Positions 1 through 64,000 of a stretch of 64,000 nt of DNA are shown one piece after another. The DNA is taken from positions 186,282-250,281 of the forward strand of contig NZ_QVMT01000004.1 in assembly GCF_003418935.1 (NCBI RefSeq), written 5' to 3'. The stretch is from Emticicia sp. C21. GTDB lineage: Bacteria; Bacteroidota; Bacteroidia; Cytophagales; Spirosomataceae. Positions within the stretch are counted from its first letter, which is position 1. Every line of letters begins with the position of its first letter. The position numbers and the translations under genes were made by a program. Below the pieces are notes generated by a model, which ran no database searches, was not told the origin of the DNA, and was given only the letters and a program-made list of their open reading frames with translations.

Positions 1-2140
1 GGATACCAATTTCTTTGGTGCGTTGCTCGGCTACGAAAGAGGCTAAGCCAAAAAGCCCGAGACAAGAAATGAAAATAGCCAGAATAGCAAATAGCGTAGA
101 TAACTGACCAATACGCAGCTCCTGAGAGAATTTTTTATTATAATCTTCATCTACAAATTTATAGTCAAATGAGGCTGATGGTACCAGTTTATGAAATATG
201 GCTTCAATCTTTGGCAAGGCTTCAGTTGGATTGACGCTCGGTTTAATCCGCATGGTCATCTGGCTTGAAAATCTACTAACATCTAAAAAATAGAATGTCC
301 CATTGATTTCTTCGTATGGCGATTGAATAATCATATCTTTAGTAACGCCTACTATCTGCCAGCTGAACTTTCCGTCTTCTGTTTTAATGTATTCGCCAAT
401 CGGATTTTTTAATCCTATTTGCTTAGCCGCAGCTTCATTAAGAATTACAGCTGCTGAATCAGTTTTGAAGTCAGTGGAGAAATCACGCCCTGTTATCACC
501 TTCCAGTTGATCACTTTACCAAAGTCTTCTGTTACCCATACTTTATTGAAACCTGATGGTGCTTCCGGGGCTTTGCCTTTCCAGACAAATCCGCCACCTC
601 TGTTCCAGATAGATGTTAATGGGCTATTAGAAAGGGCTACATCTGATACCATTCCTGAATTTAATAACTCAGTTCTGAACAGATCATACTTACCTTTATA
701 GTTAGGATCATTCAGACTAATAGTGATTAAGCCCTCTTTACTATAGCCAACCGGACGGTTTTTAGCATGTTGGACTTGTTGATAAACTACCATGGTTCCG
801 ATAATCATCACAACCGAAACAGTGAATTGAACCACTACTAATGCTTTACGTGGAATTGTTGCAAAGCGGCCAGTCTTAAAAGTACCTTTGAGTACTTTAA
901 TAGGTTGGAAAGAGGATAAATATAAGGCCGGATAAATACCTGTAAGGATACCTGTTAAAACGATAAAAGCGGCACAGGCCCACCAGAAATAGGTATTGAT
1001 AAATGGCAGAGCGATATCTTTATCTGCTAATTCATTAAACCCATTCAGAGAGAAAACTATAATCAGACATGATAAAGCAAATGATATCAATACCACTAAA
1101 AAAGACTCACTGAAAAACTGGCTTACCAACTGGCTACGAACAGACCCAATAGCCTTGCGGATACCTACTTCCTTTGCACGTTTCTCTGAACGAGCAGTAC
1201 TTAGGTTCATAAAGTTGATAGAAGCCAATAAGAGCACAAAAACGCCGATAATACCAAATAGCCAGACAAACGTAATGCGTCCGCCCGTTGGCAGGCCATC
1301 TGTAAAATCTGAATACAAATGCCATTGTTTCATCGGATACACAAATATTTCCGGGTTATAAGCCTTCATGATTGAATAAAAATCCTTTGGCGAATTTTTG
1401 GCATAAAAATTTTTCAGACCTGCATGTGCGGTTTCCAGACTTATATTTGGTTGCAATTCTACATAGATGCCAAAAGAAGTATTACCCCATGACGTCACAT
1501 TTGCTTTTACCCATTCATTTGAAGACACAAACAAGTCCCAGGGAGTGAAGAATTGCACTTCGCCAAAGCGTGAATTCTTTGGTATATCCTCATAGACACC
1601 CGTAACTTTTACATCAATTTTGTTATCAATTTTCAGGGTTTGGTTAATCGGGTCAGCATTGCCAAACATGGCCTCAGCAGTTGATTTTGATAGTACGATC
1701 GAATGATGGTCTTTTAAGCCATCATACGTGCCTTTCAGCATTTTCAGAGAAAGTAACTCGAGAATACCAGGCTCAACAAAATGCCCTCTTCTACTCAGGT
1801 TTTTCTCTCCCAACTTCAAAGTATAGTCATTTACAGCCCATGAGGTTAGCACTTTACTGAATAGATGCTTATAATTCTCCTTCAAGGCAGTACCCATCGG
1901 AATTTGCATATGCGGACTACCCTCACTTACTCCGGTAGTTGGCTCGGTAGAGATAGAGCGAATCTGCCCTATTCTATCATAATTTTTATGATATTTATTG
2001 GCGTTCACCTCATCGAAAATCCATAACCCAATCAGCATGGCTACTGACATACCCACAGCCAATCCACCTATATTGATGAATGAATAAACCTTATTCTTAG
2101 TAAGGTTTCTGAATGCGATTTTGAGATAATTGAATAGCAT
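1..2140 (-). CDS. MacB/FtsX-type ABC permease, array member 1 (3' end off window)
   Basis: This reading frame is open from an ATG at 2140 to the left edge with no stop, giving 713 codons. About 75 C-terminal residues are missing, because the sequence ends inside the second coupling motif (RTKEIGI). It begins MLFNYLKIAFRNL, the N-terminus shared across the array. The first coupling helix reads KRAKEVGIRKAIGSVRSQL. It is closest by eye to the permease at 34375-36756: both have GLWI(F/N)DE after TM1, a W-HLYSDF segment before TM2, and LFGLASFVAEQRTKEIGI before the second coupling helix. Permease identity is certain. The substrate is unknown. Confidence 0.93.
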   Translation of the reverse strand, partial: MLFNYLKIAFRNLTKNKVYSFINIGGLAVGMSVAMLIGLWIFDEVNANKYHKNYDRIGQIRSISTEPTTGVSEGSPHMQIPMGTALKENYKHLFSKVLTSWAVNDYTLKLGEKNLSRRGHFVEPGILELLSLKMLKGTYDGLKDHHSIVLSKSTAEAMFGNADPINQTLKIDNKIDVKVTGVYEDIPKNSRFGEVQFFTPWDLFVSSNEWVKANVTSWGNTSFGIYVELQPNISLETAHAGLKNFYAKNSPKDFYSIMKAYNPEIFVYPMKQWHLYSDFTDGLPTGGRITFVWLFGIIGVFVLLLASINFMNLSTARSEKRAKEVGIRKAIGSVRSQLVSQFFSESFLVVLISFALSCLIIVFSLNGFNELADKDIALPFINTYFWWACAAFIVLTGILTGIYPALYLSSFQPIKVLKGTFKTGRFATIPRKALVVVQFTVSVVMIIGTMVVYQQVQHAKNRPVGYSKEGLITISLNDPNYKGKYDLFRTELLNSGMVSDVALSNSPLTSIWNRGGGFVWKGKAPEAPSGFNKVWVTEDFGKVINWKVITGRDFSTDFKTDSAAVILNEAAAKQIGLKNPIGEYIKTEDGKFSWQIVGVTKDMIIQSPYEEINGTFYFLDVSRFSSQMTMRIKPSVNPTEALPKIEAIFHKLVPSASFDYKFVDEDYNKKFSQELRIGQLSTLFAILAIFISCLGLFGLASFVAEQRTKEIGI

Positions 2141-2273
2141 ATACGCTCCTAGCCCCTAAAGGGGGATTTTTAAAAAGTTAGATAATAATTTTTCTCATAC
2201 CCCATTTTGTTTAATTACTTGTGCGAAAGCAACTCCCCTTTAGGGGCTAGGCGGACGCCGCGCGGGGCGGCTG
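2141..2273. repeat. Family A intergenic inverted repeat
   Basis: The left arm (2148-2168) contains CCCCTAAAGGGGG and begins a few bases from the ATG of the permease at 2140. The right arm (2231-2251) contains CTCCCCTTTAGGGG and is followed by a GC-rich tail that runs to the stop of the next permease. The arms are inverted copies of one another, and each is itself a CCCCTAAAGGGG palindrome. Eight similar elements occur in the window. Confidence 0.85.
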
Positions 2274-4703
2274 TTACTCCGTTTTCAATGATTTAACCGG
2301 ATTCACCAATGCTGCTCTGATTGCCTGATAGCCTACCGTAAGCAATGCTACCATTATAGCGCCTAGGCCTGAGGCAGCAAAAATCCACCAGGATATGTCT
2401 ACTTTGTATTCAAAGTTCTCTAACCATTTGCTCATCAGGTAATAAGCAATCGGGCTGGCTATTATAATTGAGACAATGACCAGTTTCAGAAAATCTTTGC
2501 TGAGCAATGCTGTAATTCCTAAGACCCCCGCACCTAACACTTTTCTGATGCCCACTTCTTTAGTCCGGCTTTCTGTAGTGAAAGTAGCTAATCCAAAGAG
2601 GCCTAAACAGGCAATCACAATGGCCCAGATTGAAGAGGTTGTAAATATTTTACTGTATTGCTGCTCGGTTAAGTATTGCTTGTTAAAGTTCTCGTCTACA
2701 AAGAAGTATTCATAAGGATTACCCGGAAAATTAGCTTTATAGAGTTTTTCCAGGCTGGCAATTTTATCCTGAACTTTATCTGACGAGAGTCTTACTGTAT
2801 AATATGCAGATGAATTCTGTGGGTAGAATATGATAGGATCAATGGCTTTCTGAACTCCCTGGTGATGATAGTTTTTCACTACACCAATAATTTCCAAAGG
2901 TCTTTCGTCCCATTGTATACGTCTGTTCACCGCTTCTTCTGCCGAAGCAAAACCCAACGATTGCACTGCCTGCTCGTTAAGCAATATCTTGCTGTTTTTA
3001 TTCCACTCTACCTTACATTCAGCTGCTGTAAAGTTTCTGCCTGCTTTTAGATTAATTTCGTAGGTTTTCAGGAAACGGTCACCAATAAGGGCAAACGAAT
3101 AGGTTTTCAGTTCATCACCGGGTTTTGATTTCGGTTGGGTGAACCCTGCAGTTGTGAAGTTATACCAACCACTTGGAACAGTGCCTGATGCGCAATAATC
3201 CTTTATAAAACTTTGCCCTGCCAGGCCATCAACGAAAGCTGTCTTTCGTACAGCATAAGTGCTATCATGCCCTACTTCCGGTCCTTTGATTACCAATAGC
3301 TGTTGGGTATTCATGCCTAGGTTTTTGTTTTGCATGAAATGCAACTGACGGTAAATCAAGACAGTACCTAAAATCAACATGATAGAAATACTGAACTGTG
3401 ATACCACCAAAGCTTTACGAAGGATTATCCCCTTAGATTTCTTACTTAGCTTGCCTTTCAGGGTTTCTATGGGATTAAAATTGGCTAATACAAAGGCGGT
3501 CAAAGCTCCTGACAGGATTGAACCGAAAAATAGTAGGCCTAAACCCAAAACAGAAACTGATGAAAAATCAATAGTTTTAAACGACAGATCTTTACCAATT
3601 AACTCATTGAAAAATGGCTGAAAGGAATAAATAAAGACCATTGACAAAGCAAAACCTAATAGGTTTACCAGAATTGACTCACCTAAAAACTGCGAAATGA
3701 GATTCATCTGGGTAGCACCTATTACTTTTCTAACGCCTACCTCATTGGCCCTTTTTAAAGAGTTGGCAGTTGAAAGATTAATATAGTTAAACCAGGCTAT
3801 AAGTAGTATCAGAAAGGCTATGCCACCTAACATATAGACATATTTCAGATTGCCGGTAGTCTGATAGGTATCTCCTAAAGATGAAGCGAGATGTACATTA
3901 GCCAATGGCTGTAACCGGAAACGAATGCCATCGTTTTCTTTACCTGATTTCTGGCGTAAATCTGAAAGTTTCTTTTCAAATGCCCTGGGATCAACTCCTT
4001 TATTTAGCAGAAAAAATGTGGTAATAAATTGAGAGTCAAGATTAGTCAAGGTGGCCCAGCCGTTTCCTCCTATATAAGAAGGGTTTTTCATGGTTTCCAG
4101 TGAGAAAACCATATCATATCTGATATCTGAATTATCTGCCATATCGGCAAATACGCCTTCAACTGTATGTGTTGATTTACCAAACTGATTATCTAAAGTC
4201 AGCACCTGTCCGATGGGATTCTCAGTACCAAAATACTTTTTAGCAGTTGTTGCCGAAATAAAAACAGTATTAGGCTTATTCAAAGCTTTAGCATCGCCTG
4301 ACACCAGAGGGAAAGTAAAAAATTCAAAGAAGTTACTCTCGGCAAACCCGATATTCGACTCACGAAATGGTTCGCTATTTGCATTTGCTCTTTTTACTAC
4401 CCCTTTAGAGATACCCGATTCAAAACGACAAAAATCTTTGATTTCAGGAAAATTTTCTTTGGCTTTTAATGCCCAGCCAGGCTCTATTTCTGTCCAGGTA
4501 CCGCCATGAATATCCTCATTGAGCAAACGGTAAGTATCTGATAAGTTTTTGTGGAATCCGTTAACGCTTTTTTCCAGACTAATATACTCCAGAATAAATA
4601 AGAACGCAGTGATTCCCATCGCTAAACCAACAATATTGATAAAGCTATATACCTTGTTCCGAACAAGATTTCTGAATGCGATTTTTAGATAGTTAAAAAG
4701 CAT
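2274..4703 (-). CDS. MacB/FtsX-type ABC permease, array member 2
   Basis: An 809-residue inner-membrane permease that shows the architecture of the whole array. TM1 lies near residues 20-42. A MacB-type periplasmic domain follows to about 285. TM2-TM4 lie near 289-408, with a coupling helix RANEVGVRKVIGAT near 319-331. TM5 is near 432-452, a second periplasmic domain runs to about 680, and TM6-TM8 carry a second coupling helix RTKEVGIRKVLGAG near 713. The chain ends NPVKSLKTE. Two FtsX modules in one chain imply a pseudo-dimer that would sit on an ATPase dimer; this is inference. The frame extends 11 codons upstream, but I chose the ATG at 4703 because MLFNYLKIAFRNL matches the paralogues. 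There is no fused ATPase. Confidence 0.95.
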   Translation of the reverse strand: MLFNYLKIAFRNLVRNKVYSFINIVGLAMGITAFLFILEYISLEKSVNGFHKNLSDTYRLLNEDIHGGTWTEIEPGWALKAKENFPEIKDFCRFESGISKGVVKRANANSEPFRESNIGFAESNFFEFFTFPLVSGDAKALNKPNTVFISATTAKKYFGTENPIGQVLTLDNQFGKSTHTVEGVFADMADNSDIRYDMVFSLETMKNPSYIGGNGWATLTNLDSQFITTFFLLNKGVDPRAFEKKLSDLRQKSGKENDGIRFRLQPLANVHLASSLGDTYQTTGNLKYVYMLGGIAFLILLIAWFNYINLSTANSLKRANEVGVRKVIGATQMNLISQFLGESILVNLLGFALSMVFIYSFQPFFNELIGKDLSFKTIDFSSVSVLGLGLLFFGSILSGALTAFVLANFNPIETLKGKLSKKSKGIILRKALVVSQFSISIMLILGTVLIYRQLHFMQNKNLGMNTQQLLVIKGPEVGHDSTYAVRKTAFVDGLAGQSFIKDYCASGTVPSGWYNFTTAGFTQPKSKPGDELKTYSFALIGDRFLKTYEINLKAGRNFTAAECKVEWNKNSKILLNEQAVQSLGFASAEEAVNRRIQWDERPLEIIGVVKNYHHQGVQKAIDPIIFYPQNSSAYYTVRLSSDKVQDKIASLEKLYKANFPGNPYEYFFVDENFNKQYLTEQQYSKIFTTSSIWAIVIACLGLFGLATFTTESRTKEVGIRKVLGAGVLGITALLSKDFLKLVIVSIIIASPIAYYLMSKWLENFEYKVDISWWIFAASGLGAIMVALLTVGYQAIRAALVNPVKSLKTE

Positions 4704-4776
4704 GTATTTGTGCTTTGAGCAGAGGGCATGGAGCATAGGGAAGAAAAAACCTCTGCCCTCTGCCTCTTGCCCTTTG
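4704..4776. repeat. Family C intergenic inverted repeat
   Basis: The stretch has a left arm with GCAGAGGGCATGGAGC and a right arm with CTCTGCCCTCTGCC, which can pair into a hairpin between two permease genes. A second copy of this family occurs at 19217-19292. It shares no sequence with the CCCCTAAAGGGG family but occupies the same position between ORFs. Confidence 0.75.
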
Positions 4777-7173
4777 CTATTCTGTTTTAAGAGATTTAAC
4801 CGGATTGACCAACGCTGCTCTGATAGCCTGATAGCTTACCGTTGCTAAAGCAATCAATAAAGAAATAAAGGCTGAGCCGACAAATATCCACCAGTGCAGC
4901 TCTACTTTATAGGCAAAGTTTTGTAGCCAGCTATTCATTAAAACTACAGCTAATGGTATACCTATTACAGCAGCTATCAATACCAGTTTCATAAAGTCTT
5001 TATTCAATAAAAGAAAGATAGAAGTTACGCTAGCCCCTAATACTTTTCTTACACCTATTTCTTTTACTCTTTGTTGTGCTGTAAAAGCAGCCAAGCCGAA
5101 TAATCCAAGACAAGCCAATAGCACTGAGATGATGGCAAAATTTAATGATAAAGCGCCCTGTTTTTGTTCTGCCTCATATTGGCGGGCAAAATTTTCATTC
5201 AGGAAATTGATTTCAATCGGGTTTATTTTATCAAACTCACGATACGTTTTTTCTATATAAGCTAATGCTTCCTTGGTTTTCGAAGTATTGATTTTCACAT
5301 ACAGATTATCTTCCATGCTGGCTTGTGGTGGCATAACCAATACCACAGGCTCTACTTTGTGCTGTAAAGAGTACGTATGAAAATCTTTGAAAACACCTAT
5401 TATTTTTCGTTCAACAGTTACTTTTCCGTTATTGAATTTTACCTGCACTTTTTTTCCAATCGGATTTGTATAGCCCAATTGTTTCAACAGGGTTTCATTG
5501 ATAAGTGCAGCACCAGTAACATCACTGATCTTATTTTCTGTAAAATTCTCACCCAGCTTCATCTTAATATCCATTGTTGGCACAAAAGAGGCATTCACCA
5601 TCAATTCCTGCACTACTGTAGAATTGGTTGAAATAGAACCATCAGGTTTTTCAAAATAATAAGGCGTTTGTCCCAGATTATTATTGCCAATCGGGTTACC
5701 TGCTGTTGCTACATTTACTATCAATGGATTTTTCATCAATTGCTCTCTCAGTGCAGCTACTTTCGAGCGTAGATTTCTATCGTCAATATGAATAGTAACA
5801 ACCTGTTGTCTGTTAAAGCCCAGATCTTTATTGGATGAAAACTGTAATTGCTGATAGATAATCCAGGCTCCGGCAATCAGAACAATAGTTGCGGCAAATT
5901 GAAATACTACCAGTGATTTTCTAAAAATTACACTTTGGTTTAAGTTACCTGACAAACCTTTTAAAGCGAGAACAATTTTGAATCTTGAAATAAAGAAAGC
6001 AGGGTAGCTACCACTAAGGAAGCCAACAAACAGGCTGAATAAAGCAAAAACGACTATTGAAAATCCAAGACCAAATCTGTTTATTTCTAAAGATTTATCT
6101 GCCAGTTGATTGAAAAAAGGAAGCAGGCCTGTTATTAAAAAGGCTGAGATAACCGAAGCAATAATACTTAGTGTAAGCGCTTCTACGATAAACAAGCCCA
6201 TTAAATTGGTCTGCGTAGAGCCAATTGCTTTGCGTACACCTACCTCACGGGTGCGTAAACCCGCTCTGGCTGTTGCCAGATTCATATAGTTAATAATTGC
6301 AATAACCAATATCAAACCTGCCAATGCTATAAATAAATAAACACGATTGATAGAGCTATTGGAACTTATTTCGTATTGAAGATTGGATTGCAGGTGAATA
6401 TCGCGCAATTGTTGTAATTCCATTCTGTAGGATACCACCGGCATCTCTTTCAGAATGGTTTTTTGTGCGAAAGCCGGGAATTTTGCTTCCAGCTTGCCTT
6501 TATCAACACCATCATTCAGAAGCAAATAGGTATATAAATTAGAGTCCTGCCATCCTGCAGTAAAGTTATTGGGCAATGAACGTAAGCCCTCAAATTGTAT
6601 ATGTGAATTACCCGGAATATCCTGAACTACTCCGGTAATTTTATTGGCTACTTCTTTATCAAATACAATGGTCTGATTCAAGGCATTTTTAGCATTACCG
6701 AATATTTTATTTGCCAACGATTCTGTAATAACAATCGTATTTGGTTCTGAAAGCGCAGTTTTTGGATTACCTGTTATGAAAGGAAAAGTGAAAACATCGA
6801 ATACATTTTTGTCGGCGAATAGAATATTACCTGCCTTAACAGTTTTATCTTTAAATGCGATGACACCACCGCCTTCAGGAGCAAATCTAACTGCCTCTTT
6901 TATCTCGGGAAACTCTGCTTTCAATGCCGGAGCAAAGGCCGCCGAAGTAACTGCGTGATGTGCTTCTCCGCCTTCCCATTCAGCATGATGCACTAATCTT
7001 ACTATATTATTACCCTTCGCATGAAAATTATCAAAACTTAATTCATCAGCTATATATAATGCAATCAGACAGAAAACTGTAAAGCCTACGGCTAATCCTC
7101 CAATATTGATGAATGAATAAACCTTGTTCTTAACAAGATTACGAATAGCGATTTTTAAATAGTTGCGTATCAT
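4777..7173 (-). CDS. MacB/FtsX-type ABC permease, array member 3
   Basis: A 798-residue permease starting MIRNYLKIAIRNLVKNKVYSF at an ATG at 7173. The coupling helices read LRTREVGVRKAIGSTQTNL and RVKEIGVRKVLGASVTSI, and the end is NPVKSLKTE. The first periplasmic domain is marked by a His-containing segment (HHAEWEGGEAHHAVTS) not seen in the neighbours. It retains the LLACLGLFGLAAFTA segment before the second coupling helix. It lies 73 bp upstream of member 2 and 95 bp from the stop of the hydrolase gene at 7269, so all could be transcribed in one direction. Its substrate cannot be read from the sequence. Confidence 0.95.
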   Translation of the reverse strand: MIRNYLKIAIRNLVKNKVYSFINIGGLAVGFTVFCLIALYIADELSFDNFHAKGNNIVRLVHHAEWEGGEAHHAVTSAAFAPALKAEFPEIKEAVRFAPEGGGVIAFKDKTVKAGNILFADKNVFDVFTFPFITGNPKTALSEPNTIVITESLANKIFGNAKNALNQTIVFDKEVANKITGVVQDIPGNSHIQFEGLRSLPNNFTAGWQDSNLYTYLLLNDGVDKGKLEAKFPAFAQKTILKEMPVVSYRMELQQLRDIHLQSNLQYEISSNSSINRVYLFIALAGLILVIAIINYMNLATARAGLRTREVGVRKAIGSTQTNLMGLFIVEALTLSIIASVISAFLITGLLPFFNQLADKSLEINRFGLGFSIVVFALFSLFVGFLSGSYPAFFISRFKIVLALKGLSGNLNQSVIFRKSLVVFQFAATIVLIAGAWIIYQQLQFSSNKDLGFNRQQVVTIHIDDRNLRSKVAALREQLMKNPLIVNVATAGNPIGNNNLGQTPYYFEKPDGSISTNSTVVQELMVNASFVPTMDIKMKLGENFTENKISDVTGAALINETLLKQLGYTNPIGKKVQVKFNNGKVTVERKIIGVFKDFHTYSLQHKVEPVVLVMPPQASMEDNLYVKINTSKTKEALAYIEKTYREFDKINPIEINFLNENFARQYEAEQKQGALSLNFAIISVLLACLGLFGLAAFTAQQRVKEIGVRKVLGASVTSIFLLLNKDFMKLVLIAAVIGIPLAVVLMNSWLQNFAYKVELHWWIFVGSAFISLLIALATVSYQAIRAALVNPVKSLKTE

Positions 7174-7268
7174 ACAATTATAAGGTTAATGGAGAAAGGA
7201 ACAAGGAGAAAGAATTTTAAAATAAAGGAGAAAAATACTTTTTTCATTCCCCTTGCTCCGTGTTCCTA
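7174..7268. repeat. Family B intergenic inverted repeat
   Basis: A purine-rich left arm (GGAGAAAGGAACAAGGAGAA) faces a pyrimidine-rich right arm (CCCCTTGCTCCGTGTTCC). They can fold into an imperfect hairpin between the start of the permease and the stop of the hydrolase gene. Related copies lie at 34285-34374 and 41905-41998. Confidence 0.75.
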
Positions 7269-8222
7269 TTAGTTAAGAATACTATCTTCTAATGCCTTCT
7301 CAAATGCTACGGGTTGGTCAAACCACAATAAATGCCCTGCATTTTTGATAGGTATAAACTGACCGTTTGGTACTTCTTTAAACCATTTTGGCATAAGTGT
7401 GTTACCAAAATCAAGGAAATCATTATCGCCCATAATCACCTTTACCGGAAAACCTGCTTTCTGAAGTGATACAATAAAATTAAAGCCGCCTGATGGATAG
7501 GTTCTGGTGGTTAAGTTATATACATTGGATTTAAAAAGTGGCCCTCCTCCCTGAAACTTTTTCCAGTTTTTAATATTATAAACCATTCTGCTACAAAGGT
7601 TTATTCTATTTTTATATGTTTCCTGCCTAGAATTAAGGTTAGATCCAATCAGATTATACTTTTCCAATTCAGCTTTTACCTGGGGTCTGTTTAAAAAATT
7701 CTGAAAAGCAGGTCGACTGGCATTCAGAATTGCATTATCTTCATTCGACAATGGTTCTTTTAAGTAGGCCGGTGCTAAAAGTATCAGCTTTTTTATTCTT
7801 TCCGGATACCTTGCTGTATATGCCCCTGCTAAAAGTCCGCCCATTGAATGACCTACCAGTGTCATTTTCTTTATATTCAGCTCTTTTCTTAATTTTTCCA
7901 GGTCTTCCATATGCGCATCGAAACTTATCAGTGAATCGGAACATGGAGATCTGAGTGACCCACGTTGTTCGTAAAATATGAAATGGAATTTATCTGACAG
8001 ATTTCTTACGGCATCTACTAATTCATCATGGCTACCACCCCAACCCCCGTGAAGCATCACAATGGTGTCTTTGCCTATGCCCATTTCTTTTACATAAATT
8101 AATGGGGAATTTTGTGAATTACCTGTCCGCAAAAACCAGTCTGTACTTGCAGACATTTGCTGAGCAAACAGGTTGGTGCTTAGAAAACCAATATAGAGTA
8201 TTAAAACTATTCGCTTTGCCAT
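7269..8222 (-). CDS. Secreted alpha/beta hydrolase (prolyl-aminopeptidase-like)
   Basis: A 317-residue alpha/beta-hydrolase-fold protein. The N-terminus (MAKRIVLILYIGFLSTNLFAQQ) is a signal peptide, so the enzyme is probably periplasmic. The oxyanion-hole motif HGGWGGS is near residue 58, and the nucleophile elbow GHSMGG is near 125. The acid is probably in MGDNDFLDF near 265, and the catalytic His is in NAGHLLWFDQP near 297. This set is typical of proline iminopeptidase and related esterases; the substrate is undefined. It sits between permeases 3 and 4, all on the minus strand, and is the only enzyme inside the permease run. It may belong to the transcript that starts above 10740, and it could act on material handled by the permeases, but this is only inference from position. 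Confidence 0.9.
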   Translation of the reverse strand: MAKRIVLILYIGFLSTNLFAQQMSASTDWFLRTGNSQNSPLIYVKEMGIGKDTIVMLHGGWGGSHDELVDAVRNLSDKFHFIFYEQRGSLRSPCSDSLISFDAHMEDLEKLRKELNIKKMTLVGHSMGGLLAGAYTARYPERIKKLILLAPAYLKEPLSNEDNAILNASRPAFQNFLNRPQVKAELEKYNLIGSNLNSRQETYKNRINLCSRMVYNIKNWKKFQGGGPLFKSNVYNLTTRTYPSGGFNFIVSLQKAGFPVKVIMGDNDFLDFGNTLMPKWFKEVPNGQFIPIKNAGHLLWFDQPVAFEKALEDSILN

Positions 8223-8346
8223 ACATCCCTAACCCCTAAAGGGGACGTTTAAAAGTGGATAATTATGTTCTTATCTTCCCTTTTTTGTAATTGTAAATAC
8301 GCATCTTAAACTCGTGCGCAAGCAGCTCCCCTTTAGGGGCGGGGGG
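8223..8346. repeat. Family A intergenic inverted repeat
   Basis: The left arm CCCTAACCCCTAAAGGGGAC directly follows the hydrolase start codon. The right arm CAGCTCCCCTTTAGGGGCGG is preceded by CTCGTGCGCAAG and runs into the stop of the permease at 8347. It separates the hydrolase gene from permease 4. Confidence 0.85.
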
Positions 8347-10740
8347 CTACTCCGATTTCAATGATTTCACAGGATTCATCAACGCTGCTTTAATTACCTG
8401 ATACCCTACGGTTAAAGTAGCAACTACAAACGTTGACGCAATAGCTAATATAAATACTTCTGGTTTAATGTCGATATGGAATTTAAAATCCTGAAGCCAG
8501 CCGTTCATTAACCACCATGCTAATGGTGCAGCTACTATAAATGCAATAATAATAAGGCGGGAAAACTCTTTTCCGAAAATCCAGATAATATTACTAATGC
8601 TCCCACCCAATACTTTTCTGATACCGATTTCTTTGGTTTTTTGCGCTACCATAAATGAAACCAGGCCATATAAACCTAAACAACCAATAAAGATTGCAAT
8701 CCCCGAGAATGTCTGAATCAGTTTAAGCATGAGGCTTTCAGTTTCATAAAATCTGGCTATTCTTTCATCAAGGAACTGATGTTCATATATCTGGTCGGGA
8801 TGCGCTTTTGTCCATATCTTTTCTACAGCCGCAAGTGTAGTTTGTGCATTGGCCATATTCAGTTTCAAACCATACATTTCATAATTTCTACCTAAAGTAG
8901 TTATGCAAAGTGGATTTATTTCTTCGTGAAATGATCTGTCATGAAAATCTTTTACCACGCCTACAATTGGCCCTGTACTTTGACCTCCATCCATTGACAC
9001 TATTTTCCCTATAACCTCCTGAGGTGAGGTGAGGTTTAGTTTACGAACAAATGTTTCATTCACCACACATTCTCTCATACTATCAGCGGCAAAAACGTTT
9101 CTACCAGCTACTATTTCCAAGCCAAAAGTGGGTACATATTGCTCGTCAGCTGATTTTACATTTACTCTGAACACCTCTTCTTCTGCCCGGTTGTCAAATC
9201 TTACAGAAGTGCTCCAGTTTGAGCTTGAAGCAGGCGGTCTGAAAAAAGTAGATACTTCCTCTACCCCACTAATAGACTCAAACTGGTTTTTTAAAGTTTT
9301 CTGTCTGTTTAAATCTGTACCGGTAGCCATTGGAACCAACACAATAGCATCTTTTTCAAAACCAAGATCAGATTTTTGCGCATATTTCATCTGTCTGGCA
9401 ATAACAACCATGCCGATTATCAGAACCTGAGAAATAGCAAATTGTGTAATAATGAGTGTACGTCGTGTGTTAAAACCACCTATATTTTGTTGAGATAGTT
9501 TCCCTTTAAGAGCGAGAACAGGCTGAAACCCGGCCAATATAAGACCGGGATAAGACCCAGAAAATAAAGTAACTACTACAATTAATGAGACAATGAAAAG
9601 CATTAACTGCCAATCACTGACCAAACTAATACTGATTTGAGAACTGAACCAGGTATTTACATAAGGTAGCGCAGCAATAGCTAATACTATAGCTACGGCA
9701 CCACCTACTAGGCTTATCAGTCCGGTTTCGGAAATAAATTGCCAGAAAAGTTGCATTCTTACGCTACCTAATACTTTTCTTACACCTACTTCTTTAGAGC
9801 GTTTTAATGCCTGTGCTGTGGCAAGATTAATGAAATTAACGCAAGCAGTAATAATCAGGAACATGCCGATAAACGACAATACCCATAGGTTCTTTTTTTC
9901 CATCGGGCCGCTATAACGAGCATCGAAGTGCATTTCAGCTAATGGCTGGAATTTATAATGATGTACATTTTTCGATGTAGGGCGATACTTCTTCACATAA
10001 GCAGGCATTACTTTTTCCACCTGCGCAGCAGAAATACCGGGGCGAAGCAAAACAAAACATTGCATAGGGCTGGCGATACCTCCCCATGAATCATCGCTGG
10101 CAAACCATTCATTATAAGATTTTAAGGTAGGATATGAAGCATAAATATCTGTTTGTCTATCGGAATTGTTTGGAAAATTTTTCAGTATACCTGTAACCTT
10201 AAACTCAATGCGGTTATCCAGTTTGAAAGTTTTGTTAATTGGGTTTTCGTCACCAAAGTACTTTTTAGCAGCTTTTTCTGTTATAATGGCCGTATTAGGC
10301 TCGCTTAAAACCGTTTTCTTATCGCCTTGTAAAAGCGGGTAATTGAAGATGTCGAAAAACTCAGGTTCGGTAAAGGCCACACCCTGTTCATCTCTGAATT
10401 TCTTGATTTCGTTGCCCTGTTTTACTGTAATCAACTGCTCATCGAACGTACAGATGCGGGCGACTTTCTCACCGAAAGTATAGTCATTTCTGAATGCCTT
10501 GCCTAATGGATTGGGTACGCTGAAAGTATAGCTGATATTATCGCGGTGTTGCTCAGTAACAATGCGATAAATACGATTGGAATTTTGGTGGAAATTGTCG
10601 AAGCTCAAATGGTGCTTTACCAATACGAAAATAAGGATTCCGCAACTCATGCTCAACGCCAGCCCCATAACATTAATTAAGGCATAAACTTTATTGCGTT
10701 GCAGATTCCTTATTGCGATTTTTAAATAGTTCTTCAACAT
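8347..10740 (-). CDS. MacB/FtsX-type ABC permease, array member 4, with its own sigma-54-like promoter
   Basis: A 797-residue permease starting MLKNYLKIAIRNLQRNKVYAL. The coupling helices are KRSKEVGVRKVLGSVRMQL and KTKEIGIRKVLGGSISNI, and it ends MNPVKSLKSE. It belongs with members 6 and 14: all three have a second periplasmic domain ending in KIW-K--PD-(I/V)(Y/F)E(Y/H) followed by (A/I)RFYE or NFYQ. Members 4 and 14 also share GLYGLVSFM before the second coupling helix. It is the promoter-proximal gene of the left part of the array, with a TGGCAT element 36 bp upstream of the ATG and the paired dyad beyond it. It probably leads a transcript through the hydrolase and permeases 3, 2 and 1. 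Confidence 0.95.
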   Translation of the reverse strand: MLKNYLKIAIRNLQRNKVYALINVMGLALSMSCGILIFVLVKHHLSFDNFHQNSNRIYRIVTEQHRDNISYTFSVPNPLGKAFRNDYTFGEKVARICTFDEQLITVKQGNEIKKFRDEQGVAFTEPEFFDIFNYPLLQGDKKTVLSEPNTAIITEKAAKKYFGDENPINKTFKLDNRIEFKVTGILKNFPNNSDRQTDIYASYPTLKSYNEWFASDDSWGGIASPMQCFVLLRPGISAAQVEKVMPAYVKKYRPTSKNVHHYKFQPLAEMHFDARYSGPMEKKNLWVLSFIGMFLIITACVNFINLATAQALKRSKEVGVRKVLGSVRMQLFWQFISETGLISLVGGAVAIVLAIAALPYVNTWFSSQISISLVSDWQLMLFIVSLIVVVTLFSGSYPGLILAGFQPVLALKGKLSQQNIGGFNTRRTLIITQFAISQVLIIGMVVIARQMKYAQKSDLGFEKDAIVLVPMATGTDLNRQKTLKNQFESISGVEEVSTFFRPPASSSNWSTSVRFDNRAEEEVFRVNVKSADEQYVPTFGLEIVAGRNVFAADSMRECVVNETFVRKLNLTSPQEVIGKIVSMDGGQSTGPIVGVVKDFHDRSFHEEINPLCITTLGRNYEMYGLKLNMANAQTTLAAVEKIWTKAHPDQIYEHQFLDERIARFYETESLMLKLIQTFSGIAIFIGCLGLYGLVSFMVAQKTKEIGIRKVLGGSISNIIWIFGKEFSRLIIIAFIVAAPLAWWLMNGWLQDFKFHIDIKPEVFILAIASTFVVATLTVGYQVIKAALMNPVKSLKSE

Positions 10741-10775
10741 AGCTTTTTCATAATTTTGTATTGTACAATATAATT

Positions 10776-10791
10776 ATCTAAAGCCATGCCA
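10776..10791 (-). promoter_or_regulatory. Sigma-54-like promoter element of permease 4
   Basis: Read on the minus strand it is TGGCATGGCTTTAGAT. The -24 part TGGCA matches the sigma-54 consensus, and a G stands 12 bases below the GG as expected. The following base is A where C is usual. The same element recurs at 16725-16740 and 46668-46683. The ATG lies about 36 bp downstream. Confidence 0.65.
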
Positions 10792-10845
10792 AAAACACAA
10801 ATCACTAACAATCAACCAATTACAGCAAAACAATAAAAAGAAATC

Positions 10846-10882
10846 TGTCCGTTTTCGGACGACTTTCGTACGGTGACGGACA
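10846..10882 (-). promoter_or_regulatory. Paired dyad, putative sigma-54 activator site (copy a)
   Basis: The first dyad is TGTCCGTTTTCGGAC (10846-10860) and the second, degenerate dyad is TCGTACGGTGACGGACA (10866-10882). Centres are about 21 bp apart, or two helical turns. The site ends 54 bp from the TGGCAT element. It matches copies at 16794-16831 and 46738-46774. It also lies in the divergent gap before the plus-strand gene at 11039. The rest of this 298-bp gap (10741-11038) shows nothing I can name. Confidence 0.7.
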
Positions 10883-11038
10883 AGGTACTTTTCATCCTTC
10901 CCATTTTTATTTTTATGTAACGATTTATGTATTCTATGCGCCTGATTCTGTTGTATAACCGAAAGTCATTTCTTTGAAAGTCGTTATGATGAAGTTTTGT
11001 ACTGAAATTATTAATCAGCACAAAAATTTCATTGAGTT

Positions 11039-11623
11039 ATGCAATCAAAATCATCGGTTCTCGACAAAAAATTTTGGGCTATTTGTCTAGTATTAGGGCA
11101 GTTCATTGTGATTATCAGTTCTTTTCTCTGGAAAGAAAACGGCCGCCATTCTGTCAATGGCTCAGTTCTGGTATTTTTTTCTACTCTATTCCTTGCTATT
11201 GGTATGGTGGGTTTGTTCTACGTGCTCAAACCAAAAATGCCCATCTATTCACGCTTAGGCTTTTTATATGGTATGTATGGTATCTTCGGAGGAGTTGGTT
11301 TTGCCTTTGAGGGATTGTATTCAAGTGCTTTAAATATTTCAGATACAATCGGTCTCGAAGCATTTAAATCTTTTCCCACACAGATGAATCTGGTTCTTTA
11401 TTGGAGTGGGCCAGCTTTTCCGCTTACATTCCTGATTCTGGGCATTGTTTATATCCGTGTTAAGGTCGTGAAATGGTGGGTTGGTGTAATGCTGTCTTTA
11501 GGAGGCATTACTTTCCCTATAAGCCGGATTTTACGCAACGAATGGATTGCTCATTTGAATGATGTCATTCTATTTATACCTTTATGTATCATTGCCTACC
11601 AATTCTGGAACGACGCTGAATAA
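11039..11623 (+). CDS. Multi-pass membrane protein of unknown function
   Basis: A 194-residue hydrophobic protein with about six membrane segments (near residues 12-30, 41-62, 72-92, 117-138, 142-158 and 169-187). I do not recognise a named family. Its stop overlaps the start of the next gene by one base (TAATG), so it is translationally coupled to the LytS-like kinase at 11623 and forms a three-gene operon with the kinase and LytTR regulator. A role as a sensory or signalling membrane partner of the kinase is plausible but is inference from position only. I used the ATG at 11039; another frame opening at 11032 is a shadow. Confidence 0.75.
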   Translation: MQSKSSVLDKKFWAICLVLGQFIVIISSFLWKENGRHSVNGSVLVFFSTLFLAIGMVGLFYVLKPKMPIYSRLGFLYGMYGIFGGVGFAFEGLYSSALNISDTIGLEAFKSFPTQMNLVLYWSGPAFPLTFLILGIVYIRVKVVKWWVGVMLSLGGITFPISRILRNEWIAHLNDVILFIPLCIIAYQFWNDAE

Positions 11624-12732
11624 TGAGACCTAATAATTTTTTCAGTAATTCATTCTTTCAGTTTATTATCATTACCCTCATCAACTTCGGGTTAGGAGGA
11701 GGTCTGTTTCTATTCGCAACCCTTTCAGGTTATGAAGCTCCTGCAGACGCTCCTCTTGGAGCATCCAACGATTTTATATTTTATGATAATCTGCTTGAAT
11801 CATTCATGGCTGTTGTGGTTATCTACCTCTACCGCCGTTATACTTTTATCGACAAACAAAAAACCTTTTTAAACTACTTAACCCTGGGTATTCTTTTATA
11901 TGCAGGCAAAGGGCTATTAATACTTTTGAGTGCCAAAGACATGCCGTTCCACTATACTTTCCACGATTTATTTTTCAGGATTAACGGCTCTATTGTATTC
12001 AGGCTGAATCTGGTTTGGGCAGGTTTATTTGCTTATTACTGGGTAGAAAACGAGAAAACCCGGGAACAGCACTTTTTATTGAAAGAATTAGAATTGACCC
12101 AATTAAAAGAACTCAAAACCAAAGCAGATTTAGAAGCTTTACAGGCTAAAATCAACCCGCATTTTCTTTATAATTCCCTGAATTCTATTGCCAATGCCAT
12201 AGAAGATGAGCCGCAAAAAGCCAAACAGATGACCTTGTTATTGAGTAAGTTTTTCAGATTTACCACCAATTCGCAAAGCCAATATTACTGGACATTGAAT
12301 GAAGAACTGGATTTAGTACAAACCTACCTCTCAATCGAAAAAATCAGGTTTGGTGATAGACTTGATTTTATGATTCCAGCACCTGAATCAGAACTATCTG
12401 CCTGCTTGATTCCACGTTTTCTTATTCAGCCTTTAGTGGAAAATGCCATTAAGCATGGCATTTCAAAAATAGCGGGTAAAGGCATGATGGGTATACAGGC
12501 AAGTGCCTCGAATGAGTTTATAGAATTGAAGATTTATGACAATGGTGTGCTTTTTCAGTCGGGTTTTCAGCAAGGCTATGGATTAAGAAGTATCCATGAA
12601 AAAATAAAATTGCTAGGTGGAGAAAACGCTACCGTCGAAGTTTTCAATGAGTCTCCTGTAAGTATTAACAATTACCATGAATATCCCACTAAATATATTC
12701 TAATTCGTCTTCCTAAAAAGTATACATCATGA
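11623..12732 (+). CDS. LytS-type sensor histidine kinase
   Basis: A 369-residue inner-membrane kinase of the His_kinase (LytS/YehU) class. About four membrane segments occupy residues 10-34, 56-72, 82-103 and 122-142. A short coiled coil follows near 150-175. The phospho-acceptor is in the motif KINPHFLYNSLNSI, with the His at residue 180. The ATPase N-box QPLVENAIKHG has its Asn near 274, DNG near 306-308 stands for the G1 box, and GYGLRSIHEK near 319 for the second glycine motif. There is no periplasmic sensor domain of any size. It overlaps the response regulator by four bases (ATGA), so it surely forms a pair with it. The stimulus is unknown. Confidence 0.94.
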   Translation: MRPNNFFSNSFFQFIIITLINFGLGGGLFLFATLSGYEAPADAPLGASNDFIFYDNLLESFMAVVVIYLYRRYTFIDKQKTFLNYLTLGILLYAGKGLLILLSAKDMPFHYTFHDLFFRINGSIVFRLNLVWAGLFAYYWVENEKTREQHFLLKELELTQLKELKTKADLEALQAKINPHFLYNSLNSIANAIEDEPQKAKQMTLLLSKFFRFTTNSQSQYYWTLNEELDLVQTYLSIEKIRFGDRLDFMIPAPESELSACLIPRFLIQPLVENAIKHGISKIAGKGMMGIQASASNEFIELKIYDNGVLFQSGFQQGYGLRSIHEKIKLLGGENATVEVFNESPVSINNYHEYPTKYILIRLPKKYTS

Positions 12733-13484
12733 AAACAGTTATTATCGAAGATGAAGAATTGGCGATTAAAGGTCTGAAAAATCTCCTGGCCGGATACCCT
12801 GATTTTTTTGATATAGCAGCCATTGCCTGTAATGGTGAAGAGGCGGTCGACATGGTAGAAATCCATAAGCCCGATGTTATCTTCTTAGATATAGAAATGC
12901 CCGTTTTCAATGGTTTTGAGGTATTGAAACGATTGAAAAACATGCCTTTAATTGTGTTCACAACAGCCTATGATGACTTTGCTGTCAAAGCCTTCGAAGA
13001 AAACTCAATAGATTATCTACTAAAACCTATCGAAAAACAACGCTTCCACTTAACAGTAGAAAGGCTTAAACAAAAACGCTTAGAAAAACACAATCAGATT
13101 GATTTTCAGCAATTTGCCTCCCTTTTACATACGCTCGGAAACAAAAAAGAAATCCATTCTCTGACGGTAAAAGCAGGCGAAAAACTATTGTTTATTTCCA
13201 TTGCCGAAATCGCTTATTTCTTCGCCGAAGAACGTTATGTTTTTCTGAATACGCTTGCTGGGAAACAGTATCTGACCAATTATACTATTCAGAATTTGGA
13301 AGACATATTACCGAAGGAATTTGTCAGAGTAAGTCGCTCGGCCATTATTAACTCAAAACATATTCTGGAAGCACAACGTTTTTTTACTGGTAATTATATG
13401 ATTATATTGAAAGACTCAAAGAGGTCAAAAATTGAAACAGGCCGCAAATACGTTGAAAACTTTGTTAAATTATTTGACTATTAA
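12729..13484 (+). CDS. LytTR-family response regulator
   Basis: A 251-residue response regulator. The receiver domain has the acidic pocket at E7-D8, the phospho-acceptor Asp54 in VIFLDIEMP, the switch Thr79 and Lys99 in LLKP. The DNA-binding LytTR domain spans roughly residues 145-250, with the usual FVRVSRSAIIN segment. It overlaps the kinase gene at ATGA. LytTR regulators of this class usually bind direct repeats upstream of their targets. I see no such repeat that I can assign. The adjacent lipoprotein gene, 87 bp downstream on the same strand, is the nearest possible target. Confidence 0.94.
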   Translation: MKTVIIEDEELAIKGLKNLLAGYPDFFDIAAIACNGEEAVDMVEIHKPDVIFLDIEMPVFNGFEVLKRLKNMPLIVFTTAYDDFAVKAFEENSIDYLLKPIEKQRFHLTVERLKQKRLEKHNQIDFQQFASLLHTLGNKKEIHSLTVKAGEKLLFISIAEIAYFFAEERYVFLNTLAGKQYLTNYTIQNLEDILPKEFVRVSRSAIINSKHILEAQRFFTGNYMIILKDSKRSKIETGRKYVENFVKLFDY

Positions 13485-13571
13485 CTATTTAGCCTGAAAG
13501 ATTTTTACTGGTATTCCAACCATTTTCTAAAGAACAGTATCATAATAGTATTACCTTAAATCTATTTTTGT

Positions 13572-14093
13572 ATGAAAAAATTCATGCTATTATTAAGTTT
13601 TATGGCAGTAATGATGTCTTGCGAAAAGGCGGCAGATGATATGTCGGCCAATGCAGATGATTTACCTGCTACAGCGAATACAAAAGATGGTGAGAATCCG
13701 AATGCACCAGTATCAAGCAAAGATCCTGGCGCCGTTTCAAAACCAACTGAATATTATTTTGCAGGTTATCAGGTGAGCAAAACAGCAGGTTCGGAAAAAC
13801 TGGGGATGGATATAGTTAAGAAAGCTCCTGATAATACGGCATATCTTAATATAAGCGGCTTTAGCTACGTAAATATGTATGGTGCTACTTATACCCACAA
13901 CGAAGCGGATGGGTCTCTCAAAAATACTGAAGTAATCACAACCGAAATGGCTGGCCCTGCTGACGCTATGAAAGCAGAAGATGAATTATACAAGAATCTG
14001 GCTAAGGCAACCAAAATAGTTTATGAAACCAATCAGGTAAAATTACTAATTGGAAATCCGGCAACTGAAGTAATGATATTTAAGAAAAGATAA
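13572..14093 (+). CDS. Putative lipoprotein of unknown function
   Basis: A 173-residue protein with a lipoprotein signal: a short hydrophobic stretch ending in VMMSC, with the lipid-accepting Cys at residue 17. The next 40 residues are low in complexity and rich in Ala, Asp, Asn and Lys. The body (residues 55-173) has no family I recognise. It follows the LytTR regulator by 87 bp on the same strand and is followed by a strong bidirectional terminator. A TATTTTTG sequence at 13563-13570 resembles a Bacteroidota -7 box but lies too close to the ATG to be convincing. Confidence 0.8.
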   Translation: MKKFMLLLSFMAVMMSCEKAADDMSANADDLPATANTKDGENPNAPVSSKDPGAVSKPTEYYFAGYQVSKTAGSEKLGMDIVKKAPDNTAYLNISGFSYVNMYGATYTHNEADGSLKNTEVITTEMAGPADAMKAEDELYKNLAKATKIVYETNQVKLLIGNPATEVMIFKKR

Positions 14094-14112
14094 GATTTGG
14101 AACTGAATGATA

Positions 14113-14149
14113 AAAAAATGGCAAAAGGGCTTCCCTCTTGCCATTTTTA
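14113..14149. terminator. Bidirectional hairpin terminator
   Basis: The arms AAAATGGCAAAAGGG and CCTCTTGCCATTTTT flank a short loop, with A and T runs on the outer sides. It sits between two convergent genes, the lipoprotein at 13572 and the permease at 14189. Confidence 0.85.
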
Positions 14150-14188
14150 TTTTTATAAAAAACAAAACTCTTTATTCCGTTCTCCAAA

Positions 14189-16585
14189 TTATTCCGTCTT
14201 CAACGATTTCACCGGGTTCATCAAAGCCGCTCTTAACGCCTGTCCACCAACAGTCAGAAACGCAATAATAATCGTAATCACAGCTGTAATAACGAAAATG
14301 GGAACGCCGATTGAAATGCGATAAGGATAGTTCTTGAGCCATTCCTGAGCTGCATAAAATGCCAACGGGAAAGCAAAAATAAATGATAAACCTACCAGTT
14401 TCAGAAAGTCGGTAGAAAGCAATTGAATAAGACTACCTACCGATGCACCCAATACTTTACGGATACCTATTTCTTTGGTGCGTTTTTCTGCCGATAAAGT
14501 GGCCAGACCAAACAAGCCAATGCACGAAATAAAGATAGTGAGCGCTGCACCAAATAGCATAATTTGTTTCCATTTAGCTTCTGACTCATATTTTTTCAGA
14601 TTTTCAGCTTCCATAAACTTATAATCATACGAGTTGATAGGAAACAATTTTCTAAAAGTCTTTTCAATATGTTTCAGGCTTGCTACCTCTGTATTGGGCT
14701 TAATTTTAATATAAACTGTTCCGTATCTGTTACCAGGTTTCATTGTAAATAGTTGTGAGCCAATTTCCTGATTTAAGGCATTAAAATGATGGTTTTTCAC
14801 TACGCCTATTACCTTATATTTGGTATTATTATCATACCAGAAATTCACTTCCTGCCCTATTGGGTTTTTCCAGCCCGCTTTCTTTACAAATGCCTCATTC
14901 ACAATGACAGATTGCGTAGAATCTGAAGGAAAATCAGGAGAAAAATTGCGACCCTGTAAAATAGGTATTTTCAGAAGCGGCAAGAACGCCGGATTCACAG
15001 TTTCGTAGGCAAAATCAATTTGTTTATCACCATTAATCTTGGCAATTGTCCCCCATTGTCCACCATTTTTAGGGGCAACTTCAACGATATTCGGGTTTTT
15101 CTTCAATTCGTCAATCAATACATGTGCTTCGCTATGCGCCATTCGCCATTTATCAACTGTTATCAGGTTTTTATCATCGTAGCCTAATTCTTTGGTAGTT
15201 AGATAATCAAACTGTGAATAGATGGTAAGCGTAGCAATAATCAGAAAAGAAGCCAGGCCAAACTGCACTACTACCAGACTTTTCTGCAAATAGTTTTTAC
15301 CAGTCAGATTAAAACGGCTATATAAAGTCTTCACCGGGTCATAGCCTGACAATACCAAAGCAGGATAAAAACCTGCCAGTAGGCTCGTAATAAAGAAAAG
15401 TACAATATATGCTACAACTAGTTTAACATCAAACAAATAAGAGAATGCCAGAGCTTTATTAGCCAATTGGTTAAATGTAGGCAATACAATTTGCAAAATA
15501 CCAATAGCCAACATAAAGGCTATTGAACATAATACAAAAGACTCGCCTAAAAACTGCATAATCAATTGTTTCCTATCCCCACCTACTACCTTTCTTACAC
15601 CAATTTCTTTGGCACGTTTCAACGAACGGGCAACCGTCAGATTAATAAAGTTGATACAGGCAATCAGCAAAATAAAGAGCGCAATACCGGTCAGGATATA
15701 AGAGAATGTAGGATTACTAGCATCAGACAGACCATTTTGCGCAGCAAAAGCCGTGCTCAGGTGCATATCAGTCAATGGTTGAAGAGCATAGCGGGCTTTT
15801 TCCTTTATATCATAATCCTTCATCATCTTCTGAATACTCTCCTTTGCATCAGCTTCATACACTCGTTTCATTTTTGCTTCAGCGGCAGTTGCAGTAGAGT
15901 TTGGCTGTAATAATACAAACGTATTCAGAAAGAAGTTAAACCAGTTTTCATTATTCTGATACTCTTCGTTCTTAACAATCATCGGCAACAAAAAATCAAA
16001 TTTAACAGATGAGTTCTGAGGTGCTTTTTTGGCTACTCCTGTAATCTGATAAGGGACTAATTTTTCATCTTCTACAAAGTCGATGGTCTTACCCAATACA
16101 TCTGTATTCTTGAAGAGTTTTTCAGCCATTTCATCTGTAATAACTACTGATTTAGGCTTTTCAAGTGCCGTAGCCGGATTCCCACTAATCAATGGAAATG
16201 TGAATACAGAAAAGAAATTACGGTCGGTTTCCATCATGCCATACCCTTTGATTTCTGCTCCCTGACGAATATTTCTGAAATCGCTTCTTAATCTTACAAA
16301 AGACTGAATGTCAGGCACGCCATCCTTGAATTTCGGACCCTGGAAATAGCCAGTAGTACCATCCCCCTGTTTCACGCTCCCATCTGGGTTAATCCATTGG
16401 GTAGTAACCCGATAGATATTAGCACTATTGGCATGGAAGCGGTCGTAACTCACCTCATCTTTGGTATAAAGCATAATGAGCATAGCTGCTGCCAAGCCAA
16501 TGCTTAATCCGGCAATATTAATAAAGCTGTAAACCTTATTCCGGAAAAGGTTACGCCATGCGATTTTTAAGTAATTGCGTATCAT
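14189..16585 (-). CDS. MacB/FtsX-type ABC permease, array member 5
   Basis: A 798-residue permease. I prefer the ATG at 16585 (MIRNYLKIAWRNLFRNKVYS) over one two codons upstream, because it matches the paralogues. The coupling helices are KRAKEIGVRKVVGGDRKQL and RTKEIGIRKVLGASVGSL, and it ends MNPVKSLKTE. Module 1 closes with GYDPVKTLYSR in place of the usual LKGK. It has its own sigma-54-like element at 16725-16740, with a family A repeat standing between promoter and gene. The terminator at 14113-14149 ends this transcript, so it is probably a one-gene unit under the shared regulator. Confidence 0.95.
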   Translation of the reverse strand: MIRNYLKIAWRNLFRNKVYSFINIAGLSIGLAAAMLIMLYTKDEVSYDRFHANSANIYRVTTQWINPDGSVKQGDGTTGYFQGPKFKDGVPDIQSFVRLRSDFRNIRQGAEIKGYGMMETDRNFFSVFTFPLISGNPATALEKPKSVVITDEMAEKLFKNTDVLGKTIDFVEDEKLVPYQITGVAKKAPQNSSVKFDFLLPMIVKNEEYQNNENWFNFFLNTFVLLQPNSTATAAEAKMKRVYEADAKESIQKMMKDYDIKEKARYALQPLTDMHLSTAFAAQNGLSDASNPTFSYILTGIALFILLIACINFINLTVARSLKRAKEIGVRKVVGGDRKQLIMQFLGESFVLCSIAFMLAIGILQIVLPTFNQLANKALAFSYLFDVKLVVAYIVLFFITSLLAGFYPALVLSGYDPVKTLYSRFNLTGKNYLQKSLVVVQFGLASFLIIATLTIYSQFDYLTTKELGYDDKNLITVDKWRMAHSEAHVLIDELKKNPNIVEVAPKNGGQWGTIAKINGDKQIDFAYETVNPAFLPLLKIPILQGRNFSPDFPSDSTQSVIVNEAFVKKAGWKNPIGQEVNFWYDNNTKYKVIGVVKNHHFNALNQEIGSQLFTMKPGNRYGTVYIKIKPNTEVASLKHIEKTFRKLFPINSYDYKFMEAENLKKYESEAKWKQIMLFGAALTIFISCIGLFGLATLSAEKRTKEIGIRKVLGASVGSLIQLLSTDFLKLVGLSFIFAFPLAFYAAQEWLKNYPYRISIGVPIFVITAVITIIIAFLTVGGQALRAALMNPVKSLKTE

Positions 16586-16680
16586 AAACACCCCTAGCCC
16601 CCAAAGGGGGACTTTTTTTAAGTTAGATAATATATACTCCCAACCGCGCGACGGTCGCCCCTAAAGGGGAGTTTCTAAAA
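16586..16680. repeat. Family A intergenic inverted repeat, in a promoter leader
   Basis: The left arm CACCCCTAGCCCCCAAAGGG starts a few bases from the ATG of permease 5. The right arm reads GTCGCCCCTAAAGGGGAG and is preceded by the CCGCGCGACGG block, also seen at 36818 and, with changes, at 39388. The sigma-54-like promoter lies beyond it, so the repeat is in the predicted 5' leader. Confidence 0.8.
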
Positions 16681-16724
16681 TTAAACAATTTCCAGTATAG
16701 CCTTTTCATTTTTAAAACTTTATT

Positions 16725-16740
16725 ATCCAAAGCTATGCCA
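16725..16740 (-). promoter_or_regulatory. Sigma-54-like promoter element of permease 5
   Basis: The minus strand reads TGGCATAGCTTTGGAT. It differs at two positions from the element before permease 4 and continues with the same GATAAT extension. It has GG and then G at the expected 12-base spacing, with A in place of C at the last position. The ATG is about 140 bp downstream. Confidence 0.65.
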
Positions 16741-16793
16741 AAACTTCAATACACTCACTATCAATACATTACATCCAATTAAAAATAAAATCC

Positions 16794-16831
16794 TGTCCAT
16801 TTTCGGACAGGATTTCGTACAGTAACGGACA
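16794..16831 (-). promoter_or_regulatory. Paired dyad, putative sigma-54 activator site (copy b)
   Basis: The first dyad TGTCCATTTTCGGACA (16794-16809) and the second TTCGTACAGTAACGGACA (to 16831) align with copies a and c. The near end is 53 bp from the TGGCAT element. It starts only 19 bp from the stop of permease 6. Confidence 0.7.
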
Positions 16832-16849
16832 ATACTTTCTCCATTTCCC

Positions 16850-19216
16850 CTACTCAGTCTTTAACGATTTCACCGGATTCACTAGCGCTGCCCTGATGGC
16901 CTGATAGCTAATGGTTAATAGGGCAATAACAACCGCAACTATACCAGTGGCAGCAAATATCCACCATTCGATAGAGACGTGGTAAGCGAAATCTTTTAAC
17001 CATTCTGCCATAAAGTAATAGGATACTGGAACAGCAATGATGATTGATAGAAAAACTAATCTTAAAAAATCTAAAGATAATAGTGAGGTAATGCTGAAAA
17101 CAGAAGCCCCTAATACTTTACGGATGCCTATTTCTTTAGTGCGCTGTTTGATTGAGAAAGTAGCCAACCCAAACAAGCCAAGGCAAGAAATAAAGACAGA
17201 TAAAGCCGCAAAGGTTTTAGTCAGGTTACTGATCAATTCTTCTCTTTCATAAAAACGAGCCACATCTTCTTTGAAATACGAATATTCAAATACATTATCT
17301 GGATACAATTTCTCCCATATTTTGGCAATATCCTGAATCGTGTTTGGATTATAAGCTTTTAATCGAACGGCGGCATAACGGTAATGACTACGTGAAGAAA
17401 AAATAACCGTTGGCTCTACACCTGTATACAAGTCTGTATTGTTGAAGTCAGCTACTACCCCTACTATAATACCTGTTTTGCTTAAATCACCCACCAATAA
17501 CTTTTTATCAAGAATTTCTTCCGGTGATTTCAGCCCCAAACTTTTTACCATTTTTTCGTTTACTAATAACTCGCGTAAAGTATCAGAAGCCACGGGTTTA
17601 TGTCCGGCTACAAGTTTAATATCATACGTATCAATATAGACTTCATCGGCCATTTTAGACCTTGCTACAAACTTTTCCCAATCTCTGTTTTCGTACTTAA
17701 TGCTGCCCCCGCTACCTGTTTTTGAAGATGGGGCCGTTCGGAAAAATGAAATATTTTCAATATTCGCTTGTTGAAGCAGCTGATTCTTGAAGGTCGTCAG
17801 TTTGTCGGCTTCAGGATTTGGGATATTCACATGCAGAATCATGTCTTTTCTCAGTCCCAAATCTTTATTTTTCAGATAATCTAATTGCAAAACCACCAGC
17901 ATCGAAACGGCAATCAGAATACAGGCAATACTGAATTGCGTTACTACCAACCCTTTTCTCAACGTAAATTTCTTAGGCAGTTCAGTAATATTTTTAAGAG
18001 CCTTTAAAGGATTGAAATTGGCAATAATCATGGCAGGATAAAACCCTGCAATGAACACAATGGTAATCAGTAAAACCACAATAAAGCCTATCAATTTCAC
18101 ATCAGACAAAAGATTCATGCTTATTGGTGTTTTCAGCCACTGACCCAGGAAAGGGGCAGTTGAATAGGCTATTGAAATAGCCAAAACTACCGACAATATA
18201 GCCACCACAGCTGTTTCACTGATAAACTGCCAGAAAATCTGTCCTTGAGAGCTACCTAATGTTTTTCTGACACCCACTTCCTTGTAACGCTTAAATGATA
18301 ATGCCGTAGATAAATTAATGAAATTGATACAGGCAATAATTACCATTAACACTCCAATCACCAATAATAAATTGATAGTAGCCATCTTGATTTTACCACC
18401 GTAATCAATATTAAAATGTATATCTGATAAGTCTTGCAGGCAGTACTTAAATACTTCACTATCAGCACCATGATACTTTTTTGAGAAAGCAGGCATTTGC
18501 TTTTCAAACGCTTCTTTCTGGTCTTTTGAACGAAGCATAACAAATGTCTCGCGACTGCTTTCAATCCAGCCCCAGTCTTCGTAGCCATAATTCGGTACCA
18601 ATATTTTCAAGGTAGGCAGAGAAACAAAAATATCTGTTTTTAAATCAGTGTTATCAGGATTATCTTTGATTATACCTGCAACAACTACTTCCTGCTGATT
18701 CTCCAGCTTCATGCTTTTGCCGATGGGATTTTGAGAGCCAAAAAACTTCAAAGCATAGCGTTCTGTCAAAACAGCTTTATTTGGTTCATCTAAAACTGCC
18801 GGAGTCCCGGTTTCCCATTCATAGTCGAATATTTTGAAGTAATCAGCATTAGTAAAGGCTGCCGATTCTTTTTCCAGATATTTACGCACATTGTTATTTT
18901 CAGTGAGAGCAATAGTCAAAGGCCGATGTGCCAGATAAGTAGTTTGTTCAATTGAAGGGTACTCTTTCTTAAGTGTGCTGTGCAAAATATAAGCACTTCC
19001 TTTTGAGCGCTCAATCTGACCATCTCCCAGATGCAAATCAACTACTGATCGATAGATTCTATCAGCATTTTTATGATAAGCATCTACACTTAAATGGTAT
19101 TTCACTAATTGAAAAACCAATATCCCACCTGCCATCCCTAAGGCAAGTCCGGCTATATTCAGAAATGTAAAAAGCTTATTTCTGTTTAAAACTCTGAGTG
19201 TAAATTTCAATTTCAT
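16850..19216 (-). CDS. MacB/FtsX-type ABC permease, array member 6
   Basis: A 788-residue permease starting MKLKFTLRVLNRNKLFTFLNI, which departs from the MIRNYLKIA N-terminus of most of the array. The coupling helices are KRYKEVGVRKTLGSSQGQI and RTKEIGIRKVLGASVFSI, and it ends VNPVKSLKTE. It groups with members 4 and 14 by its second periplasmic domain (KIWEKLYPDNVFEY, VARFYE). It is the last gene of the 11-permease stretch that follows the ATPase. No hairpin lies directly after its stop, but the activator site for permease 5 does. Confidence 0.95.
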   Translation of the reverse strand: MKLKFTLRVLNRNKLFTFLNIAGLALGMAGGILVFQLVKYHLSVDAYHKNADRIYRSVVDLHLGDGQIERSKGSAYILHSTLKKEYPSIEQTTYLAHRPLTIALTENNNVRKYLEKESAAFTNADYFKIFDYEWETGTPAVLDEPNKAVLTERYALKFFGSQNPIGKSMKLENQQEVVVAGIIKDNPDNTDLKTDIFVSLPTLKILVPNYGYEDWGWIESSRETFVMLRSKDQKEAFEKQMPAFSKKYHGADSEVFKYCLQDLSDIHFNIDYGGKIKMATINLLLVIGVLMVIIACINFINLSTALSFKRYKEVGVRKTLGSSQGQIFWQFISETAVVAILSVVLAISIAYSTAPFLGQWLKTPISMNLLSDVKLIGFIVVLLITIVFIAGFYPAMIIANFNPLKALKNITELPKKFTLRKGLVVTQFSIACILIAVSMLVVLQLDYLKNKDLGLRKDMILHVNIPNPEADKLTTFKNQLLQQANIENISFFRTAPSSKTGSGGSIKYENRDWEKFVARSKMADEVYIDTYDIKLVAGHKPVASDTLRELLVNEKMVKSLGLKSPEEILDKKLLVGDLSKTGIIVGVVADFNNTDLYTGVEPTVIFSSRSHYRYAAVRLKAYNPNTIQDIAKIWEKLYPDNVFEYSYFKEDVARFYEREELISNLTKTFAALSVFISCLGLFGLATFSIKQRTKEIGIRKVLGASVFSITSLLSLDFLRLVFLSIIIAVPVSYYFMAEWLKDFAYHVSIEWWIFAATGIVAVVIALLTISYQAIRAALVNPVKSLKTE

Positions 19217-19292
19217 GGTTTTTCATGGAGCAGAGGGCTAGGGGCATGGGGAAGAGTTAACCCTCTGCCCCATGCCCCATGCCTCCTGCTAT
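19217..19292. repeat. Family C intergenic inverted repeat
   Basis: The left arm (GCAGAGGGCTAGGGGCATGG) pairs with the right arm (CCCTCTGCCCCATGCCCC). It is related to the element at 4704-4776 and fills the gap between permeases 6 and 7. Confidence 0.75.
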
Positions 19293-21692
19293 TTATTCTG
19301 TTTTTAATGATTTTACCGGATTAACTAAAGCTGCTTTGATAGCCTGAGAGCTTACTGTCAGTAATGCTACCAGCACGGCAATTAAACCTGTTACTATAAA
19401 TACCCACCATTCTATGGTAACCTGATAGGCAAAATCTTTTAGCCATTGCGTCATAAAATAATAAGCTATCGGACTTGCTATCAGTACTGCTATAATAATC
19501 AATTTCAAAAAGTCTTTCGAAATCAAAGTGGTGATACCTGCCACTGAGGCGCCTAATACTTTGCGGATACCAATTTCTTTGGTGCGTTGCTCGGCTGTAT
19601 AAGCTGCTAAACCAAATAAACCTAAGCAGGCGATCAATATCGCTAAGCCTGAGAATAATAAGACGACATTGGCTGTCTGGGTTTCAGCACGATAGAGTGT
19701 ACCCAGAAATTGGTCAAGAAATATATATTCAAATGCCGACGATGGAATGCTCTTTTTGAAAGTAGCTTCTAGTTGCTTCATGGTTTGTGCCAGATCGCTC
19801 GTATTGATTTTCACAAGCAGGTAAGGTCTCGACTCGGTATCCGCATTATGAAAAGCATAGGAGCCAATAGGTTGATGAAACGAATTATAGTGGAAATCTC
19901 TTACCACCCCAACTATTTCAGTTTTCTTATTCCAGAAGAAATTATCAGAGAACTTGCCAATTGCTTCCTGCGGCGTTTTATAGCCTAATAACTTTGTAGT
20001 GGTTTCATTAACTACTAATTGTATTGTCGTATCTTTTTCACCTTTTATGAGTGGTAGTGTTTTTCCTGCCAAAAATTTCAGGTCTAAAACCTTGGCAAAA
20101 TCTCCTGTCATTCGGTTAGTAGTAACAGCGAATGATTCTTTTGGATTATCAGCCTTACTCATCGTACGGACGCTTCCACCAAAGCCTAAATAAGTCTGTG
20201 CCCGTGAAGTTTCTACTACGTTACTCAATGCTTTATAGTTGTTGATTAAACCATCAACCTGTTCTTTGTTTTCTGCTCCTGATGTCATTACTGCTACAAC
20301 CTGCTCGGGGTTATAGCCTAATTTTTTATTCTGAATGAATTTTAATTGTTGGAAAAAAATAAAAGTACAGATAGTCAGGATAATTGATGCTGCAAATTGT
20401 ATCACTACCAATGACTGGCGGAAAAGCCCTGCTCCGGTTTTCTTAGTGATGGAAGTCTGCAAAAGGCTTTTAGGAGCAAAAGAAGAGAGATAAAACGCAG
20501 GGTAAGAACCGGAAACAAATGTTACAAAAGTAAACACAATCAATAATCCTATACCGATTTCCGGCGTGAAAATATTGGCGATAGACAGGTTCTTATCAGC
20601 CAACTGGTTAAATAAAGGTAAGGCCAATATTAAAAGGCTCAAACTTAACAATAAAGCTAGGAAAATTGTGAGAGTGGTCTCGGTATAGAAACGACCAATT
20701 AACTGACGATTGGTAGCCCCAATCGTTTTATTAATACCTACCTCCTTGAAACGCTTCTGCGAGCGAGCTGTTGCCAGATTCATATAATTGATACATGCAA
20801 TTACCAGCACCACCAACGCTAAAATCAGTAATATTTTCACTTGACTGGCATCACCTTTACGAGTAGTATTGGTATTAGTAATATCACCTGATTTCAGGTG
20901 GACATCTACCAATGGTTGAAGCCAGAGTGAGAACCAGCGTTCTTCTTTATTCGGAACATTTTTTTCAAGAATCTTTGACATTTGCGCCTCTACTTTTTGT
21001 TGACTGGCATTAGGTGTCATCAATAAATAGGTTTCAAAACTCGAATTACTCCAATAAAGTCTTTTAGATGCCCATTCCACACTATTAAACGAGCCCATTA
21101 AATCGGCATCCAATGTAAAGTTATGCGGCAGGTCTTCATAAATACCCGTTATTTCTAAAGAATACTTGCTACCCACTTTCAGCACTTTTCCTATCGGGTT
21201 TTCATTCCCAAAATACCTATGGGCAGTAGACTGGCTCAATATTACTTTATTCGGGTCTTGCAATGCCACTTTCGGATTCCCTTGTATGAGTTTTATATCG
21301 AAAATCTCAAAGATTGTTCCATCTACCCAATAGAGTTTTTTCTCTGCAAACTTCTTCTCGCCAGAGTTGACAAATGCCGTCTGTCCAAAATCATTCAGAA
21401 GGATTCTAGTTTGTTGTACTACCTCCGGAATCTCGTTTTTCATTGTTGGGCCTACTACATTGGGCGCATTAGCCCATTTCTGGCTTTTGCCGTCAAAAGT
21501 AGCTGTTACGCCAATCCGATAGATGTCCTTAGCTTTTGAATGGTATTTATCAAAAGACAATTCATCTTTTACGAATAGCATCAGCAAGAGCGATACCGTT
21601 AGCCCCAAGGCCAGACCTAATAGATTCAGAGCAGTAAAGAGTTTGCTTTTCAATAAGCTCCTCCAAGCGATTTTTAAGTAGTTCTTTATCAT
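19293..21692 (-). CDS. MacB/FtsX-type ABC permease, array member 7
   Basis: A 799-residue permease starting MIKNYLKIAWRSLLKSKLFTAL. The first coupling helix is unusual, RFKEVGINKTIGATNRQL, with Asn where every other member has Arg in the G(V/I/L/M)RK motif. The second is standard, RTKEIGIRKVLGASVAGI. It ends VNPVKSLKTE. If the Arg contacts the ATPase, the two halves of this pump may couple unequally; this is inference. It is flanked by a family C repeat after its stop and a family A repeat before its start. Confidence 0.95.
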   Translation of the reverse strand: MIKNYLKIAWRSLLKSKLFTALNLLGLALGLTVSLLLMLFVKDELSFDKYHSKAKDIYRIGVTATFDGKSQKWANAPNVVGPTMKNEIPEVVQQTRILLNDFGQTAFVNSGEKKFAEKKLYWVDGTIFEIFDIKLIQGNPKVALQDPNKVILSQSTAHRYFGNENPIGKVLKVGSKYSLEITGIYEDLPHNFTLDADLMGSFNSVEWASKRLYWSNSSFETYLLMTPNASQQKVEAQMSKILEKNVPNKEERWFSLWLQPLVDVHLKSGDITNTNTTRKGDASQVKILLILALVVLVIACINYMNLATARSQKRFKEVGINKTIGATNRQLIGRFYTETTLTIFLALLLSLSLLILALPLFNQLADKNLSIANIFTPEIGIGLLIVFTFVTFVSGSYPAFYLSSFAPKSLLQTSITKKTGAGLFRQSLVVIQFAASIILTICTFIFFQQLKFIQNKKLGYNPEQVVAVMTSGAENKEQVDGLINNYKALSNVVETSRAQTYLGFGGSVRTMSKADNPKESFAVTTNRMTGDFAKVLDLKFLAGKTLPLIKGEKDTTIQLVVNETTTKLLGYKTPQEAIGKFSDNFFWNKKTEIVGVVRDFHYNSFHQPIGSYAFHNADTESRPYLLVKINTSDLAQTMKQLEATFKKSIPSSAFEYIFLDQFLGTLYRAETQTANVVLLFSGLAILIACLGLFGLAAYTAEQRTKEIGIRKVLGASVAGITTLISKDFLKLIIIAVLIASPIAYYFMTQWLKDFAYQVTIEWWVFIVTGLIAVLVALLTVSSQAIKAALVNPVKSLKTE

Positions 21693-21818
21693 AAATATAC
21701 CCCTAGCCCCTAAAGGGGGACTTTTTTAAAAGTTGAAAAAAATACGCCCCTAAACCCTAAAGGGGGGTAAAATTATATAATACTCGTGCGCAAGCAGCTC
21801 CCCTTTAGGGGCGGGGGG
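21693..21818. repeat. Family A intergenic inverted repeat
   Basis: The left arm ACCCCTAGCCCCTAAAGGGG is close to the permease 7 start. A second CCCTAAACCCTAAAGGGGGG block lies in the middle. The right arm CAGCTCCCCTTTAGGGGCGG is preceded by CTCGTGCGCAAG and abuts the stop of permease 8. This is one of the best-preserved copies. Confidence 0.87.
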
Positions 21819-24239
21819 TTATTCTGATTTTAATGATTTCACAGGATTCATTAATGCTGCTGAAATAGACTGATAACTCACTGTTGCTACAGCAATCAGG
21901 ATAGCTAGCAAACCTGCCGATGGGAAAATCCACCATTCAATATTAATTCGATAAGCAAAATCTGTCAGCCAGCTATTCATGGCATACCAGGCTATTGGCG
22001 AGGCAATCAGAATAGATATAAGTACCAATTTAATAAAATCTTTCGACAATAAAGTGGTAATACTTCCTATTGATGCACCTAATACTTTTCGTACCCCTAT
22101 TTCTTTACGTCGTTGTTCTGCCATAAATGCAGCCAAAGCAAATAAGCCCAGGCAGGAAATAAAGATAGAAATACCTGCAAAAATGATAAATAGTGACCAT
22201 TGTTTCTGCTCGGACTGGTATTGTTTATTAAACTGCTCGTCTAGAAACTGATAGCTGAATACTGCATCGGGCATATACGATTTAACTATTTTTTCAATAC
22301 TGGCAATTGTCTGCTGAAAATTACCGGCTTCCATTTTGATTGAAAGCCAGCTATCCTGACCTTTATTGGCAATTAATATCATCGGCGCTATTTTCTGATG
22401 CATAGATTCGAAATGAAAATCTTTCACAACACCCACTACCTTACCTTTCCGACCGTCATATTCAAATGCTTTGTCAATAGCATCGTCGCTATTTTTCCAT
22501 CCAATTGATTTGACTGCTGTCTCATTCAGGATAAATACCGCTGAATCACCTAACCTGAAATCTCTTCCTGTTGCTAACTTTATTCCGTAAGTAGATAAGA
22601 AATCAAAGTCAACTCTGAGCGATTTTATTACAACATTGGTAGGAGCCAAAGAATCACCATTTTGTACTTTTGCGCCTTGAAAATCAAGTAAACGGTCTGT
22701 AGGGGTTCTTGAAGAGGCACTTATATTCTTTACTCCCACCTGACGTTTCAGCTCTTGTTTAAAACTCTCAAAATCAAACGAGTTATTTCTATCAAGTTTC
22801 ATCAGAATAACCTGATCTTTCCTGAAACCGACATCTTGCGTAAGCATAAAACTCAATTGTTTGTAAACAATAGCTGTACTGATAATCAATATACAAGCAA
22901 TTGAAAACTGCATCACCACCAATATCTGACGTAAGCGGCCATTCTTCATGGCATTTTTTATTTTTCCTTTCAATACCTCTACCGGCTGAAAAGCAGTCAG
23001 GAAAAAGGCAGGATAACTCCCGGCCAGAATCCCTGTAAAGAAGATGACACCCAGAACCATTAAAATAAATTTAACATCCAATAAACTGGTAAATGCCAAA
23101 GATTTATTAGTAAAGTCATTTAATACCGGAATCAACAGAATAAGGGCAGTTAATGCTATAATTAAAGAGAATAAAGTGAGTAGCAGCGATTCACTTAGAA
23201 ATTGCCCGATTAATTGTGAGCGTAAGGCTCCTACTGCTTTACGAAGTCCCACTTCTTTGGCTCTACCTGATGAACGGGCTGTTGCCAGGTTCATATAATT
23301 GATACAGGCTATGAGCAGAATAAAAAAGGCAATCGCCGAAAAGGTATATACGTATCTGATATTTCCGTTAGCCTCAAGCTCTGAATCTAAATGCGAATAT
23401 AAGTGTATATCTGTCAGCTTCTGGAAAGTCAGGTCTGACCAGTCAGAGCCTTTTCCACCATCAGATGTAGGCAAATGTTGGTCAAGGAAAGTTTTCACCC
23501 GGCTTTCTATGCTCGACATATCATAACCTTTCGGCATTAAGAAATAAGTAGCAAAAGCATTACCTCCAAAATCATTATTCATTGCCTCTTTACCATAAAT
23601 CCTGTTATCATTCAATGTATTCATTGAGAGAAATAAATTAGCATGAAAATGCGACTGATCCGGCATTGGTTCAAACACCCCCGAAACTCTTAACTCATAC
23701 TTATTGTCTACTTTAAGCAACTTACCTATGGGGTCTTCATTGCCAAAATACTTCTCTGCCAAAGGCTTGGCTATAACAATTGTAAATGGTTCTTCTAAAG
23801 CCTTATCAGGATTACCCGAAAGCAGATTAATTGAGAATACTTTAAATACATTTGCATCAGCAAAAAACATATTTGATTCCTGATATTTTTTTTCAGGGCT
23901 TTCAGGTCGGTTCAATATATTAAATAAGAGGGTTGCATCTAACAATCGGGTAATCTGTTCCACCTCCGTAAAATCACTTTGAAAATATTGCATAAAAGCA
24001 GGAGCTACTTGCCCCAGATGCAGACTAACCTTACCATCTTTTGATTTAAAAATACGGGTGACACGATAAATGTTGTCAGCATTTTTGTTGAACCGGTCGT
24101 AACTCAATTCATCTTTTACATATAAGCCTATCAACAAAAAGCAAGTCAGCCCGATAACTAATCCTGCGCTATTAATAAAAGTGAAACCTTTCTGTCTAGC
24201 CAGGTTTCTAAAGGCGATTTTAAAGTAATTGCGTATCAT
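21819..24239 (-). CDS. MacB/FtsX-type ABC permease, array member 8 (tandem duplicate of member 9)
   Basis: An 806-residue permease starting MIRNYFKIAFRNLARQKGFTF. The coupling helices are GRAKEVGLRKAVGALRSQL and RRKEIGVRKVLGASIGSI, and it ends MNPVKSLKSE. It is very similar to the next gene upstream (24353-26776) along its whole length, including the periplasmic segments HLGQVAPAFMQYFQSDF and KLTDIHLYSHLDSE, so the pair is a recent tandem duplication. Differences cluster in the periplasmic loops, such as LLDATLLFNILNRPE here against LFGQQSVINRPE there. Confidence 0.95.
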   Translation of the reverse strand: MIRNYFKIAFRNLARQKGFTFINSAGLVIGLTCFLLIGLYVKDELSYDRFNKNADNIYRVTRIFKSKDGKVSLHLGQVAPAFMQYFQSDFTEVEQITRLLDATLLFNILNRPESPEKKYQESNMFFADANVFKVFSINLLSGNPDKALEEPFTIVIAKPLAEKYFGNEDPIGKLLKVDNKYELRVSGVFEPMPDQSHFHANLFLSMNTLNDNRIYGKEAMNNDFGGNAFATYFLMPKGYDMSSIESRVKTFLDQHLPTSDGGKGSDWSDLTFQKLTDIHLYSHLDSELEANGNIRYVYTFSAIAFFILLIACINYMNLATARSSGRAKEVGLRKAVGALRSQLIGQFLSESLLLTLFSLIIALTALILLIPVLNDFTNKSLAFTSLLDVKFILMVLGVIFFTGILAGSYPAFFLTAFQPVEVLKGKIKNAMKNGRLRQILVVMQFSIACILIISTAIVYKQLSFMLTQDVGFRKDQVILMKLDRNNSFDFESFKQELKRQVGVKNISASSRTPTDRLLDFQGAKVQNGDSLAPTNVVIKSLRVDFDFLSTYGIKLATGRDFRLGDSAVFILNETAVKSIGWKNSDDAIDKAFEYDGRKGKVVGVVKDFHFESMHQKIAPMILIANKGQDSWLSIKMEAGNFQQTIASIEKIVKSYMPDAVFSYQFLDEQFNKQYQSEQKQWSLFIIFAGISIFISCLGLFALAAFMAEQRRKEIGVRKVLGASIGSITTLLSKDFIKLVLISILIASPIAWYAMNSWLTDFAYRINIEWWIFPSAGLLAILIAVATVSYQSISAALMNPVKSLKSE

Positions 24240-24352
24240 AAACCCCTCCGAATCGTCGGACCGTCCCCTAAAGGAGGATTTTTAAAAGTTAGATAATATT
24301 CTTCTACAACTTGTAGGTACAATATAGCACCCCTTTAGGGGCGGGGGCGGTT
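24240..24352. repeat. Family A intergenic inverted repeat (variant)
   Basis: The left arm is altered to ACCCCTCCGAATCGTCGGAC followed by CGTCCCCTAAAGGAGG. The right arm GCACCCCTTTAGGGGCGGGG is standard but lacks the CTCGTGCGCAAG block. It lies between the tandem duplicates 8 and 9. Confidence 0.75.
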
Positions 24353-26776
24353 TTATTCCGACTTTAATGATTTCACCGGATTCACCAATGCCGCTGAAAT
24401 GGCCTGATAACTCACCGTAGCCACGGCAATCAGGATTGCCAATAAACCTGCCACAGGGAAAATCCACCACTCAATATCAACCCGATAGGCAAAATCTGTC
24501 AGCCAGCTATTCATGGCATACCAGGCAATAGGTGAGGCAATCAGAATAGAAATGACAACCAACTTGATAAAATCTTTAGATAGCAAAGTAGTTATACTTC
24601 CTACTGAAGCCCCTAATACTTTACGAACCCCAATTTCCTTTCGACGTTGTTCTGCCATAAAGGCGGCCAAAGCAAATAAGCCCAGACAAGAAATAAAGAT
24701 AGAAATACCTGCAAAAATCATGAATAAAGACCTTTGCTTTTGCTCTGCCTGATACTGGTTATTGAAACGCTCATCTAAGAACTGATAGCTGAATGGTGTA
24801 TTAGGCATATAGGTTTTAAATGTCTTCTCGATACTGGCAATAGTATTCTGGAAATCTCCGGCAGCTATATTTATCGAAAACCAACTACGCCAGCCTTTAT
24901 TGACAAACATGACCATAGGAACGATTTTCTGATGCAAAGACTCAAAATGAAAATCTTTTACTACACCTATTACCTTGCCTTTTGTACCGCCATATTCAAA
25001 CACTTCATCAATGGCATCGGCATTACTTTTCCATCCTATTGATTTAACAGCTGCTTCGTTCAGGATATAAGCCGCAGAATCATCTGATTTGAATTCTCTT
25101 GATAAATCTCTGCCCGCCACTAATTTTATCTGGTAGGTAGATAGAAAATCATGGTCTATTGATAGTGCTTTAATTTCTGTACTGGTTGGAGCCAGAGAAT
25201 CACCTTTTGCTACTTTCGCTCCTTGAGAATCAAGCAAACGACCTGTTGGAGTTCTTGATGAATGGCTTACATTCTTCACACCTGCCTGACGTTTCAGTTC
25301 TTGTTTAAAACTCTCAAAATCAACCGAGCTATCATTACCAACACGCATCACCAATACCTGGTCTTTTTTGTATCCGGCATCTTGTGTGAGCATAAAACTT
25401 AATTGTTTATAAATAATAGCCGTGCTGATAATCAGGATACAGGCAATTGAAAACTGCATCACTACCAAAACCTGACGTAAGCGGCCATTCTTCATAGCAT
25501 TTTTGATTTTCCCTTTCAATACTTCTACCGGTTGAAAAGCCGTCAGGAAGAACGCAGGATAACTTCCCGCTAAAACACCTGTAAAGAAGATAGCACCCAG
25601 AATCAGTAGGATGATTCTAAAATCTAATAAGCTGGTGAAAGTCAGGGTCTTATTAGTAAAATCATTCAGCACAGGAATCAAAAGAATGGTAGCTATTAAT
25701 GCAATAGCCAAAGAGACAATAGTCAATAGTAGAGACTCACTCAAGAATTGCGCTACTAGTTGAGAACGAATTGCTCCTACAACTTTGCGAAGCCCCACCT
25801 CTTTAGCTCTGCCTGCTGAACGAGCCGTTGCCAGGTTCATATAATTAATACAGGCAATAAGCAGAATAAAAAAGGCAATGGCTGAGAAAGTATAAACATA
25901 TTTGATATTTCCATTGGCTTCATGCTCTGAATCCAGGTGTGAGTAGAGATGTATATCTGTTAGTTTCTGGAAAGTAAGGTCTGAATATTGAGAACCCTTT
26001 CTACCATCATATACAGGTAAATGTGTGTCAAGAAAGGTCTTCATTCTACTCTCAATTCTTGACATCTCATAGCCCGCAGGCATCAGAAAATACGTGGCAA
26101 AGTTGTTTCCACCCCAATCTCTGTTCATTTCATCTTTACCATAAATTTTGTCGTCATTCAGTGTATTCATTGACAATAGGAAATCGGCATGGAAATGTGA
26201 TTGAGTTGGTAAAGGGTCAAACACACCAGAGACCCTTAATTCAAATTTACTATCTGCTTTCAGCAATTTTCCTATAGGGTCTTCATTACCAAAATACTTT
26301 TCTGCCATAGGTTTCGATATGACAACCGTATATGGCTCAACCAAAGCCTTATCAGGGTTACCCTGAACCAGGTTTATAGAGAATACTTTAAAAATATTTG
26401 CCTCAGCAAAATACATGCGTTGTTCCTGATATTTTTTCTCAGGATTCTCTGGTCTGTTTATCACCGATTGCTGCCCAAATAATCGGGTAATCTGCTCTGC
26501 TTCTGAAAAATCGCTCTGGAAATACTGCATAAAAGCAGGCGCCACGTGACCCAGATGTAGGCTCACGGTACCATCCTGTGACTTAAAAATGCGTGTAACG
26601 CGATAAATGCGGTCGGCATTTTTGTTGAATCGGTCATAACTCAATTCATCTTTCACATACAAACCAATCAACAAAAAGCAGGTAAGCCCGATGGCTAATC
26701 CGGCTATGTTGATAAAAGTGAATCCCTTCTGCTTCCGCAGGTTTCTAAAAGCGATTTTTAAGTAATTGCGTATCAT
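24353..26776 (-). CDS. MacB/FtsX-type ABC permease, array member 9 (tandem duplicate of member 8)
   Basis: An 807-residue permease starting MIRNYLKIAFRNLRKQKGFTF. The coupling helices are GRAKEVGLRKVVGAIRSQL and RRKEIGVRKVLGASVGSI, and it ends VNPVKSLKSE. It is nearly collinear with member 8, with small insertions and deletions only in the periplasmic domains, such as REFKSDDSAAYILNE in place of RLGDSAVFILNE. The pair shares an RRKEIGV second coupling helix not found in the other members. Confidence 0.95.
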   Translation of the reverse strand: MIRNYLKIAFRNLRKQKGFTFINIAGLAIGLTCFLLIGLYVKDELSYDRFNKNADRIYRVTRIFKSQDGTVSLHLGHVAPAFMQYFQSDFSEAEQITRLFGQQSVINRPENPEKKYQEQRMYFAEANIFKVFSINLVQGNPDKALVEPYTVVISKPMAEKYFGNEDPIGKLLKADSKFELRVSGVFDPLPTQSHFHADFLLSMNTLNDDKIYGKDEMNRDWGGNNFATYFLMPAGYEMSRIESRMKTFLDTHLPVYDGRKGSQYSDLTFQKLTDIHLYSHLDSEHEANGNIKYVYTFSAIAFFILLIACINYMNLATARSAGRAKEVGLRKVVGAIRSQLVAQFLSESLLLTIVSLAIALIATILLIPVLNDFTNKTLTFTSLLDFRIILLILGAIFFTGVLAGSYPAFFLTAFQPVEVLKGKIKNAMKNGRLRQVLVVMQFSIACILIISTAIIYKQLSFMLTQDAGYKKDQVLVMRVGNDSSVDFESFKQELKRQAGVKNVSHSSRTPTGRLLDSQGAKVAKGDSLAPTSTEIKALSIDHDFLSTYQIKLVAGRDLSREFKSDDSAAYILNEAAVKSIGWKSNADAIDEVFEYGGTKGKVIGVVKDFHFESLHQKIVPMVMFVNKGWRSWFSINIAAGDFQNTIASIEKTFKTYMPNTPFSYQFLDERFNNQYQAEQKQRSLFMIFAGISIFISCLGLFALAAFMAEQRRKEIGVRKVLGASVGSITTLLSKDFIKLVVISILIASPIAWYAMNSWLTDFAYRVDIEWWIFPVAGLLAILIAVATVSYQAISAALVNPVKSLKSE

Positions 26777-26899
26777 AAACCCCTAGCCCCTAAAGGGGGA
26801 CTTTTTAAAAGATTGAAAAATCACCTTCCTAACCCCTAAAAGAAGGCTGCTCTAAACTTAATAATCTTTTCTTAGCTCCCCTTTAGGGGTGGGGGGCTG
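26777..26899. repeat. Family A intergenic inverted repeat
   Basis: The left arm ACCCCTAGCCCCTAAAGGGG begins next to the start codon of permease 9. The right arm AGCTCCCCTTTAGGGGTGGG ends at the stop region of permease 10. The middle holds a decayed CCTAACCCCTAAAAGAAGG block. Confidence 0.83.
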
Positions 26900-29314
26900 T
26901 TACTCTATTTTTAGTGACTTTACCGGATTTAATCTTGCTGCTTTGAAGGTCTGGAAGCCTACTAATAGAGCAACCATTACCACGAATACAAGCCCTACAA
27001 AGGCAAAGGTAATCCAGCTTAATTCTATGCGGTAGGCGTAGTTTTGTAGCCAGCTATTCATACTCAGAACCGCTAACGGAAAAGCGATGATTATCGCTAA
27101 TCCGACAACAATCAGGAATTCTTTCATAAACAGAAAAACAATGCTGATGCCCGAAGCACCTAATACTTTGCGAATACCTACTTCTTTCGTTCTTCTCACA
27201 ATATTCAATGATACCATGCCTAAAATCCCCAACAGTACAATAATAATGGCTAGTGTTGTTGCCACCTCTGCCGCTTTCTGCAATTGTACCTCTGACTGGT
27301 AGAGTTTCTGCAAAGTTTCGTCCATGAAAGTATATTCAAACGGTGCATCAGGTAGTAATTCTCTCCATTTCTTTTCGATATTTTTCATGGCCTCACCCAC
27401 ATTGGTCGGGTTCAGTCTGAACGATAAATAACGATAAAAAGGATTATCTCTTACCTGCATAAAAGCAGTTGGTCCGATCGCTTTATGCATAGATTCAAAA
27501 TGGAAGTTCCGGGTTGCACCAACAATTGTAAATACACTGGAAATATTATGCATTCTTATCTGCTGACCTATAGCCTCCTGCTTATTTTTAAAACCTAAAG
27601 CCTTGATAGCCGCTTCGTTCAGTACTATTCTATTGGGTTGAAATGTTCCTTGGGTAGCATGGAAATACTGTCCTGCTACCATCGGTATTTCGTAGGTTTC
27701 TGCAAATTTTTCATCAGTTACCAGCGTAGGTGCATAAAATGCCGTAGTTGAGTCCTGGCCTACTCTGTATATGGCACTACTGAATCCTGTAGCACCGTCA
27801 GGTATTTCCCATCCAAAACTACCCTGCTTTATTTCTTTTAATTTTGCCATCTCGTTTCTGACAGTCTCCATTTTTTCTACACCTCTAAGCGACCAGTCAC
27901 GAGGGACTCTTAGTGAGAAAACAGCTTCTTTATTATATCCTAAATCTTTATTAAAGAAATAACTTACCTGTTGAGAAATAACAGTAGCTCCACCAAAAAC
28001 AAATAGCGCAACCGTAAATTGAGAGGCCAATAGTAAGCGTCTGAAAAGCACATTCTCTTTTACCGATTTCAGTTTGCCCTTCATGGAATCAACTGATGGC
28101 AGATTTGCCAGTACCAATGATGGATAAAGGCCGCTTAGTAGCCCAATAAACAGGCTTAATGCAATTGCTCCCAAATAGAAATAAAGCGATGCACTGAATA
28201 TTGATATAATGTCTTTTTGAAGTATCTGCGAGAAATAAGGTCTGAAAAGTTGGTAGAATACTAAAGAGAGCAATAAGCTAAATAAGCTGATAATGATAGA
28301 TTCAGTCAGGAACTGACGTAGTATCTGCCCTTTTAAACTTCCTAATACTTTTCTTACGCCAATCTCTTTTAAACGTGAAGATGAATTACCAATAGAGATG
28401 TTCACAAAGTTTACGACTGCCATTAAGAGAATAAATAGGGCAACTATGCTCAATGTCAGGATAGTTTTGTTTACCAGTCCATTATTAGTGCCCAGATAAA
28501 CCTCTTTCAATGGTTTCAGATAAGCGTGTAGATTTTCGCTGATTTCTTTAGAAGCATTGGTTGCAATTAATTGCGCCATAGGTTTTTCTAAATCTTCTTT
28601 TTTAACCCCTTGTTTTAATTCTATATAATTGACAATATGCGTAGCATTCCACAGGTCATATCCGGTACGTCCTAAGAACTGAGCATTACTAAAGGATATT
28701 AAAATGGGGAGTTTATTATGTGGAGTAACGAGATTGGTAATTGAATTATAAGACACATCGCCCAGTACAGCGGTAATCATGAAATCCCGTTTTTCGCCTG
28801 TGAAAGACTCTATTCTTAGGCTTTGTCCGACTACGTCGGTTCTGCCAAAGTATTTAATAGCCTGAGCCGATGAAATCACCATCGTATTCGGCTCATTCAA
28901 AGCCGTTTTAGGATTGCCTTGTACCAATGGCAATCCGTACATGCTTAAGATAGTAGAATCTGCTATCTGAATATCTTCTCTGAAAACCTTATCTCCTTTT
29001 GAAATAATGGTTGTTACGGCATCAAAGCGATAATAGTTTTCTACTAAACCCGGGTAATGCTCTTTCAGTGCTTTGGCTAATGGTCCAAGGGAAGTAATCT
29101 CTCCACCCATGTTTTCTTTATCCCATTTGCTCTGCAACATGTATTGGTTATCCAGATTGCGTAACTCACTATTTACTCTTAACTCTCCCCACACATAGCT
29201 GCCTATCAGCAAAGCAAAGGTGATTCCGACCGAGAGGCCGAAAATTGTAACCACAGTATAAAACTTACGTTTCATGAGGTTACGCCAGGAAATTTTCAGA
29301 TAGTTTTTTAACAT
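26900..29314 (-). CDS. MacB/FtsX-type ABC permease, array member 10 (divergent)
   Basis: An 804-residue permease starting MLKNYLKISWRNLMKRKFYTV. It is among the more divergent members. The coupling helices are SRLKEIGVRKVLGSLKGQI and RTKEVGIRKVLGASGISI, the segment before the second is LLGILGMVSLNIV in place of LGLFGLA, and it ends LNPVKSLKIE. The first periplasmic domain contains LDNQYMLQSKWDKENMGGE, with no close match in its neighbours. It is separated from member 11 by 84 bp with no CCCCTAAAGGGG repeat. Confidence 0.94.
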   Translation of the reverse strand: MLKNYLKISWRNLMKRKFYTVVTIFGLSVGITFALLIGSYVWGELRVNSELRNLDNQYMLQSKWDKENMGGEITSLGPLAKALKEHYPGLVENYYRFDAVTTIISKGDKVFREDIQIADSTILSMYGLPLVQGNPKTALNEPNTMVISSAQAIKYFGRTDVVGQSLRIESFTGEKRDFMITAVLGDVSYNSITNLVTPHNKLPILISFSNAQFLGRTGYDLWNATHIVNYIELKQGVKKEDLEKPMAQLIATNASKEISENLHAYLKPLKEVYLGTNNGLVNKTILTLSIVALFILLMAVVNFVNISIGNSSSRLKEIGVRKVLGSLKGQILRQFLTESIIISLFSLLLSLVFYQLFRPYFSQILQKDIISIFSASLYFYLGAIALSLFIGLLSGLYPSLVLANLPSVDSMKGKLKSVKENVLFRRLLLASQFTVALFVFGGATVISQQVSYFFNKDLGYNKEAVFSLRVPRDWSLRGVEKMETVRNEMAKLKEIKQGSFGWEIPDGATGFSSAIYRVGQDSTTAFYAPTLVTDEKFAETYEIPMVAGQYFHATQGTFQPNRIVLNEAAIKALGFKNKQEAIGQQIRMHNISSVFTIVGATRNFHFESMHKAIGPTAFMQVRDNPFYRYLSFRLNPTNVGEAMKNIEKKWRELLPDAPFEYTFMDETLQKLYQSEVQLQKAAEVATTLAIIIVLLGILGMVSLNIVRRTKEVGIRKVLGASGISIVFLFMKEFLIVVGLAIIIAFPLAVLSMNSWLQNYAYRIELSWITFAFVGLVFVVMVALLVGFQTFKAARLNPVKSLKIE

Positions 29315-29398
29315 AATTTTGAAATTTTAATGATTAAAGCTTGAAGTTAAGCCCTCAATTAATCATTCTCATTTCATTTAAGTTAATTTAACACTCTC
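29315..29398. other. Permease junction without a family A, B or C repeat
   Basis: This 84-bp AT-rich gap has only a small inverted repeat, TTTTAATGATTAAAG against CAATTAATCATTC. It is the one permease-permease junction that lacks the large hairpin elements. Confidence 0.6.
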
Positions 29399-31765
29399 TT
29401 ATTCAGCTTTCAGGCTCTCAACGGGATTGGTTCCAGCTGCCTGATAGGTTTTCAAACCGATGGTTGATAAAGCAATCAGAAAAATCAATCCGAAACTACT
29501 AATCAATAACCCGGCATTTACACCCGGATTGAAAGTGAAAATATTCAATACGATTACGCTACATAAATAGCTTACGGGGAAAGCAATCAAGGCAGCAATC
29601 AATAAAAGTTTTAAGAAACTCCATGAAAGCAAACGCACAACTTCAGAAGCACTCGCCCCTAATACTTTACGAATGCCAATTTCTTTATATCTTTTCTCGG
29701 TGCTATATGTCACCATTCCTAACAAGCCCATAATAGCAATCACAAAACCCACCAAGGTAGTAAGCCCGGAAAACTTCATATCTTCTCCCGGGAAGTAGCG
29801 ATCGTATAATTCTTTTTCATACCATGAATAAACCATGGCATCGTAAGGATGATATTGCTTCCAGATTTTCTCAACTGATGCAAATAAAGCTGACTCATTA
29901 GCTGCGTCTGTTGTTTTAACAGAAAGTATATGAAACTGCTTAGGATTATACTGAAAAACCACAGGCCACACAGCAAATTCATAAGTTGAATAACAGAAAT
30001 CTTTTATTACTCCTGCTACCAACACCTCGGTCTGATTATTAAGAAGAACCATTTTTCCGATAGCTTCCTGTGGAGTACCCAAATGCAGGATTTTAACAGC
30101 CTTTTCATTAAGCAAGACAAAACTTCCACTTGAATCGATTTTAGCATCGGGGAGGTTTTTTCCTGCTACTAATGTCAGTTTCATATTATCAATAAACCGA
30201 TTGTCTACCGAAAAATGATGGGCTGCTGTATTTTCGTCAGTCTTTTTGGCTTTGATGGCATATTGGCTTGCGCTACCTCCGAAAGCATCAGAAGTCAAGC
30301 CAACGCTTTCAACACCTGACAATTGGGATAGCTCATTTTTAAGTAATTTATAGTCATTGCCTGCCAGCGTAATATTAAGGATATTCTTGCGATTGAAGTT
30401 TTCGTTTTCAGTAGCCATATACTCAAACTGACTATACATAGTCACATTCAAAGCCATGTATATCAATGTTACTACAAACTGAATTACTATCAGGCTTTTG
30501 CGTAAACTGAGTTTACCGAATGAACTTGGTCCCAACTCCCCTTTCAATACCTTGGCCGGCTGAAAGGCCGATAGAATACGAGCCGGGAATACCCCTGCAA
30601 TGATACCTGTCAGCAAAGTAAAGCCTGCAAAGATGCCCCACATCAGCCATTTATTATCTACCTCCCAGACAATCCATGAAAGGTGTATGTATTGTTTAAT
30701 AAATGTAAAACTCACATAGGCTATCAGCAATGCAAAAAATGCTAATACGATGGCTTCTATCAGAAACTGACTTACCAATTGTCTGCGTACAGCCCCCGAA
30801 ACTTTTCTGACACCCACTTCTCTTGCCCTACTTAAAGAACGGGCCAAAGTAAGATTGGTATAATTGAAACCTGCCAGAATGATAATCACTAAGGCCATCA
30901 GGAAATTGACAGATACACTGAATACATCATCTACATAAGCATTCTTTTCCAATCTCTCAAAATCAGGAGAAATGTCTTTTAATGCCTGAGGACGGTATTC
31001 ATGGCTTGTTTTTCCAAAATCTGTGTCTTTTTTATTTTGAAGAGCGATAGTACTTAATGCTTTGTTGAGTGTGGCTGGCTTTGTATTTTTATTGACCAAT
31101 ACATAGGTGTAGGTATCGTAATTCGTCCAGTTTTTCAGGTCTTGTTTGTCTTTGTTAAAGGAAGTATAGGTTGCCATCGACACCATCAGGTCGCTTCTGA
31201 AATGGGTACCTCTGTATTTATAAGGCTTTAATACACCCGTAACGGTGAACACACCAAAATCGTGGTGGGAAATGGTTTTACCAACAGGGTTGGTTGTGCC
31301 AAAAAACCTCACAGCCGTTTCGTGGTTTAATACTACTGTATTAGGTTCTACCGGATATGAGCCTTTCTCTAGCGGGAAACCAAAAATATCAAAAAACGAA
31401 GGGTCAACGTAAATCCCATTGACACGGATGGCCTTTATCCGGTTATTCATTTCACCAGAAAAAAAGCGAATGACCCTTGCCGATTTCTCCACAAAGCCAT
31501 AATCATCTTTCAATTTCCTAGCCAATAAAAAAGGAGAGGCAGCGAAAGAAATCTGCTTACCTTTTTCATCTTTGAAATCTGTCAGAATCCGATAGGTTCT
31601 TTCAGGATGAGGATGGAAATTATCAAATTCAAAAACGTTCTGAATCTGCATCAGGCCTATGAGTCCAAAGGTCATAGCCAGACCTAATCCAACAATATTA
31701 ATGAACGAAAAAAGCTTGTTCTTCCACAGGCTTCTAAAGGCTATTTTGAAGTAGTTTTTTAGCAT
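29399..31765 (-). CDS. MacB/FtsX-type ABC permease, array member 11 (divergent)
   Basis: A 788-residue permease starting MLKNYFKIAFRSLWKNKLFSF. The coupling helices are SRAREVGVRKVSGAVRRQL and RYKEIGIRKVLGASASEV, the segment before the second is MGLLGMVTYSTE, and it ends TNPVESLKAE, with Glu replacing the Lys of NPVKSLK. Module 1 has FNYTNLTLARSL in TM2 where most members have FINLS or YMNLATA. With member 10 it makes the most divergent pair in the array by eye. Confidence 0.94.
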   Translation of the reverse strand: MLKNYFKIAFRSLWKNKLFSFINIVGLGLAMTFGLIGLMQIQNVFEFDNFHPHPERTYRILTDFKDEKGKQISFAASPFLLARKLKDDYGFVEKSARVIRFFSGEMNNRIKAIRVNGIYVDPSFFDIFGFPLEKGSYPVEPNTVVLNHETAVRFFGTTNPVGKTISHHDFGVFTVTGVLKPYKYRGTHFRSDLMVSMATYTSFNKDKQDLKNWTNYDTYTYVLVNKNTKPATLNKALSTIALQNKKDTDFGKTSHEYRPQALKDISPDFERLEKNAYVDDVFSVSVNFLMALVIIILAGFNYTNLTLARSLSRAREVGVRKVSGAVRRQLVSQFLIEAIVLAFFALLIAYVSFTFIKQYIHLSWIVWEVDNKWLMWGIFAGFTLLTGIIAGVFPARILSAFQPAKVLKGELGPSSFGKLSLRKSLIVIQFVVTLIYMALNVTMYSQFEYMATENENFNRKNILNITLAGNDYKLLKNELSQLSGVESVGLTSDAFGGSASQYAIKAKKTDENTAAHHFSVDNRFIDNMKLTLVAGKNLPDAKIDSSGSFVLLNEKAVKILHLGTPQEAIGKMVLLNNQTEVLVAGVIKDFCYSTYEFAVWPVVFQYNPKQFHILSVKTTDAANESALFASVEKIWKQYHPYDAMVYSWYEKELYDRYFPGEDMKFSGLTTLVGFVIAIMGLLGMVTYSTEKRYKEIGIRKVLGASASEVVRLLSWSFLKLLLIAALIAFPVSYLCSVIVLNIFTFNPGVNAGLLISSFGLIFLIALSTIGLKTYQAAGTNPVESLKAE

Positions 31766-31896
31766 AAAATTCGCCCCTACCCCCCTAAAGGGGACTTTTT
31801 AAAAGTTTTATAATTTATTTCCTCATTCCCTCTAAACTATTACTTACGAAAAATTCTCGCGCGCAAGCAGCACCCCTTTAGGGGCGGGGGGCGGCT
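31766..31896. repeat. Family A intergenic inverted repeat
   Basis: The left arm GCCCCTACCCCCCTAAAGGG lies next to the start codon of permease 11. The right arm CACCCCTTTAGGGGCGGGGG is preceded by GCGCGCAAGCAG and runs to the stop of permease 12. Confidence 0.83.
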
Positions 31897-34284
31897 TTAC
31901 TCCGACTTTAACGATTTCACCGGATTCATCAATGCTGCCCTGATGGCTTGATAACTTACAGTTAATAAGGCTAGTAGAGTTACACCTATTCCCCCCACTA
32001 CAAATATCCACCATGACAATTCAATGCGATACACAAAGTCCTGCAACCATTGATTCATGCCGTAATAGGCTATTGGTACAGCTATTATGACCGCTATCAA
32101 TACCAGTTTCAGAAAATCTTTTGAAAGCAGAGAGGTAATATTGAATATGGATGCGCCTAACACTTTTCTGATGCCAATTTCTTTTGTTTTCTGTTCAGCC
32201 ATAAAGGTGATTAGACCAAATAGACCCAGACAGGCAATAAAGATGGCGATACCTGTAAATGCCCCGAAAATATTGGCAATTCGTTCCTCTGATTTGAATA
32301 GTTTATCAAATGAATCATCGGCAAAATAATATGTAAAAGGGTCTTCTACTTTGTAGCGGTTGTAAGCTTTTTCTATCTGTGTTACTGTGCTTACCATATC
32401 AGCATCTTTACTGATTTTGATATTAATATGGTCTATCTCTTTTGTTTCTGTAATGAATTTCAGCATTAGAGGTTTAACCTCATTTTTGGTGCTGAAATAG
32501 TTAAAGTCTTTTACCACGCCTACTACTTCCACTGATTCATTACTCCCCATTTCCACATCTTTAATAGTGGCTATATTTCCACCGAGTGCTTTTACAGCTG
32601 ACTCATTCAACAGGATTTTCTTTTTTAAATCGCTTGGTAAGATTGCTGGTTTTACTTTCCACTGAATAGCGAATAAATTGACGTAGGCCGAGTCAACCTC
32701 GAAAACAATAGTGCCTACCATCGAAGCAATTGAATTATCTTTAGCCCCTAATTTCTTTATTCCACTAATATTATAGCCTTCTGCAAAGATTCTATGTTTT
32801 GAGCCGGACATTTGCTCTACTCCATCAATCTGCTTGATTTCATTCATCAAAGCCCCAGTTTTTGAACGAGCCTGGCCGTCTATATTCATGGTAATTATCT
32901 GGTCTTTATTCAAGCCCAGATTCTTGATTCTCATCTTTTTGATTTGCCCGAAAATGATGATAGAACTGAAAATCAAAACAGATGAAACTGCCAGTTGAAA
33001 TACTGTTAATGACTGGCGGATAGCTGCGTTCCCCTTACCTTGAAATTTACCTTTCAGTACCTCCACAGGATTAAACTTAGATAATACAAAAGCCGGATAG
33101 CTACCCGCTAGTAATATGCTGATAAACAGTACAGACCCCAGAGAAACCAGAAAATAAGGATTAACCAGAAAACCTGTATCAATCTGTAATTCCAGGAGGG
33201 AATATAGAACAGGTTGAAGTAGCTTGAATAGAATAATTGCCAGTATACATGCCACAAAAATAGTCAGGGTAGATTCTACATAGAATTGGGTGGTTAACCC
33301 TAATCTGTTAGCGCCTATTGATTTTCTTACACCTACTTCTTTGGCACGGGTAGTGGCCCTCGCCGTAGTCAGGTTCATAAAATTAACTAAGGCGAGAAGC
33401 AAAATCAGGATAGCTACTGCACTGGAGATATAGACATACATCAGTCTGTCACTTAACTGAGCATTCCCTACACCCAGATGATTAGCGAAATAATTGAGTG
33501 AAAACTTAAGATCTTTATTATCAGGATTTTGTGCCCCTATTTTCGTTAATACATTTGCCACATTCGATTGATTTGCGGCATCATCAAGCAATATAAAAGT
33601 TTCATAATCTCCTGTAGAAATCTTGCTTAACTTATCATCTGTATAAGATTCAGGGTAGTTCTTTTTACCTTCTGCCAAATCAGTGGCAATCGAAGCAATG
33701 AAATTATAATTAATGCTTGAATTCGACGGATTTTTCTCAACAATTCCAACCACCTCCAGATCTGCCTTCTTATTGAATTTCAACGACTTGCCAACAGGGT
33801 TTTCTTTGCCGAAATACTTCAAAGCCATTTCTGGTGTCAGAAAAACCGTGTAAGGTCTTTTAATGGCAGATACATCCCCTTGAACAACTTTAAAATCAAA
33901 AATTTTGAAGAAACCTTCATCAACAAAAATCAATCCTGACTCATTAAAACGATGTTTAGGGTCGGTTTCCAGCGTTACATTCCAGAGAGCAGTTTTTCTA
34001 CCTACAGCTTTTACAGAGGCAGCATTTTCTTTGAGTGCATCGCCTAATCTGCCTGACATATTAGAAAAAAAGAACTCCTGCTCACCCATTTTCAGCGTTG
34101 CACCTACCTTATAAATTCGCTTATAATTTTTATGGAAGGTATCATAGCTCACCTCATGCGATACAAACAATAAAATGAGAAGAGATACAGCCAGCCCAAG
34201 TGCCAGCCCTGTAATATTAATAAAGCTGAAAACTTTATGACGAAAAAGGTTTCGAATGGCGATTTTAATATAATTAAGAATCAT
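31897..34284 (-). CDS. MacB/FtsX-type ABC permease, array member 12
   Basis: A 795-residue permease starting MILNYIKIAIRNLFRHKVFSF. The coupling helices are TRAKEVGVRKSIGANRLGL and KTKEIGIRKVLGASIFNI, and it ends MNPVKSLKSE. Module 1 closes with SKFNPVEVLKGK, which mirrors the NPVKSLK at the end of module 2. The periplasmic parts are comparatively Lys-rich (for instance KKNYPESYTDDKLSKISTGD). It has a family B repeat before its start and a family A repeat after its stop. Confidence 0.95.
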   Translation of the reverse strand: MILNYIKIAIRNLFRHKVFSFINITGLALGLAVSLLILLFVSHEVSYDTFHKNYKRIYKVGATLKMGEQEFFFSNMSGRLGDALKENAASVKAVGRKTALWNVTLETDPKHRFNESGLIFVDEGFFKIFDFKVVQGDVSAIKRPYTVFLTPEMALKYFGKENPVGKSLKFNKKADLEVVGIVEKNPSNSSINYNFIASIATDLAEGKKNYPESYTDDKLSKISTGDYETFILLDDAANQSNVANVLTKIGAQNPDNKDLKFSLNYFANHLGVGNAQLSDRLMYVYISSAVAILILLLALVNFMNLTTARATTRAKEVGVRKSIGANRLGLTTQFYVESTLTIFVACILAIILFKLLQPVLYSLLELQIDTGFLVNPYFLVSLGSVLFISILLAGSYPAFVLSKFNPVEVLKGKFQGKGNAAIRQSLTVFQLAVSSVLIFSSIIIFGQIKKMRIKNLGLNKDQIITMNIDGQARSKTGALMNEIKQIDGVEQMSGSKHRIFAEGYNISGIKKLGAKDNSIASMVGTIVFEVDSAYVNLFAIQWKVKPAILPSDLKKKILLNESAVKALGGNIATIKDVEMGSNESVEVVGVVKDFNYFSTKNEVKPLMLKFITETKEIDHINIKISKDADMVSTVTQIEKAYNRYKVEDPFTYYFADDSFDKLFKSEERIANIFGAFTGIAIFIACLGLFGLITFMAEQKTKEIGIRKVLGASIFNITSLLSKDFLKLVLIAVIIAVPIAYYGMNQWLQDFVYRIELSWWIFVVGGIGVTLLALLTVSYQAIRAALMNPVKSLKSE

Positions 34285-34374
34285 ACGAGTATAGGGTAAA
34301 AGGAGAATGGAGAAAGGAACACGGAAGATTAAAAATAAAAATTCTTTTTCCGTTTTCCTTTCTCAATTTTCCAA
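34285..34374. repeat. Family B intergenic inverted repeat
   Basis: The left arm AAGGAGAATGGAGAAAGGAA faces TTTTCCTTTCTCAATTTTCC, able to fold into an imperfect hairpin between permeases 12 and 13. It is related to the copies at 7174 and 41905. Confidence 0.75.
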
Positions 34375-36756
34375 CTATTCTGATTTCAACGATTTAATCG
34401 GATTCATCAATGCTGCTTTAATAGCCTGGAAACTTACAGTTAGCAAGGTAATAGCCAATGCCCCACCGCCTGATGCCGCAAAAATCCACCAGGATATACC
34501 TGTACGGTACTCGTATTTCTGCAACCAGTCATTTAAGAAATAGTAGGCAATAGGTATAGCTATCAGGCAGGAAATAATTACCAAAAGCACAAAATCTCTT
34601 GATAATAATGTCCACAAATTAGCGACTGATGCACCCAATACCTTGCGGATGCCAATTTCTTTGGTGCGTTGCTCGGCCACAAAAGAAGCCAGACCAAACA
34701 AGCCTAGACATGAGATAAAAATAGCCAGAACAGCAAAGAAAGAGGCAAGTTTACCTACACGTTCTTCAGTTGCAAATTTTTGCCCGAATTCCTGATCAAC
34801 AAATTTATAGTCGAATGGGCTGCCTGGATTGTGTTTCTTAAATACCGCTTCTACCTTGCTTAATGCTGCACTCGCACTTACTGAAGGCTTCAACTTAACC
34901 GAGATAACATTGGCCCAGCCATAATCCATAATAAACACAGAGGGCATAATAGGCTCATAAGGCGATTGCATGATCATGTCTTTTATAATACCTACTACAT
35001 GATACTTTCTATTATTCCAGGTGATAAATTTACCTACAACATCTTTAGAAGCCACCATCTTAGCAGCCGATTCGTTAAGAATCATAGCCGATGTATCTGT
35101 TTTAAAATCCCTCGAAAAATCCCGCCCCTCTATAAATTGGAATCCTACTGTTTTACCGAAATCGTGTGTACAAGCAATTGTACCAAATAATGGCTGAGCA
35201 TTAGGATCCATCCCTTGCCATGAAAACCCAATATTGCTTGACCAGATACCTGTAACGGGGCTTGATGATTCTGCCATATTTTCTACCATTCCTGTATTCA
35301 GCAAATCATTGCGTATCACATCATATTTGCCATATAAATCAGGGGTAGTCATATCAATATAGATTAAGCTATTGCGGTCATAACCAATCGGTCTGTCTTT
35401 GGCATATTGAATCTGGCGATAAACGATAATTGTTCCGATAATAAGTGTTACTGATACAGTAAACTGGACAACAACCAACACTTTGCGAGGAATGGATGCA
35501 AAGCGTCCAACCCTGAAAGTACCTTTCAATACCTTAACAGGCTCAAATGAAGAAAGATAAAGGGCAGGGTAACTACCTGATAGCAAACCTGTAACAGCCA
35601 CAAAAACCAAACTGATAATCCAGAACAATGGATTTGTCCAGAGCATTGTCATTTTTTTGCTTGCCAGGTCATTAAACCAGGGTAGTGTAACTGTTACCAA
35701 GCTTAAGGCAATTAAAAAGGCTACAAATACTACCAACATCGATTCACTCAGGAACTGATTAATCAATTGCGTTCGAACTGACCCGATAGCTTTGCGGATA
35801 CCCACTTCCTTGGCCCGTTTTTCTGAACGAGCCGTGCTCAGATTCATGAAATTGATACAAGCCAACAACAACACAAAAATACCAATAGCGCCAAATAACC
35901 ATACAAACTGAATACGGCCACCTATATTTACACCCTCTTTAAAGTCAGAATATAAATGCCATTTGCTCATAGGATGTATGAACAAGACCGGTTTAGATAC
36001 TTTACCTTCCTGATTTCTCTTGTTTAGAACAAGGTCTTTCAATTTTGCAGAAAGCGGTTCGAACTCTGTTTTCTCGTTTAGTTGAACATAACATTGAAAA
36101 GAGTTATTATCCCATTGGTCTGCTGCTCTTTTCACCCATGCTTCGTCTGTTAAATAATACGCCCATGGAGTAAGTAAGTGCACTGTTGCCATTTCAGAAT
36201 TATGCGGAAAATCCTCAAAAACACCCGTTACTTTCATATTAGCTTTAGCATCAAATCTTATGATTTTGCCGATAGGGTCTTCATTACCAAAAAGTGATTT
36301 GGCTAAAGTTTCATTTAGCATTACTGAATTAACTTCCTGCAAGCCGTTTTGCTCCCCTTTCAACATTTTCAGTGAAAACATGCGGGTAAACGCAGGTTCT
36401 ACATGCATCCCGCTTTTGGTGAATTTTGCATCTTTATAACCTAAAATATGGTCGTTGTTCCATGAGGCCATCACGACATCCTTAAAGGATGGGTATTTTT
36501 CACGTAATTCTTTTGCTAAAGGATGAGGGACTGCCGTTTGTGCACCGATATGCCCATTAAAAGTCTGGTGCATATAGGCTTGTCCCAGCTTATTATAATT
36601 ATCAAACGATTTATTAAAATTCAATTCATCATTAATCCAGAGCCCTATCAGCATGGCAACACCCATACCCACGGCAAGACCCATAATATTGATGAATGAG
36701 TAAACCTTGTTCTTAACAAGATTTCTAAATGCGATTTTTAAATAATTGCGTATCAT
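34375..36756 (-). CDS. MacB/FtsX-type ABC permease, array member 13 (sister of member 1)
   Basis: A 793-residue permease starting MIRNYLKIAFRNLVKNKVYSF. The coupling helices are KRAKEVGIRKAIGSVRTQL and RTKEIGIRKVLGASVANL, and it ends MNPIKSLKSE. It is the closest relative of the truncated member 1 at the other end of the array: both have GLAVGM-VAMLIGLWI, a W-LYSDF segment before TM2, FEPVKVLKGTF or FQPIKVLKGTF at the end of module 1, and KDMI(M/I)QSPYE in the second periplasmic domain. Two sisters about 34 kb apart argue for rearrangement after duplication. Confidence 0.95.
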   Translation of the reverse strand: MIRNYLKIAFRNLVKNKVYSFINIMGLAVGMGVAMLIGLWINDELNFNKSFDNYNKLGQAYMHQTFNGHIGAQTAVPHPLAKELREKYPSFKDVVMASWNNDHILGYKDAKFTKSGMHVEPAFTRMFSLKMLKGEQNGLQEVNSVMLNETLAKSLFGNEDPIGKIIRFDAKANMKVTGVFEDFPHNSEMATVHLLTPWAYYLTDEAWVKRAADQWDNNSFQCYVQLNEKTEFEPLSAKLKDLVLNKRNQEGKVSKPVLFIHPMSKWHLYSDFKEGVNIGGRIQFVWLFGAIGIFVLLLACINFMNLSTARSEKRAKEVGIRKAIGSVRTQLINQFLSESMLVVFVAFLIALSLVTVTLPWFNDLASKKMTMLWTNPLFWIISLVFVAVTGLLSGSYPALYLSSFEPVKVLKGTFRVGRFASIPRKVLVVVQFTVSVTLIIGTIIVYRQIQYAKDRPIGYDRNSLIYIDMTTPDLYGKYDVIRNDLLNTGMVENMAESSSPVTGIWSSNIGFSWQGMDPNAQPLFGTIACTHDFGKTVGFQFIEGRDFSRDFKTDTSAMILNESAAKMVASKDVVGKFITWNNRKYHVVGIIKDMIMQSPYEPIMPSVFIMDYGWANVISVKLKPSVSASAALSKVEAVFKKHNPGSPFDYKFVDQEFGQKFATEERVGKLASFFAVLAIFISCLGLFGLASFVAEQRTKEIGIRKVLGASVANLWTLLSRDFVLLVIISCLIAIPIAYYFLNDWLQKYEYRTGISWWIFAASGGGALAITLLTVSFQAIKAALMNPIKSLKSE

Positions 36757-36906
36757 AATACACCCCTAGCCCCCAAAAGGGGACGTTTAAAAAGTTAGAT
36801 AATAATTACCCCTAACCGCGCGACGGTCGCCCCTAAAGGGGAATTTTAGTACTCGTGCGTAAGCAACTCCCCTTTAGGGGTCGGGCGGACGCTGCGCGGA
36901 GCGCTT
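36757..36906. repeat. Family A intergenic inverted repeat
   Basis: The left arm ACCCCTAGCCCCCAAAAGGG lies beside the start codon of permease 13. The middle has CCGCGCGACGGTCGCCCCTA as in 16586-16680. The right arm AACTCCCCTTTAGGGGTCGG is preceded by CTCGTGCGTAAG and followed by a GC-rich tail like that at 2252-2273. Confidence 0.85.
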
Positions 36907-39324
36907 TTACTCCGACCTTAATGATTTTATCGGATTTACCAACGCCGCTCTGATAGCCTGATAACTAACCGTAATCCAGGCTATAATGATTGAACTGGCT
37001 ATGGCTAATATGAATATTCCCGGGCCTAAATCTATTTTAAACTCAAATTCTTTCAGCCAGTTATGCATGAAATAATAACCTACCGGAGCAGCAATCAGGA
37101 ATGCAATGCCAATCAATAGAGTAAATTCTTTTGAAAATAAATACACAATATGAGCGACAGAAGCACCCAAAGCCTTACGGATACCAACTTCTTTGGTACG
37201 TTGGACTGCCATAAATGATACCAGGCCATATAAGCCTAAGCATGAAATAAAGATGGCGATACCTGCGAAGATTTCATAGAGGATAGATAGTTGTCTTTCC
37301 TGTTGATAGAAGTTGGCAATACTTTTATCTAGAAACTCATATTCGTAGATATAATCAGGGAAATGTTTAGTCCAGATTTTTTCAACCGATGCTATGCCGC
37401 TCTGAAGATTCTGTGCTTGTAATTTCACACCCATTAAGCCAAAGAAGTTTTTATTGCTGGCAATTACTACAGGTGGAATTGCCCCATGTAATGAGGTAGC
37501 GTGATAATCTTTGATAACACCTACAATGGGTGCTTTCATTTTTCCGCCCCAGAAATTGATCTCCTTGCCTAAAACCTCTTCAGGACTTTTAGCACCTAAT
37601 TTTTTCACCATTGCCTCGTTCACCACATAGCCCTGTACTGTATCACTTGGCGAGTAGGTTTTACCTGCAATCAGTTTTAAATCAAAAGTTTTAAAGTAAT
37701 CAGCATCTGCCCAGTTTAAAAAGGCAGAAAAGTCAGTAGTTTTTGGACGGCGGTCATACTGAAAATCACTATTCCATTCGTTATCATCTGCCGGTAGTCT
37801 GAAAGCTATGCTTACATTCTTAATGCCTGTTTCCTGTAATAACTGTGTTTTTAGTGTTTCATATTTACTCTGACCAAGACTATCGTTCGGAATCGGTACT
37901 CTGATAATTGCTTCTTTATTAAAACCCATTGAAGCACTCTGAAAATAATTCATCTGATTAACTACTACTAACGTAGCAATAATCAGAAACTGGGCAATCA
38001 CAAACTGAGATACCACCAAGCCCCGTCGAAGAGATATACCACCAATCGACTTAGCTGTAACTTTACTCTTTAAGGCGAGAATCGGATTAAATCCTGAAAC
38101 GACTAATGCCGGATAAAAACCTGACAGGAAAATAACAACTATAGACACCGCTGCCAAAAATAAGAGTAGGACCGGATTATCAGTAAACGAAAGGCTCAAA
38201 TGGAAATTAAGCAGTTTATTCAAGAAAGGTAAAGCTATTAAAGCCAATACAATTGCTAATAATACAGATATCAAGGTGATTAGAGTACTTTCTCCTAAGA
38301 ACTGACTCCTTAACTGTGCCTTGTTACTACCTAATGCTTTTCTGACGCCTACTTCTTTTGAGCGATTGACTGCCTGTGCCGTAGCAAGATTAATGAAATT
38401 AACACAAGCCACCAATAGCAAGAATGCCCCGATAATCTCTAATACCAGAATCATTTCAGGACTGATGGTATGATGTGCAAAATTACCAAAACGGCTATCG
38501 TAATGAGATTCGCTTAATGGACGGATAAAGTTACGAACCCTACTTTGTTGCTCCGGTGTTTTATGCTTTTTATCAAAGGCGGGCATCAGAGCATTAAACT
38601 GTTTTTCTGTCATTTGTTGAGGGAGCTGAATAAAGCAATTCCAACTACCTGATACACTTTCCCAATCATTCGCATTCTCTTTATTATTAATCAGGAAATT
38701 CTTGTACGAAAACACGATTTTCAATGGGAAATCGGTATTTTTAGGGATGTTTTTCAAAATCCCTGTAATACGATAAGGCTTTTTCTCATTGTCTCTAGTA
38801 ATTGTTTTTCCAATAGCAGTTCTCCAGTCTCCAAAAAATTTCTCTGCTATTTCCTGTGTAAGGATAACTGTATAGGGTTCAGAAAGCACCATTTTTGGAT
38901 TCCCTGAAAGTAGCGGGAAGTCAAAAATTTCAAAGAATTCAGGTTCTGCATAAAACATGCCTCCCTCATCTTTAAATTTTTTCTCGATACTTTTGGTTTT
39001 AGGATCATAGATATTTATCTGGGCCCCCGTTGCGGCTATACCTGCCACTTTTTCTAATTGCGGGTAATCAGTTCTTAGTGCCAATGGCACCGGCATAGGC
39101 GCACCTCTGCCATAGCTAATACCCCCATAATTAAATTCAGTAACTACCTGATAAATCCTGTCTTTTTTGGCGTGGAAATTATCGAAACTCAACTCAAATT
39201 GCACAATCAAAAAGAGAAGCAGACAGGCGGCTATGCCCACCGCCAGACCAATAGCATTGATAAAAGCGTAGCTCTTATTACGAAGCAGACTACGAAAGGC
39301 GATTTTTAGATAGTTACGAATCAT
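36907..39324 (-). CDS. MacB/FtsX-type ABC permease, array member 14
   Basis: An 805-residue permease starting MIRNYLKIAFRSLLRNKSYAF. The coupling helices are NRSKEVGVRKALGSNKAQL and RTKEVGIRKALGASVAHI, and it ends VNPIKSLRSE. It groups with members 4 and 6 by KIWTKHFPDYIYEYEFLD in its second periplasmic domain and by the DEGGMFYAEPEFFEIFDFPL segment in the first, which resembles DEQGVAFTEPEFFDIFNYPL of member 4. The three relatives lie at separate places in the array. Confidence 0.95.
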   Translation of the reverse strand: MIRNYLKIAFRSLLRNKSYAFINAIGLAVGIAACLLLFLIVQFELSFDNFHAKKDRIYQVVTEFNYGGISYGRGAPMPVPLALRTDYPQLEKVAGIAATGAQINIYDPKTKSIEKKFKDEGGMFYAEPEFFEIFDFPLLSGNPKMVLSEPYTVILTQEIAEKFFGDWRTAIGKTITRDNEKKPYRITGILKNIPKNTDFPLKIVFSYKNFLINNKENANDWESVSGSWNCFIQLPQQMTEKQFNALMPAFDKKHKTPEQQSRVRNFIRPLSESHYDSRFGNFAHHTISPEMILVLEIIGAFLLLVACVNFINLATAQAVNRSKEVGVRKALGSNKAQLRSQFLGESTLITLISVLLAIVLALIALPFLNKLLNFHLSLSFTDNPVLLLFLAAVSIVVIFLSGFYPALVVSGFNPILALKSKVTAKSIGGISLRRGLVVSQFVIAQFLIIATLVVVNQMNYFQSASMGFNKEAIIRVPIPNDSLGQSKYETLKTQLLQETGIKNVSIAFRLPADDNEWNSDFQYDRRPKTTDFSAFLNWADADYFKTFDLKLIAGKTYSPSDTVQGYVVNEAMVKKLGAKSPEEVLGKEINFWGGKMKAPIVGVIKDYHATSLHGAIPPVVIASNKNFFGLMGVKLQAQNLQSGIASVEKIWTKHFPDYIYEYEFLDKSIANFYQQERQLSILYEIFAGIAIFISCLGLYGLVSFMAVQRTKEVGIRKALGASVAHIVYLFSKEFTLLIGIAFLIAAPVGYYFMHNWLKEFEFKIDLGPGIFILAIASSIIIAWITVSYQAIRAALVNPIKSLRSE

Positions 39325-39459
39325 AATGCCCCTAACCCCTAAAGGGGAATTTAAAATTTAGTTAGATAATAATTAACCCCAACCGTGCGACGGTCACCCC
39401 TAAAGAGGAATTTTCCACTCGTGCGTAAGCAACTCCCCTTTAGGGGCCTGGGGCGGCCG
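39325..39459. repeat. Family A intergenic inverted repeat
   Basis: The left arm GCCCCTAACCCCTAAAGGGG lies beside the start codon of permease 14. The middle holds CCGTGCGACGGTCACCCCTA. The right arm AACTCCCCTTTAGGGGCCTG is preceded by CTCGTGCGTAAG and reaches the stop of permease 15. Confidence 0.85.
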
Positions 39460-41904
39460 TTACTCTGTTTTCAATGATTTCACCGGATTCATTAATGCGG
39501 CTCTGATGGATTGATAGCTGACTGTAAGTAATGCGATAACTACTAAAAGAATCCCTGCTAAAGCAAAAATCCACCAGTTTAGGTCAGTACGATTAGCAAA
39601 GTCCTGTAGCCATTTCTGCATGGCGTAGTAGGCCACCGGAGTTGCTATTACAAAGGCAATGCCGACCATTTTTAGGAAATCAACAGAGATAAGATTGACG
39701 ATACTGCCAATACTTGCACCTAATACTTTACGCACACCTATCTCTTTGGTACGCTGTTCGATAATCATTAAGGCAACGGCGAAGAGTCCCATACAAGAGA
39801 GCATTATAGCTATACCTGCGGCAAGGCTAAAAATCTGTGAAAGACGTTCTTCTTTATTAAACCAACGGTCAACATTCTCATTAATGAATGAGCCTTTAAA
39901 TTCCTGGTTAGGGACTAATTTCTTCCAGGTATTCTTCACCAGATCCATCGATTCTGCCAGATTCTGATTGCCGGTTCTTATCAATATATAGTTGACTCTT
40001 CCTTTAGGGGCCATTTCTAAAGTAATAGTCCGGTTTTCGCGACGTAAAGAGTATAAATTAAAATCAGCGATCACACCAATAATTTTTTGTTTACCAACTG
40101 ATGAATCAGGCATCAGAAACTTATCTACCCCCTGTTTTTCACCCATTTGTTTCAACATACTTTCGGTTACTATCAATGCTGTTGAATCTGTTCCATATGA
40201 CGGGCTGAAGTCTCTGCCTTCAATGGTTTTGATACCCATCGTTTTTATGAAATCATAATCTACACGTACCCAGTCAGTCAGGATACTTTTTGAGTTTTTA
40301 GTATCGCTTGCATTCGGATAATAATCAAAGCCGTAGGTGCTTCTTGAAGAACTTCCATCCAGGCCATTACCAAAATTGATTTGAGAACCTGATACTGACT
40401 CAATGCCCGGGTATTTTGATAACTCATTACGGAATTGCTGCACAGCCGTCTGGTTATTTAAGGCATTACCGATAGGCACACTGATAACCTGTTCTTTACT
40501 ATATCCGAGTGGCTTGTTTCTCAGGTATTTTAATTGAGTAAAAATTACCAGTGTACAACTAATAAGTATACAAGAAATAGAAAACTGAACAATAATTAAG
40601 GAGTTGCGCAATACGCCGGGCTTTTTCCTGGTCAGTTTTCCTTTTAATACCTGTACAATATTAAAACGGGAAGAAACAAATGCCGGATACCCCCCGGCAA
40701 TAAGGGTAATTAAGATAAAGCTTATAAGGCTTATGATTAAATTATCAGGAATTAAGAAATTATCTATCGAAAGACTGGAGTCAAATAATTTATTGAATTG
40801 TGGCAAGAAAGCATAAGCCATGCCTAAGCCTGCGATTAAAGCAACCACACAAACGAGCAATGCCTCACCCCAACCTTGCAGGAATAGCTGACCTTTGTTG
40901 GCACCTAAAGATTTACGTACACCAACTTCTTTAGCTTGTGTAAATGATTTAGCGATAGTCAGGTTAATAAAATTGATAGAAGCAATCAGGACAATCAGTA
41001 AGGCAATAGTTAATAATGTATAAATATAATTCTTGCTTACGCCACTCCCCCAACCTGTGATTTCATCGAAATGAACCTCTTTCAGGGGCATCATTAGCAA
41101 GCTCAGATATTGTCCTCTTGCATTTTTTAAACGCCCTGCTTTCTTTGCATCTTCTTCTGAGGTCTTCATATATTTATTCACCAAAGACTCAAAACGTTTT
41201 TCGGCAGAAGCCTGGGTGGTATTAGCAGCCAACTTCACATATACCTGATGGTTCTGACTTGTCCATCTGTCTTTGATTGGTTCGTAACCAGGATTTTTTT
41301 CAGTCCGTATCAAGGCATCATATCTCACGGTAGAATTTTTCGGAGCATCATCTATCACGGCTGTAACAATAAATGGTACTTTCTCATTTGATAAGGTTAC
41401 TAATACCTGCTTGCCAATAGGTTCTTCTTTACCAAATATATTTTCTGCCGTAGTCCTGCTGATGACGATATTGTTTTTGTCTGCTAAAGCAGTATTCATA
41501 TTTCCTTTTAAAAGTGGGAAAGAAAATACTTTCAGAAAGTCAGCATCAACTGTTTGTATAGTTTTTTCAAATTTCTTTTCCTGATACGTTAGCTCTCCGG
41601 CTCCCCAACTATAACTGGTAACTGCTTCCACTTCCGGGTATTCAGTCTTTAAAACTGGTGTAAGTGGATAGGCCATGGCAGCACTGTACTCCTGCTTTCC
41701 GCCTTTATCGGCAGTATTAAAATACAGACAATACACACGGTCAGCGTCTTTATGGAAGGTGTCATAAGAAAATTCGTAAGAGGCCGTGAGGTACAATAAA
41801 ATACTGCTACCAAAAGCCACAGCCAGACCCACCATATTAATAGCGGTATGAACCTTGTTTTTCCAAAGCTTACGAAAGGCGATTTTTAAATAATTTTTGA
41901 TCAT
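39460..41904 (-). CDS. MacB/FtsX-type ABC permease, array member 15 (sister of member 16)
   Basis: An 814-residue permease, the longest complete member, starting MIKNYLKIAFRKLWKNKVHTA. The coupling helices are TQAKEVGVRKSLGANKGQL and RTKEIGVRKVLGASIGSI, and it ends MNPVKSLKTE. It pairs with member 16: both have AFG(S/C)(S/A)ILL(Y/F)LTA in TM1, S(A/N)-(A/S)-PLTP-LK in the first periplasmic domain, LPLKEVHFDE or LPMPEMHFNK before TM2, and SCMGLFA(V/I)ALM before the second coupling helix. A Gly- and Ser-rich segment in the second periplasmic domain (NFGNGLDGSSSRS) is typical of this pair. Confidence 0.95.
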   Translation of the reverse strand: MIKNYLKIAFRKLWKNKVHTAINMVGLAVAFGSSILLYLTASYEFSYDTFHKDADRVYCLYFNTADKGGKQEYSAAMAYPLTPVLKTEYPEVEAVTSYSWGAGELTYQEKKFEKTIQTVDADFLKVFSFPLLKGNMNTALADKNNIVISRTTAENIFGKEEPIGKQVLVTLSNEKVPFIVTAVIDDAPKNSTVRYDALIRTEKNPGYEPIKDRWTSQNHQVYVKLAANTTQASAEKRFESLVNKYMKTSEEDAKKAGRLKNARGQYLSLLMMPLKEVHFDEITGWGSGVSKNYIYTLLTIALLIVLIASINFINLTIAKSFTQAKEVGVRKSLGANKGQLFLQGWGEALLVCVVALIAGLGMAYAFLPQFNKLFDSSLSIDNFLIPDNLIISLISFILITLIAGGYPAFVSSRFNIVQVLKGKLTRKKPGVLRNSLIIVQFSISCILISCTLVIFTQLKYLRNKPLGYSKEQVISVPIGNALNNQTAVQQFRNELSKYPGIESVSGSQINFGNGLDGSSSRSTYGFDYYPNASDTKNSKSILTDWVRVDYDFIKTMGIKTIEGRDFSPSYGTDSTALIVTESMLKQMGEKQGVDKFLMPDSSVGKQKIIGVIADFNLYSLRRENRTITLEMAPKGRVNYILIRTGNQNLAESMDLVKNTWKKLVPNQEFKGSFINENVDRWFNKEERLSQIFSLAAGIAIMLSCMGLFAVALMIIEQRTKEIGVRKVLGASIGSIVNLISVDFLKMVGIAFVIATPVAYYAMQKWLQDFANRTDLNWWIFALAGILLVVIALLTVSYQSIRAALMNPVKSLKTE

Positions 41905-41998
41905 AATTTTTTTGGTTAAAGGAACAAGGAGAAAGGAAAATGGAGAATGAAATTTATTAATTTCTTCCTTGCTCCGTTCTCCTTTTTCCTTTCTCCAA
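41905..41998. repeat. Family B intergenic inverted repeat
   Basis: The left arm AAGGAACAAGGAGAAAGGAA faces CTTGCTCCGTTCTCCTTTTT. It lies between the sister permeases 15 and 16. Confidence 0.78.
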
Positions 41999-44422
41999 TT
42001 ATTCTGATTTCAATGACCTAACCGGATTCATTAATGCTGCTCTGATAGACTGATAGCTTACAGTAAACAGGGCTATCAATAGCGCCACCACACCCGCTAA
42101 CCCGAAAACCCACCAGGTGATTTCGGTACGATACGCAAAGTCCTGAATCCATTTATTCATCAGGTAGTACGCCAATGGCGTAGCAATCAGAATGGCAATC
42201 AGGACTAATACTACAAACTCCTTTGAAAGCAAGGCTACCAGATTTGGTACACTTGCTCCTAAAACTTTACGGATACCTATTTCTTTGGTGCGTTGCGCCA
42301 TCATCATCAAAGCAATGGCAAACAAGCCCATACAAGAAAGGATAATAGTTAAAGTGGCCGCACTCATCACAATCTGCGACATTCTCTCTTCTTTCTTATA
42401 TTGATTATCAGTATTTTCGTCCAGGAAAGAAGGCATATATTCTGATTTTGGGGCAATTTCTTTGTAGACTTTGCCAATCAGGTCGATAGTTGTTTTTGGT
42501 GTTTCAGGCGTAAGTTTTACGAAAATATAATTGACACCGAAATCGCCCTGATAAAGGAAAGTTATCGCTTCAATTTTATTTTTCAACGACTCAAAATGAT
42601 AATCTTTTACTACCCCTACAATGGTTTTGCCCAGGCTATCACCCAAACCTATTTTTTTACCTATAGGATCTTTATATCCTAATTGTTTAACCATTGTTTC
42701 GTTCACGATACACGCTCTGTCTTTATCTGATGGGAACTCACGAGAAAATTCTCTACCTGCTACTAAGGTCAAGCCCAATGTTTTTACATAATCGTAATCG
42801 ATACTTAAACCGTTGGTACGGTAAGTTTTACCTTCCATTTCAAAGCTATAAACTGATTTATAACCTGAGCCATCCTTGCCTCTGCCAATATTTATATCTG
42901 CTCCGGTAATGCTTACAATCTGAGATTCATTCGCCAGCTTATTACGCATAAATTCCAATACCTTTCCCCCTTGTACTTCATTACCCACAGGAATACTGAT
43001 TACCTGTGTTTGATTGAAGCCTAGCGGTTGGTTGCGTAAATAGTCTATCTGTTTCCAGATAATAAGCGTACAGCTAATCAATAAAATAGCAATGCTGAAT
43101 TGGGCTACAATCAGGGCACTTCTAATACCTCCTGAACGGGAGCTTACTTTTATTTTTCCTTTTAAAACTTCTACTGTGTTGAATTTAGCTACAGCTAAAG
43201 CCGGGTATCCTCCAGCAATTAAAGTGATAATCAAAAAGCTGGAAAGTAATAGAATACCCACCATAGGGCTAAGGAGATTTTCGAAAGTAAGGTTACTTCT
43301 GAATAAGGTGTTATATTGTGGCATCAGGGTAGTAGCCAATACGCACCCGATGCCAAATGCCAGAATACAGATAATAAAGGCTTCTCCCCAGAATTGCCCT
43401 ACAATCTGGGCTTTCAGTGCGCCCAACGCTTTTCTCATGCCTACTTCTTTGGCACGGGTCATTGAGCGGGCAATAGAAAGATTAATGAAGTTGATACAAG
43501 CAATTAGTAACACTAAACCACTGATAACTAATAATATGTAAGGATAAGCAATGTCAATTGAACGGCTTCCACCTGCTTGTTTATTAAAGTGCATTTCAGG
43601 CATTGGCAATAAACGTAGGCTGCGTACTTCTCCTCTTTCATCAGGTTTTGCGCCGTCTTTTTTTAGTTGCTCAATACTGCCTTTATAATATTTTTCAGTA
43701 AAGGATTTCAGGCGTCTTTCAAAACTCAGGTAATCAACTTTATCAGCCAGTTGCACATATACATCATGATAATTTGAGTCCCATTTTTCTTTTGAGTCTT
43801 TATATTCAGGATTATTCTCAAAACGCATCAACATATCATTCTCAATTGATGAGTTTTTTGGCGCTTTTTCCATCACTCCTGTTACGACAAAACTTTCAAT
43901 TCTGCCACCAAAATTCAATTGCACAGTTTTGCCGACAGGGTCAGCCTTATCGAATATCTTTTCAGCTACTTCTTCATTCAAAACCACACTGCGCAAATCA
44001 TTCAGGGCTATGTCGGGATTTCCTTTCAGCATTTTGAAAGAAAACATTTTCAGAAAATCAGCATCAACATAGCGAATGTCTTCATCAATCGTTTTCTCGC
44101 CTTGCACAATCTGCACACCACTGCTTACAATACGCGTAGCATACTTAATCTCAGCATTGAAATCACTTTTCAAGGCTGGCGTTAAAGGTGTAGACAAATT
44201 AGACTGATACTCTATTTTTTCAGGTTGATTGATCTTGAAGTAAGTTCTGAAAATTCGGTCTTTATTAGCCTGAAAATCATCGTAGGTAAACTCAAAATAA
44301 GCTGTCAGAAATAGCAAAATAGCGCAACCGAAAGCGATTGACAGCCCTACGATATTGATAGAGGTATATGCTTTATTCTTCCAGAGATTACGAAGGGCGA
44401 TTTTGAAATAATTTTTTAACAT
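41999..44422 (-). CDS. MacB/FtsX-type ABC permease, array member 16 (nearest the ATPase)
   Basis: An 807-residue permease starting MLKNYFKIALRNLWKNKAYTS. The coupling helices are TRAKEVGMRKALGALKAQI and RTKEIGIRKVLGASVPNL, and it ends MNPVRSLKSE. It is the sister of member 15 (see NIGRGKDGSGYKS in the second periplasmic domain). It is the first permease after the ATPase gene, 156 bp away, with a palindrome at 44487-44502 in the gap. I see no sigma-54-like element directly before it, so it probably belongs to the transcript that starts before the fusion-protein gene or has a separate promoter. Confidence 0.95.
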   Translation of the reverse strand: MLKNYFKIALRNLWKNKAYTSINIVGLSIAFGCAILLFLTAYFEFTYDDFQANKDRIFRTYFKINQPEKIEYQSNLSTPLTPALKSDFNAEIKYATRIVSSGVQIVQGEKTIDEDIRYVDADFLKMFSFKMLKGNPDIALNDLRSVVLNEEVAEKIFDKADPVGKTVQLNFGGRIESFVVTGVMEKAPKNSSIENDMLMRFENNPEYKDSKEKWDSNYHDVYVQLADKVDYLSFERRLKSFTEKYYKGSIEQLKKDGAKPDERGEVRSLRLLPMPEMHFNKQAGGSRSIDIAYPYILLVISGLVLLIACINFINLSIARSMTRAKEVGMRKALGALKAQIVGQFWGEAFIICILAFGIGCVLATTLMPQYNTLFRSNLTFENLLSPMVGILLLSSFLIITLIAGGYPALAVAKFNTVEVLKGKIKVSSRSGGIRSALIVAQFSIAILLISCTLIIWKQIDYLRNQPLGFNQTQVISIPVGNEVQGGKVLEFMRNKLANESQIVSITGADINIGRGKDGSGYKSVYSFEMEGKTYRTNGLSIDYDYVKTLGLTLVAGREFSREFPSDKDRACIVNETMVKQLGYKDPIGKKIGLGDSLGKTIVGVVKDYHFESLKNKIEAITFLYQGDFGVNYIFVKLTPETPKTTIDLIGKVYKEIAPKSEYMPSFLDENTDNQYKKEERMSQIVMSAATLTIILSCMGLFAIALMMMAQRTKEIGIRKVLGASVPNLVALLSKEFVVLVLIAILIATPLAYYLMNKWIQDFAYRTEITWWVFGLAGVVALLIALFTVSYQSIRAALMNPVRSLKSE

Positions 44423-44486
44423 AGTTTTTTCAAAATTAAATGTGGGGAGGACAGGCTGTGGAATGGCAATAGCAAATGAAGCTTAC

Positions 44487-44502
44487 TATGATTTGTATCA
44501 TA
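44487..44502. promoter_or_regulatory. Palindrome before permease 16
   Basis: TATGAT-TTGT-ATCATA is a perfect 6-bp dyad with a 4-bp spacer in the 156-bp gap between the ATPase and permease 16. It could be a regulator site or part of an RNA hairpin. A weaker hairpin, TTCCCGAC against GTCAGGAA, lies at 44546-44566, just after the ATPase gene. No regulator can be assigned. Confidence 0.4.
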
Positions 44503-44578
44503 ATAAGCCCATTTTACAGCATTTTAACGTTTATTAACTCGTCTTATTCCCGACAGGTAGTCAGGAAATATCTTTACA

Positions 44579-45256
44579 CTATACGTGGAAATTCTCTGTT
44601 ACTACCTTACCATCGAAGAGGTTGATAATTCTGTGAGAGAATCCTGCATCATAAGGTGAGTGGGTAACCATGATAATAGTAGTGCCTTCATTGTTCAGCT
44701 CCTGAAGCAATTTCATTACTTCTTCGCCGTTGGTAGAGTCTAAGTTACCAGTAGGCTCATCGGCAAGAATTAATTTTGGTTTAGCTACCACCGCACGTGC
44801 AATAGCTACACGTTGTTGCTGACCACCCGATAATTGTTGCGGAAAGTGATTGCGACGGTGCATGATATTCATTCTCTCTAATACTTCTTCTACCTTTTTC
44901 TTACGTTCGGTAGCAGGTGTTTTTAAGTATAAAAGAGGAAGTTCTACGTTTTCGAAAACTGTTAATTCGTCAATCAGATTAAAGCTCTGGAAAATGAAAC
45001 CAATATTCCCCTTGCGGTGTGAAGCGCGTTCTCTCTCAGTCAATTTGGCTACTTCAACGCCATAGAAATCATAGCTTCCTTCAGATGGGTTATCTAACAA
45101 GCCCATGATATTGAGCAGGGTTGATTTACCACATCCTGATGGACCCATGATGGCAACGAATTCACCATCTTTGATATTCATGTCAATACCATTCAGGGCG
45201 GTAGTTTCTACCTCTTCGGTAGTGAACACTTTTTGAAGATTAGATACTTTTATCAT
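44579..45256 (-). CDS. ABC transporter ATPase (LolD/MacB type)
   Basis: A 225-residue stand-alone ATPase. Walker A is GPSGCGKST at residues 38-46, the Q-loop Gln is at 90, the signature LSGGQ is at 142-146, Walker B is ILADEP at 163-168 with the catalytic Glu at 167, and the H-loop His is at 199. EPTGNLDS after Walker B is typical of the LolD/MacB/FtsE branch, which works with FtsX-type permeases. It is the only ATPase gene in the window, while 16 permeases follow it on the same strand and none has a fused ATPase. The natural inference is that one ATPase can drive many of them. It lies 57 bp after the fusion-protein gene. Confidence 0.96.
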
Positions 45257-45313
45257 AATTTTTGTTTTTTATTTCTTGAATATCAAGGGTATTTGTTTAT
45301 AAGTTTATACAGA

Positions 45314-46564
45314 TTATTTTAGATCAAGAACTTCATTATCCCCAAAGTTTTCATAAGAAGAAGTGATTACTTTATCACCTACTTCAAGTCCTTCTAATAC
45401 TTCAAAGTATTCAGGATTTTTGCGACCTAAGGTGATTTTGCGTTTTACTGCTTTGCCACCTGATTTATCTAATACATACACCCAGTTTCCACCTGTATCA
45501 GAGAAGAATCCACCTACTGGTAAAAGTACGGCTTTCGTAGCTTTACCCAATTCTAAACGAATAGGAGAAGATTGCCCTCTTTTAATACCCTCAGGTACAG
45601 TTTTTGAGAAAATCATATCCACCTGGAAACGACCGTTACGAATTTCAGGATAAATTTTGGTAATTTCCAGTGGATAGTCTTTTCCGCCAAATTCAAAAGT
45701 ACCACTCAAGCCTGCGAAAATTCTTCCGTTGTAGTGCTCATCAATATCAACACGTAGTTTGAAACCATTCAAGTCGTCAATTTGACCAATGTTTTGTCCC
45801 TGGCTTATATTAGAACCTACCTCTACATCGATTGATGATAATAAACCTGCAACAGGTGCTTTTACCACAAGGTTTTCAAGTGTTTCACGCCATAATTGTA
45901 CGTTTTTCTGTGTGCGTTCCAAAGTACCTTCCAGTTGTTTAATCTGCATGGCAGCATTTTCTTCCTGGTATCTTTGTGACTCTACATCAATTTCTTTCTG
46001 GCTTACCAACTTTTCGTAATCACGTTTCGCTTTCAGATAGTCAGCCTCGGGAATTACCTTGTCGTTATACAATTTCTTGTTTCTCTCGTATAAATCTTTA
46101 GCCTGATCTGTCAAAAAATCTAAGTCTGACATATTCTTACGAATCGTAAATTTCTCTACTTTCAAGCGTTGGCGTGTATTCTGTAAGTCGTTCACCAATC
46201 GGCTTGCTTCTGTTTCTGACTGTAAGAAATTAAGCTTTAAATTCTGATTCTCTAATTTTAATATTACCTGACCTTGTTTCACTATATTACCGCCATCTAC
46301 TACTTTCTCCTTTACGTATCCTCCTACGATGGCATCCAAGCGAATAATTCTCAAAGGCAATACCACTCCCGTAACCACGATAAACTCATCGAATGTACCA
46401 TTAGTTACCTGTGAAATAGTCATTTTATCTTTTTCCGCATTCAGTGTTGAGCGTCTGTCTGCAAAAAGCAAGCTATAAGCTGCAAATGAGGCAAATAATA
46501 CGCCACCAAGGGTTAATAAGATTCGCTGTCTACTCCAGAATTTCTTTTTTATCTGCTTGTCCAT
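45314..46564 (-). CDS. HlyD/MacA-type periplasmic adaptor (membrane fusion protein)
   Basis: A 416-residue membrane fusion protein. An N-terminal anchor lies at residues 13-32. A lipoyl-like half follows (GGYVKEKVVDGGNIVKQGQ near 85-105), then a long coiled-coil hairpin near 110-220, the second lipoyl half (KAPVAGLLSSIDVEVGSN near 235-252), and a beta-barrel and membrane-proximal domain to the end. Such adaptors link an inner-membrane ABC or RND pump to an outer-membrane exit duct. No TolC-like gene is present in the window, so the duct must be encoded elsewhere. The gene is the first of the ATPase-permease run, with a sigma-54-like promoter and activator site upstream. Confidence 0.93.
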   Translation of the reverse strand: MDKQIKKKFWSRQRILLTLGGVLFASFAAYSLLFADRRSTLNAEKDKMTISQVTNGTFDEFIVVTGVVLPLRIIRLDAIVGGYVKEKVVDGGNIVKQGQVILKLENQNLKLNFLQSETEASRLVNDLQNTRQRLKVEKFTIRKNMSDLDFLTDQAKDLYERNKKLYNDKVIPEADYLKAKRDYEKLVSQKEIDVESQRYQEENAAMQIKQLEGTLERTQKNVQLWRETLENLVVKAPVAGLLSSIDVEVGSNISQGQNIGQIDDLNGFKLRVDIDEHYNGRIFAGLSGTFEFGGKDYPLEITKIYPEIRNGRFQVDMIFSKTVPEGIKRGQSSPIRLELGKATKAVLLPVGGFFSDTGGNWVYVLDKSGGKAVKRKITLGRKNPEYFEVLEGLEVGDKVITSSYENFGDNEVLDLK

Positions 46565-46667
46565 TGTAATTTTTTAATTGCTATACAATTCGTGTTTAGG
46601 CAAATTGTTGTCTGTTACTGATTGTTAATTAAGTCTAAAAATAAGATTTAAATCTAATCATTCATAA

Positions 46668-46683
46668 TTCACAATGTGTGCCA
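46668..46683 (-). promoter_or_regulatory. Sigma-54-like promoter element of the adaptor-ATPase-permease run
   Basis: The minus strand reads TGGCACACATTGTGAA. TGGCAC is the exact -24 consensus, and the G of the -12 region is at the right spacing, followed by A in place of C. The adaptor ATG is about 104 bp downstream. Confidence 0.65.
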
Positions 46684-46737
46684 ATTATTTTAAATGACTG
46701 ATTATCAGTAGTTTAAGAAATAAATACACTTTAAAAT

Positions 46738-46774
46738 TGTCCGATTTCGGACAATGCTTGTACGCTCACGGACG
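46738..46774 (-). promoter_or_regulatory. Paired dyad, putative sigma-54 activator site (copy c)
   Basis: The first dyad TGTCCGATTTCGGACA (46738-46753) is a perfect inverted repeat with 7-bp arms. The second, CTTGTACGCTCACGGAC (to 46774), is degenerate. It ends 54 bp from the TGGCAC element and lies in the 370-bp divergent gap (46565-46934) between the adaptor and the response regulator, so it could also control the regulator gene. I see nothing else definite in this gap. Confidence 0.75.
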
Positions 46775-46934
46775 AATACCTAAAGATAGCTATTTTATAT
46801 AAAAAAAATTAATCAATTTATTATCAAATAGTTATCTTCGCTTTCGGATATTTGCTTTTTGAAAGGAAGATTTTTTATCGTAAAATGCGAAAAAAACGCC
46901 TTAAAACACAATTTTACTAATCTGAACCTGAATT

Positions 46935-48287
46935 ATGTCAAAGCTTTTAATCATAGATGATGATGTAGATGTATTAAGTGCAGCTAAATTATTTTTAAAA
47001 AGACATTTTGGACAAGTCGATATTGAAAAAAATCCTGAGCGGATTCCTTTTCTGGTTTCTAACGGAAATTATGATGTCATATTACTTGATATGAATTTCA
47101 CGCGTGATGTAAATACCGGTAAGGAAGGCTTCGAATGGCTTGATCGTATACTAGATATAGACCCACAGGCTTCTGTTGTATTGTTTACAGCCTATGGCGA
47201 TGTAGAAATGGCCGTGCGTGCCATTAAAGTAGGTGCATCAGACTTTGTATTGAAGCCTTGGGAGAACGAAAAACTGTTGGCTACCATGCAGTCGGCCTTA
47301 GAAATAAGGGAATTACGAACTGGCAAAACACCAACGGTAAAACGCAAAACAGAGAGTAAAGTCGAGATTATCGGCAAAAGCCCTGCCATGCAAAAAATCT
47401 TTGAGACTATCGATAGAGTAGCTGCTACCGATGCCAATATTCTGATATTAGGAGAAAACGGAACCGGAAAAGACCTGATAGCCAGAGCTATCCACGAGAA
47501 ATCTGACCGCTCAGAGAAACCATTTGTACATGCAGATTTGGGTTCTATCTCTGAAACCTTATTTGAAAGTGAACTTTTCGGACACGTTAAAGGCGCCTTC
47601 ACCGATGCCAGGGAAGACCGTGTCGGTCGTTTTGAAGAGGCTAATGAAGGCACTATCTTCCTGGATGAAATAGGAAATATCCCATTGCCGTTGCAAGCGA
47701 AATTGTTGACAGTATTACAGAATAGAAGTGTAACCAAGGTAGGATCAAGCAAACCTAAGAATATTGATGTTCGTCTGATTTGTGCTACTAACGAGCCAAT
47801 TCATGCCCGTGTAGCGCAACGTACTTTCCGTCAGGATTTATTGTATCGTATCAATACCATCGAAGTCAAATTACCACCATTGCGTGAGCGTATTGAAGAT
47901 ATTGTGACGTTGGCCGAGCATTTTCTGAAGATGTATCGCAAGAAATATAATCGTCCGGTTAGTACAATCAGTGCGGCATTGATCAAGCAATTGCAACGCT
48001 ACAACTGGCCTGGGAACGTGCGTGAGTTGCAACATGCCATTGAGCGCGCTGTGATTTTATGTCAGGGCAATGTGCTACAACCTGAAGACTTCTTTGAAGG
48101 ACAGGCTTTTGAAAAGCAGCAGGATTCAGCCCCATCATTCGACCAGACATTCCAATTGGAAGAAATGGAAAAAATGCTGATTATCAAGACCTTAAAGAAA
48201 TTTAACGGCAATATCACCGAAGCCGCTCGTGAAATGGGTCTGACAAGACAGGCATTGTATCGGAGGGTGGAGAAATATGGGATATAA
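46935..48287 (+). CDS. Sigma-54-dependent response regulator (NtrC/AtoC family)
   Basis: A 450-residue activator with three domains. The receiver (residues 1-125) has D8-D9-D10, phospho-acceptor Asp52 and Lys107. The AAA+ domain (144-375) has Walker A GENGTGKD at 173-180, the sigma-54 contact loop GAFTDA at 220-225, Walker B TIFLDEIG at 240-247, and arginine-finger region RTFRQDLLYRI near 296-306. The Fis-type helix-turn-helix spans 410-450. The contact loop has Asp in place of the Gly of GAFTGA. No histidine kinase gene is adjacent. The gene diverges from the adaptor gene, and the three TGTCCG dyads are the obvious candidate binding sites. Confidence 0.95.
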   Translation: MSKLLIIDDDVDVLSAAKLFLKRHFGQVDIEKNPERIPFLVSNGNYDVILLDMNFTRDVNTGKEGFEWLDRILDIDPQASVVLFTAYGDVEMAVRAIKVGASDFVLKPWENEKLLATMQSALEIRELRTGKTPTVKRKTESKVEIIGKSPAMQKIFETIDRVAATDANILILGENGTGKDLIARAIHEKSDRSEKPFVHADLGSISETLFESELFGHVKGAFTDAREDRVGRFEEANEGTIFLDEIGNIPLPLQAKLLTVLQNRSVTKVGSSKPKNIDVRLICATNEPIHARVAQRTFRQDLLYRINTIEVKLPPLRERIEDIVTLAEHFLKMYRKKYNRPVSTISAALIKQLQRYNWPGNVRELQHAIERAVILCQGNVLQPEDFFEGQAFEKQQDSAPSFDQTFQLEEMEKMLIIKTLKKFNGNITEAAREMGLTRQALYRRVEKYGI

Positions 48288-48327
48288 AAAATGGAGGGGT
48301 TGGTCTAAGGCCAACCCCTCCATTTTT
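48286..48327. terminator. Bidirectional hairpin terminator
   Basis: A 13-bp perfect stem (ATGGAGGGGTTGG at 48291-48303 with its complement at 48311-48323) is flanked by A and T runs. It lies between the convergent response regulator and LysE-type gene and overlaps the stop of both. Confidence 0.92.
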
Positions 48328-48961
48328 ATTTACCCTTATCCAAAGCCATTTTAATGGCTAAGCCTGATAAAACACTTGCCATAAACCATTTCTGGATTCT
48401 TACCCAGAATGGATTTTTAGCAAACCACTCTGCCACTTTTGCAGCAGTAAGCACTATCAACAGATTGATTGAAAAGCTTACCAGCATTTGAGTAAAACCT
48501 AGTTCAAGGCTTTGTGTAAGCACCGACCCATTTTCGATTTTAATAAACTGTGGAAAAAATGACAGATAGAAAACGGCAATTTTAGGATTAAGTGCGCTTG
48601 TTAAAAATCCCATACTTAATAATTTGCCTGGCTTATCTGCTTTTAAATCTTCTCTTATTTCAAAAATCCCCCTGCCTCTTGGTAAAACTGATTGTACTGC
48701 TAAATACAACAGATAACATACACCCAGGCTTTTAAGGATTAAATAGGCATAAGGTATAGTAAATAAAACGGCCGTCAAGCCAAAAGAAACCAGTAAAATA
48801 TGCACCAGAAATCCCACAACAACGCCTGCCAAAGAAATAAAGCCTGCCCATCGCCCTTGTGTGATTGAACACGAAATGAGGTAAATCATATTAGGGCCGG
48901 GTGTAATAACCAAGCCGAAAGCTGCCAAGGCAAAAATCAATAGCTCTTTTATAGGTATCAT
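48326..48961 (-). CDS. LysE/RhtB-family amino-acid exporter
   Basis: A 211-residue protein with about six membrane segments and the LysE signature GPNMIYLISCSITQG near residues 22-36. A second conserved stretch, SMGFLTSALNPKIAVFYLSFFPQF, lies near 116-139. The family exports amino acids or small metabolites across the inner membrane. Its start overlaps the stop of the flavin-binding gene by four bases (TCAT on the plus strand), so the two are one operon, divergent from a MocR-type regulator. The export substrate cannot be told from sequence. Confidence 0.9.
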   Translation of the reverse strand: MIPIKELLIFALAAFGLVITPGPNMIYLISCSITQGRWAGFISLAGVVVGFLVHILLVSFGLTAVLFTIPYAYLILKSLGVCYLLYLAVQSVLPRGRGIFEIREDLKADKPGKLLSMGFLTSALNPKIAVFYLSFFPQFIKIENGSVLTQSLELGFTQMLVSFSINLLIVLTAAKVAEWFAKNPFWVRIQKWFMASVLSGLAIKMALDKGK

Positions 48962-49620
48962 AATGTTTGTTGCGCTGTTTCTTTGTAATTTGTTACATAT
49001 GCTGGCACTGGCGTGTCATGCAACATCTTAGGGTCGGTGATGGGTGTTTGTGGTTGCAATTTTAATGGCAATACGCCTGCCCATACGGGTAATTGATAAT
49101 CTTCTTCGTCATCATTTGCATTCCCTGCTCTTACCTTTGCCGAAACTTCTTCTATTTCAAATGAAATCACCATAGTTCCTTTCATTTCTTTGGCGTTTGG
49201 TTGTCTGATTTCCTCCCAACGTCCCGGAATAATCTGGTTAGTGAAGGCTTCCAAAGCATCCCAGCGTTCCTGTTCATCGGTAACTACTGTGGCAGCACTA
49301 AAAAGCACTACTGAGCGATAATTGACTGAATGGTGAAAAGCTGAACGCGCTAATACCAAACCGTCAATAAAAGAAACTGTCAGACATACCCTTCGCCCAT
49401 CCGCCAGATTTCTCATAAAATGGCTACCCACAGAGCCGTGTATATAGATCTTACTACCAACACGGCAATACCCTGTTGGTATCATCATAGGCTGACCATC
49501 CTGCACATAAGCAATATGGCAGAAAAGCCCCTCGTCTAAAATCTGATGGATAGTCTCTTCATCATAAGCCGCTCTTTTGGCGCTTCGACTTATTTTGGTG
49601 TTAGGAGTAACCGGATACAT
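48958..49620 (-). CDS. Pyridoxamine 5'-phosphate oxidase-like FMN-binding protein
   Basis: A 220-residue split-barrel protein of the PNPOx-like superfamily. The core lies near residues 25-165, including LDEGLFCHIAYVQDGQPMM, YIHGSVGSHFMRNL and VCLTVSFIDGLVLARSAFHH. It resembles the NimA-like group more than classical PdxH, so it need not make PLP. Upstream, 100 bp away and divergent, lies a MocR/PdxR-type regulator, a common partner of such genes. A role in handling a B6 vitamer or an FMN/F420-type reduction is possible; neither is shown. Confidence 0.85.
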   Translation of the reverse strand: MYPVTPNTKISRSAKRAAYDEETIHQILDEGLFCHIAYVQDGQPMMIPTGYCRVGSKIYIHGSVGSHFMRNLADGRRVCLTVSFIDGLVLARSAFHHSVNYRSVVLFSAATVVTDEQERWDALEAFTNQIIPGRWEEIRQPNAKEMKGTMVISFEIEEVSAKVRAGNANDDEEDYQLPVWAGVLPLKLQPQTPITDPKMLHDTPVPAYVTNYKETAQQTL

Positions 49621-49720
49621 ATGGCAAAAATGTTAAAAGATAAATAGCTAATACTGAAGCAAAACTATATCTTTACTGGATTACTACTCTCATCCATTTT
49701 TACTCTATCAGGTAGTCCAG

Positions 49721-51181
49721 ATGAAAATTCCTTTTAAGAGCCTCATTGTTTTTGATAAAGAATCTTCTATTCCACTGTATATACAGATTACTAATGCTAT
49801 CATTAAGCATATACAAAGTGGTATTCTGCCAACTAATACACGTTTACCCGGCACAAGGGAGCTCGCAGAATTGATTGAAGTACACCGCAAAACTGTGATA
49901 GCTGCGTATGATGAATTGCTCTCACAAAACTGGGTAGAGACTGTCCCGCAAAAGGGAACCTTTGTGGCTACAAAACTACCTACTATAAAACCCACTATTT
50001 TAGCTGAAAATAGCTCAAAAGAAGATTGGAATACTCGGGTAAAAACGCGCATCAACGATAATTCCGTAATTTACCAACCGCCACATATTCAACACAAACT
50101 GGCATTTAATGATGGTCTACCTGACGTAAGACTAGCACCACGAGAAGAATTAGCAAGACTTTATGCACACTATATTCGTTATGCTGATCCTCTTAGCCTG
50201 GGTTATACTAATCCCCAAGGCGATATCAGGTTTCGTACGCTTTTTGCCAAGTATCTTAACGAAACCAGAGGTATACAAGCTGCTACCAATCAGCTTATAA
50301 CCACCAGAGGCAGTCAGATGGGTATTTATCTGGCCGGGTTAACTATTCTGCAAAAAGGTGATACGGCCATAGTAGGTGAGCTGAGTTATAGAGCAGCCAA
50401 TCTTACTTTTAAGCAATTACGTGCTGATTTAGTTACTATTCCTGTGGATGAGGAGGGTTTACAAGTGGATGCCATTGAAGAGATTTGTCAACATAAAAAA
50501 GTAAAGCTCATTTATGTAACCTCACATCATTACCACCCTACAACCGTTACTTTAAAGCCGGAAAGAAGGCTTAAATTACTGGCTTTGGCCGAAAAATATC
50601 AGTTTTTTATCATTGAAGACGATTACGATTACGCTTATCATTATGCCAATACACCTATTTTACCCTTAGCAAGTGCAGACCGCTACGGTTGGGTAATTTA
50701 TGTAGGGTCTTTCAGTAAACAGATTGCGCCTGCTTTCAGGGTAGGCTATGTGGTTGCTCACGAAGCAATTATTGAAGAAATGACCAAACTCCGCCGTATC
50801 ATTGATCGACAGAACGATAGCATTTTAGAATATTGCCTGGCTGATATGCTGGAAAACGGAGACCTGAAACGTTACGCCACCAAAGCCATGAAAGTGTATC
50901 GGGAAAGACGGGATTTTACCAGTTCATTATTGAAAGAGGCCTTGGGCGATAAAATAGACTTTAAAGTGCCTGATGGCGGTATGGCTATCTGGGCTAAATT
51001 TGCTGCTGATATTCAGTTACTGACACTTTCTGAAAAAGTAGCAAAAAATGGCTTATATCTGGCTAATGGCCAAAATTATAAAGCAGAAAATCCCACGCTT
51101 AATGCCTGCCGCATGGGATTTGCTAGTATGAATCAACAAGAAACAGAAGATGCCGTGAGAATTCTTAAAAAAGCTATATAG
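49721..51181 (+). CDS. MocR/PdxR-type regulator (GntR HTH fused to aminotransferase domain)
   Basis: A 486-residue fusion. Residues 12-85 form a GntR winged helix (TRLPGTRELAELIEVHRKT). Residues 110-486 form a class I/II aminotransferase fold with the PLP-binding Lys333 in GSFSKQIAPAFRVGY and the ring-contact Asp in IIEDDYDYAYHY near 301. MocR proteins sense PLP or an adduct and often regulate B6 metabolism or transport. The PNPOx-like and LysE-like genes lie divergently 100 bp away and are the likely targets. Confidence 0.93.
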   Translation: MKIPFKSLIVFDKESSIPLYIQITNAIIKHIQSGILPTNTRLPGTRELAELIEVHRKTVIAAYDELLSQNWVETVPQKGTFVATKLPTIKPTILAENSSKEDWNTRVKTRINDNSVIYQPPHIQHKLAFNDGLPDVRLAPREELARLYAHYIRYADPLSLGYTNPQGDIRFRTLFAKYLNETRGIQAATNQLITTRGSQMGIYLAGLTILQKGDTAIVGELSYRAANLTFKQLRADLVTIPVDEEGLQVDAIEEICQHKKVKLIYVTSHHYHPTTVTLKPERRLKLLALAEKYQFFIIEDDYDYAYHYANTPILPLASADRYGWVIYVGSFSKQIAPAFRVGYVVAHEAIIEEMTKLRRIIDRQNDSILEYCLADMLENGDLKRYATKAMKVYRERRDFTSSLLKEALGDKIDFKVPDGGMAIWAKFAADIQLLTLSEKVAKNGLYLANGQNYKAENPTLNACRMGFASMNQQETEDAVRILKKAI

Positions 51182-51186
51182 GATGC

Positions 51187-51549
51187 TTATTGCGCATCAG
51201 GTGTAAATATGACTTTGAACTGGTCGGCTTTGAAACCAACGACCATTAATTTACCATTATCATCAACTATTGGTCGCTTAATAATGCTTGTGCTCTCCAT
51301 CATCGCCTTAATAGCTGATTCTTCATCAACAATCGCGTTTTTTACTTCCTCAGGTAATTCCTTATAGGTAGTGCTGTTTTTATTAAATACTTTATCTAGG
51401 GGTGCCTGTGATATCCATTCTTTCAATTTTTCGGCACTTATGCCCTCTTTTCTATAGTCATGAAACTGATAGACTATGTTGTTGGCTTTAAACCAATCCA
51501 TAGTCTTTTTTATCATATCGCAATTCGGGATTCCGTAAATAGTAATCAT
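51187..51549 (-). CDS. ArsC/Spx-family (YffB-like) thioredoxin-fold protein
   Basis: A 120-residue protein of the arsenate-reductase-like family. MITIYGIPNCDMIKKTMDWF carries the single N-terminal Cys10, followed by Asp, as in YffB, not the CXXC of Spx. Later motifs are FHDYRKEGIS and IKRPIVDDNGKLMVVGF, the last giving the family's RP-(I/L)-V segment. I chose the ATG at 51549: the frame extends 41 codons further upstream, but that part looks non-coding and overlaps the terminator of the next gene. It converges with the MocR gene and stops six bases from it. Confidence 0.87.
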   Translation of the reverse strand: MITIYGIPNCDMIKKTMDWFKANNIVYQFHDYRKEGISAEKLKEWISQAPLDKVFNKNSTTYKELPEEVKNAIVDEESAIKAMMESTSIIKRPIVDDNGKLMVVGFKADQFKVIFTPDAQ

Positions 51550-51634
51550 ATGAGGCTTTTTTAAAATTATACTTCCAGACGCAAAGTTAGTTTTTTCAAC
51601 AAGACAATATCTAACTAGATTCTTAAAACATAAA

Positions 51635-51662
51635 AAATGAGGAATGCGTACATTCCTCATTT
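51635..51662 (-). terminator. Hairpin terminator after the DUF4136 pair
   Basis: A 12-bp perfect stem AAATGAGGAATG (51635-51646) pairs with its complement at 51651-51662. On the minus strand it is followed by a T run. It ends the transcript of the two lipoproteins. Confidence 0.88.
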
Positions 51663-51683
51663 CAAGAGACATCTTATAATATT

Positions 51684-52229
51684 TTACAAATTTTCTTTGA
51701 TTCTATGAGACTTCTGCCCTGCGGCAAAAAGCGGATACTGGTCAAAAATATTTCGTACAATACTCTTAAAATAATTCTTCTTAGAAGAAGCCTTATTAAA
51801 AATGCCTGTGGCATAGCCTCTCCAGACCACTTCACTTGTTTCAGCTTCTATTAATGAAATCATTAGTGTTCCTTTGCCTAAATCATATTTGACAGGTCGA
51901 TATTCAGTATTATCATCTTCTGTTACTAACCAGTTAGTCAACGAGGGTTGTTCGTAGCCCTTATATCTTATCTGGTCATAATAGATAGTAAAGTTAACAA
52001 ATACATTAGGAGCTTGAGCATTGAACTCATACCCCCGTGCTCTCATCTGATATTGTATGGCTTGCTGCACGTCTTCACAAATGATAGTTGTGTCACGTTC
52101 ACAATCTACAAAAGCGTATGAGCGATATTTACCGAGATGATTGGAGTAACGATAATCATTTTCTACAAAAACCTTGGCACAGCTTCCCAATAAGACCGTC
52201 AGGCCTAGCAGAAGCATTAACCTTTTCAT
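51684..52229 (-). CDS. DUF4136-type lipoprotein (second of a tandem pair)
   Basis: A 181-residue lipoprotein with lipobox LLGSC (Cys17). The motif YSNHLGKYRSYAFVDC and the C-terminal Y-RSIVRNIFDQYPLFAAG identify it with the neighbour at 52241 and with DUF4136-like proteins. The function is unknown. It lies 11 bp after its paralogue, so both are one operon. By eye the two are about half identical, and the WRGYA-GIFNK and FDQYPLFAAG blocks are almost unchanged. Confidence 0.87.
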   Translation of the reverse strand: MKRLMLLLGLTVLLGSCAKVFVENDYRYSNHLGKYRSYAFVDCERDTTIICEDVQQAIQYQMRARGYEFNAQAPNVFVNFTIYYDQIRYKGYEQPSLTNWLVTEDDNTEYRPVKYDLGKGTLMISLIEAETSEVVWRGYATGIFNKASSKKNYFKSIVRNIFDQYPLFAAGQKSHRIKENL

Positions 52230-52240
52230 GATAAAGTCGA

Positions 52241-52801
52241 TTAATATTCGTCTATCCTACGAGGTTTCTCTCCTGCCGCAAAAAGCGGATACTGGTCGAA
52301 AATATTTCGCACGACACTGCGGTAATAATTGATAGGCTTATTCACATTTTTATTAAAAACTCCGGAAGCATATCCACGCCATATGAGTCTGCTACTTTCT
52401 GCATCTAATAATGAGACTAAAATCATTCCGCCACCAAAGTGGAAGTTCTGTGCTTTATAGGTATCGTCTTCATCAAAATGATTCACCCAACGGTCTAAAG
52501 CAGGCTGAAAATATCCTTTATAATCCACACGGTCGCGGATGATACTATAACTTACCAGCAAACCTGGTTCTTTATCAGTTACTTTGTATCCACGGGCTTT
52601 CATTTGTCGGCGAATGGCATCCTGAATCTCAGTACAAACAAACGAAGTATCAATTTCACAATTCAGAAAGTTGTAAGTTTTGTACTTGGTAAAGTCAGTT
52701 TCATAACTATAATCGTTATCTACTAACAATTTGAGACGATTACAACTAATACTAGCGAAACCTAGGGCAAGAAGAGCAGAAAATAAATACAATTTTTTCA
52801 T
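52241..52801 (-). CDS. DUF4136-type lipoprotein (first of a tandem pair)
   Basis: A 186-residue lipoprotein with lipobox ASISC (Cys20). It shares YETDFTKYKTYNFLNC and WRGYASGVFNK with the next gene. It carries an extra Gly-rich stretch (FHFGGGMILVSLLDAE). The family is found in many Bacteroidota, with no firm function. No promoter was recognised in the 212-bp gap upstream (52802-53013). Confidence 0.87.
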   Translation of the reverse strand: MKKLYLFSALLALGFASISCNRLKLLVDNDYSYETDFTKYKTYNFLNCEIDTSFVCTEIQDAIRRQMKARGYKVTDKEPGLLVSYSIIRDRVDYKGYFQPALDRWVNHFDEDDTYKAQNFHFGGGMILVSLLDAESSRLIWRGYASGVFNKNVNKPINYYRSVVRNIFDQYPLFAAGEKPRRIDEY

Positions 52802-53013
52802 ACGGCATACAGATTATTTTTGGTTAAATACAGCTTATTCAAACTCATTTATCAACAATCTCACGTATTCATTGCACGGCGGGCGTCAAGTCAAATATAG
52901 TAAGTGTTTTCTAAAAAGTCAAGATAAGTTTATTGATTGATTTTACTTGTTTTTACTCAAATAATATACGTTTCAATTGCTCCTTTGTGCCGTATTGCCA
53001 AAAATCTGTTCCA

Positions 53014-54039
53014 TTAGTTCACATAATACTCCAAAGCTCGTTTCATTTCTCCTTTTGATACTGCAATATCGTACAAACAACTACCTGCACCATTGATTAG
53101 CGAAAAACGTATTTCTTTTCCTTTATTCTTTTTGTCCTGTTGGGTATGTCTAATAATTGCCTCGAAATCATCGGCTGTCATGGACGCTTTTCCATATACC
53201 GAGAATATAAACTCCTCAATCTGAGCTAATGTTTGCTCATTGATGAGTTTTCTTTCAAAAGATATATACGACTCACAGAGCATTCCGGTTGCAATTGCTT
53301 CGCCATGAAGCAATCTTTTTTTTCCTTTATCTAAAAAATAGGTCTCAATGGCGTGCCCGAGGGTATGTCCGAAGTTAAGAATCTTGCGCAAACCCTTCTC
53401 TGTTGGGTCTTGCTCCACCACTTTTTTCTTAATTTCAACCGAGTGAGCAATCAAATCAGGGAAGTCTTGTTGATTTAAATCTTTTCTTCTGATTTCATCC
53501 CATTTTGCACCGTCCTGAATCAGGCAATGCTTGATAATCTCTGCAAAACCCGAGCGTTTTTCTCTTCCCGAAAGTGTTCCCAGAAAATTAGGGTCTATCA
53601 ATACAGCTTTTGGTAAAGTAAAAACTCCCAGATGGTTTTTTAACCCCTGAAAATCAATACCCAGCTTCCCTCCTACGCTGGCATCTACCTGCGCCAGAAG
53701 TGTAGTCGGAATCTGAATAAAATCTATTCCTCGTTTATAAGTGGCTGCACAAAAACCGCCCATATCGCCAATTACTCCACCTCCCAGATTAATCATCAGG
53801 GCATGGCGGTCTAGTTCATCAGCAGTCATAGCCGACCAGATTTGTTCGCACGTAGTCAGGTTTTTGTACTCTTCGCCGTCTTTAACTGTTATAAGCGTGT
53901 GCTTAGGCAAAGAATCTTTGATGAAAGGATAACAGAATTTTTTGGTGTTGGTATCTGCCAGAACAACGATTTTGGAATAGTCTTTCTGACCCAGAAAATT
54001 TTGCAGACTTTCGGTAATTGGAGATATAATAACAGACAT
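53014..54039 (-). CDS. aroB: 3-dehydroquinate synthase
   Basis: A 341-residue cytosolic enzyme of the shikimate pathway that converts DAHP to 3-dehydroquinate with NAD and a divalent metal. The NAD-binding segment GGGVIGDMGGFCAATYKRG starts at residue 86. PTTLLAQVDASVGGKLGID starts at 111. The metal ligands include the Glu in GFAEIIKH near 182 and the His residues in LNFGHTLGHAIE near 235. The length is typical of the family. It stands alone here; aroE lies 4 kb to the right on the same strand. Confidence 0.96.
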   Translation of the reverse strand: MSVIISPITESLQNFLGQKDYSKIVVLADTNTKKFCYPFIKDSLPKHTLITVKDGEEYKNLTTCEQIWSAMTADELDRHALMINLGGGVIGDMGGFCAATYKRGIDFIQIPTTLLAQVDASVGGKLGIDFQGLKNHLGVFTLPKAVLIDPNFLGTLSGREKRSGFAEIIKHCLIQDGAKWDEIRRKDLNQQDFPDLIAHSVEIKKKVVEQDPTEKGLRKILNFGHTLGHAIETYFLDKGKKRLLHGEAIATGMLCESYISFERKLINEQTLAQIEEFIFSVYGKASMTADDFEAIIRHTQQDKKNKGKEIRFSLINGAGSCLYDIAVSKGEMKRALEYYVN

Positions 54040-54101
54040 TTTACCTTTGATTGGTTAAAGAACCAAAGGTAATGAATCATTTAAAGAATTACCAATTTGC
54101 C

Positions 54102-54138
54102 TTCCTGTCATTTCGGTGTTAAACTGAAATGACAGGAA
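54102..54138. repeat. Inverted repeat before aroB
   Basis: A 13-bp perfect stem TTCCTGTCATTTC (54102-54114) pairs with GAAATGACAGGAA (54126-54138). It lies between the small acidic ORF and aroB, 63 bp before the aroB start, next to a separate terminator. Confidence 0.75.
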
Positions 54139-54145
54139 AACAAAA

Positions 54146-54169
54146 AGCCCAAAAATTAATTTTTGGGCT
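54146..54169 (-). terminator. Hairpin terminator after the small acidic ORF
   Basis: AGCCCAAAAATT pairs perfectly with AATTTTTGGGCT, with a T run on the minus-strand side. It overlaps the stop of the ORF at 54156. Confidence 0.85.
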
Positions 54170-54398
54170 GGTAATTTCTTGAGAAATTTAAAATCTTGTC
54201 GATAGCCTTATCTGAAGGCGAGAGTTGAATCTGGTCTAATCCTAATTTGATATCTGCACAATCAAGGTAGAAGTCAAGTAATTCACCATCATGAAGTAAA
54301 GCTCCTTCAATCAGTTCGTTTTCTTGATTCGATGTCTCGTTATACAAATAGCGAATTACATCATCTTGCGTATTGGTAAAGGTTTGTATCATAAGCAT
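54156..54398 (-). CDS. Small acidic protein overlapping the ECF sigma-factor gene
   Basis: An 80-residue acidic ORF with no TM and no family I recognise. It overlaps the 3' end of the sigma-factor gene by 38 bases, in a different frame; the start could be the ATG at 54398 or 54392. The overlap and the terminator straight after the stop argue that it is a real gene, co-expressed with the sigma factor. It could be a small partner or anti-sigma-like protein, but it has no zinc-binding HXXXCXXC motif. I infer only that it depends on the sigma operon. Confidence 0.65.
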   Translation of the reverse strand: MLMIQTFTNTQDDVIRYLYNETSNQENELIEGALLHDGELLDFYLDCADIKLGLDQIQLSPSDKAIDKILNFSRNYQPKN

Positions 54399-54966
54399 AT
54401 GCGGTTTTACTCATCATTTTTCTAAGGTTGATGAGAGCATAACGCATTCTACCTAACGCTGTGTTGATACTGACCCCAGTAGCATCTGCTATTTCCTGAA
54501 AACTCATGTCGTCGTAATGACGCATCACAAGCACTTCGCGCTGCTGGTCAGGAAGACGTTTAATCAAATCTCTTAAATGCTCGTGAGACTCTCTTTTGAT
54601 CTGCATTGATTCAATCGAGTCTTCAGCAAACTCAAGTGTGTTAAACACGCTGCTTCCGTCTTCAAACACTACGCTAGGGTAGCGTTTCTCTCTACGAAAA
54701 AAGTCAATGGCTAAATTGTGAGCTATTCTTAGTACCCAAGGAAGAAACTTACCTTCTTCGTTGTATTTACCTTCACGTAAAACTTCTACAGCTTTTATAA
54801 AGGTATCTTGCAGCAAATCTTCTGCTACATATTGATCTTTCACAACAAGGTATATGGTGGTATAGACTTTCGACTTATAACGTTGTACAAGGGTGGCAAA
54901 AGCCTTTTCATTACCGCGGATATACAATGATACTAGCTCACTATCGCTAACTTGGATTTTTCCCAT
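54361..54966 (-). CDS. ECF RNA polymerase sigma factor
   Basis: A 201-residue sigma-70-family factor. Region 2 contains AFATLVQRYKSKVYTTIYLVV, DQYVAEDLLQDTFIKA and LPWVLRIAHNLAIDFFRR. Region 4 has LPDQQREVLVMRHYDDMSFQEIA and the helix-turn-helix VSINTALGRMRYALINLRK. No transmembrane anti-sigma gene follows, only the overlapping small ORF. The regulon is unknown; the outer-membrane-barrel-like gene at 55315 diverges from it across a 348-bp gap. Confidence 0.92.
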   Translation of the reverse strand: MGKIQVSDSELVSLYIRGNEKAFATLVQRYKSKVYTTIYLVVKDQYVAEDLLQDTFIKAVEVLREGKYNEEGKFLPWVLRIAHNLAIDFFRREKRYPSVVFEDGSSVFNTLEFAEDSIESMQIKRESHEHLRDLIKRLPDQQREVLVMRHYDDMSFQEIADATGVSINTALGRMRYALINLRKMMSKTAYAYDTNLYQYAR

Positions 54967-55314
54967 TTTTGTATTTCAATTTAGTTAACGTAGAGCTTTA
55001 TATCATATTGTACATTTTGGTTTTAAATTTCGAAGATTTTTTTTGAATGTTTAAAGATAGTAAATAAATCCGATTCCTGTCAAGTCTTTAATACAAATAT
55101 TTTAGTTAATAATTTGTTAATAAACCAAATGATATTTCGGGTTTAGCGTTATATACGAAACAAAACCAAAAATTATACCGTTATATTTTGCTCACTTTTA
55201 TTACAATAAATACCTGAATATCAATACCTTATGCATGCATAATATTGCATTGCTCTTTTTCGGTATAGTTTTTGTACTCACTTCATCATATCTATCAAAA
55301 AGTATAAATACACA
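54967..55314. other. Divergent intergenic gap
   Basis: This 348-bp AT-rich gap separates the ECF sigma gene and the barrel-like gene. Both promoters must lie here. I see only a weak TATAGTTTTTG, like a Bacteroidota -7 box, near 55265, and nothing I would call with confidence. Confidence 0.4.
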
Positions 55315-56652
55315 ATGTTACGATTGACTAACAACTTTTCCTTAAAGTTTCCTGAGTTCTTAAAACCAGAAAATAAGGTTGTACAAGAGGTTATTTCCGT
55401 ACAGTCAGAAGCGTTTGGTATAGGGTCTAAAAAAATCCCGTTTCTAAGCAAATTTACAATTGTACTTTTCTTAGTTTTAGCCTTTTCAACCGGCAAGTCA
55501 TTCGGACAAAGAGACCAGATAACTACTCAGGCCGGAGAGAAAATCAGATGCCGGATTCTGGATGAAACGCCTACACGCTTTATTTACGCTTATGTAGCCC
55601 CAAACGGAAAGGTATTAAGAAATGAAATTTTTAAGAACTTAGTCACCGATTTTAAATATAATGTTTATGAAGAAGATCTTGTAACTAAAGGGAATAAAGT
55701 TGTAACGAAACCAAGCCCTGTCAAGGAGTCTGCTGCTAATACTAATTCACCTAAAACTACTGATACTCAAAAGACTACTACTGAAAAAGCCAACAGTACT
55801 ATAACAAAAAAACCGGATGAAAAAGTTGCAGAAAGTAAGCAAAATTCGCAGAAAGAGGCAGTAGAGAATAAAGAAAAAGAACAGGCGAAGACCGAAAGTA
55901 CAATACCAAAAAGTAGTCCTAAAAAGGAAGAGAAAAAAGAAGTAGTCAAAAAAGAAGAAAAAACTGAAACGCCGATGGCTACCAAAAAAGCCAAAAGTGA
56001 ATATGACGATTATCTGAAATTCAGGGTTGGTGTAAGAGGCGGTTTTGGAAATATGCTGTCGAAACTCAATACAGAAGATCAATTTGGACTATATCAAGAA
56101 AAATTACTACGTGGCTGGACATGGGGTGCCGACTTTGCCTACTTTCCAAAAGATAATTTTGGTTTTGGTATTATGTTCAATAATTTTCAGAGTAAAAACA
56201 GCGCCGATAATATGATATTCAAGTACATAGAAGATGGCCAGTTGAAAGCAGATACAGGCAGTATTGCCAATAAGCGTTCAACCAAATTTGTTGGACCTGT
56301 GTTGTATTTCCGTAAAAATATTGACTTCAAGACTATGGTTATTCTAGGCCTAGCACCCGGTGCCTATTTTTACAACGATAAAGGTACATATAATGGCGTC
56401 ACAATTCCTTACAAAGGTTGGGATTTTGGCGGTGCTGCTACGCTGGGAATAGATTTCCTGCTGGGAAATGATATTACAGGTAGAGACATTATTTTAAGTC
56501 TGGAAGCAGGCTATAATTATGGTAAAATCAAATCAATGAATTTTAGTGATGGCAAAGGTGTCGTGAGTCTGGCGAATCCGATAGATTTGAGTAGAGTTGA
56601 TTTTACAGTAGGTTTACGCTTTACCCGTTATCCGAGGTATTTCCGTAACTAA
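55315..56652 (+). CDS. Outer-membrane beta-barrel-like protein with charged linker
   Basis: A 445-residue protein in three parts. Residues 1-65 form an N-terminal region in which a signal-like hydrophobic stretch (FTIVLFLVLAFSTGKSFGQ) starts only near residue 47. Residues 66-135 form a small domain (AGEKIRCRILDETPTRFIYAYV). Residues 140-225 are a Lys/Glu/Thr-rich low-complexity linker. Residues 228-445 have the alternating Gly-aromatic pattern of an outer-membrane barrel (RVGVRGGFGNML, GWTWGADFAYFPKDNFGFGI). The start at 55315 is the only ATG before the signal stretch, so the leader is unusually long. The function is unknown. Confidence 0.75.
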   Translation: MLRLTNNFSLKFPEFLKPENKVVQEVISVQSEAFGIGSKKIPFLSKFTIVLFLVLAFSTGKSFGQRDQITTQAGEKIRCRILDETPTRFIYAYVAPNGKVLRNEIFKNLVTDFKYNVYEEDLVTKGNKVVTKPSPVKESAANTNSPKTTDTQKTTTEKANSTITKKPDEKVAESKQNSQKEAVENKEKEQAKTESTIPKSSPKKEEKKEVVKKEEKTETPMATKKAKSEYDDYLKFRVGVRGGFGNMLSKLNTEDQFGLYQEKLLRGWTWGADFAYFPKDNFGFGIMFNNFQSKNSADNMIFKYIEDGQLKADTGSIANKRSTKFVGPVLYFRKNIDFKTMVILGLAPGAYFYNDKGTYNGVTIPYKGWDFGGAATLGIDFLLGNDITGRDIILSLEAGYNYGKIKSMNFSDGKGVVSLANPIDLSRVDFTVGLRFTRYPRYFRN

Positions 56653-56678
56653 ATGAGATATAATATAGCTTAACAAAA

Positions 56679-56706
56679 AATGCCTGACTCACATCAGGCT
56701 TTTTTG
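56679..56706 (+). terminator. Hairpin terminator
   Basis: GCCTGA (56682-56687) pairs with TCAGGC (56694-56699), with A before and a run of T after. It follows the barrel-like gene and faces the converging HAD gene. Confidence 0.85.
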
Positions 56707-56711
56707 CTTTA

Positions 56712-57404
56712 TCATAGAATTTCTTTCAATTCAATTAGTTTCTTAATCTCAAAAGTAGGTTTCTGAGTAGCTTCAAAATTATCAGGATTGTAAAAAACCG
56801 AATCCATCTGTGCATTGATAGCTCCCAGAATATCTGCCTCAAAATTATCACCAATCATAATACTTTCAGAAAGTTTTGCATTGGTAACCTGAATGGCATA
56901 ATCAAAAATCTTTTTATCTGGCTTGCGTGCCTCTGCCCTCTCGATGGTAATCACTTCTTTGAAGTAATGTGCTATATTAGAGCTACTTATTTTTCTTGCC
57001 TGCACGTGTTGCCAACCATTGCTGAGAATATGCAACTCATAATTAGGCGCAAAAAAATCTAAGATCTCAATGGCACCCTCTATCAGATGTGATTTTTGCG
57101 GAAGTAACTCCAAAAAGGCTTCATTTAATTGCAACCCGAAGGTTTCATCGGCATCTACTCCTAAATTAACAAGCGTATCTCTGAATCGTCGGCGGCGCAA
57201 TTCTTCATGTGTAATCTCATTTCTCTCAAGCAAAGACCAGTAACGTTTGTTGACAACTGAAAATTCTTGCTGAAATGCACTCAATTCAGATATATTTGAT
57301 GTGTGAAGGCTGAAAGCCTGATACAAATCTGCCAAAGATTCTCTGGCGTTTTTCTCAAAATCCCAAAGCGTATGGTCAAGGTCAAAAAAGAGGTGCTTAT
57401 ACAT
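56712..57404 (-). CDS. HAD-family phosphatase (YjjG-like)
   Basis: A 230-residue haloacid-dehalogenase-type phosphatase. The catalytic motif is FFDLDHTLWDF, with nucleophile Asp8 and acid Asp10. A helical cap follows near 20-95. Motif II is LSNGWQ, the conserved Lys lies in KPDKKIFDYA, and motif IV is IGDNFEADILGA. The layout matches YjjG, a house-cleaning nucleotide phosphatase. I chose the ATG at 57404; the frame extends 14 codons upstream, but that part overlaps the ferredoxin gene and has no family match. Confidence 0.9.
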   Translation of the reverse strand: MYKHLFFDLDHTLWDFEKNARESLADLYQAFSLHTSNISELSAFQQEFSVVNKRYWSLLERNEITHEELRRRRFRDTLVNLGVDADETFGLQLNEAFLELLPQKSHLIEGAIEILDFFAPNYELHILSNGWQHVQARKISSSNIAHYFKEVITIERAEARKPDKKIFDYAIQVTNAKLSESIMIGDNFEADILGAINAQMDSVFYNPDNFEATQKPTFEIKKLIELKEIL

Positions 57405-57423
57405 ACTGAAAATTCTCCCTCTA

Positions 57424-57741
57424 TTAGGCTCTAGCCGGGAATTCAAGTTTTAATCTATCAACAGGTTGGTCATTCACTAAGTGGCTTTCTACAATTTCTT
57501 CAACATCTGATACCTGCACTTTGCCATACCAGACTCCCTCAGGGTATACCACTACCGATGGGCCAAACGCACAAGTATCCAAACAGCCTGATTTCTGTGC
57601 TCTGATGTCAAATTGTAATCCGCGTTCTTTAATAGATGCTTTGAACGCCTCTACCAATTCCATACCGTGTACGCTACCACAAGATTTCTTTGGCGCTTCT
57701 TTATCGTTTGTACAAATAAATACGTGTTTCTTAAACTTCAT
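57424..57741 (-). CDS. Thioredoxin-like [2Fe-2S] ferredoxin
   Basis: A 105-residue protein. The four Cys at 10, 21, 53 and 57 (HVFICTN, KKSCGS, SGCLDTCAFGP) are the cluster ligands of thioredoxin-like [2Fe-2S] ferredoxins. The segment VVVYPEGVWYGKVQVSDVEEIVESHL closes the domain. It is likely to be cytosolic. Its electron partners are unknown. The HAD gene begins 20 bp downstream, so the two are probably co-transcribed. Confidence 0.9.
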   Translation of the reverse strand: MKFKKHVFICTNDKEAPKKSCGSVHGMELVEAFKASIKERGLQFDIRAQKSGCLDTCAFGPSVVVYPEGVWYGKVQVSDVEEIVESHLVNDQPVDRLKLEFPARA

Positions 57742-57763
57742 AATCTGTCGTTAAAAATAATAA

Positions 57764-57794
57764 ACGCCATAAAGGTACGAAAACTTTGTGGCGT
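57764..57794 (-). terminator. Hairpin terminator
   Basis: ACGCCATAAAG (57764-57774) pairs with CTTTGTGGCGT (57784-57794) with one wobble. It follows the small membrane-protein gene at 57826 and precedes the ferredoxin gene. Confidence 0.7.
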
Positions 57795-57825
57795 CTACTG
57801 CATTATGTATATGTTCTTTCTGTTA

Positions 57826-58263
57826 TCAGAACCAACCGAATGGATTCCATAGACCTCCTACACTCCAAAGTATAGTAGCAATGATACAACCCCAAAGGGC
57901 TTGGCGCACCTGATCTTTGTCATTGTCGGTAATGAAATATACTAAGCCTAAACCTACAATACCTAAACAACAACCCCACCAGAAACCACCTACGATGGGC
58001 ATTTCTTTGGTTGGAGAAAAATTCGTTTCAGTTGTTTCAATCAAGTCAAATCCCTTTAATAATTCGGGATTCGTTTTCTTTACGGTCTCTAATGTAGCTT
58101 CTGGATGTGCTGCCAGATATTGCTCGAGCTTCTCAACCTTGGCAAATTTATCATCAATCGTTTGCTCCTTATACTCTAAATCAGCCGAGGCAGCAGTAGA
58201 GGCAAAACCTGAAACGGTAATACCTAAAAGAAAGATTAACAGGAGGTTTAGCTTTGTTTTCAT
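57826..58263 (-). CDS. Small membrane protein of unknown function
   Basis: A 145-residue protein with a signal peptide (LNLLLIFLLGITVSGFAS), a polar helical part near 27-85, and two membrane segments near 90-111 and 121-140. A Gly/Trp-rich turn (GGFWWGCCLGIVG) precedes the first. The C-terminus ends GGLWNPFGWF. I do not recognise a family. It lies 66 bp downstream of the aroE stop on the same strand. The arrangement of an exported helical part and a C-terminal hairpin is seen in many Bacteroidota hypothetical proteins. Confidence 0.7.
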   Translation of the reverse strand: MKTKLNLLLIFLLGITVSGFASTAASADLEYKEQTIDDKFAKVEKLEQYLAAHPEATLETVKKTNPELLKGFDLIETTETNFSPTKEMPIVGGFWWGCCLGIVGLGLVYFITDNDKDQVRQALWGCIIATILWSVGGLWNPFGWF

Positions 58264-58329
58264 TACAGAGGAAGGCTAATATCAATAAACTAATTTACTA
58301 TAAGATGCTCATCCCCACCAAAAGGTTGC

Positions 58330-59067
58330 TTACAAATTCCAGATTTCCCAGGCTTTTTCGGCTTGCAGGTGTAGCATTTTCAAGCCATTATGTGTTTTGG
58401 CACCTTGTACTTCTCCTTTTTGTAAAAAGAGCGTCTGAACAGGATTATACACTAAATCGTATAGATAATGATTAGATGTCAGTTGCTCATACGGAATATC
58501 AGGACAAATATCTGCTTTAGGGTAAGTGCCTACAGGCGAAGAATTAATAATCAACTGATAATTACCGATTTCAGTAGTTAAATCTTCATAACCAAGAGCA
58601 TCGGCAGATTTAGTACGCGAAACTATTTTGTAGGGAATTGATAAATCGCTAAGTGCGGCTATAACCGCTTTAGCAGCCCCGCCATTTCCCAGTATAAGAG
58701 CTTTTAGTGCAGCATCGGCAGGAATAAACTCTTCTAATGAAGTCTTGAAGCCATAATAATCAGAATTATAACCAATCAGTTTGCCTCCCTCTCCTATCTT
58801 AATCACATTTACAGCCCCTACTTTTTCAGCAGAAGCATCCAAACCATCCAGAAAAGGCATCACTGCCTGTTTGTGTGGGATAGTCACATTTAAGCCTTTT
58901 AGGTTAGGCCGGCTTTCAATTAATTGCGGAAAAGCCTGAATATCAGGCAACTCAAATAACTCATAGGCATTGTTATCAGCAATGCCCATCTGCGCGAATT
59001 TTTCCGTAAAATATTTTTTTGAAAACGAATGACCCAGAGGATAGCCAATCAGTCCGTAGATATTCAT
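58330..59067 (-). CDS. aroE: Shikimate dehydrogenase
   Basis: A 245-residue NADP-dependent enzyme that reduces 3-dehydroshikimate to shikimate. The substrate site is made by SFSKKYF, NVTIPHK (catalytic Lys66) and GYNSDYYGF (Asp103). The NADP-binding motif is LGNGGAAKAVI near 127. The C-terminal part has VYNPVQTLFL and NGLKMLHLQAEKAWEIW. It is slightly shorter than the enterobacterial enzyme, as is usual in Bacteroidota. Its start touches the stop of the DedA gene at 59068. Confidence 0.95.
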   Translation of the reverse strand: MNIYGLIGYPLGHSFSKKYFTEKFAQMGIADNNAYELFELPDIQAFPQLIESRPNLKGLNVTIPHKQAVMPFLDGLDASAEKVGAVNVIKIGEGGKLIGYNSDYYGFKTSLEEFIPADAALKALILGNGGAAKAVIAALSDLSIPYKIVSRTKSADALGYEDLTTEIGNYQLIINSSPVGTYPKADICPDIPYEQLTSNHYLYDLVYNPVQTLFLQKGEVQGAKTHNGLKMLHLQAEKAWEIWNL

Positions 59068-59712
59068 TTATTTAGTCAAAAATTTAGCTTTAATAACTGC
59101 CCATATCATCGGAGCAATCGAAATAAAGACTATACCCAAAACTACTTTTTCGAAGTTCTGTTTTACCCATTGGTTGGAACCTAAGAAATAGCCCAGAAGC
59201 GTAATACTTGTTACCCAAAGAATAGCACCTAAGATGCAGAACATAATATATTTAGGGTATTTCATGCTACCTGCACCCGCTACAAATGGAGCAATGGTAC
59301 GAACAATAGGCATAAAACGGGCTAAAATGACAGTTTTACCACCATTTTTTTCATAAAACTCTTCTGTTTGGGTAATATAAGAACGCTTCAGGAAAAGTAT
59401 TTTGTCTCTTGATTTGATGTAGTTACTAAAATTCTTCCCGATAAAATAATTCACGTTATCGCCTAATAAAGCAGCCAGAATCAACAAAGGAATTATTAAA
59501 GTAATGTCTAGTTTCCCGGTAGAAGAAGCTAATAAACCAGTAGCAAAAAGTAGTGAATCGCCGGGCAATAAGGGCATAACAATCAATCCTGTTTCAACAA
59601 AGATTATCAGGAATAATATGCCGTAAGTCAATGTATCGTATTTATCAAGAAAGCCCTGTAGTGTTAGCAAAGGGTCTTTGAGTAAGTCTATGAGAAAATG
59701 TATGATTTCCAT
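59068..59712 (-). CDS. DedA-family membrane protein
   Basis: A 214-residue inner-membrane protein. The DedA motifs are FVETGLIVMPLLPGDSLLFATG near 37-58 and ARFMPIVRTIAPFVAGAGSM near 131-150. DedA proteins are linked to phospholipid recycling and membrane homeostasis; the substrate of this one is not known. It abuts aroE with no gap, so the two are co-transcribed. Confidence 0.93.
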   Translation of the reverse strand: MEIIHFLIDLLKDPLLTLQGFLDKYDTLTYGILFLIIFVETGLIVMPLLPGDSLLFATGLLASSTGKLDITLIIPLLILAALLGDNVNYFIGKNFSNYIKSRDKILFLKRSYITQTEEFYEKNGGKTVILARFMPIVRTIAPFVAGAGSMKYPKYIMFCILGAILWVTSITLLGYFLGSNQWVKQNFEKVVLGIVFISIAPMIWAVIKAKFLTK

Positions 59713-59775
59713 AAAAGTTTGTTTCCTTAGCGGATTGTATGAAGAGTATAGTGTCAGTTTGAGATTTAAAAAGCT

Positions 59776-60600
59776 TTATTCGTCCTGAGTAATTCTTCTA
59801 TCGTTGCTATACTTACCCAATTTGAAGCGTTTTTTTGTTTTTTCTGTCAGGAAAGTACCAAAAGTATCTCCTCTTAGCCCCAGACGAATAGTTTCTAATG
59901 GAATTACCTCGTTGGGGGCTATATTCCCTACATTCACATTCGGGCCTACCAGTTTTACGAAATATACCTGTTGTGATTTTTGAGGTGCTTCCCAGATAAT
60001 TTTCTCAGCCGGAATGGCATGGATAATCTCATCTACCAATCCTTGTCGTACCTCTCCACTACTACGGAATAGCCCAACATTACCACCCTCACGTGCTTCA
60101 CCGATTACTTTCCACGCACCAGCGTCCAGTTCGGCCTGCATCATTTCAATCCATTTATAAGGAGCAAAAATCTTTTCTGCGTCTTTTGAACCTACTTCCG
60201 AAAGTACCTTTGCACGGGTAGCTAAACGAGTAATATAACCACATTTTTCATCATGTGGAATCTCAATAGAACCATCTGATACCTCGCAATGCTCTAAGTC
60301 AAACTGGTCTAAAACCCGCAGATAATCTTCAAACTGGTCTCTCGCTACAAAAGCTTCAAAGAGGGTACCACCGAAATAAACAGGAATACCGGCATCTTTA
60401 TAAACTTTCAGCTTATCTTTCAGATTTGGAGTTACGAAGGAAGTTGCCCAGCCCAGTTTTACGATGTCGATGTGTGGCGCAGCAATAGATAACATATCTT
60501 CTACCTCTCTGATACTCAGCCCTTTATCCATTACCATCGTTAGACCTGACTCTCTGGGTTTACCTGTACGTTTAGGGACTTGACTTAGGTTATAATTCAT
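59776..60600 (-). CDS. ComA-like phosphosulfolactate synthase
   Basis: A 274-residue TIM-barrel protein of the ComA family, which in archaea adds sulfite to phosphoenolpyruvate in coenzyme M synthesis. Matches are KPRESGLTMVMDKGLS near 14, HIDIVKLGWATSF near 43, VYFGGTLFEAF near 73, and CEVSDGSIEIPHDEK near 105. The first ATG is at 60600; the frame extends three codons to a TTG at 60609. I see no comB, comC or other coenzyme M gene nearby. Bacterial members may use the product for sulfolactate or another sulfonate, but this is unproven here. Confidence 0.88.
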   Translation of the reverse strand: MNYNLSQVPKRTGKPRESGLTMVMDKGLSIREVEDMLSIAAPHIDIVKLGWATSFVTPNLKDKLKVYKDAGIPVYFGGTLFEAFVARDQFEDYLRVLDQFDLEHCEVSDGSIEIPHDEKCGYITRLATRAKVLSEVGSKDAEKIFAPYKWIEMMQAELDAGAWKVIGEAREGGNVGLFRSSGEVRQGLVDEIIHAIPAEKIIWEAPQKSQQVYFVKLVGPNVNVGNIAPNEVIPLETIRLGLRGDTFGTFLTEKTKKRFKLGKYSNDRRITQDE

Positions 60601-60680
60601 TCTTTGCAAATACTTTTTTGCAAATGTAATAATTTTTAGATAATCGTTGTCATTAATCTACTAAACTGGTATTAAATAAA

Positions 60681-60709
60681 AAGTGCCATAACAGGTTGTT
60701 ATGGCACTT
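60681..60709 (-). terminator. Hairpin terminator
   Basis: A 13-bp perfect stem AAGTGCCATAACA (60681-60693) pairs with its complement at 60697-60709, with a T run on the minus strand. It ends the pseudouridine-synthase transcript. Confidence 0.9.
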
Positions 60710-60721
60710 ATCTGAAAGCTA

Positions 60722-62458
60722 TTAAATCATGTATTTTAATCTGATTACCTCTTTCTCTGTCAGGAATCTCCACTTACCACGTGGCAGGTCTTTTTTGTTC
60801 AAGCCTGCATAGGTAGTGCGGTCAAGTTTCATGACTTCATAGCCGAAATGCTCGAAAATACGACGTACAATACGGTTTTTACCGCTATGAATCTCAATGC
60901 CTACTACTTCAGCATCAGGAGTTACCAGTCCTAAATCATCGGCTTTAATCAAACCATCTTCTAACTCAACTCCAGCTTTAATAGCTTCAAAATGTTCGGT
61001 CGTGATAGGCTTATCTAATTCTACCTGATAAATCTTTCTTATTTCGTTTGATGGGTGAGATAGTTTTTCAGCCAGTTCACCATCATTGGTTAATAGTAAT
61101 AAACCAGTAGTGTTTCTATCCAGACGTCCAACCGGATATACTCTTTCTTCGCAGGCATTAGCTACCAGATCCATCACAGTTTTGCGCTCGTTCGGGTCTT
61201 CAGTAGTTGTGATGAAATCTTTTGGTTTATTAAGCAGAAGATATACCAGTTTCTCACGATTCAATATCTTTTTACCATATTTTACTACATCACCCTGCTT
61301 TACTTTATAACCCATTTCGGTTATTTCTTTCCCATTCACTGTAATCTGACCTGAAGCAATTAGCTCATCAGCATCACGACGGGAAGCAATACCGGCATTA
61401 GAAATATATCGGTTTAGTCTTATCAACCCATCAGAATCCTTATCCCTTTCCTCTCTTTCTACCTTTTTTTGTATTCTTGGCGGCAGCGAACTTTTCATTT
61501 TATCTAAATTATAGTTCGGTGCTGATACCTGAGAAGAATTAGCCTGATTTTCTCTCTTTTCTACTTTTGCGTTTCTACCAAAACCTCTTTCTTCACGTTT
61601 ATCATCTCTTCTATCAAAACGAGGTTTGTCTTTTCCATAAGGACGTTTTTCTTCAAAACCATCATTGTCTCTTTTCTCAAATGAGTGTTCTGATCTGCCA
61701 GCTGAGAAAGTTTTTTTATTACCGTAAGGACGTTTTTCAAAATTATCTCCGTCTCTTTTTTGAAATGGACGTTCCGGACGGTCACCTGAAAAAGGTTTTT
61801 TATCACCGTAAGGACGTTTTTCAAAATTATCTCCATCTCTCTTTTGGAACGGACGAGCAGGGCGGTCGCCAGAGAATGGTTTTTTGTCACCATAAGGGCG
61901 TTTTTCAAAACTATCTCCGTCTCTCTTTTGAAATGGGCGTTCCGGGCGATCGCCAGAGAATGGTTTCTTGTCACCATAAGGGCGTTTTTCAAAACTATCT
62001 CCGTCTCTCTTTTGGAATGGGCGTTCCGGGCGATTGCTAAAGAATGATTTCTTGTCTCCATAAGGACGCTTTTTGTCAAAGCCGCCCTCCTCTTTTTTAC
62101 CATACGGACGTGCTGGACGGTCGCTTGAAAACGATTTCTTTTCGCCGTAAGGACGTTTACTATCTGAGCCTTTATCTGCTCTCTTTTCGAATGGGCGTTC
62201 TGATGGTTCGTTAGTAAATGGTTTTTTATCTCCAAACGGGCGTCTTTCACCGAAACGAGGTTCGCTGAAGCTTCTTTCAAAACCATCTTTTTTAGGAAAA
62301 TTACCTTTCGGTCTGGCTACTGAAGAGGATTTTTTTTCGCCGTAAGGACGTTTATCGTCCGAAAAACTTTTTTTGTCTGAGCGCTTGTCGGCTCCTGAAG
62401 TGAAAGATTTATCTTTCGTGTCTTTCCTCGGTCTTTGAGGTCTGTCTGTATTTTTCAT
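60722..62458 (-). CDS. RluB/RsuA-type pseudouridine synthase with repeated basic N-terminus
   Basis: A 578-residue protein. Residues 1-335 are a low-complexity, strongly charged region made of repeats around RPYGDKKPFSGDRPERPFQK. An S4 RNA-binding domain lies near 345-392 (IRLNRYISNAGIASRRDADE). The catalytic domain follows, with Asp in PVGRLDRNTTGLLLLTNDGE near 440. RluB-type enzymes modify 23S rRNA. The basic extension likely binds RNA or ribosomes. Extended, repeat-rich N-termini on this enzyme are common in Bacteroidota. Confidence 0.93.
   Translation of the reverse strand: MKNTDRPQRPRKDTKDKSFTSGADKRSDKKSFSDDKRPYGEKKSSSVARPKGNFPKKDGFERSFSEPRFGERRPFGDKKPFTNEPSERPFEKRADKGSDSKRPYGEKKSFSSDRPARPYGKKEEGGFDKKRPYGDKKSFFSNRPERPFQKRDGDSFEKRPYGDKKPFSGDRPERPFQKRDGDSFEKRPYGDKKPFSGDRPARPFQKRDGDNFEKRPYGDKKPFSGDRPERPFQKRDGDNFEKRPYGNKKTFSAGRSEHSFEKRDNDGFEEKRPYGKDKPRFDRRDDKREERGFGRNAKVEKRENQANSSQVSAPNYNLDKMKSSLPPRIQKKVEREERDKDSDGLIRLNRYISNAGIASRRDADELIASGQITVNGKEITEMGYKVKQGDVVKYGKKILNREKLVYLLLNKPKDFITTTEDPNERKTVMDLVANACEERVYPVGRLDRNTTGLLLLTNDGELAEKLSHPSNEIRKIYQVELDKPITTEHFEAIKAGVELEDGLIKADDLGLVTPDAEVVGIEIHSGKNRIVRRIFEHFGYEVMKLDRTTYAGLNKKDLPRGKWRFLTEKEVIRLKYMI
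61721..62140 (-). repeat. In-frame 84-bp tandem repeat in the pseudouridine-synthase gene
   Basis: The block AC-C-A/G-TAAGG-CG recurs at 61721, 61805, 61889, 61973 and 62057, exactly 84 bp apart. Each unit codes for 28 residues, so gain or loss of units keeps the frame. Units at 61805-62056 are nearly identical, and the outer ones are decayed. Confidence 0.88.
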
Positions 62459-62602
62459 TGAGTTTGCAGCATCACTGCTGTAATTAATTGATAATCAAGG
62501 CGCAAAAGTACGATAATAAAATGATATTTCTATCACTTACCTGCTAATTGCACGAATAAGATAACATAAGATAATACTTTTATCGTTCCATCTATATACA
62601 AA

Positions 62603-62635
62603 AAGAGGCATAACTCTTTTAAAGTTATACCTCTT
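62603..62635 (-). terminator. Hairpin terminator after ppa
   Basis: AAGAGGCATAACT (62603-62615) pairs with AGTTATACCTCTT (62623-62635) with one wobble; T residues follow on the minus strand. It ends the pyrophosphatase transcript. Confidence 0.85.
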
Positions 62636-62656
62636 CGGTTTGATAAATTCTAATAC

Positions 62657-63274
62657 TTATATCGGTTTAAAAATCAAATCGCGGTAATCCATCATTGATT
62701 TTCTGATTACTTCGTGTGCACCTTCTCTGCCATATACATTCGAGATTTCGATGGCATTCTTCTCATCCGGCAAACTCTTATAAGTCAGGAAATAGTGTTT
62801 TAATCTCGCCAGAATAGCCTCAGGCAATTCGCTGATATCATGATATTTCTGATAAATCGGGTCAGCTACTAATACGGCAATGATTTTGTCATCGGCCTCA
62901 CCTTTATCTAATAAACATAAACCACCAATCGGAATAGCCTGTAAAAGAATATCACCATGTGGAATATGGTGGCTTGATAGTACACAAATATCCAATGGGT
63001 CACCATCGCCTTCTGTTACTTTTTCTGAGCCACGTTCGCGGGCCAGTTTGGCTACTTCTTCGCCACAATACGTTTGTGGAATAAAACCATACAAAGAAGG
63101 AATAATATTAGAATACTTTTGTGGACGATCTATCTTCAAATAACCAGATTCTTTGTCTATTTCATATTTAATAGTATCCGATGGTACAATTTCAATAAAT
63201 GTTGTGACTGTTTCAGGGGCTTTTTCTCCAATCGGAATACCATGCCAAGGGTGTGCTTTGTAAACTGGCTTCAT
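62657..63274 (-). CDS. ppa: Inorganic pyrophosphatase
   Basis: A 205-residue family I soluble pyrophosphatase that hydrolyses PPi. The metal-binding motif DGDPLDICVLSS is at residues 90-101. Other conserved parts are KYEIDKESGYLKIDR and YGFIPQTYC. I chose the ATG at 63274 (MKPVYKAHPWHG); the frame extends 21 codons upstream with no family match. The gene lies 65 bp from the stop of the sugar-dehydrogenase gene on the same strand. Confidence 0.94.
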   Translation of the reverse strand: MKPVYKAHPWHGIPIGEKAPETVTTFIEIVPSDTIKYEIDKESGYLKIDRPQKYSNIIPSLYGFIPQTYCGEEVAKLARERGSEKVTEGDGDPLDICVLSSHHIPHGDILLQAIPIGGLCLLDKGEADDKIIAVLVADPIYQKYHDISELPEAILARLKHYFLTYKSLPDEKNAIEISNVYGREGAHEVIRKSMMDYRDLIFKPI

Positions 63275-63339
63275 AAAAATGTTTTTTTGGCAAAATAAAC
63301 ACAATTCTGGCAGAATTGCACATTGATTTTTACACAATC

Positions 63340-64000
63340 CTAATTTACCATAGGCTTTATTTCAACAAGCTGGTCGTTATTTCCACCATTGCTGGTGCAT
63401 ATATATACCTTACCATCAGGCGATATAGCAATGTCTCGCAAACGCCCGAACTGACCATTATAATACAAGGTTGGTTGTCCGACAATACTGTTTCCATCAT
63501 TGCTTAATTGAAAACTATAAAAGGTCTGGTTTTTCAGAGAGACCATCAGCAGATTATTTTGCCATGCCGGATAAGCACTATGATTATAGTAATCTAAGCC
63601 GCAGAAAGCCCATGTTACCCCACCAGAAGAGAAAATTGGAAGAATGACATTATTATTATTACAGAATGTTATTTCCGCAGGAGTATCACAAGGACCCTCT
63701 ACATTAACCCAGCCATAATTACCTCTTTTCTGAATCAGATTTATCTCATCTTCTCTTGATGCTCCATGCGAGCTTACATACAATTTACTATTTGCATATA
63801 CCATTCCTTGTGGATTACGGTGCCCGATACTCCACACCGGACTACCCGCATAAGGATTATCCGCCGGAATAGTCCCGTCAAGGTTTATTCTTAGAATTTT
63901 CCCGTTTATGGAAGTAGTATCCTGTGGCAGGCTTGTATTTTCAGCATCCCCAGTAGTAATAAATAATTTCAAATCAGGCGTAATGACGAGGCGGCTGCCA
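63340..64000 (-). CDS. Glucose/sorbosone dehydrogenase-like protein (5' end off window)
   Basis: The reading frame is open to the right edge and begins outside the window; 220 codons are visible. The start at 63972 offered by the frame is an internal TTG, not a start, because GSRLVITPD continues in frame before it. The visible part is a beta-propeller of the GSDH (PQQ-dependent) family: LFITTGDAENTSLPQDT, GKILRINLDGTIP, SIGHRNPQGMVY, GANYGW-like RGNYGWVNVEG, and GRLRDIAISPDGKVYICTSNGG. It probably oxidises a sugar in the periplasm. The signal peptide, if any, is not visible. Confidence 0.88.
   Translation of the reverse strand, partial: GSRLVITPDLKLFITTGDAENTSLPQDTTSINGKILRINLDGTIPADNPYAGSPVWSIGHRNPQGMVYANSKLYVSSHGASREDEINLIQKRGNYGWVNVEGPCDTPAEITFCNNNNVILPIFSSGGVTWAFCGLDYYNHSAYPAWQNNLLMVSLKNQTFYSFQLSNDGNSIVGQPTLYYNGQFGRLRDIAISPDGKVYICTSNGGNNDQLVEIKPMVN

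Follow-up and report, generated by a model that had tools for sequence, protein, structure and literature searches.

The question raised by this locus is whether a recurrent DNA module of Emticicia sp. C21, consisting of two inverted repeats (dyads) and a TGGCAY-containing element, places the transporter genes next to it under one NtrC-type response regulator encoded nearby. The window, i.e. the whole stretch of DNA that was analysed, comprises 64,000 nt of a genome of 6.64 Mb and contains three such modules, termed here M1, M2 and M3. The sequence comparisons set out below make it very likely that each module is an NtrC-type enhancer coupled to a sigma-54 promoter and served by the regulator encoded at 46935, which would switch 15 units across the genome.

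Architecture of the modules

All three modules lie on the minus strand. The M1 enhancer, recovered by sequence search (10846..10882), has two dyads with a centre spacing of 21 bp, and 54 bp from it is a sigma-54-type -24/-12 element, TGGCATGGCTTTAGAT (10776..10791), aligned with its counterparts in relatives. The same searches delineated in M2 two dyads (16794..16831) and, 53 bp from them, the sigma-54-type element TGGCATAGCTTTGGAT (16725..16740), and in M3, located between the hlyD gene and the divergent regulator gene, two dyads with a centre spacing of 21 bp (46738..46774) and the element TGGCACACATTGTGAA at 54 bp (46668..46683). The first-pass annotation had placed the three dyad pairs and the minus-strand TGGCAY elements exactly (the gaps measure 54, 53 and 54 bp), but its description of the pairs as identical and matching base for base does not hold: they are similar, with 71-84% identity, and M2 is 38 bp long with a centre spacing of 22 rather than 21 bp. 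Of its second element the TGGCAY part stands, but the proposed N8-GA tail is actually TGGCAY-N7-GA, with a GA that varies among relatives. The dyad site reads TGTCCG-N4-CGKACA, and in M1-M3 the promoter element 53-54 bp on reads TGGCAY-N5-TNG. Across 25 aligned modules neither the TGG nor the A nor the downstream G at -12 varies; the GG expected at -24 of a sigma-54 promoter is thus always present in the invariant TGG, and in the degenerate -12 half the expected G is likewise invariant, with the next C mostly replaced by G, A or T.

A search for dyad pairs in 1.82 Mb, made up of the window and loci L031-L126 (fetched for holding a dyad or the regulator), returned 61 rows, not deduplicated, versus none in one first-order Markov replicate of equal size. 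Lone dyads are not enriched genome-wide at up to one mismatch (39 versus 37 for the reversed pattern), and hence the signal is carried by pairing and spacing. A pair-like candidate at C12:278282-278303 was left uncounted, as it scores weakly and has no sigma-54 element at the usual distance.

Genes headed by the modules

The part of the M1 unit inside the window (2274..10740, minus strand), delineated from open reading frames and permease homology, encodes a permease (8347-10740), an alpha/beta-hydrolase (7269-8222) and two further permeases (4777-7173 and 2274-4736), and the run passes the left window edge to C28:177150, giving a total of seven permeases with an amidohydrolase gene among them. 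M2 heads a single permease (14189..16591, minus strand), in which domain searches detect two MacB_PCD and two FtsX stretches. Each module had been described as lying upstream of a transporter gene; for M3 this is corrected, the first gene being that of an HlyD-type periplasmic adaptor (45314..46564, minus strand; PF13437), followed by a LolD/MacB/DarD-type ABC ATPase (44579..45256, minus strand; PF00005) and then by eleven consecutive permeases (16850..44422, minus strand; starts at 16850, 19293, 21819, 24353, 26900, 29399, 31897, 34375, 36907, 39460 and 41999), recognised as open reading frames homologous to the 14189 permease. The permeases within the runs are presumably co-transcribed; the gaps between them measure 86-1412 bp and several contain palindromes, so that single transcripts are not assured.

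A genome-wide search with a full-length model of the module recovered 15 strong copies in the 6.64-Mb genome (matches at E<=1.2e-7). Twelve of these were part of the 25-sequence training set and three are new, one of them (C1:372915) partial; own-genome matches ranked below the 15 are mostly the same dyads on the opposite strand, or fragments. The near-full-length MacB/FtsX-type permease genes found number 53; 48 of them lie in runs headed by fourteen of the modules, five have no module, and the 15th module heads a pair encoding an ATPase and a TolC/OEP protein. The module-headed units therefore comprise the HlyD adaptor with its ATPase and 11 permeases, the ATPase with TolC, and 13 further permease units; a PadR gene (PF03551) stands first in seven units of the genome. 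The module-headed units would presumably function in export. The earlier proposal of a single regulon is supported, in that module presence tracks the 46935 regulator (see below), but its size is 15 units instead of three. Judging from the repeated control DNA, one regulator very probably turns on most of the approximately fifty permease genes together.

The regulator, its candidate kinase and sigma-54

The gene divergent from M3 (46935..48287, plus strand) encodes an NtrC-type response regulator with a receiver, an AAA+ sigma-54 activation domain and a Fis-type helix-turn-helix, all recovered above cut-offs (PF00072, PF00158, i.e. Sigma54_activat, and PF02954), and its best match among solved structures is 4l4u, a 'Transcriptional regulator (NtrC family)'. 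Its loop reads GAFTDA, a form found in 63 of 81 sequences (the pattern is unmatched in 17, and one has another match), and PMC4641369 places GAFTDA among the GAFTGA variants that would stay functional. Two rpoN-type genes (PF04552 above cut-off) are present in the genome. In 63 of the 79 relatives' loci a kinase-like open reading frame, recognised by a simple motif, lies directly 3' of the regulator. When the Runella kinase is compared with the Emticicia genome, the best match is C30:307063-308382 (57% identity, HATPase_c present), the probable orthologue of this adjacent kinase. The regulator, previously called an orphan, is thus one only by position; a candidate kinase is encoded elsewhere, by which it would be phosphorylated. 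The domains and the two rpoN-type genes, together with the helical phasing and the fixed-position IHF-like element described below, strengthen the earlier NtrC/sigma-54 reading, in which the dyads would be bound by the 46935 regulator.

Distribution among relatives

In 70 of the 80 relatives' loci the regulator has the module in the 600 bp upstream of it, and this holds for 57 of the 67 loci kept out of training. Among 98 genomes of the order, 53 possess the module and 51 the regulator (E<=1e-120); both are present in 45, the module only in 8, the regulator only in 6 and neither in 39 (Fisher p=4.4e-13, which ignores kinship). The corresponding numbers for 158 genomes of the phylum are 29, 1, 12 and 116 (p=5e-21, kinship again ignored), i.e. 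the regulator is present in 29 of the 30 module-bearing genomes; the Emticicia genome is counted in both sets. The association of the module with transporter genes in relatives, on which the earlier proposal had been made to depend, was recovered in 42 of 57 fetched loci, where the genes it heads encode pumps or the regulator (order set, 15 of 29; phylum set, 27 of 28); 14 of the 29 order-level loci gave no match to the pump/regulator set ahead of the promoter. The Spearman coefficient for first-look candidate numbers is 0.80 over the 98 genomes and 0.56 over the 51 genomes with permeases. Per-genome permease counts, in which 10 stands for at least 10, were dropped as a proxy for regulon size, and the comparison used presence and first-look candidate numbers.

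Spacing classes and IHF-like sites

The dyad-to-TGG distance, searched over a range of 45-71 bp, is 51-55 bp in 48 of 68 non-redundant spacers and 62-66 bp in the other 20, with none at 56-61 bp; a stricter set has 46 spacers at 51-55 bp, 14 at 64-66 bp and one outlier at 85 bp. There are thus two classes of dyad-promoter spacing, which differ by about one helical turn. The M3 spacer contains WATCARNNNNTTR (46691..46703, minus strand), starting 20 bp before the TGG, as an exact match to the IHF consensus, which was also used to score the other spacers. On the module strand, the one counted, exact matches occur in 12 of the 68 spacers versus 0.4 in 200 letter shuffles, and all 12 start 19-20 or 30 bp before the TGG; the remaining 56 spacers, including those of M1 and M2, have no such match on this strand.

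Alternative explanations

The proximal dyad of M2 belongs to a hairpin of 13 pairs with T-rich DNA after it (16787..16816, minus strand), a terminator-like arrangement that directly follows the final permease gene of the M3 run. M4 folds likewise behind the M1 run (z -6.0), and in M1 (z -2.8) and C12 (z -5.8) one dyad can pair with the other, as would be expected if the dyads, rather than binding an activator, formed transcription terminators at the ends of operons. However, folding is a natural property of inverted repeats, the genes flanking M3 are divergent and its folding hardly exceeds that of shuffles (z -1.4; 18 of 200 equally good), and terminators would explain neither the fixed distance to the sigma-54 element nor why the module co-occurs with the activator. 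We therefore consider this alternative very improbable, and termination by the M2 and M4 dyads would most plausibly be an additional function. The likeness of the modules might also reflect recent copying of permease genes with their leaders, devoid of any regulatory role. The spacers of M1, M2 and M4 are indeed 69-79% alike, and duplication is the probable origin of these three promoters; this homology means that part of the agreement in spacing is inherited and not independent. Other alike pairs reach 65-68% (C1_229-C31, C5-C28_519 and C28_519-C32), and the M3 spacer is 54-59% alike to those of M1, M2 and M4, inside the shuffled null (mean 53%, 95th percentile 63%). Copying as the whole explanation is disfavoured, to the point of being scarcely credible, given that the M3, C12, C5 and C32 spacers are alike only as shuffled ones yet dyads, spacing and promoter are kept, that the module is present in distant members of the phylum, and that the alternative spacings lie about one helical turn apart.

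A different possibility accepts the sites as sigma-54 enhancers but has them shared or dominated by a paralogous activator, such as that at C23:493395, which has its own kinase and pump genes. Six bEBP-type matches were recovered in the Emticicia genome, and the C23:493395 regulator is 45% identical to the 46935 regulator, with a recognition helix, GLTRSALYRRLEKYNI, nearly the same as that of the 46935 family, so that to judge by its sequence it could share module sites. Moreover, upstream of its HlyD-like gene C23 shows a partial module match (C23:501714; E 8e-6), and in G019 a strong module adjoins a 47%-identical regulator. Against this, the C23 dyads prove degenerate on inspection, and module presence tracks the 46935 orthologue, beside which it is found in 70 of 80 loci; a shared or dominant role of a paralogue is thus unlikely.

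Proposed mechanism and significance

Under the preferred reading, with the 46935 regulator as activator, phosphorylated regulator dimers would bind the two dyads, about 21 bp or two helical turns apart and roughly 80-120 bp upstream of the transcription start. The AT-rich spacer might be bent at some promoters by a protein of the IHF/HU family, and presumably through looping of the DNA between dyads and promoter the AAA+ domain would contact the sigma-54 polymerase waiting on the -24/-12 element and open it. The signal would come from a cognate kinase that adjoins the regulator in most relatives examined and is predicted to reside at another locus in Emticicia, and one switch would activate the 15 units, whose 48 permeases make up all but five of the near-full-length duplicated MacB/FtsX permeases found.

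For a large and unexplained family of duplicated permeases of Bacteroidota, these observations supply concrete candidates for the activator, the binding motif and the promoter geometry. The predicted joint switching of adaptor, ATPases, TolC and 48 permeases makes the energising of ATPase-less permeases directly testable, and the module search model, R1, locates the regulon in unannotated genomes. It is tempting, if quite speculative, to envisage a mix-and-match exporter, with a shared chassis (HlyD adaptor, one or two ATPases and TolC), dozens of interchangeable orphan permeases and one two-component switch, the family having grown by copying of a permease with its enhancer module; if so, new permeases would be born inside the regulon.

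Comparison with known systems

The Bacteroidetes LexA was discarded as a binder of the dyads, as the motifs GGA-N5-TCC and CTAA-N5-TTAG in the available part of PMC8565304 do not fit. That of PMC9723704 holds one sigma-54 mention, uninformative on the module, a text search of PMC3162934 gave no hit, and among the matches listed no title or abstract describes the motif or regulon. In the part of PMC12316311 at hand, the one paper found to bear on the topic, sigma-54 promoters are statistically linked to COG0577/FtsX-like permeases in Bacteroidia, which is called first evidence; this is the same link at class level as that seen here, but for these permeases that part names neither an activator nor an enhancer motif and describes no module geometry or regulon members, and 'upstream activating' and 'hlyd' have 0 occurrences in the main text.

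Each of two permeases scanned has two MacB_PCD and two FtsX stretches and lacks ABC_tran, unlike MacB, in which the ATPase is fused to one permease half, and solved MacB structures align with only about 130 residues of one permease. ADOP duplicated permeases are associated with PadR regulators. The Emticicia proteins resemble them (TIGR03434) as duplicated MacB_PCD-FtsX permeases of about 800 aa, with a PadR gene starting seven units, but three permeases scanned score 299.5, 273.1 and 346.3 bits, below the cut-off of 622.3, and they differ in lying under a sigma-54 enhancer, in a regulon common with ATPase, adaptor and TolC. The darobactin exporter DarBCD provides the best NCBIfam match of the adaptor (DarC, 196 bits; cut-off 450) and the ATPase (DarD, 285 bits for the M3 protein, also 252; cut-off 375) and the second for the permease (DarB, 114-164 bits for three permeases; cut-off 700), all below cut-off.

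NtrC/ZraR/AtoC-type two-component enhancer-binding proteins act at sigma-54 promoters with the architecture typified by glnA and nif. The Emticicia system shares with them the REC-AAA+-Fis HTH arrangement, tandem upstream dyads, a -24/-12-type element, helical phasing and, in a subset, an IHF-like site. It departs from them in its site, TGTCCG-N4-CGKACA, the degenerate -12 half, the GAFTDA loop (63 of 81), the pump regulon and the apparently unlinked kinase of Emticicia. In conclusion, the proposed regulon is of the known NtrC/sigma-54 kind.

Modules in the Emticicia genome

The modules consist of a paired dyad, the putative enhancer, followed by a spacer and a TGGCAY sigma-54-type -24/-12 element. 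Three lie on the minus strand of the window, where M1 (dyads at 10846-10882) reads TGTCCGTCACCGTACG-N5-CGTCCGAAAACGGACA and, after 54 bp, TGGCATGGCTTTAGA; M2 (16794-16831) reads TGTCCGTTACTGTACG-N6-TGTCCGAAAATGGACA and, after 53 bp, TGGCATAGCTTTGGA; and M3 (46738-46774) reads CGTCCGTGAGCGTACA-N5-TGTCCGAAATCGGACA and, after 54 bp, TGGCACACATTGTGA. Across the window GTCCG-N15..17-GTCCG pairs are confined to these sites. The first-pass annotation had called the modules identical; the three dyad pairs and the 53-54 bp gap to the TGGCAY element hold, but the pairs share only 71-84% identity. Behind M1 are a permease gene, an alpha/beta-hydrolase gene and more permeases, and behind M2 a single permease; M3 is followed by an HlyD-type adaptor gene, one for an ABC ATPase and then a run of eleven permeases. 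A LytS/LytTR-like kinase-regulator pair, recognized by reading at 11623-13484, diverges from the M1 unit and showed no link to the module.

The window corresponds to C28:186282-250281 of the 6.64-Mb genome. An alignment of 25 modules, 12 from this genome and 13 from relatives, was converted into a sequence-only model, which recovered 15 matches in the genome at E<=1.2e-7. The training set had not included three of them, C1:137305, C28:163222 and the partial C1:372915; lower matches were mostly other-strand readings of the same dyads, plus a partial one at C23:501714. A permease query recovered 53 near-full-length homologues (C28:163511 without its first 72 residues), a count that leaves out four shorter matches. 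Of the 53, 48 sit in same-strand runs behind 14 modules, the runs being assigned by position with gaps of <=4 kb and their co-transcription being predicted. Among the 53, five (C1:1152146, C28:473017, C3:167516, C1:104707 and C6:66538) were outside module-headed runs. Behind the fifteenth module, C12:402118, come an ATPase gene and one for TolC/OEP. A PadR gene of 108-116 aa, above the Pfam cut-off in all seven cases, opens seven units with larger permeases. In total the units examined hold one adaptor, two ATPases, one TolC and 48 permeases, as counted from annotation that covers part of their genes.

Proposed enhancer-promoter geometry and hairpins

In 68 non-redundant spacers, searched over a dyad-to-TGG range of 45-71 bp, the distance fell into two classes, 51-55 bp (48 spacers) and 62-66 bp (20 spacers), the interval of 56-61 bp being empty. 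A stricter set of 61 placed 46 at 51-55 bp and 14 at 64-66 bp; the remaining one, at 85 bp, comes from an alternative pairing at the locus L064. In this set the spacing of dyad centres ranges over 19-23 bp, with a mode of 21. Of random 65-bp stretches taken from this DNA, only 0.2% contain a strong sigma-54-like element. Exact matches on the module strand to the IHF consensus, WATCARNNNNTTR, were present in 12 of the 68 spacers, as against 0.4 on letter shuffling, and all of them begin 19-20 or 30 bp ahead of TGG. Allowing one mismatch raised the count to 24 spacers, as against 7.0. M3 has an exact match, M1 and M2 none. As predicted from these sequences, the layout is the classical one of enhancer, bend and promoter with one-turn alternatives, as would follow if the loop has to bring activator and polymerase together on one face.

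The last permease of the M3 run is directly followed by a hairpin of 13 pairs and a T-rich tail (z -5.4) that includes the proximal dyad of M2; M4, outside the window at C28:176906, folds likewise behind the M1 run (z -6.0). In M2 and M4 one palindrome probably serves both as terminator of one operon and as activator site of the next. M3 does not fold in this way (z -1.4); in the best folds of M1 (z -2.8) and the C12 module (z -5.8) the two dyads pair with each other, and the fold at C28:77433 has a z of -2.5. Palindromes of the sequence CCCCTAAAGGGG lie in gaps beside permease genes, mostly grouped over ~60-110 bp, at window positions 2153-2246, 8233-8339, 16598-16669, 21707-21811, 24265-24341, 26787-26889, 31782-31884, 36771-36880 and 39336-39446. 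With <=1 mismatch, 37 matches on both strands were found against 0.6 expected, and the palindromes resemble small interspersed repeats or REP-like elements.

The regulator and its candidate kinase

The NtrC-type response regulator proposed to activate the modules (window 46935-48287, plus strand) combines receiver, AAA+ and Fis-type HTH domains, and its best match of solved structure is the NtrC-family regulator 4l4u (Aquifex NtrC1). The Emticicia regulator is 98% identical to its Emticicia agri counterpart, and across 81 sequences the phospho-acceptor region and the recognition helix show strong conservation. In place of the classical GAFTGA motif it carries GAFTDA, a variant among those that would preserve function according to excerpts of PMC4641369. 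The regulator-adjacent kinase of Runella has a 57% identical match in the Emticicia genome at C30:307063-308382, whose neighbors look unrelated by reading.

In Runella (L051:5445-5648) and a second relative (G010, locus L157) the model also matches toward the regulator, one dyad pair having promoter matches in both directions; this points to possible autoregulation in those two genomes. In that direction the genome search of Emticicia gave a partial model match without a promoter.

The same genome encodes a paralogous set (L192, C23:492074-501650) of HlyD-like, TolC/OEP and ATPase-like proteins, two half-size permeases, a kinase and an NtrC-type regulator 45% identical to that at 46935, with a degenerate partial module. 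A second rpoN-type match, at C14:20126-22068, adjoins a sigma-54 activator match.

Conservation and predicted targets in relatives

Module and regulator strongly co-occur in the 98 genomes of the order set and in the 158 of the phylum set, two sets that overlap by at least six genomes, with the Emticicia genome in both. The best 80 of 543 relatives from a genome contig scan provided regulator loci that are mainly from Chitinophaga and hence not independent, the others coming from Ferruginibacter, Fulvivirga, Emticicia and further genera. ORF calling recovered the regulator in 79 loci. Its immediate upstream neighbor is a divergent HlyD-like gene in 69 of them, followed by an ATPase-like gene in 55; 55 have permease-like genes <=4 ORFs upstream, and in 63 the next gene downstream is kinase-like. 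In 70 of the 80 loci (57/67 outside the training set) the model has a match within the 600 bp that precede the regulator. Among the other ten, the module is ~1.2-1.3 kb away in L114 and L110; L069, L122 and L125 include <=400 bp of upstream sequence; and the model search found no match upstream of the regulator in L054, L076, L085, L107 and L117.

In 27 of 28 new phylum-search loci the gene that the promoter faces has a HlyD, ATPase, TolC or permease match, some of the TolC/HlyD matches being only 23-28% identical. At 29 order-level loci it belongs to the pump/regulator set in 15, encodes small secreted Ig-like proteins in five and a GIN-domain protein (DUF2807) in one, and by eye is a TolC-like start in one and outer-membrane-receptor-like in another; six have no clear target gene ahead of the promoter. 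As these loci include non-pump targets, the predicted regulon of some relatives is wider than pumps. The Ig-like proteins, preceded by the module at L160, L165, L179, L180 and L182 of the order genomes, show weak DUF3244/Por_Secre_tail matches, with L182 above the Por_Secre_tail cut-off.

Relationship to known systems

The architecture is of the known NtrC/sigma-54 kind and the regulon itself appears to be new; among the literature matches listed, mostly open-access, no publication named the motif, activator or regulon. Predicted sigma-54 promoters are enriched at COG0577/FtsX-like permeases of Bacteroidia according to excerpts of PMC12316311 (2025), which term this sigma-54/permease enrichment first evidence. 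The duplicated MacB/FtsX-type permeases resemble ADOP as well as DarB. Scores of the three that were scanned fall below both family cut-offs, and we therefore do not name the permeases members of either. Given the resemblance to DarBCD, our guess is that their cargo might be peptides, which would be exported.
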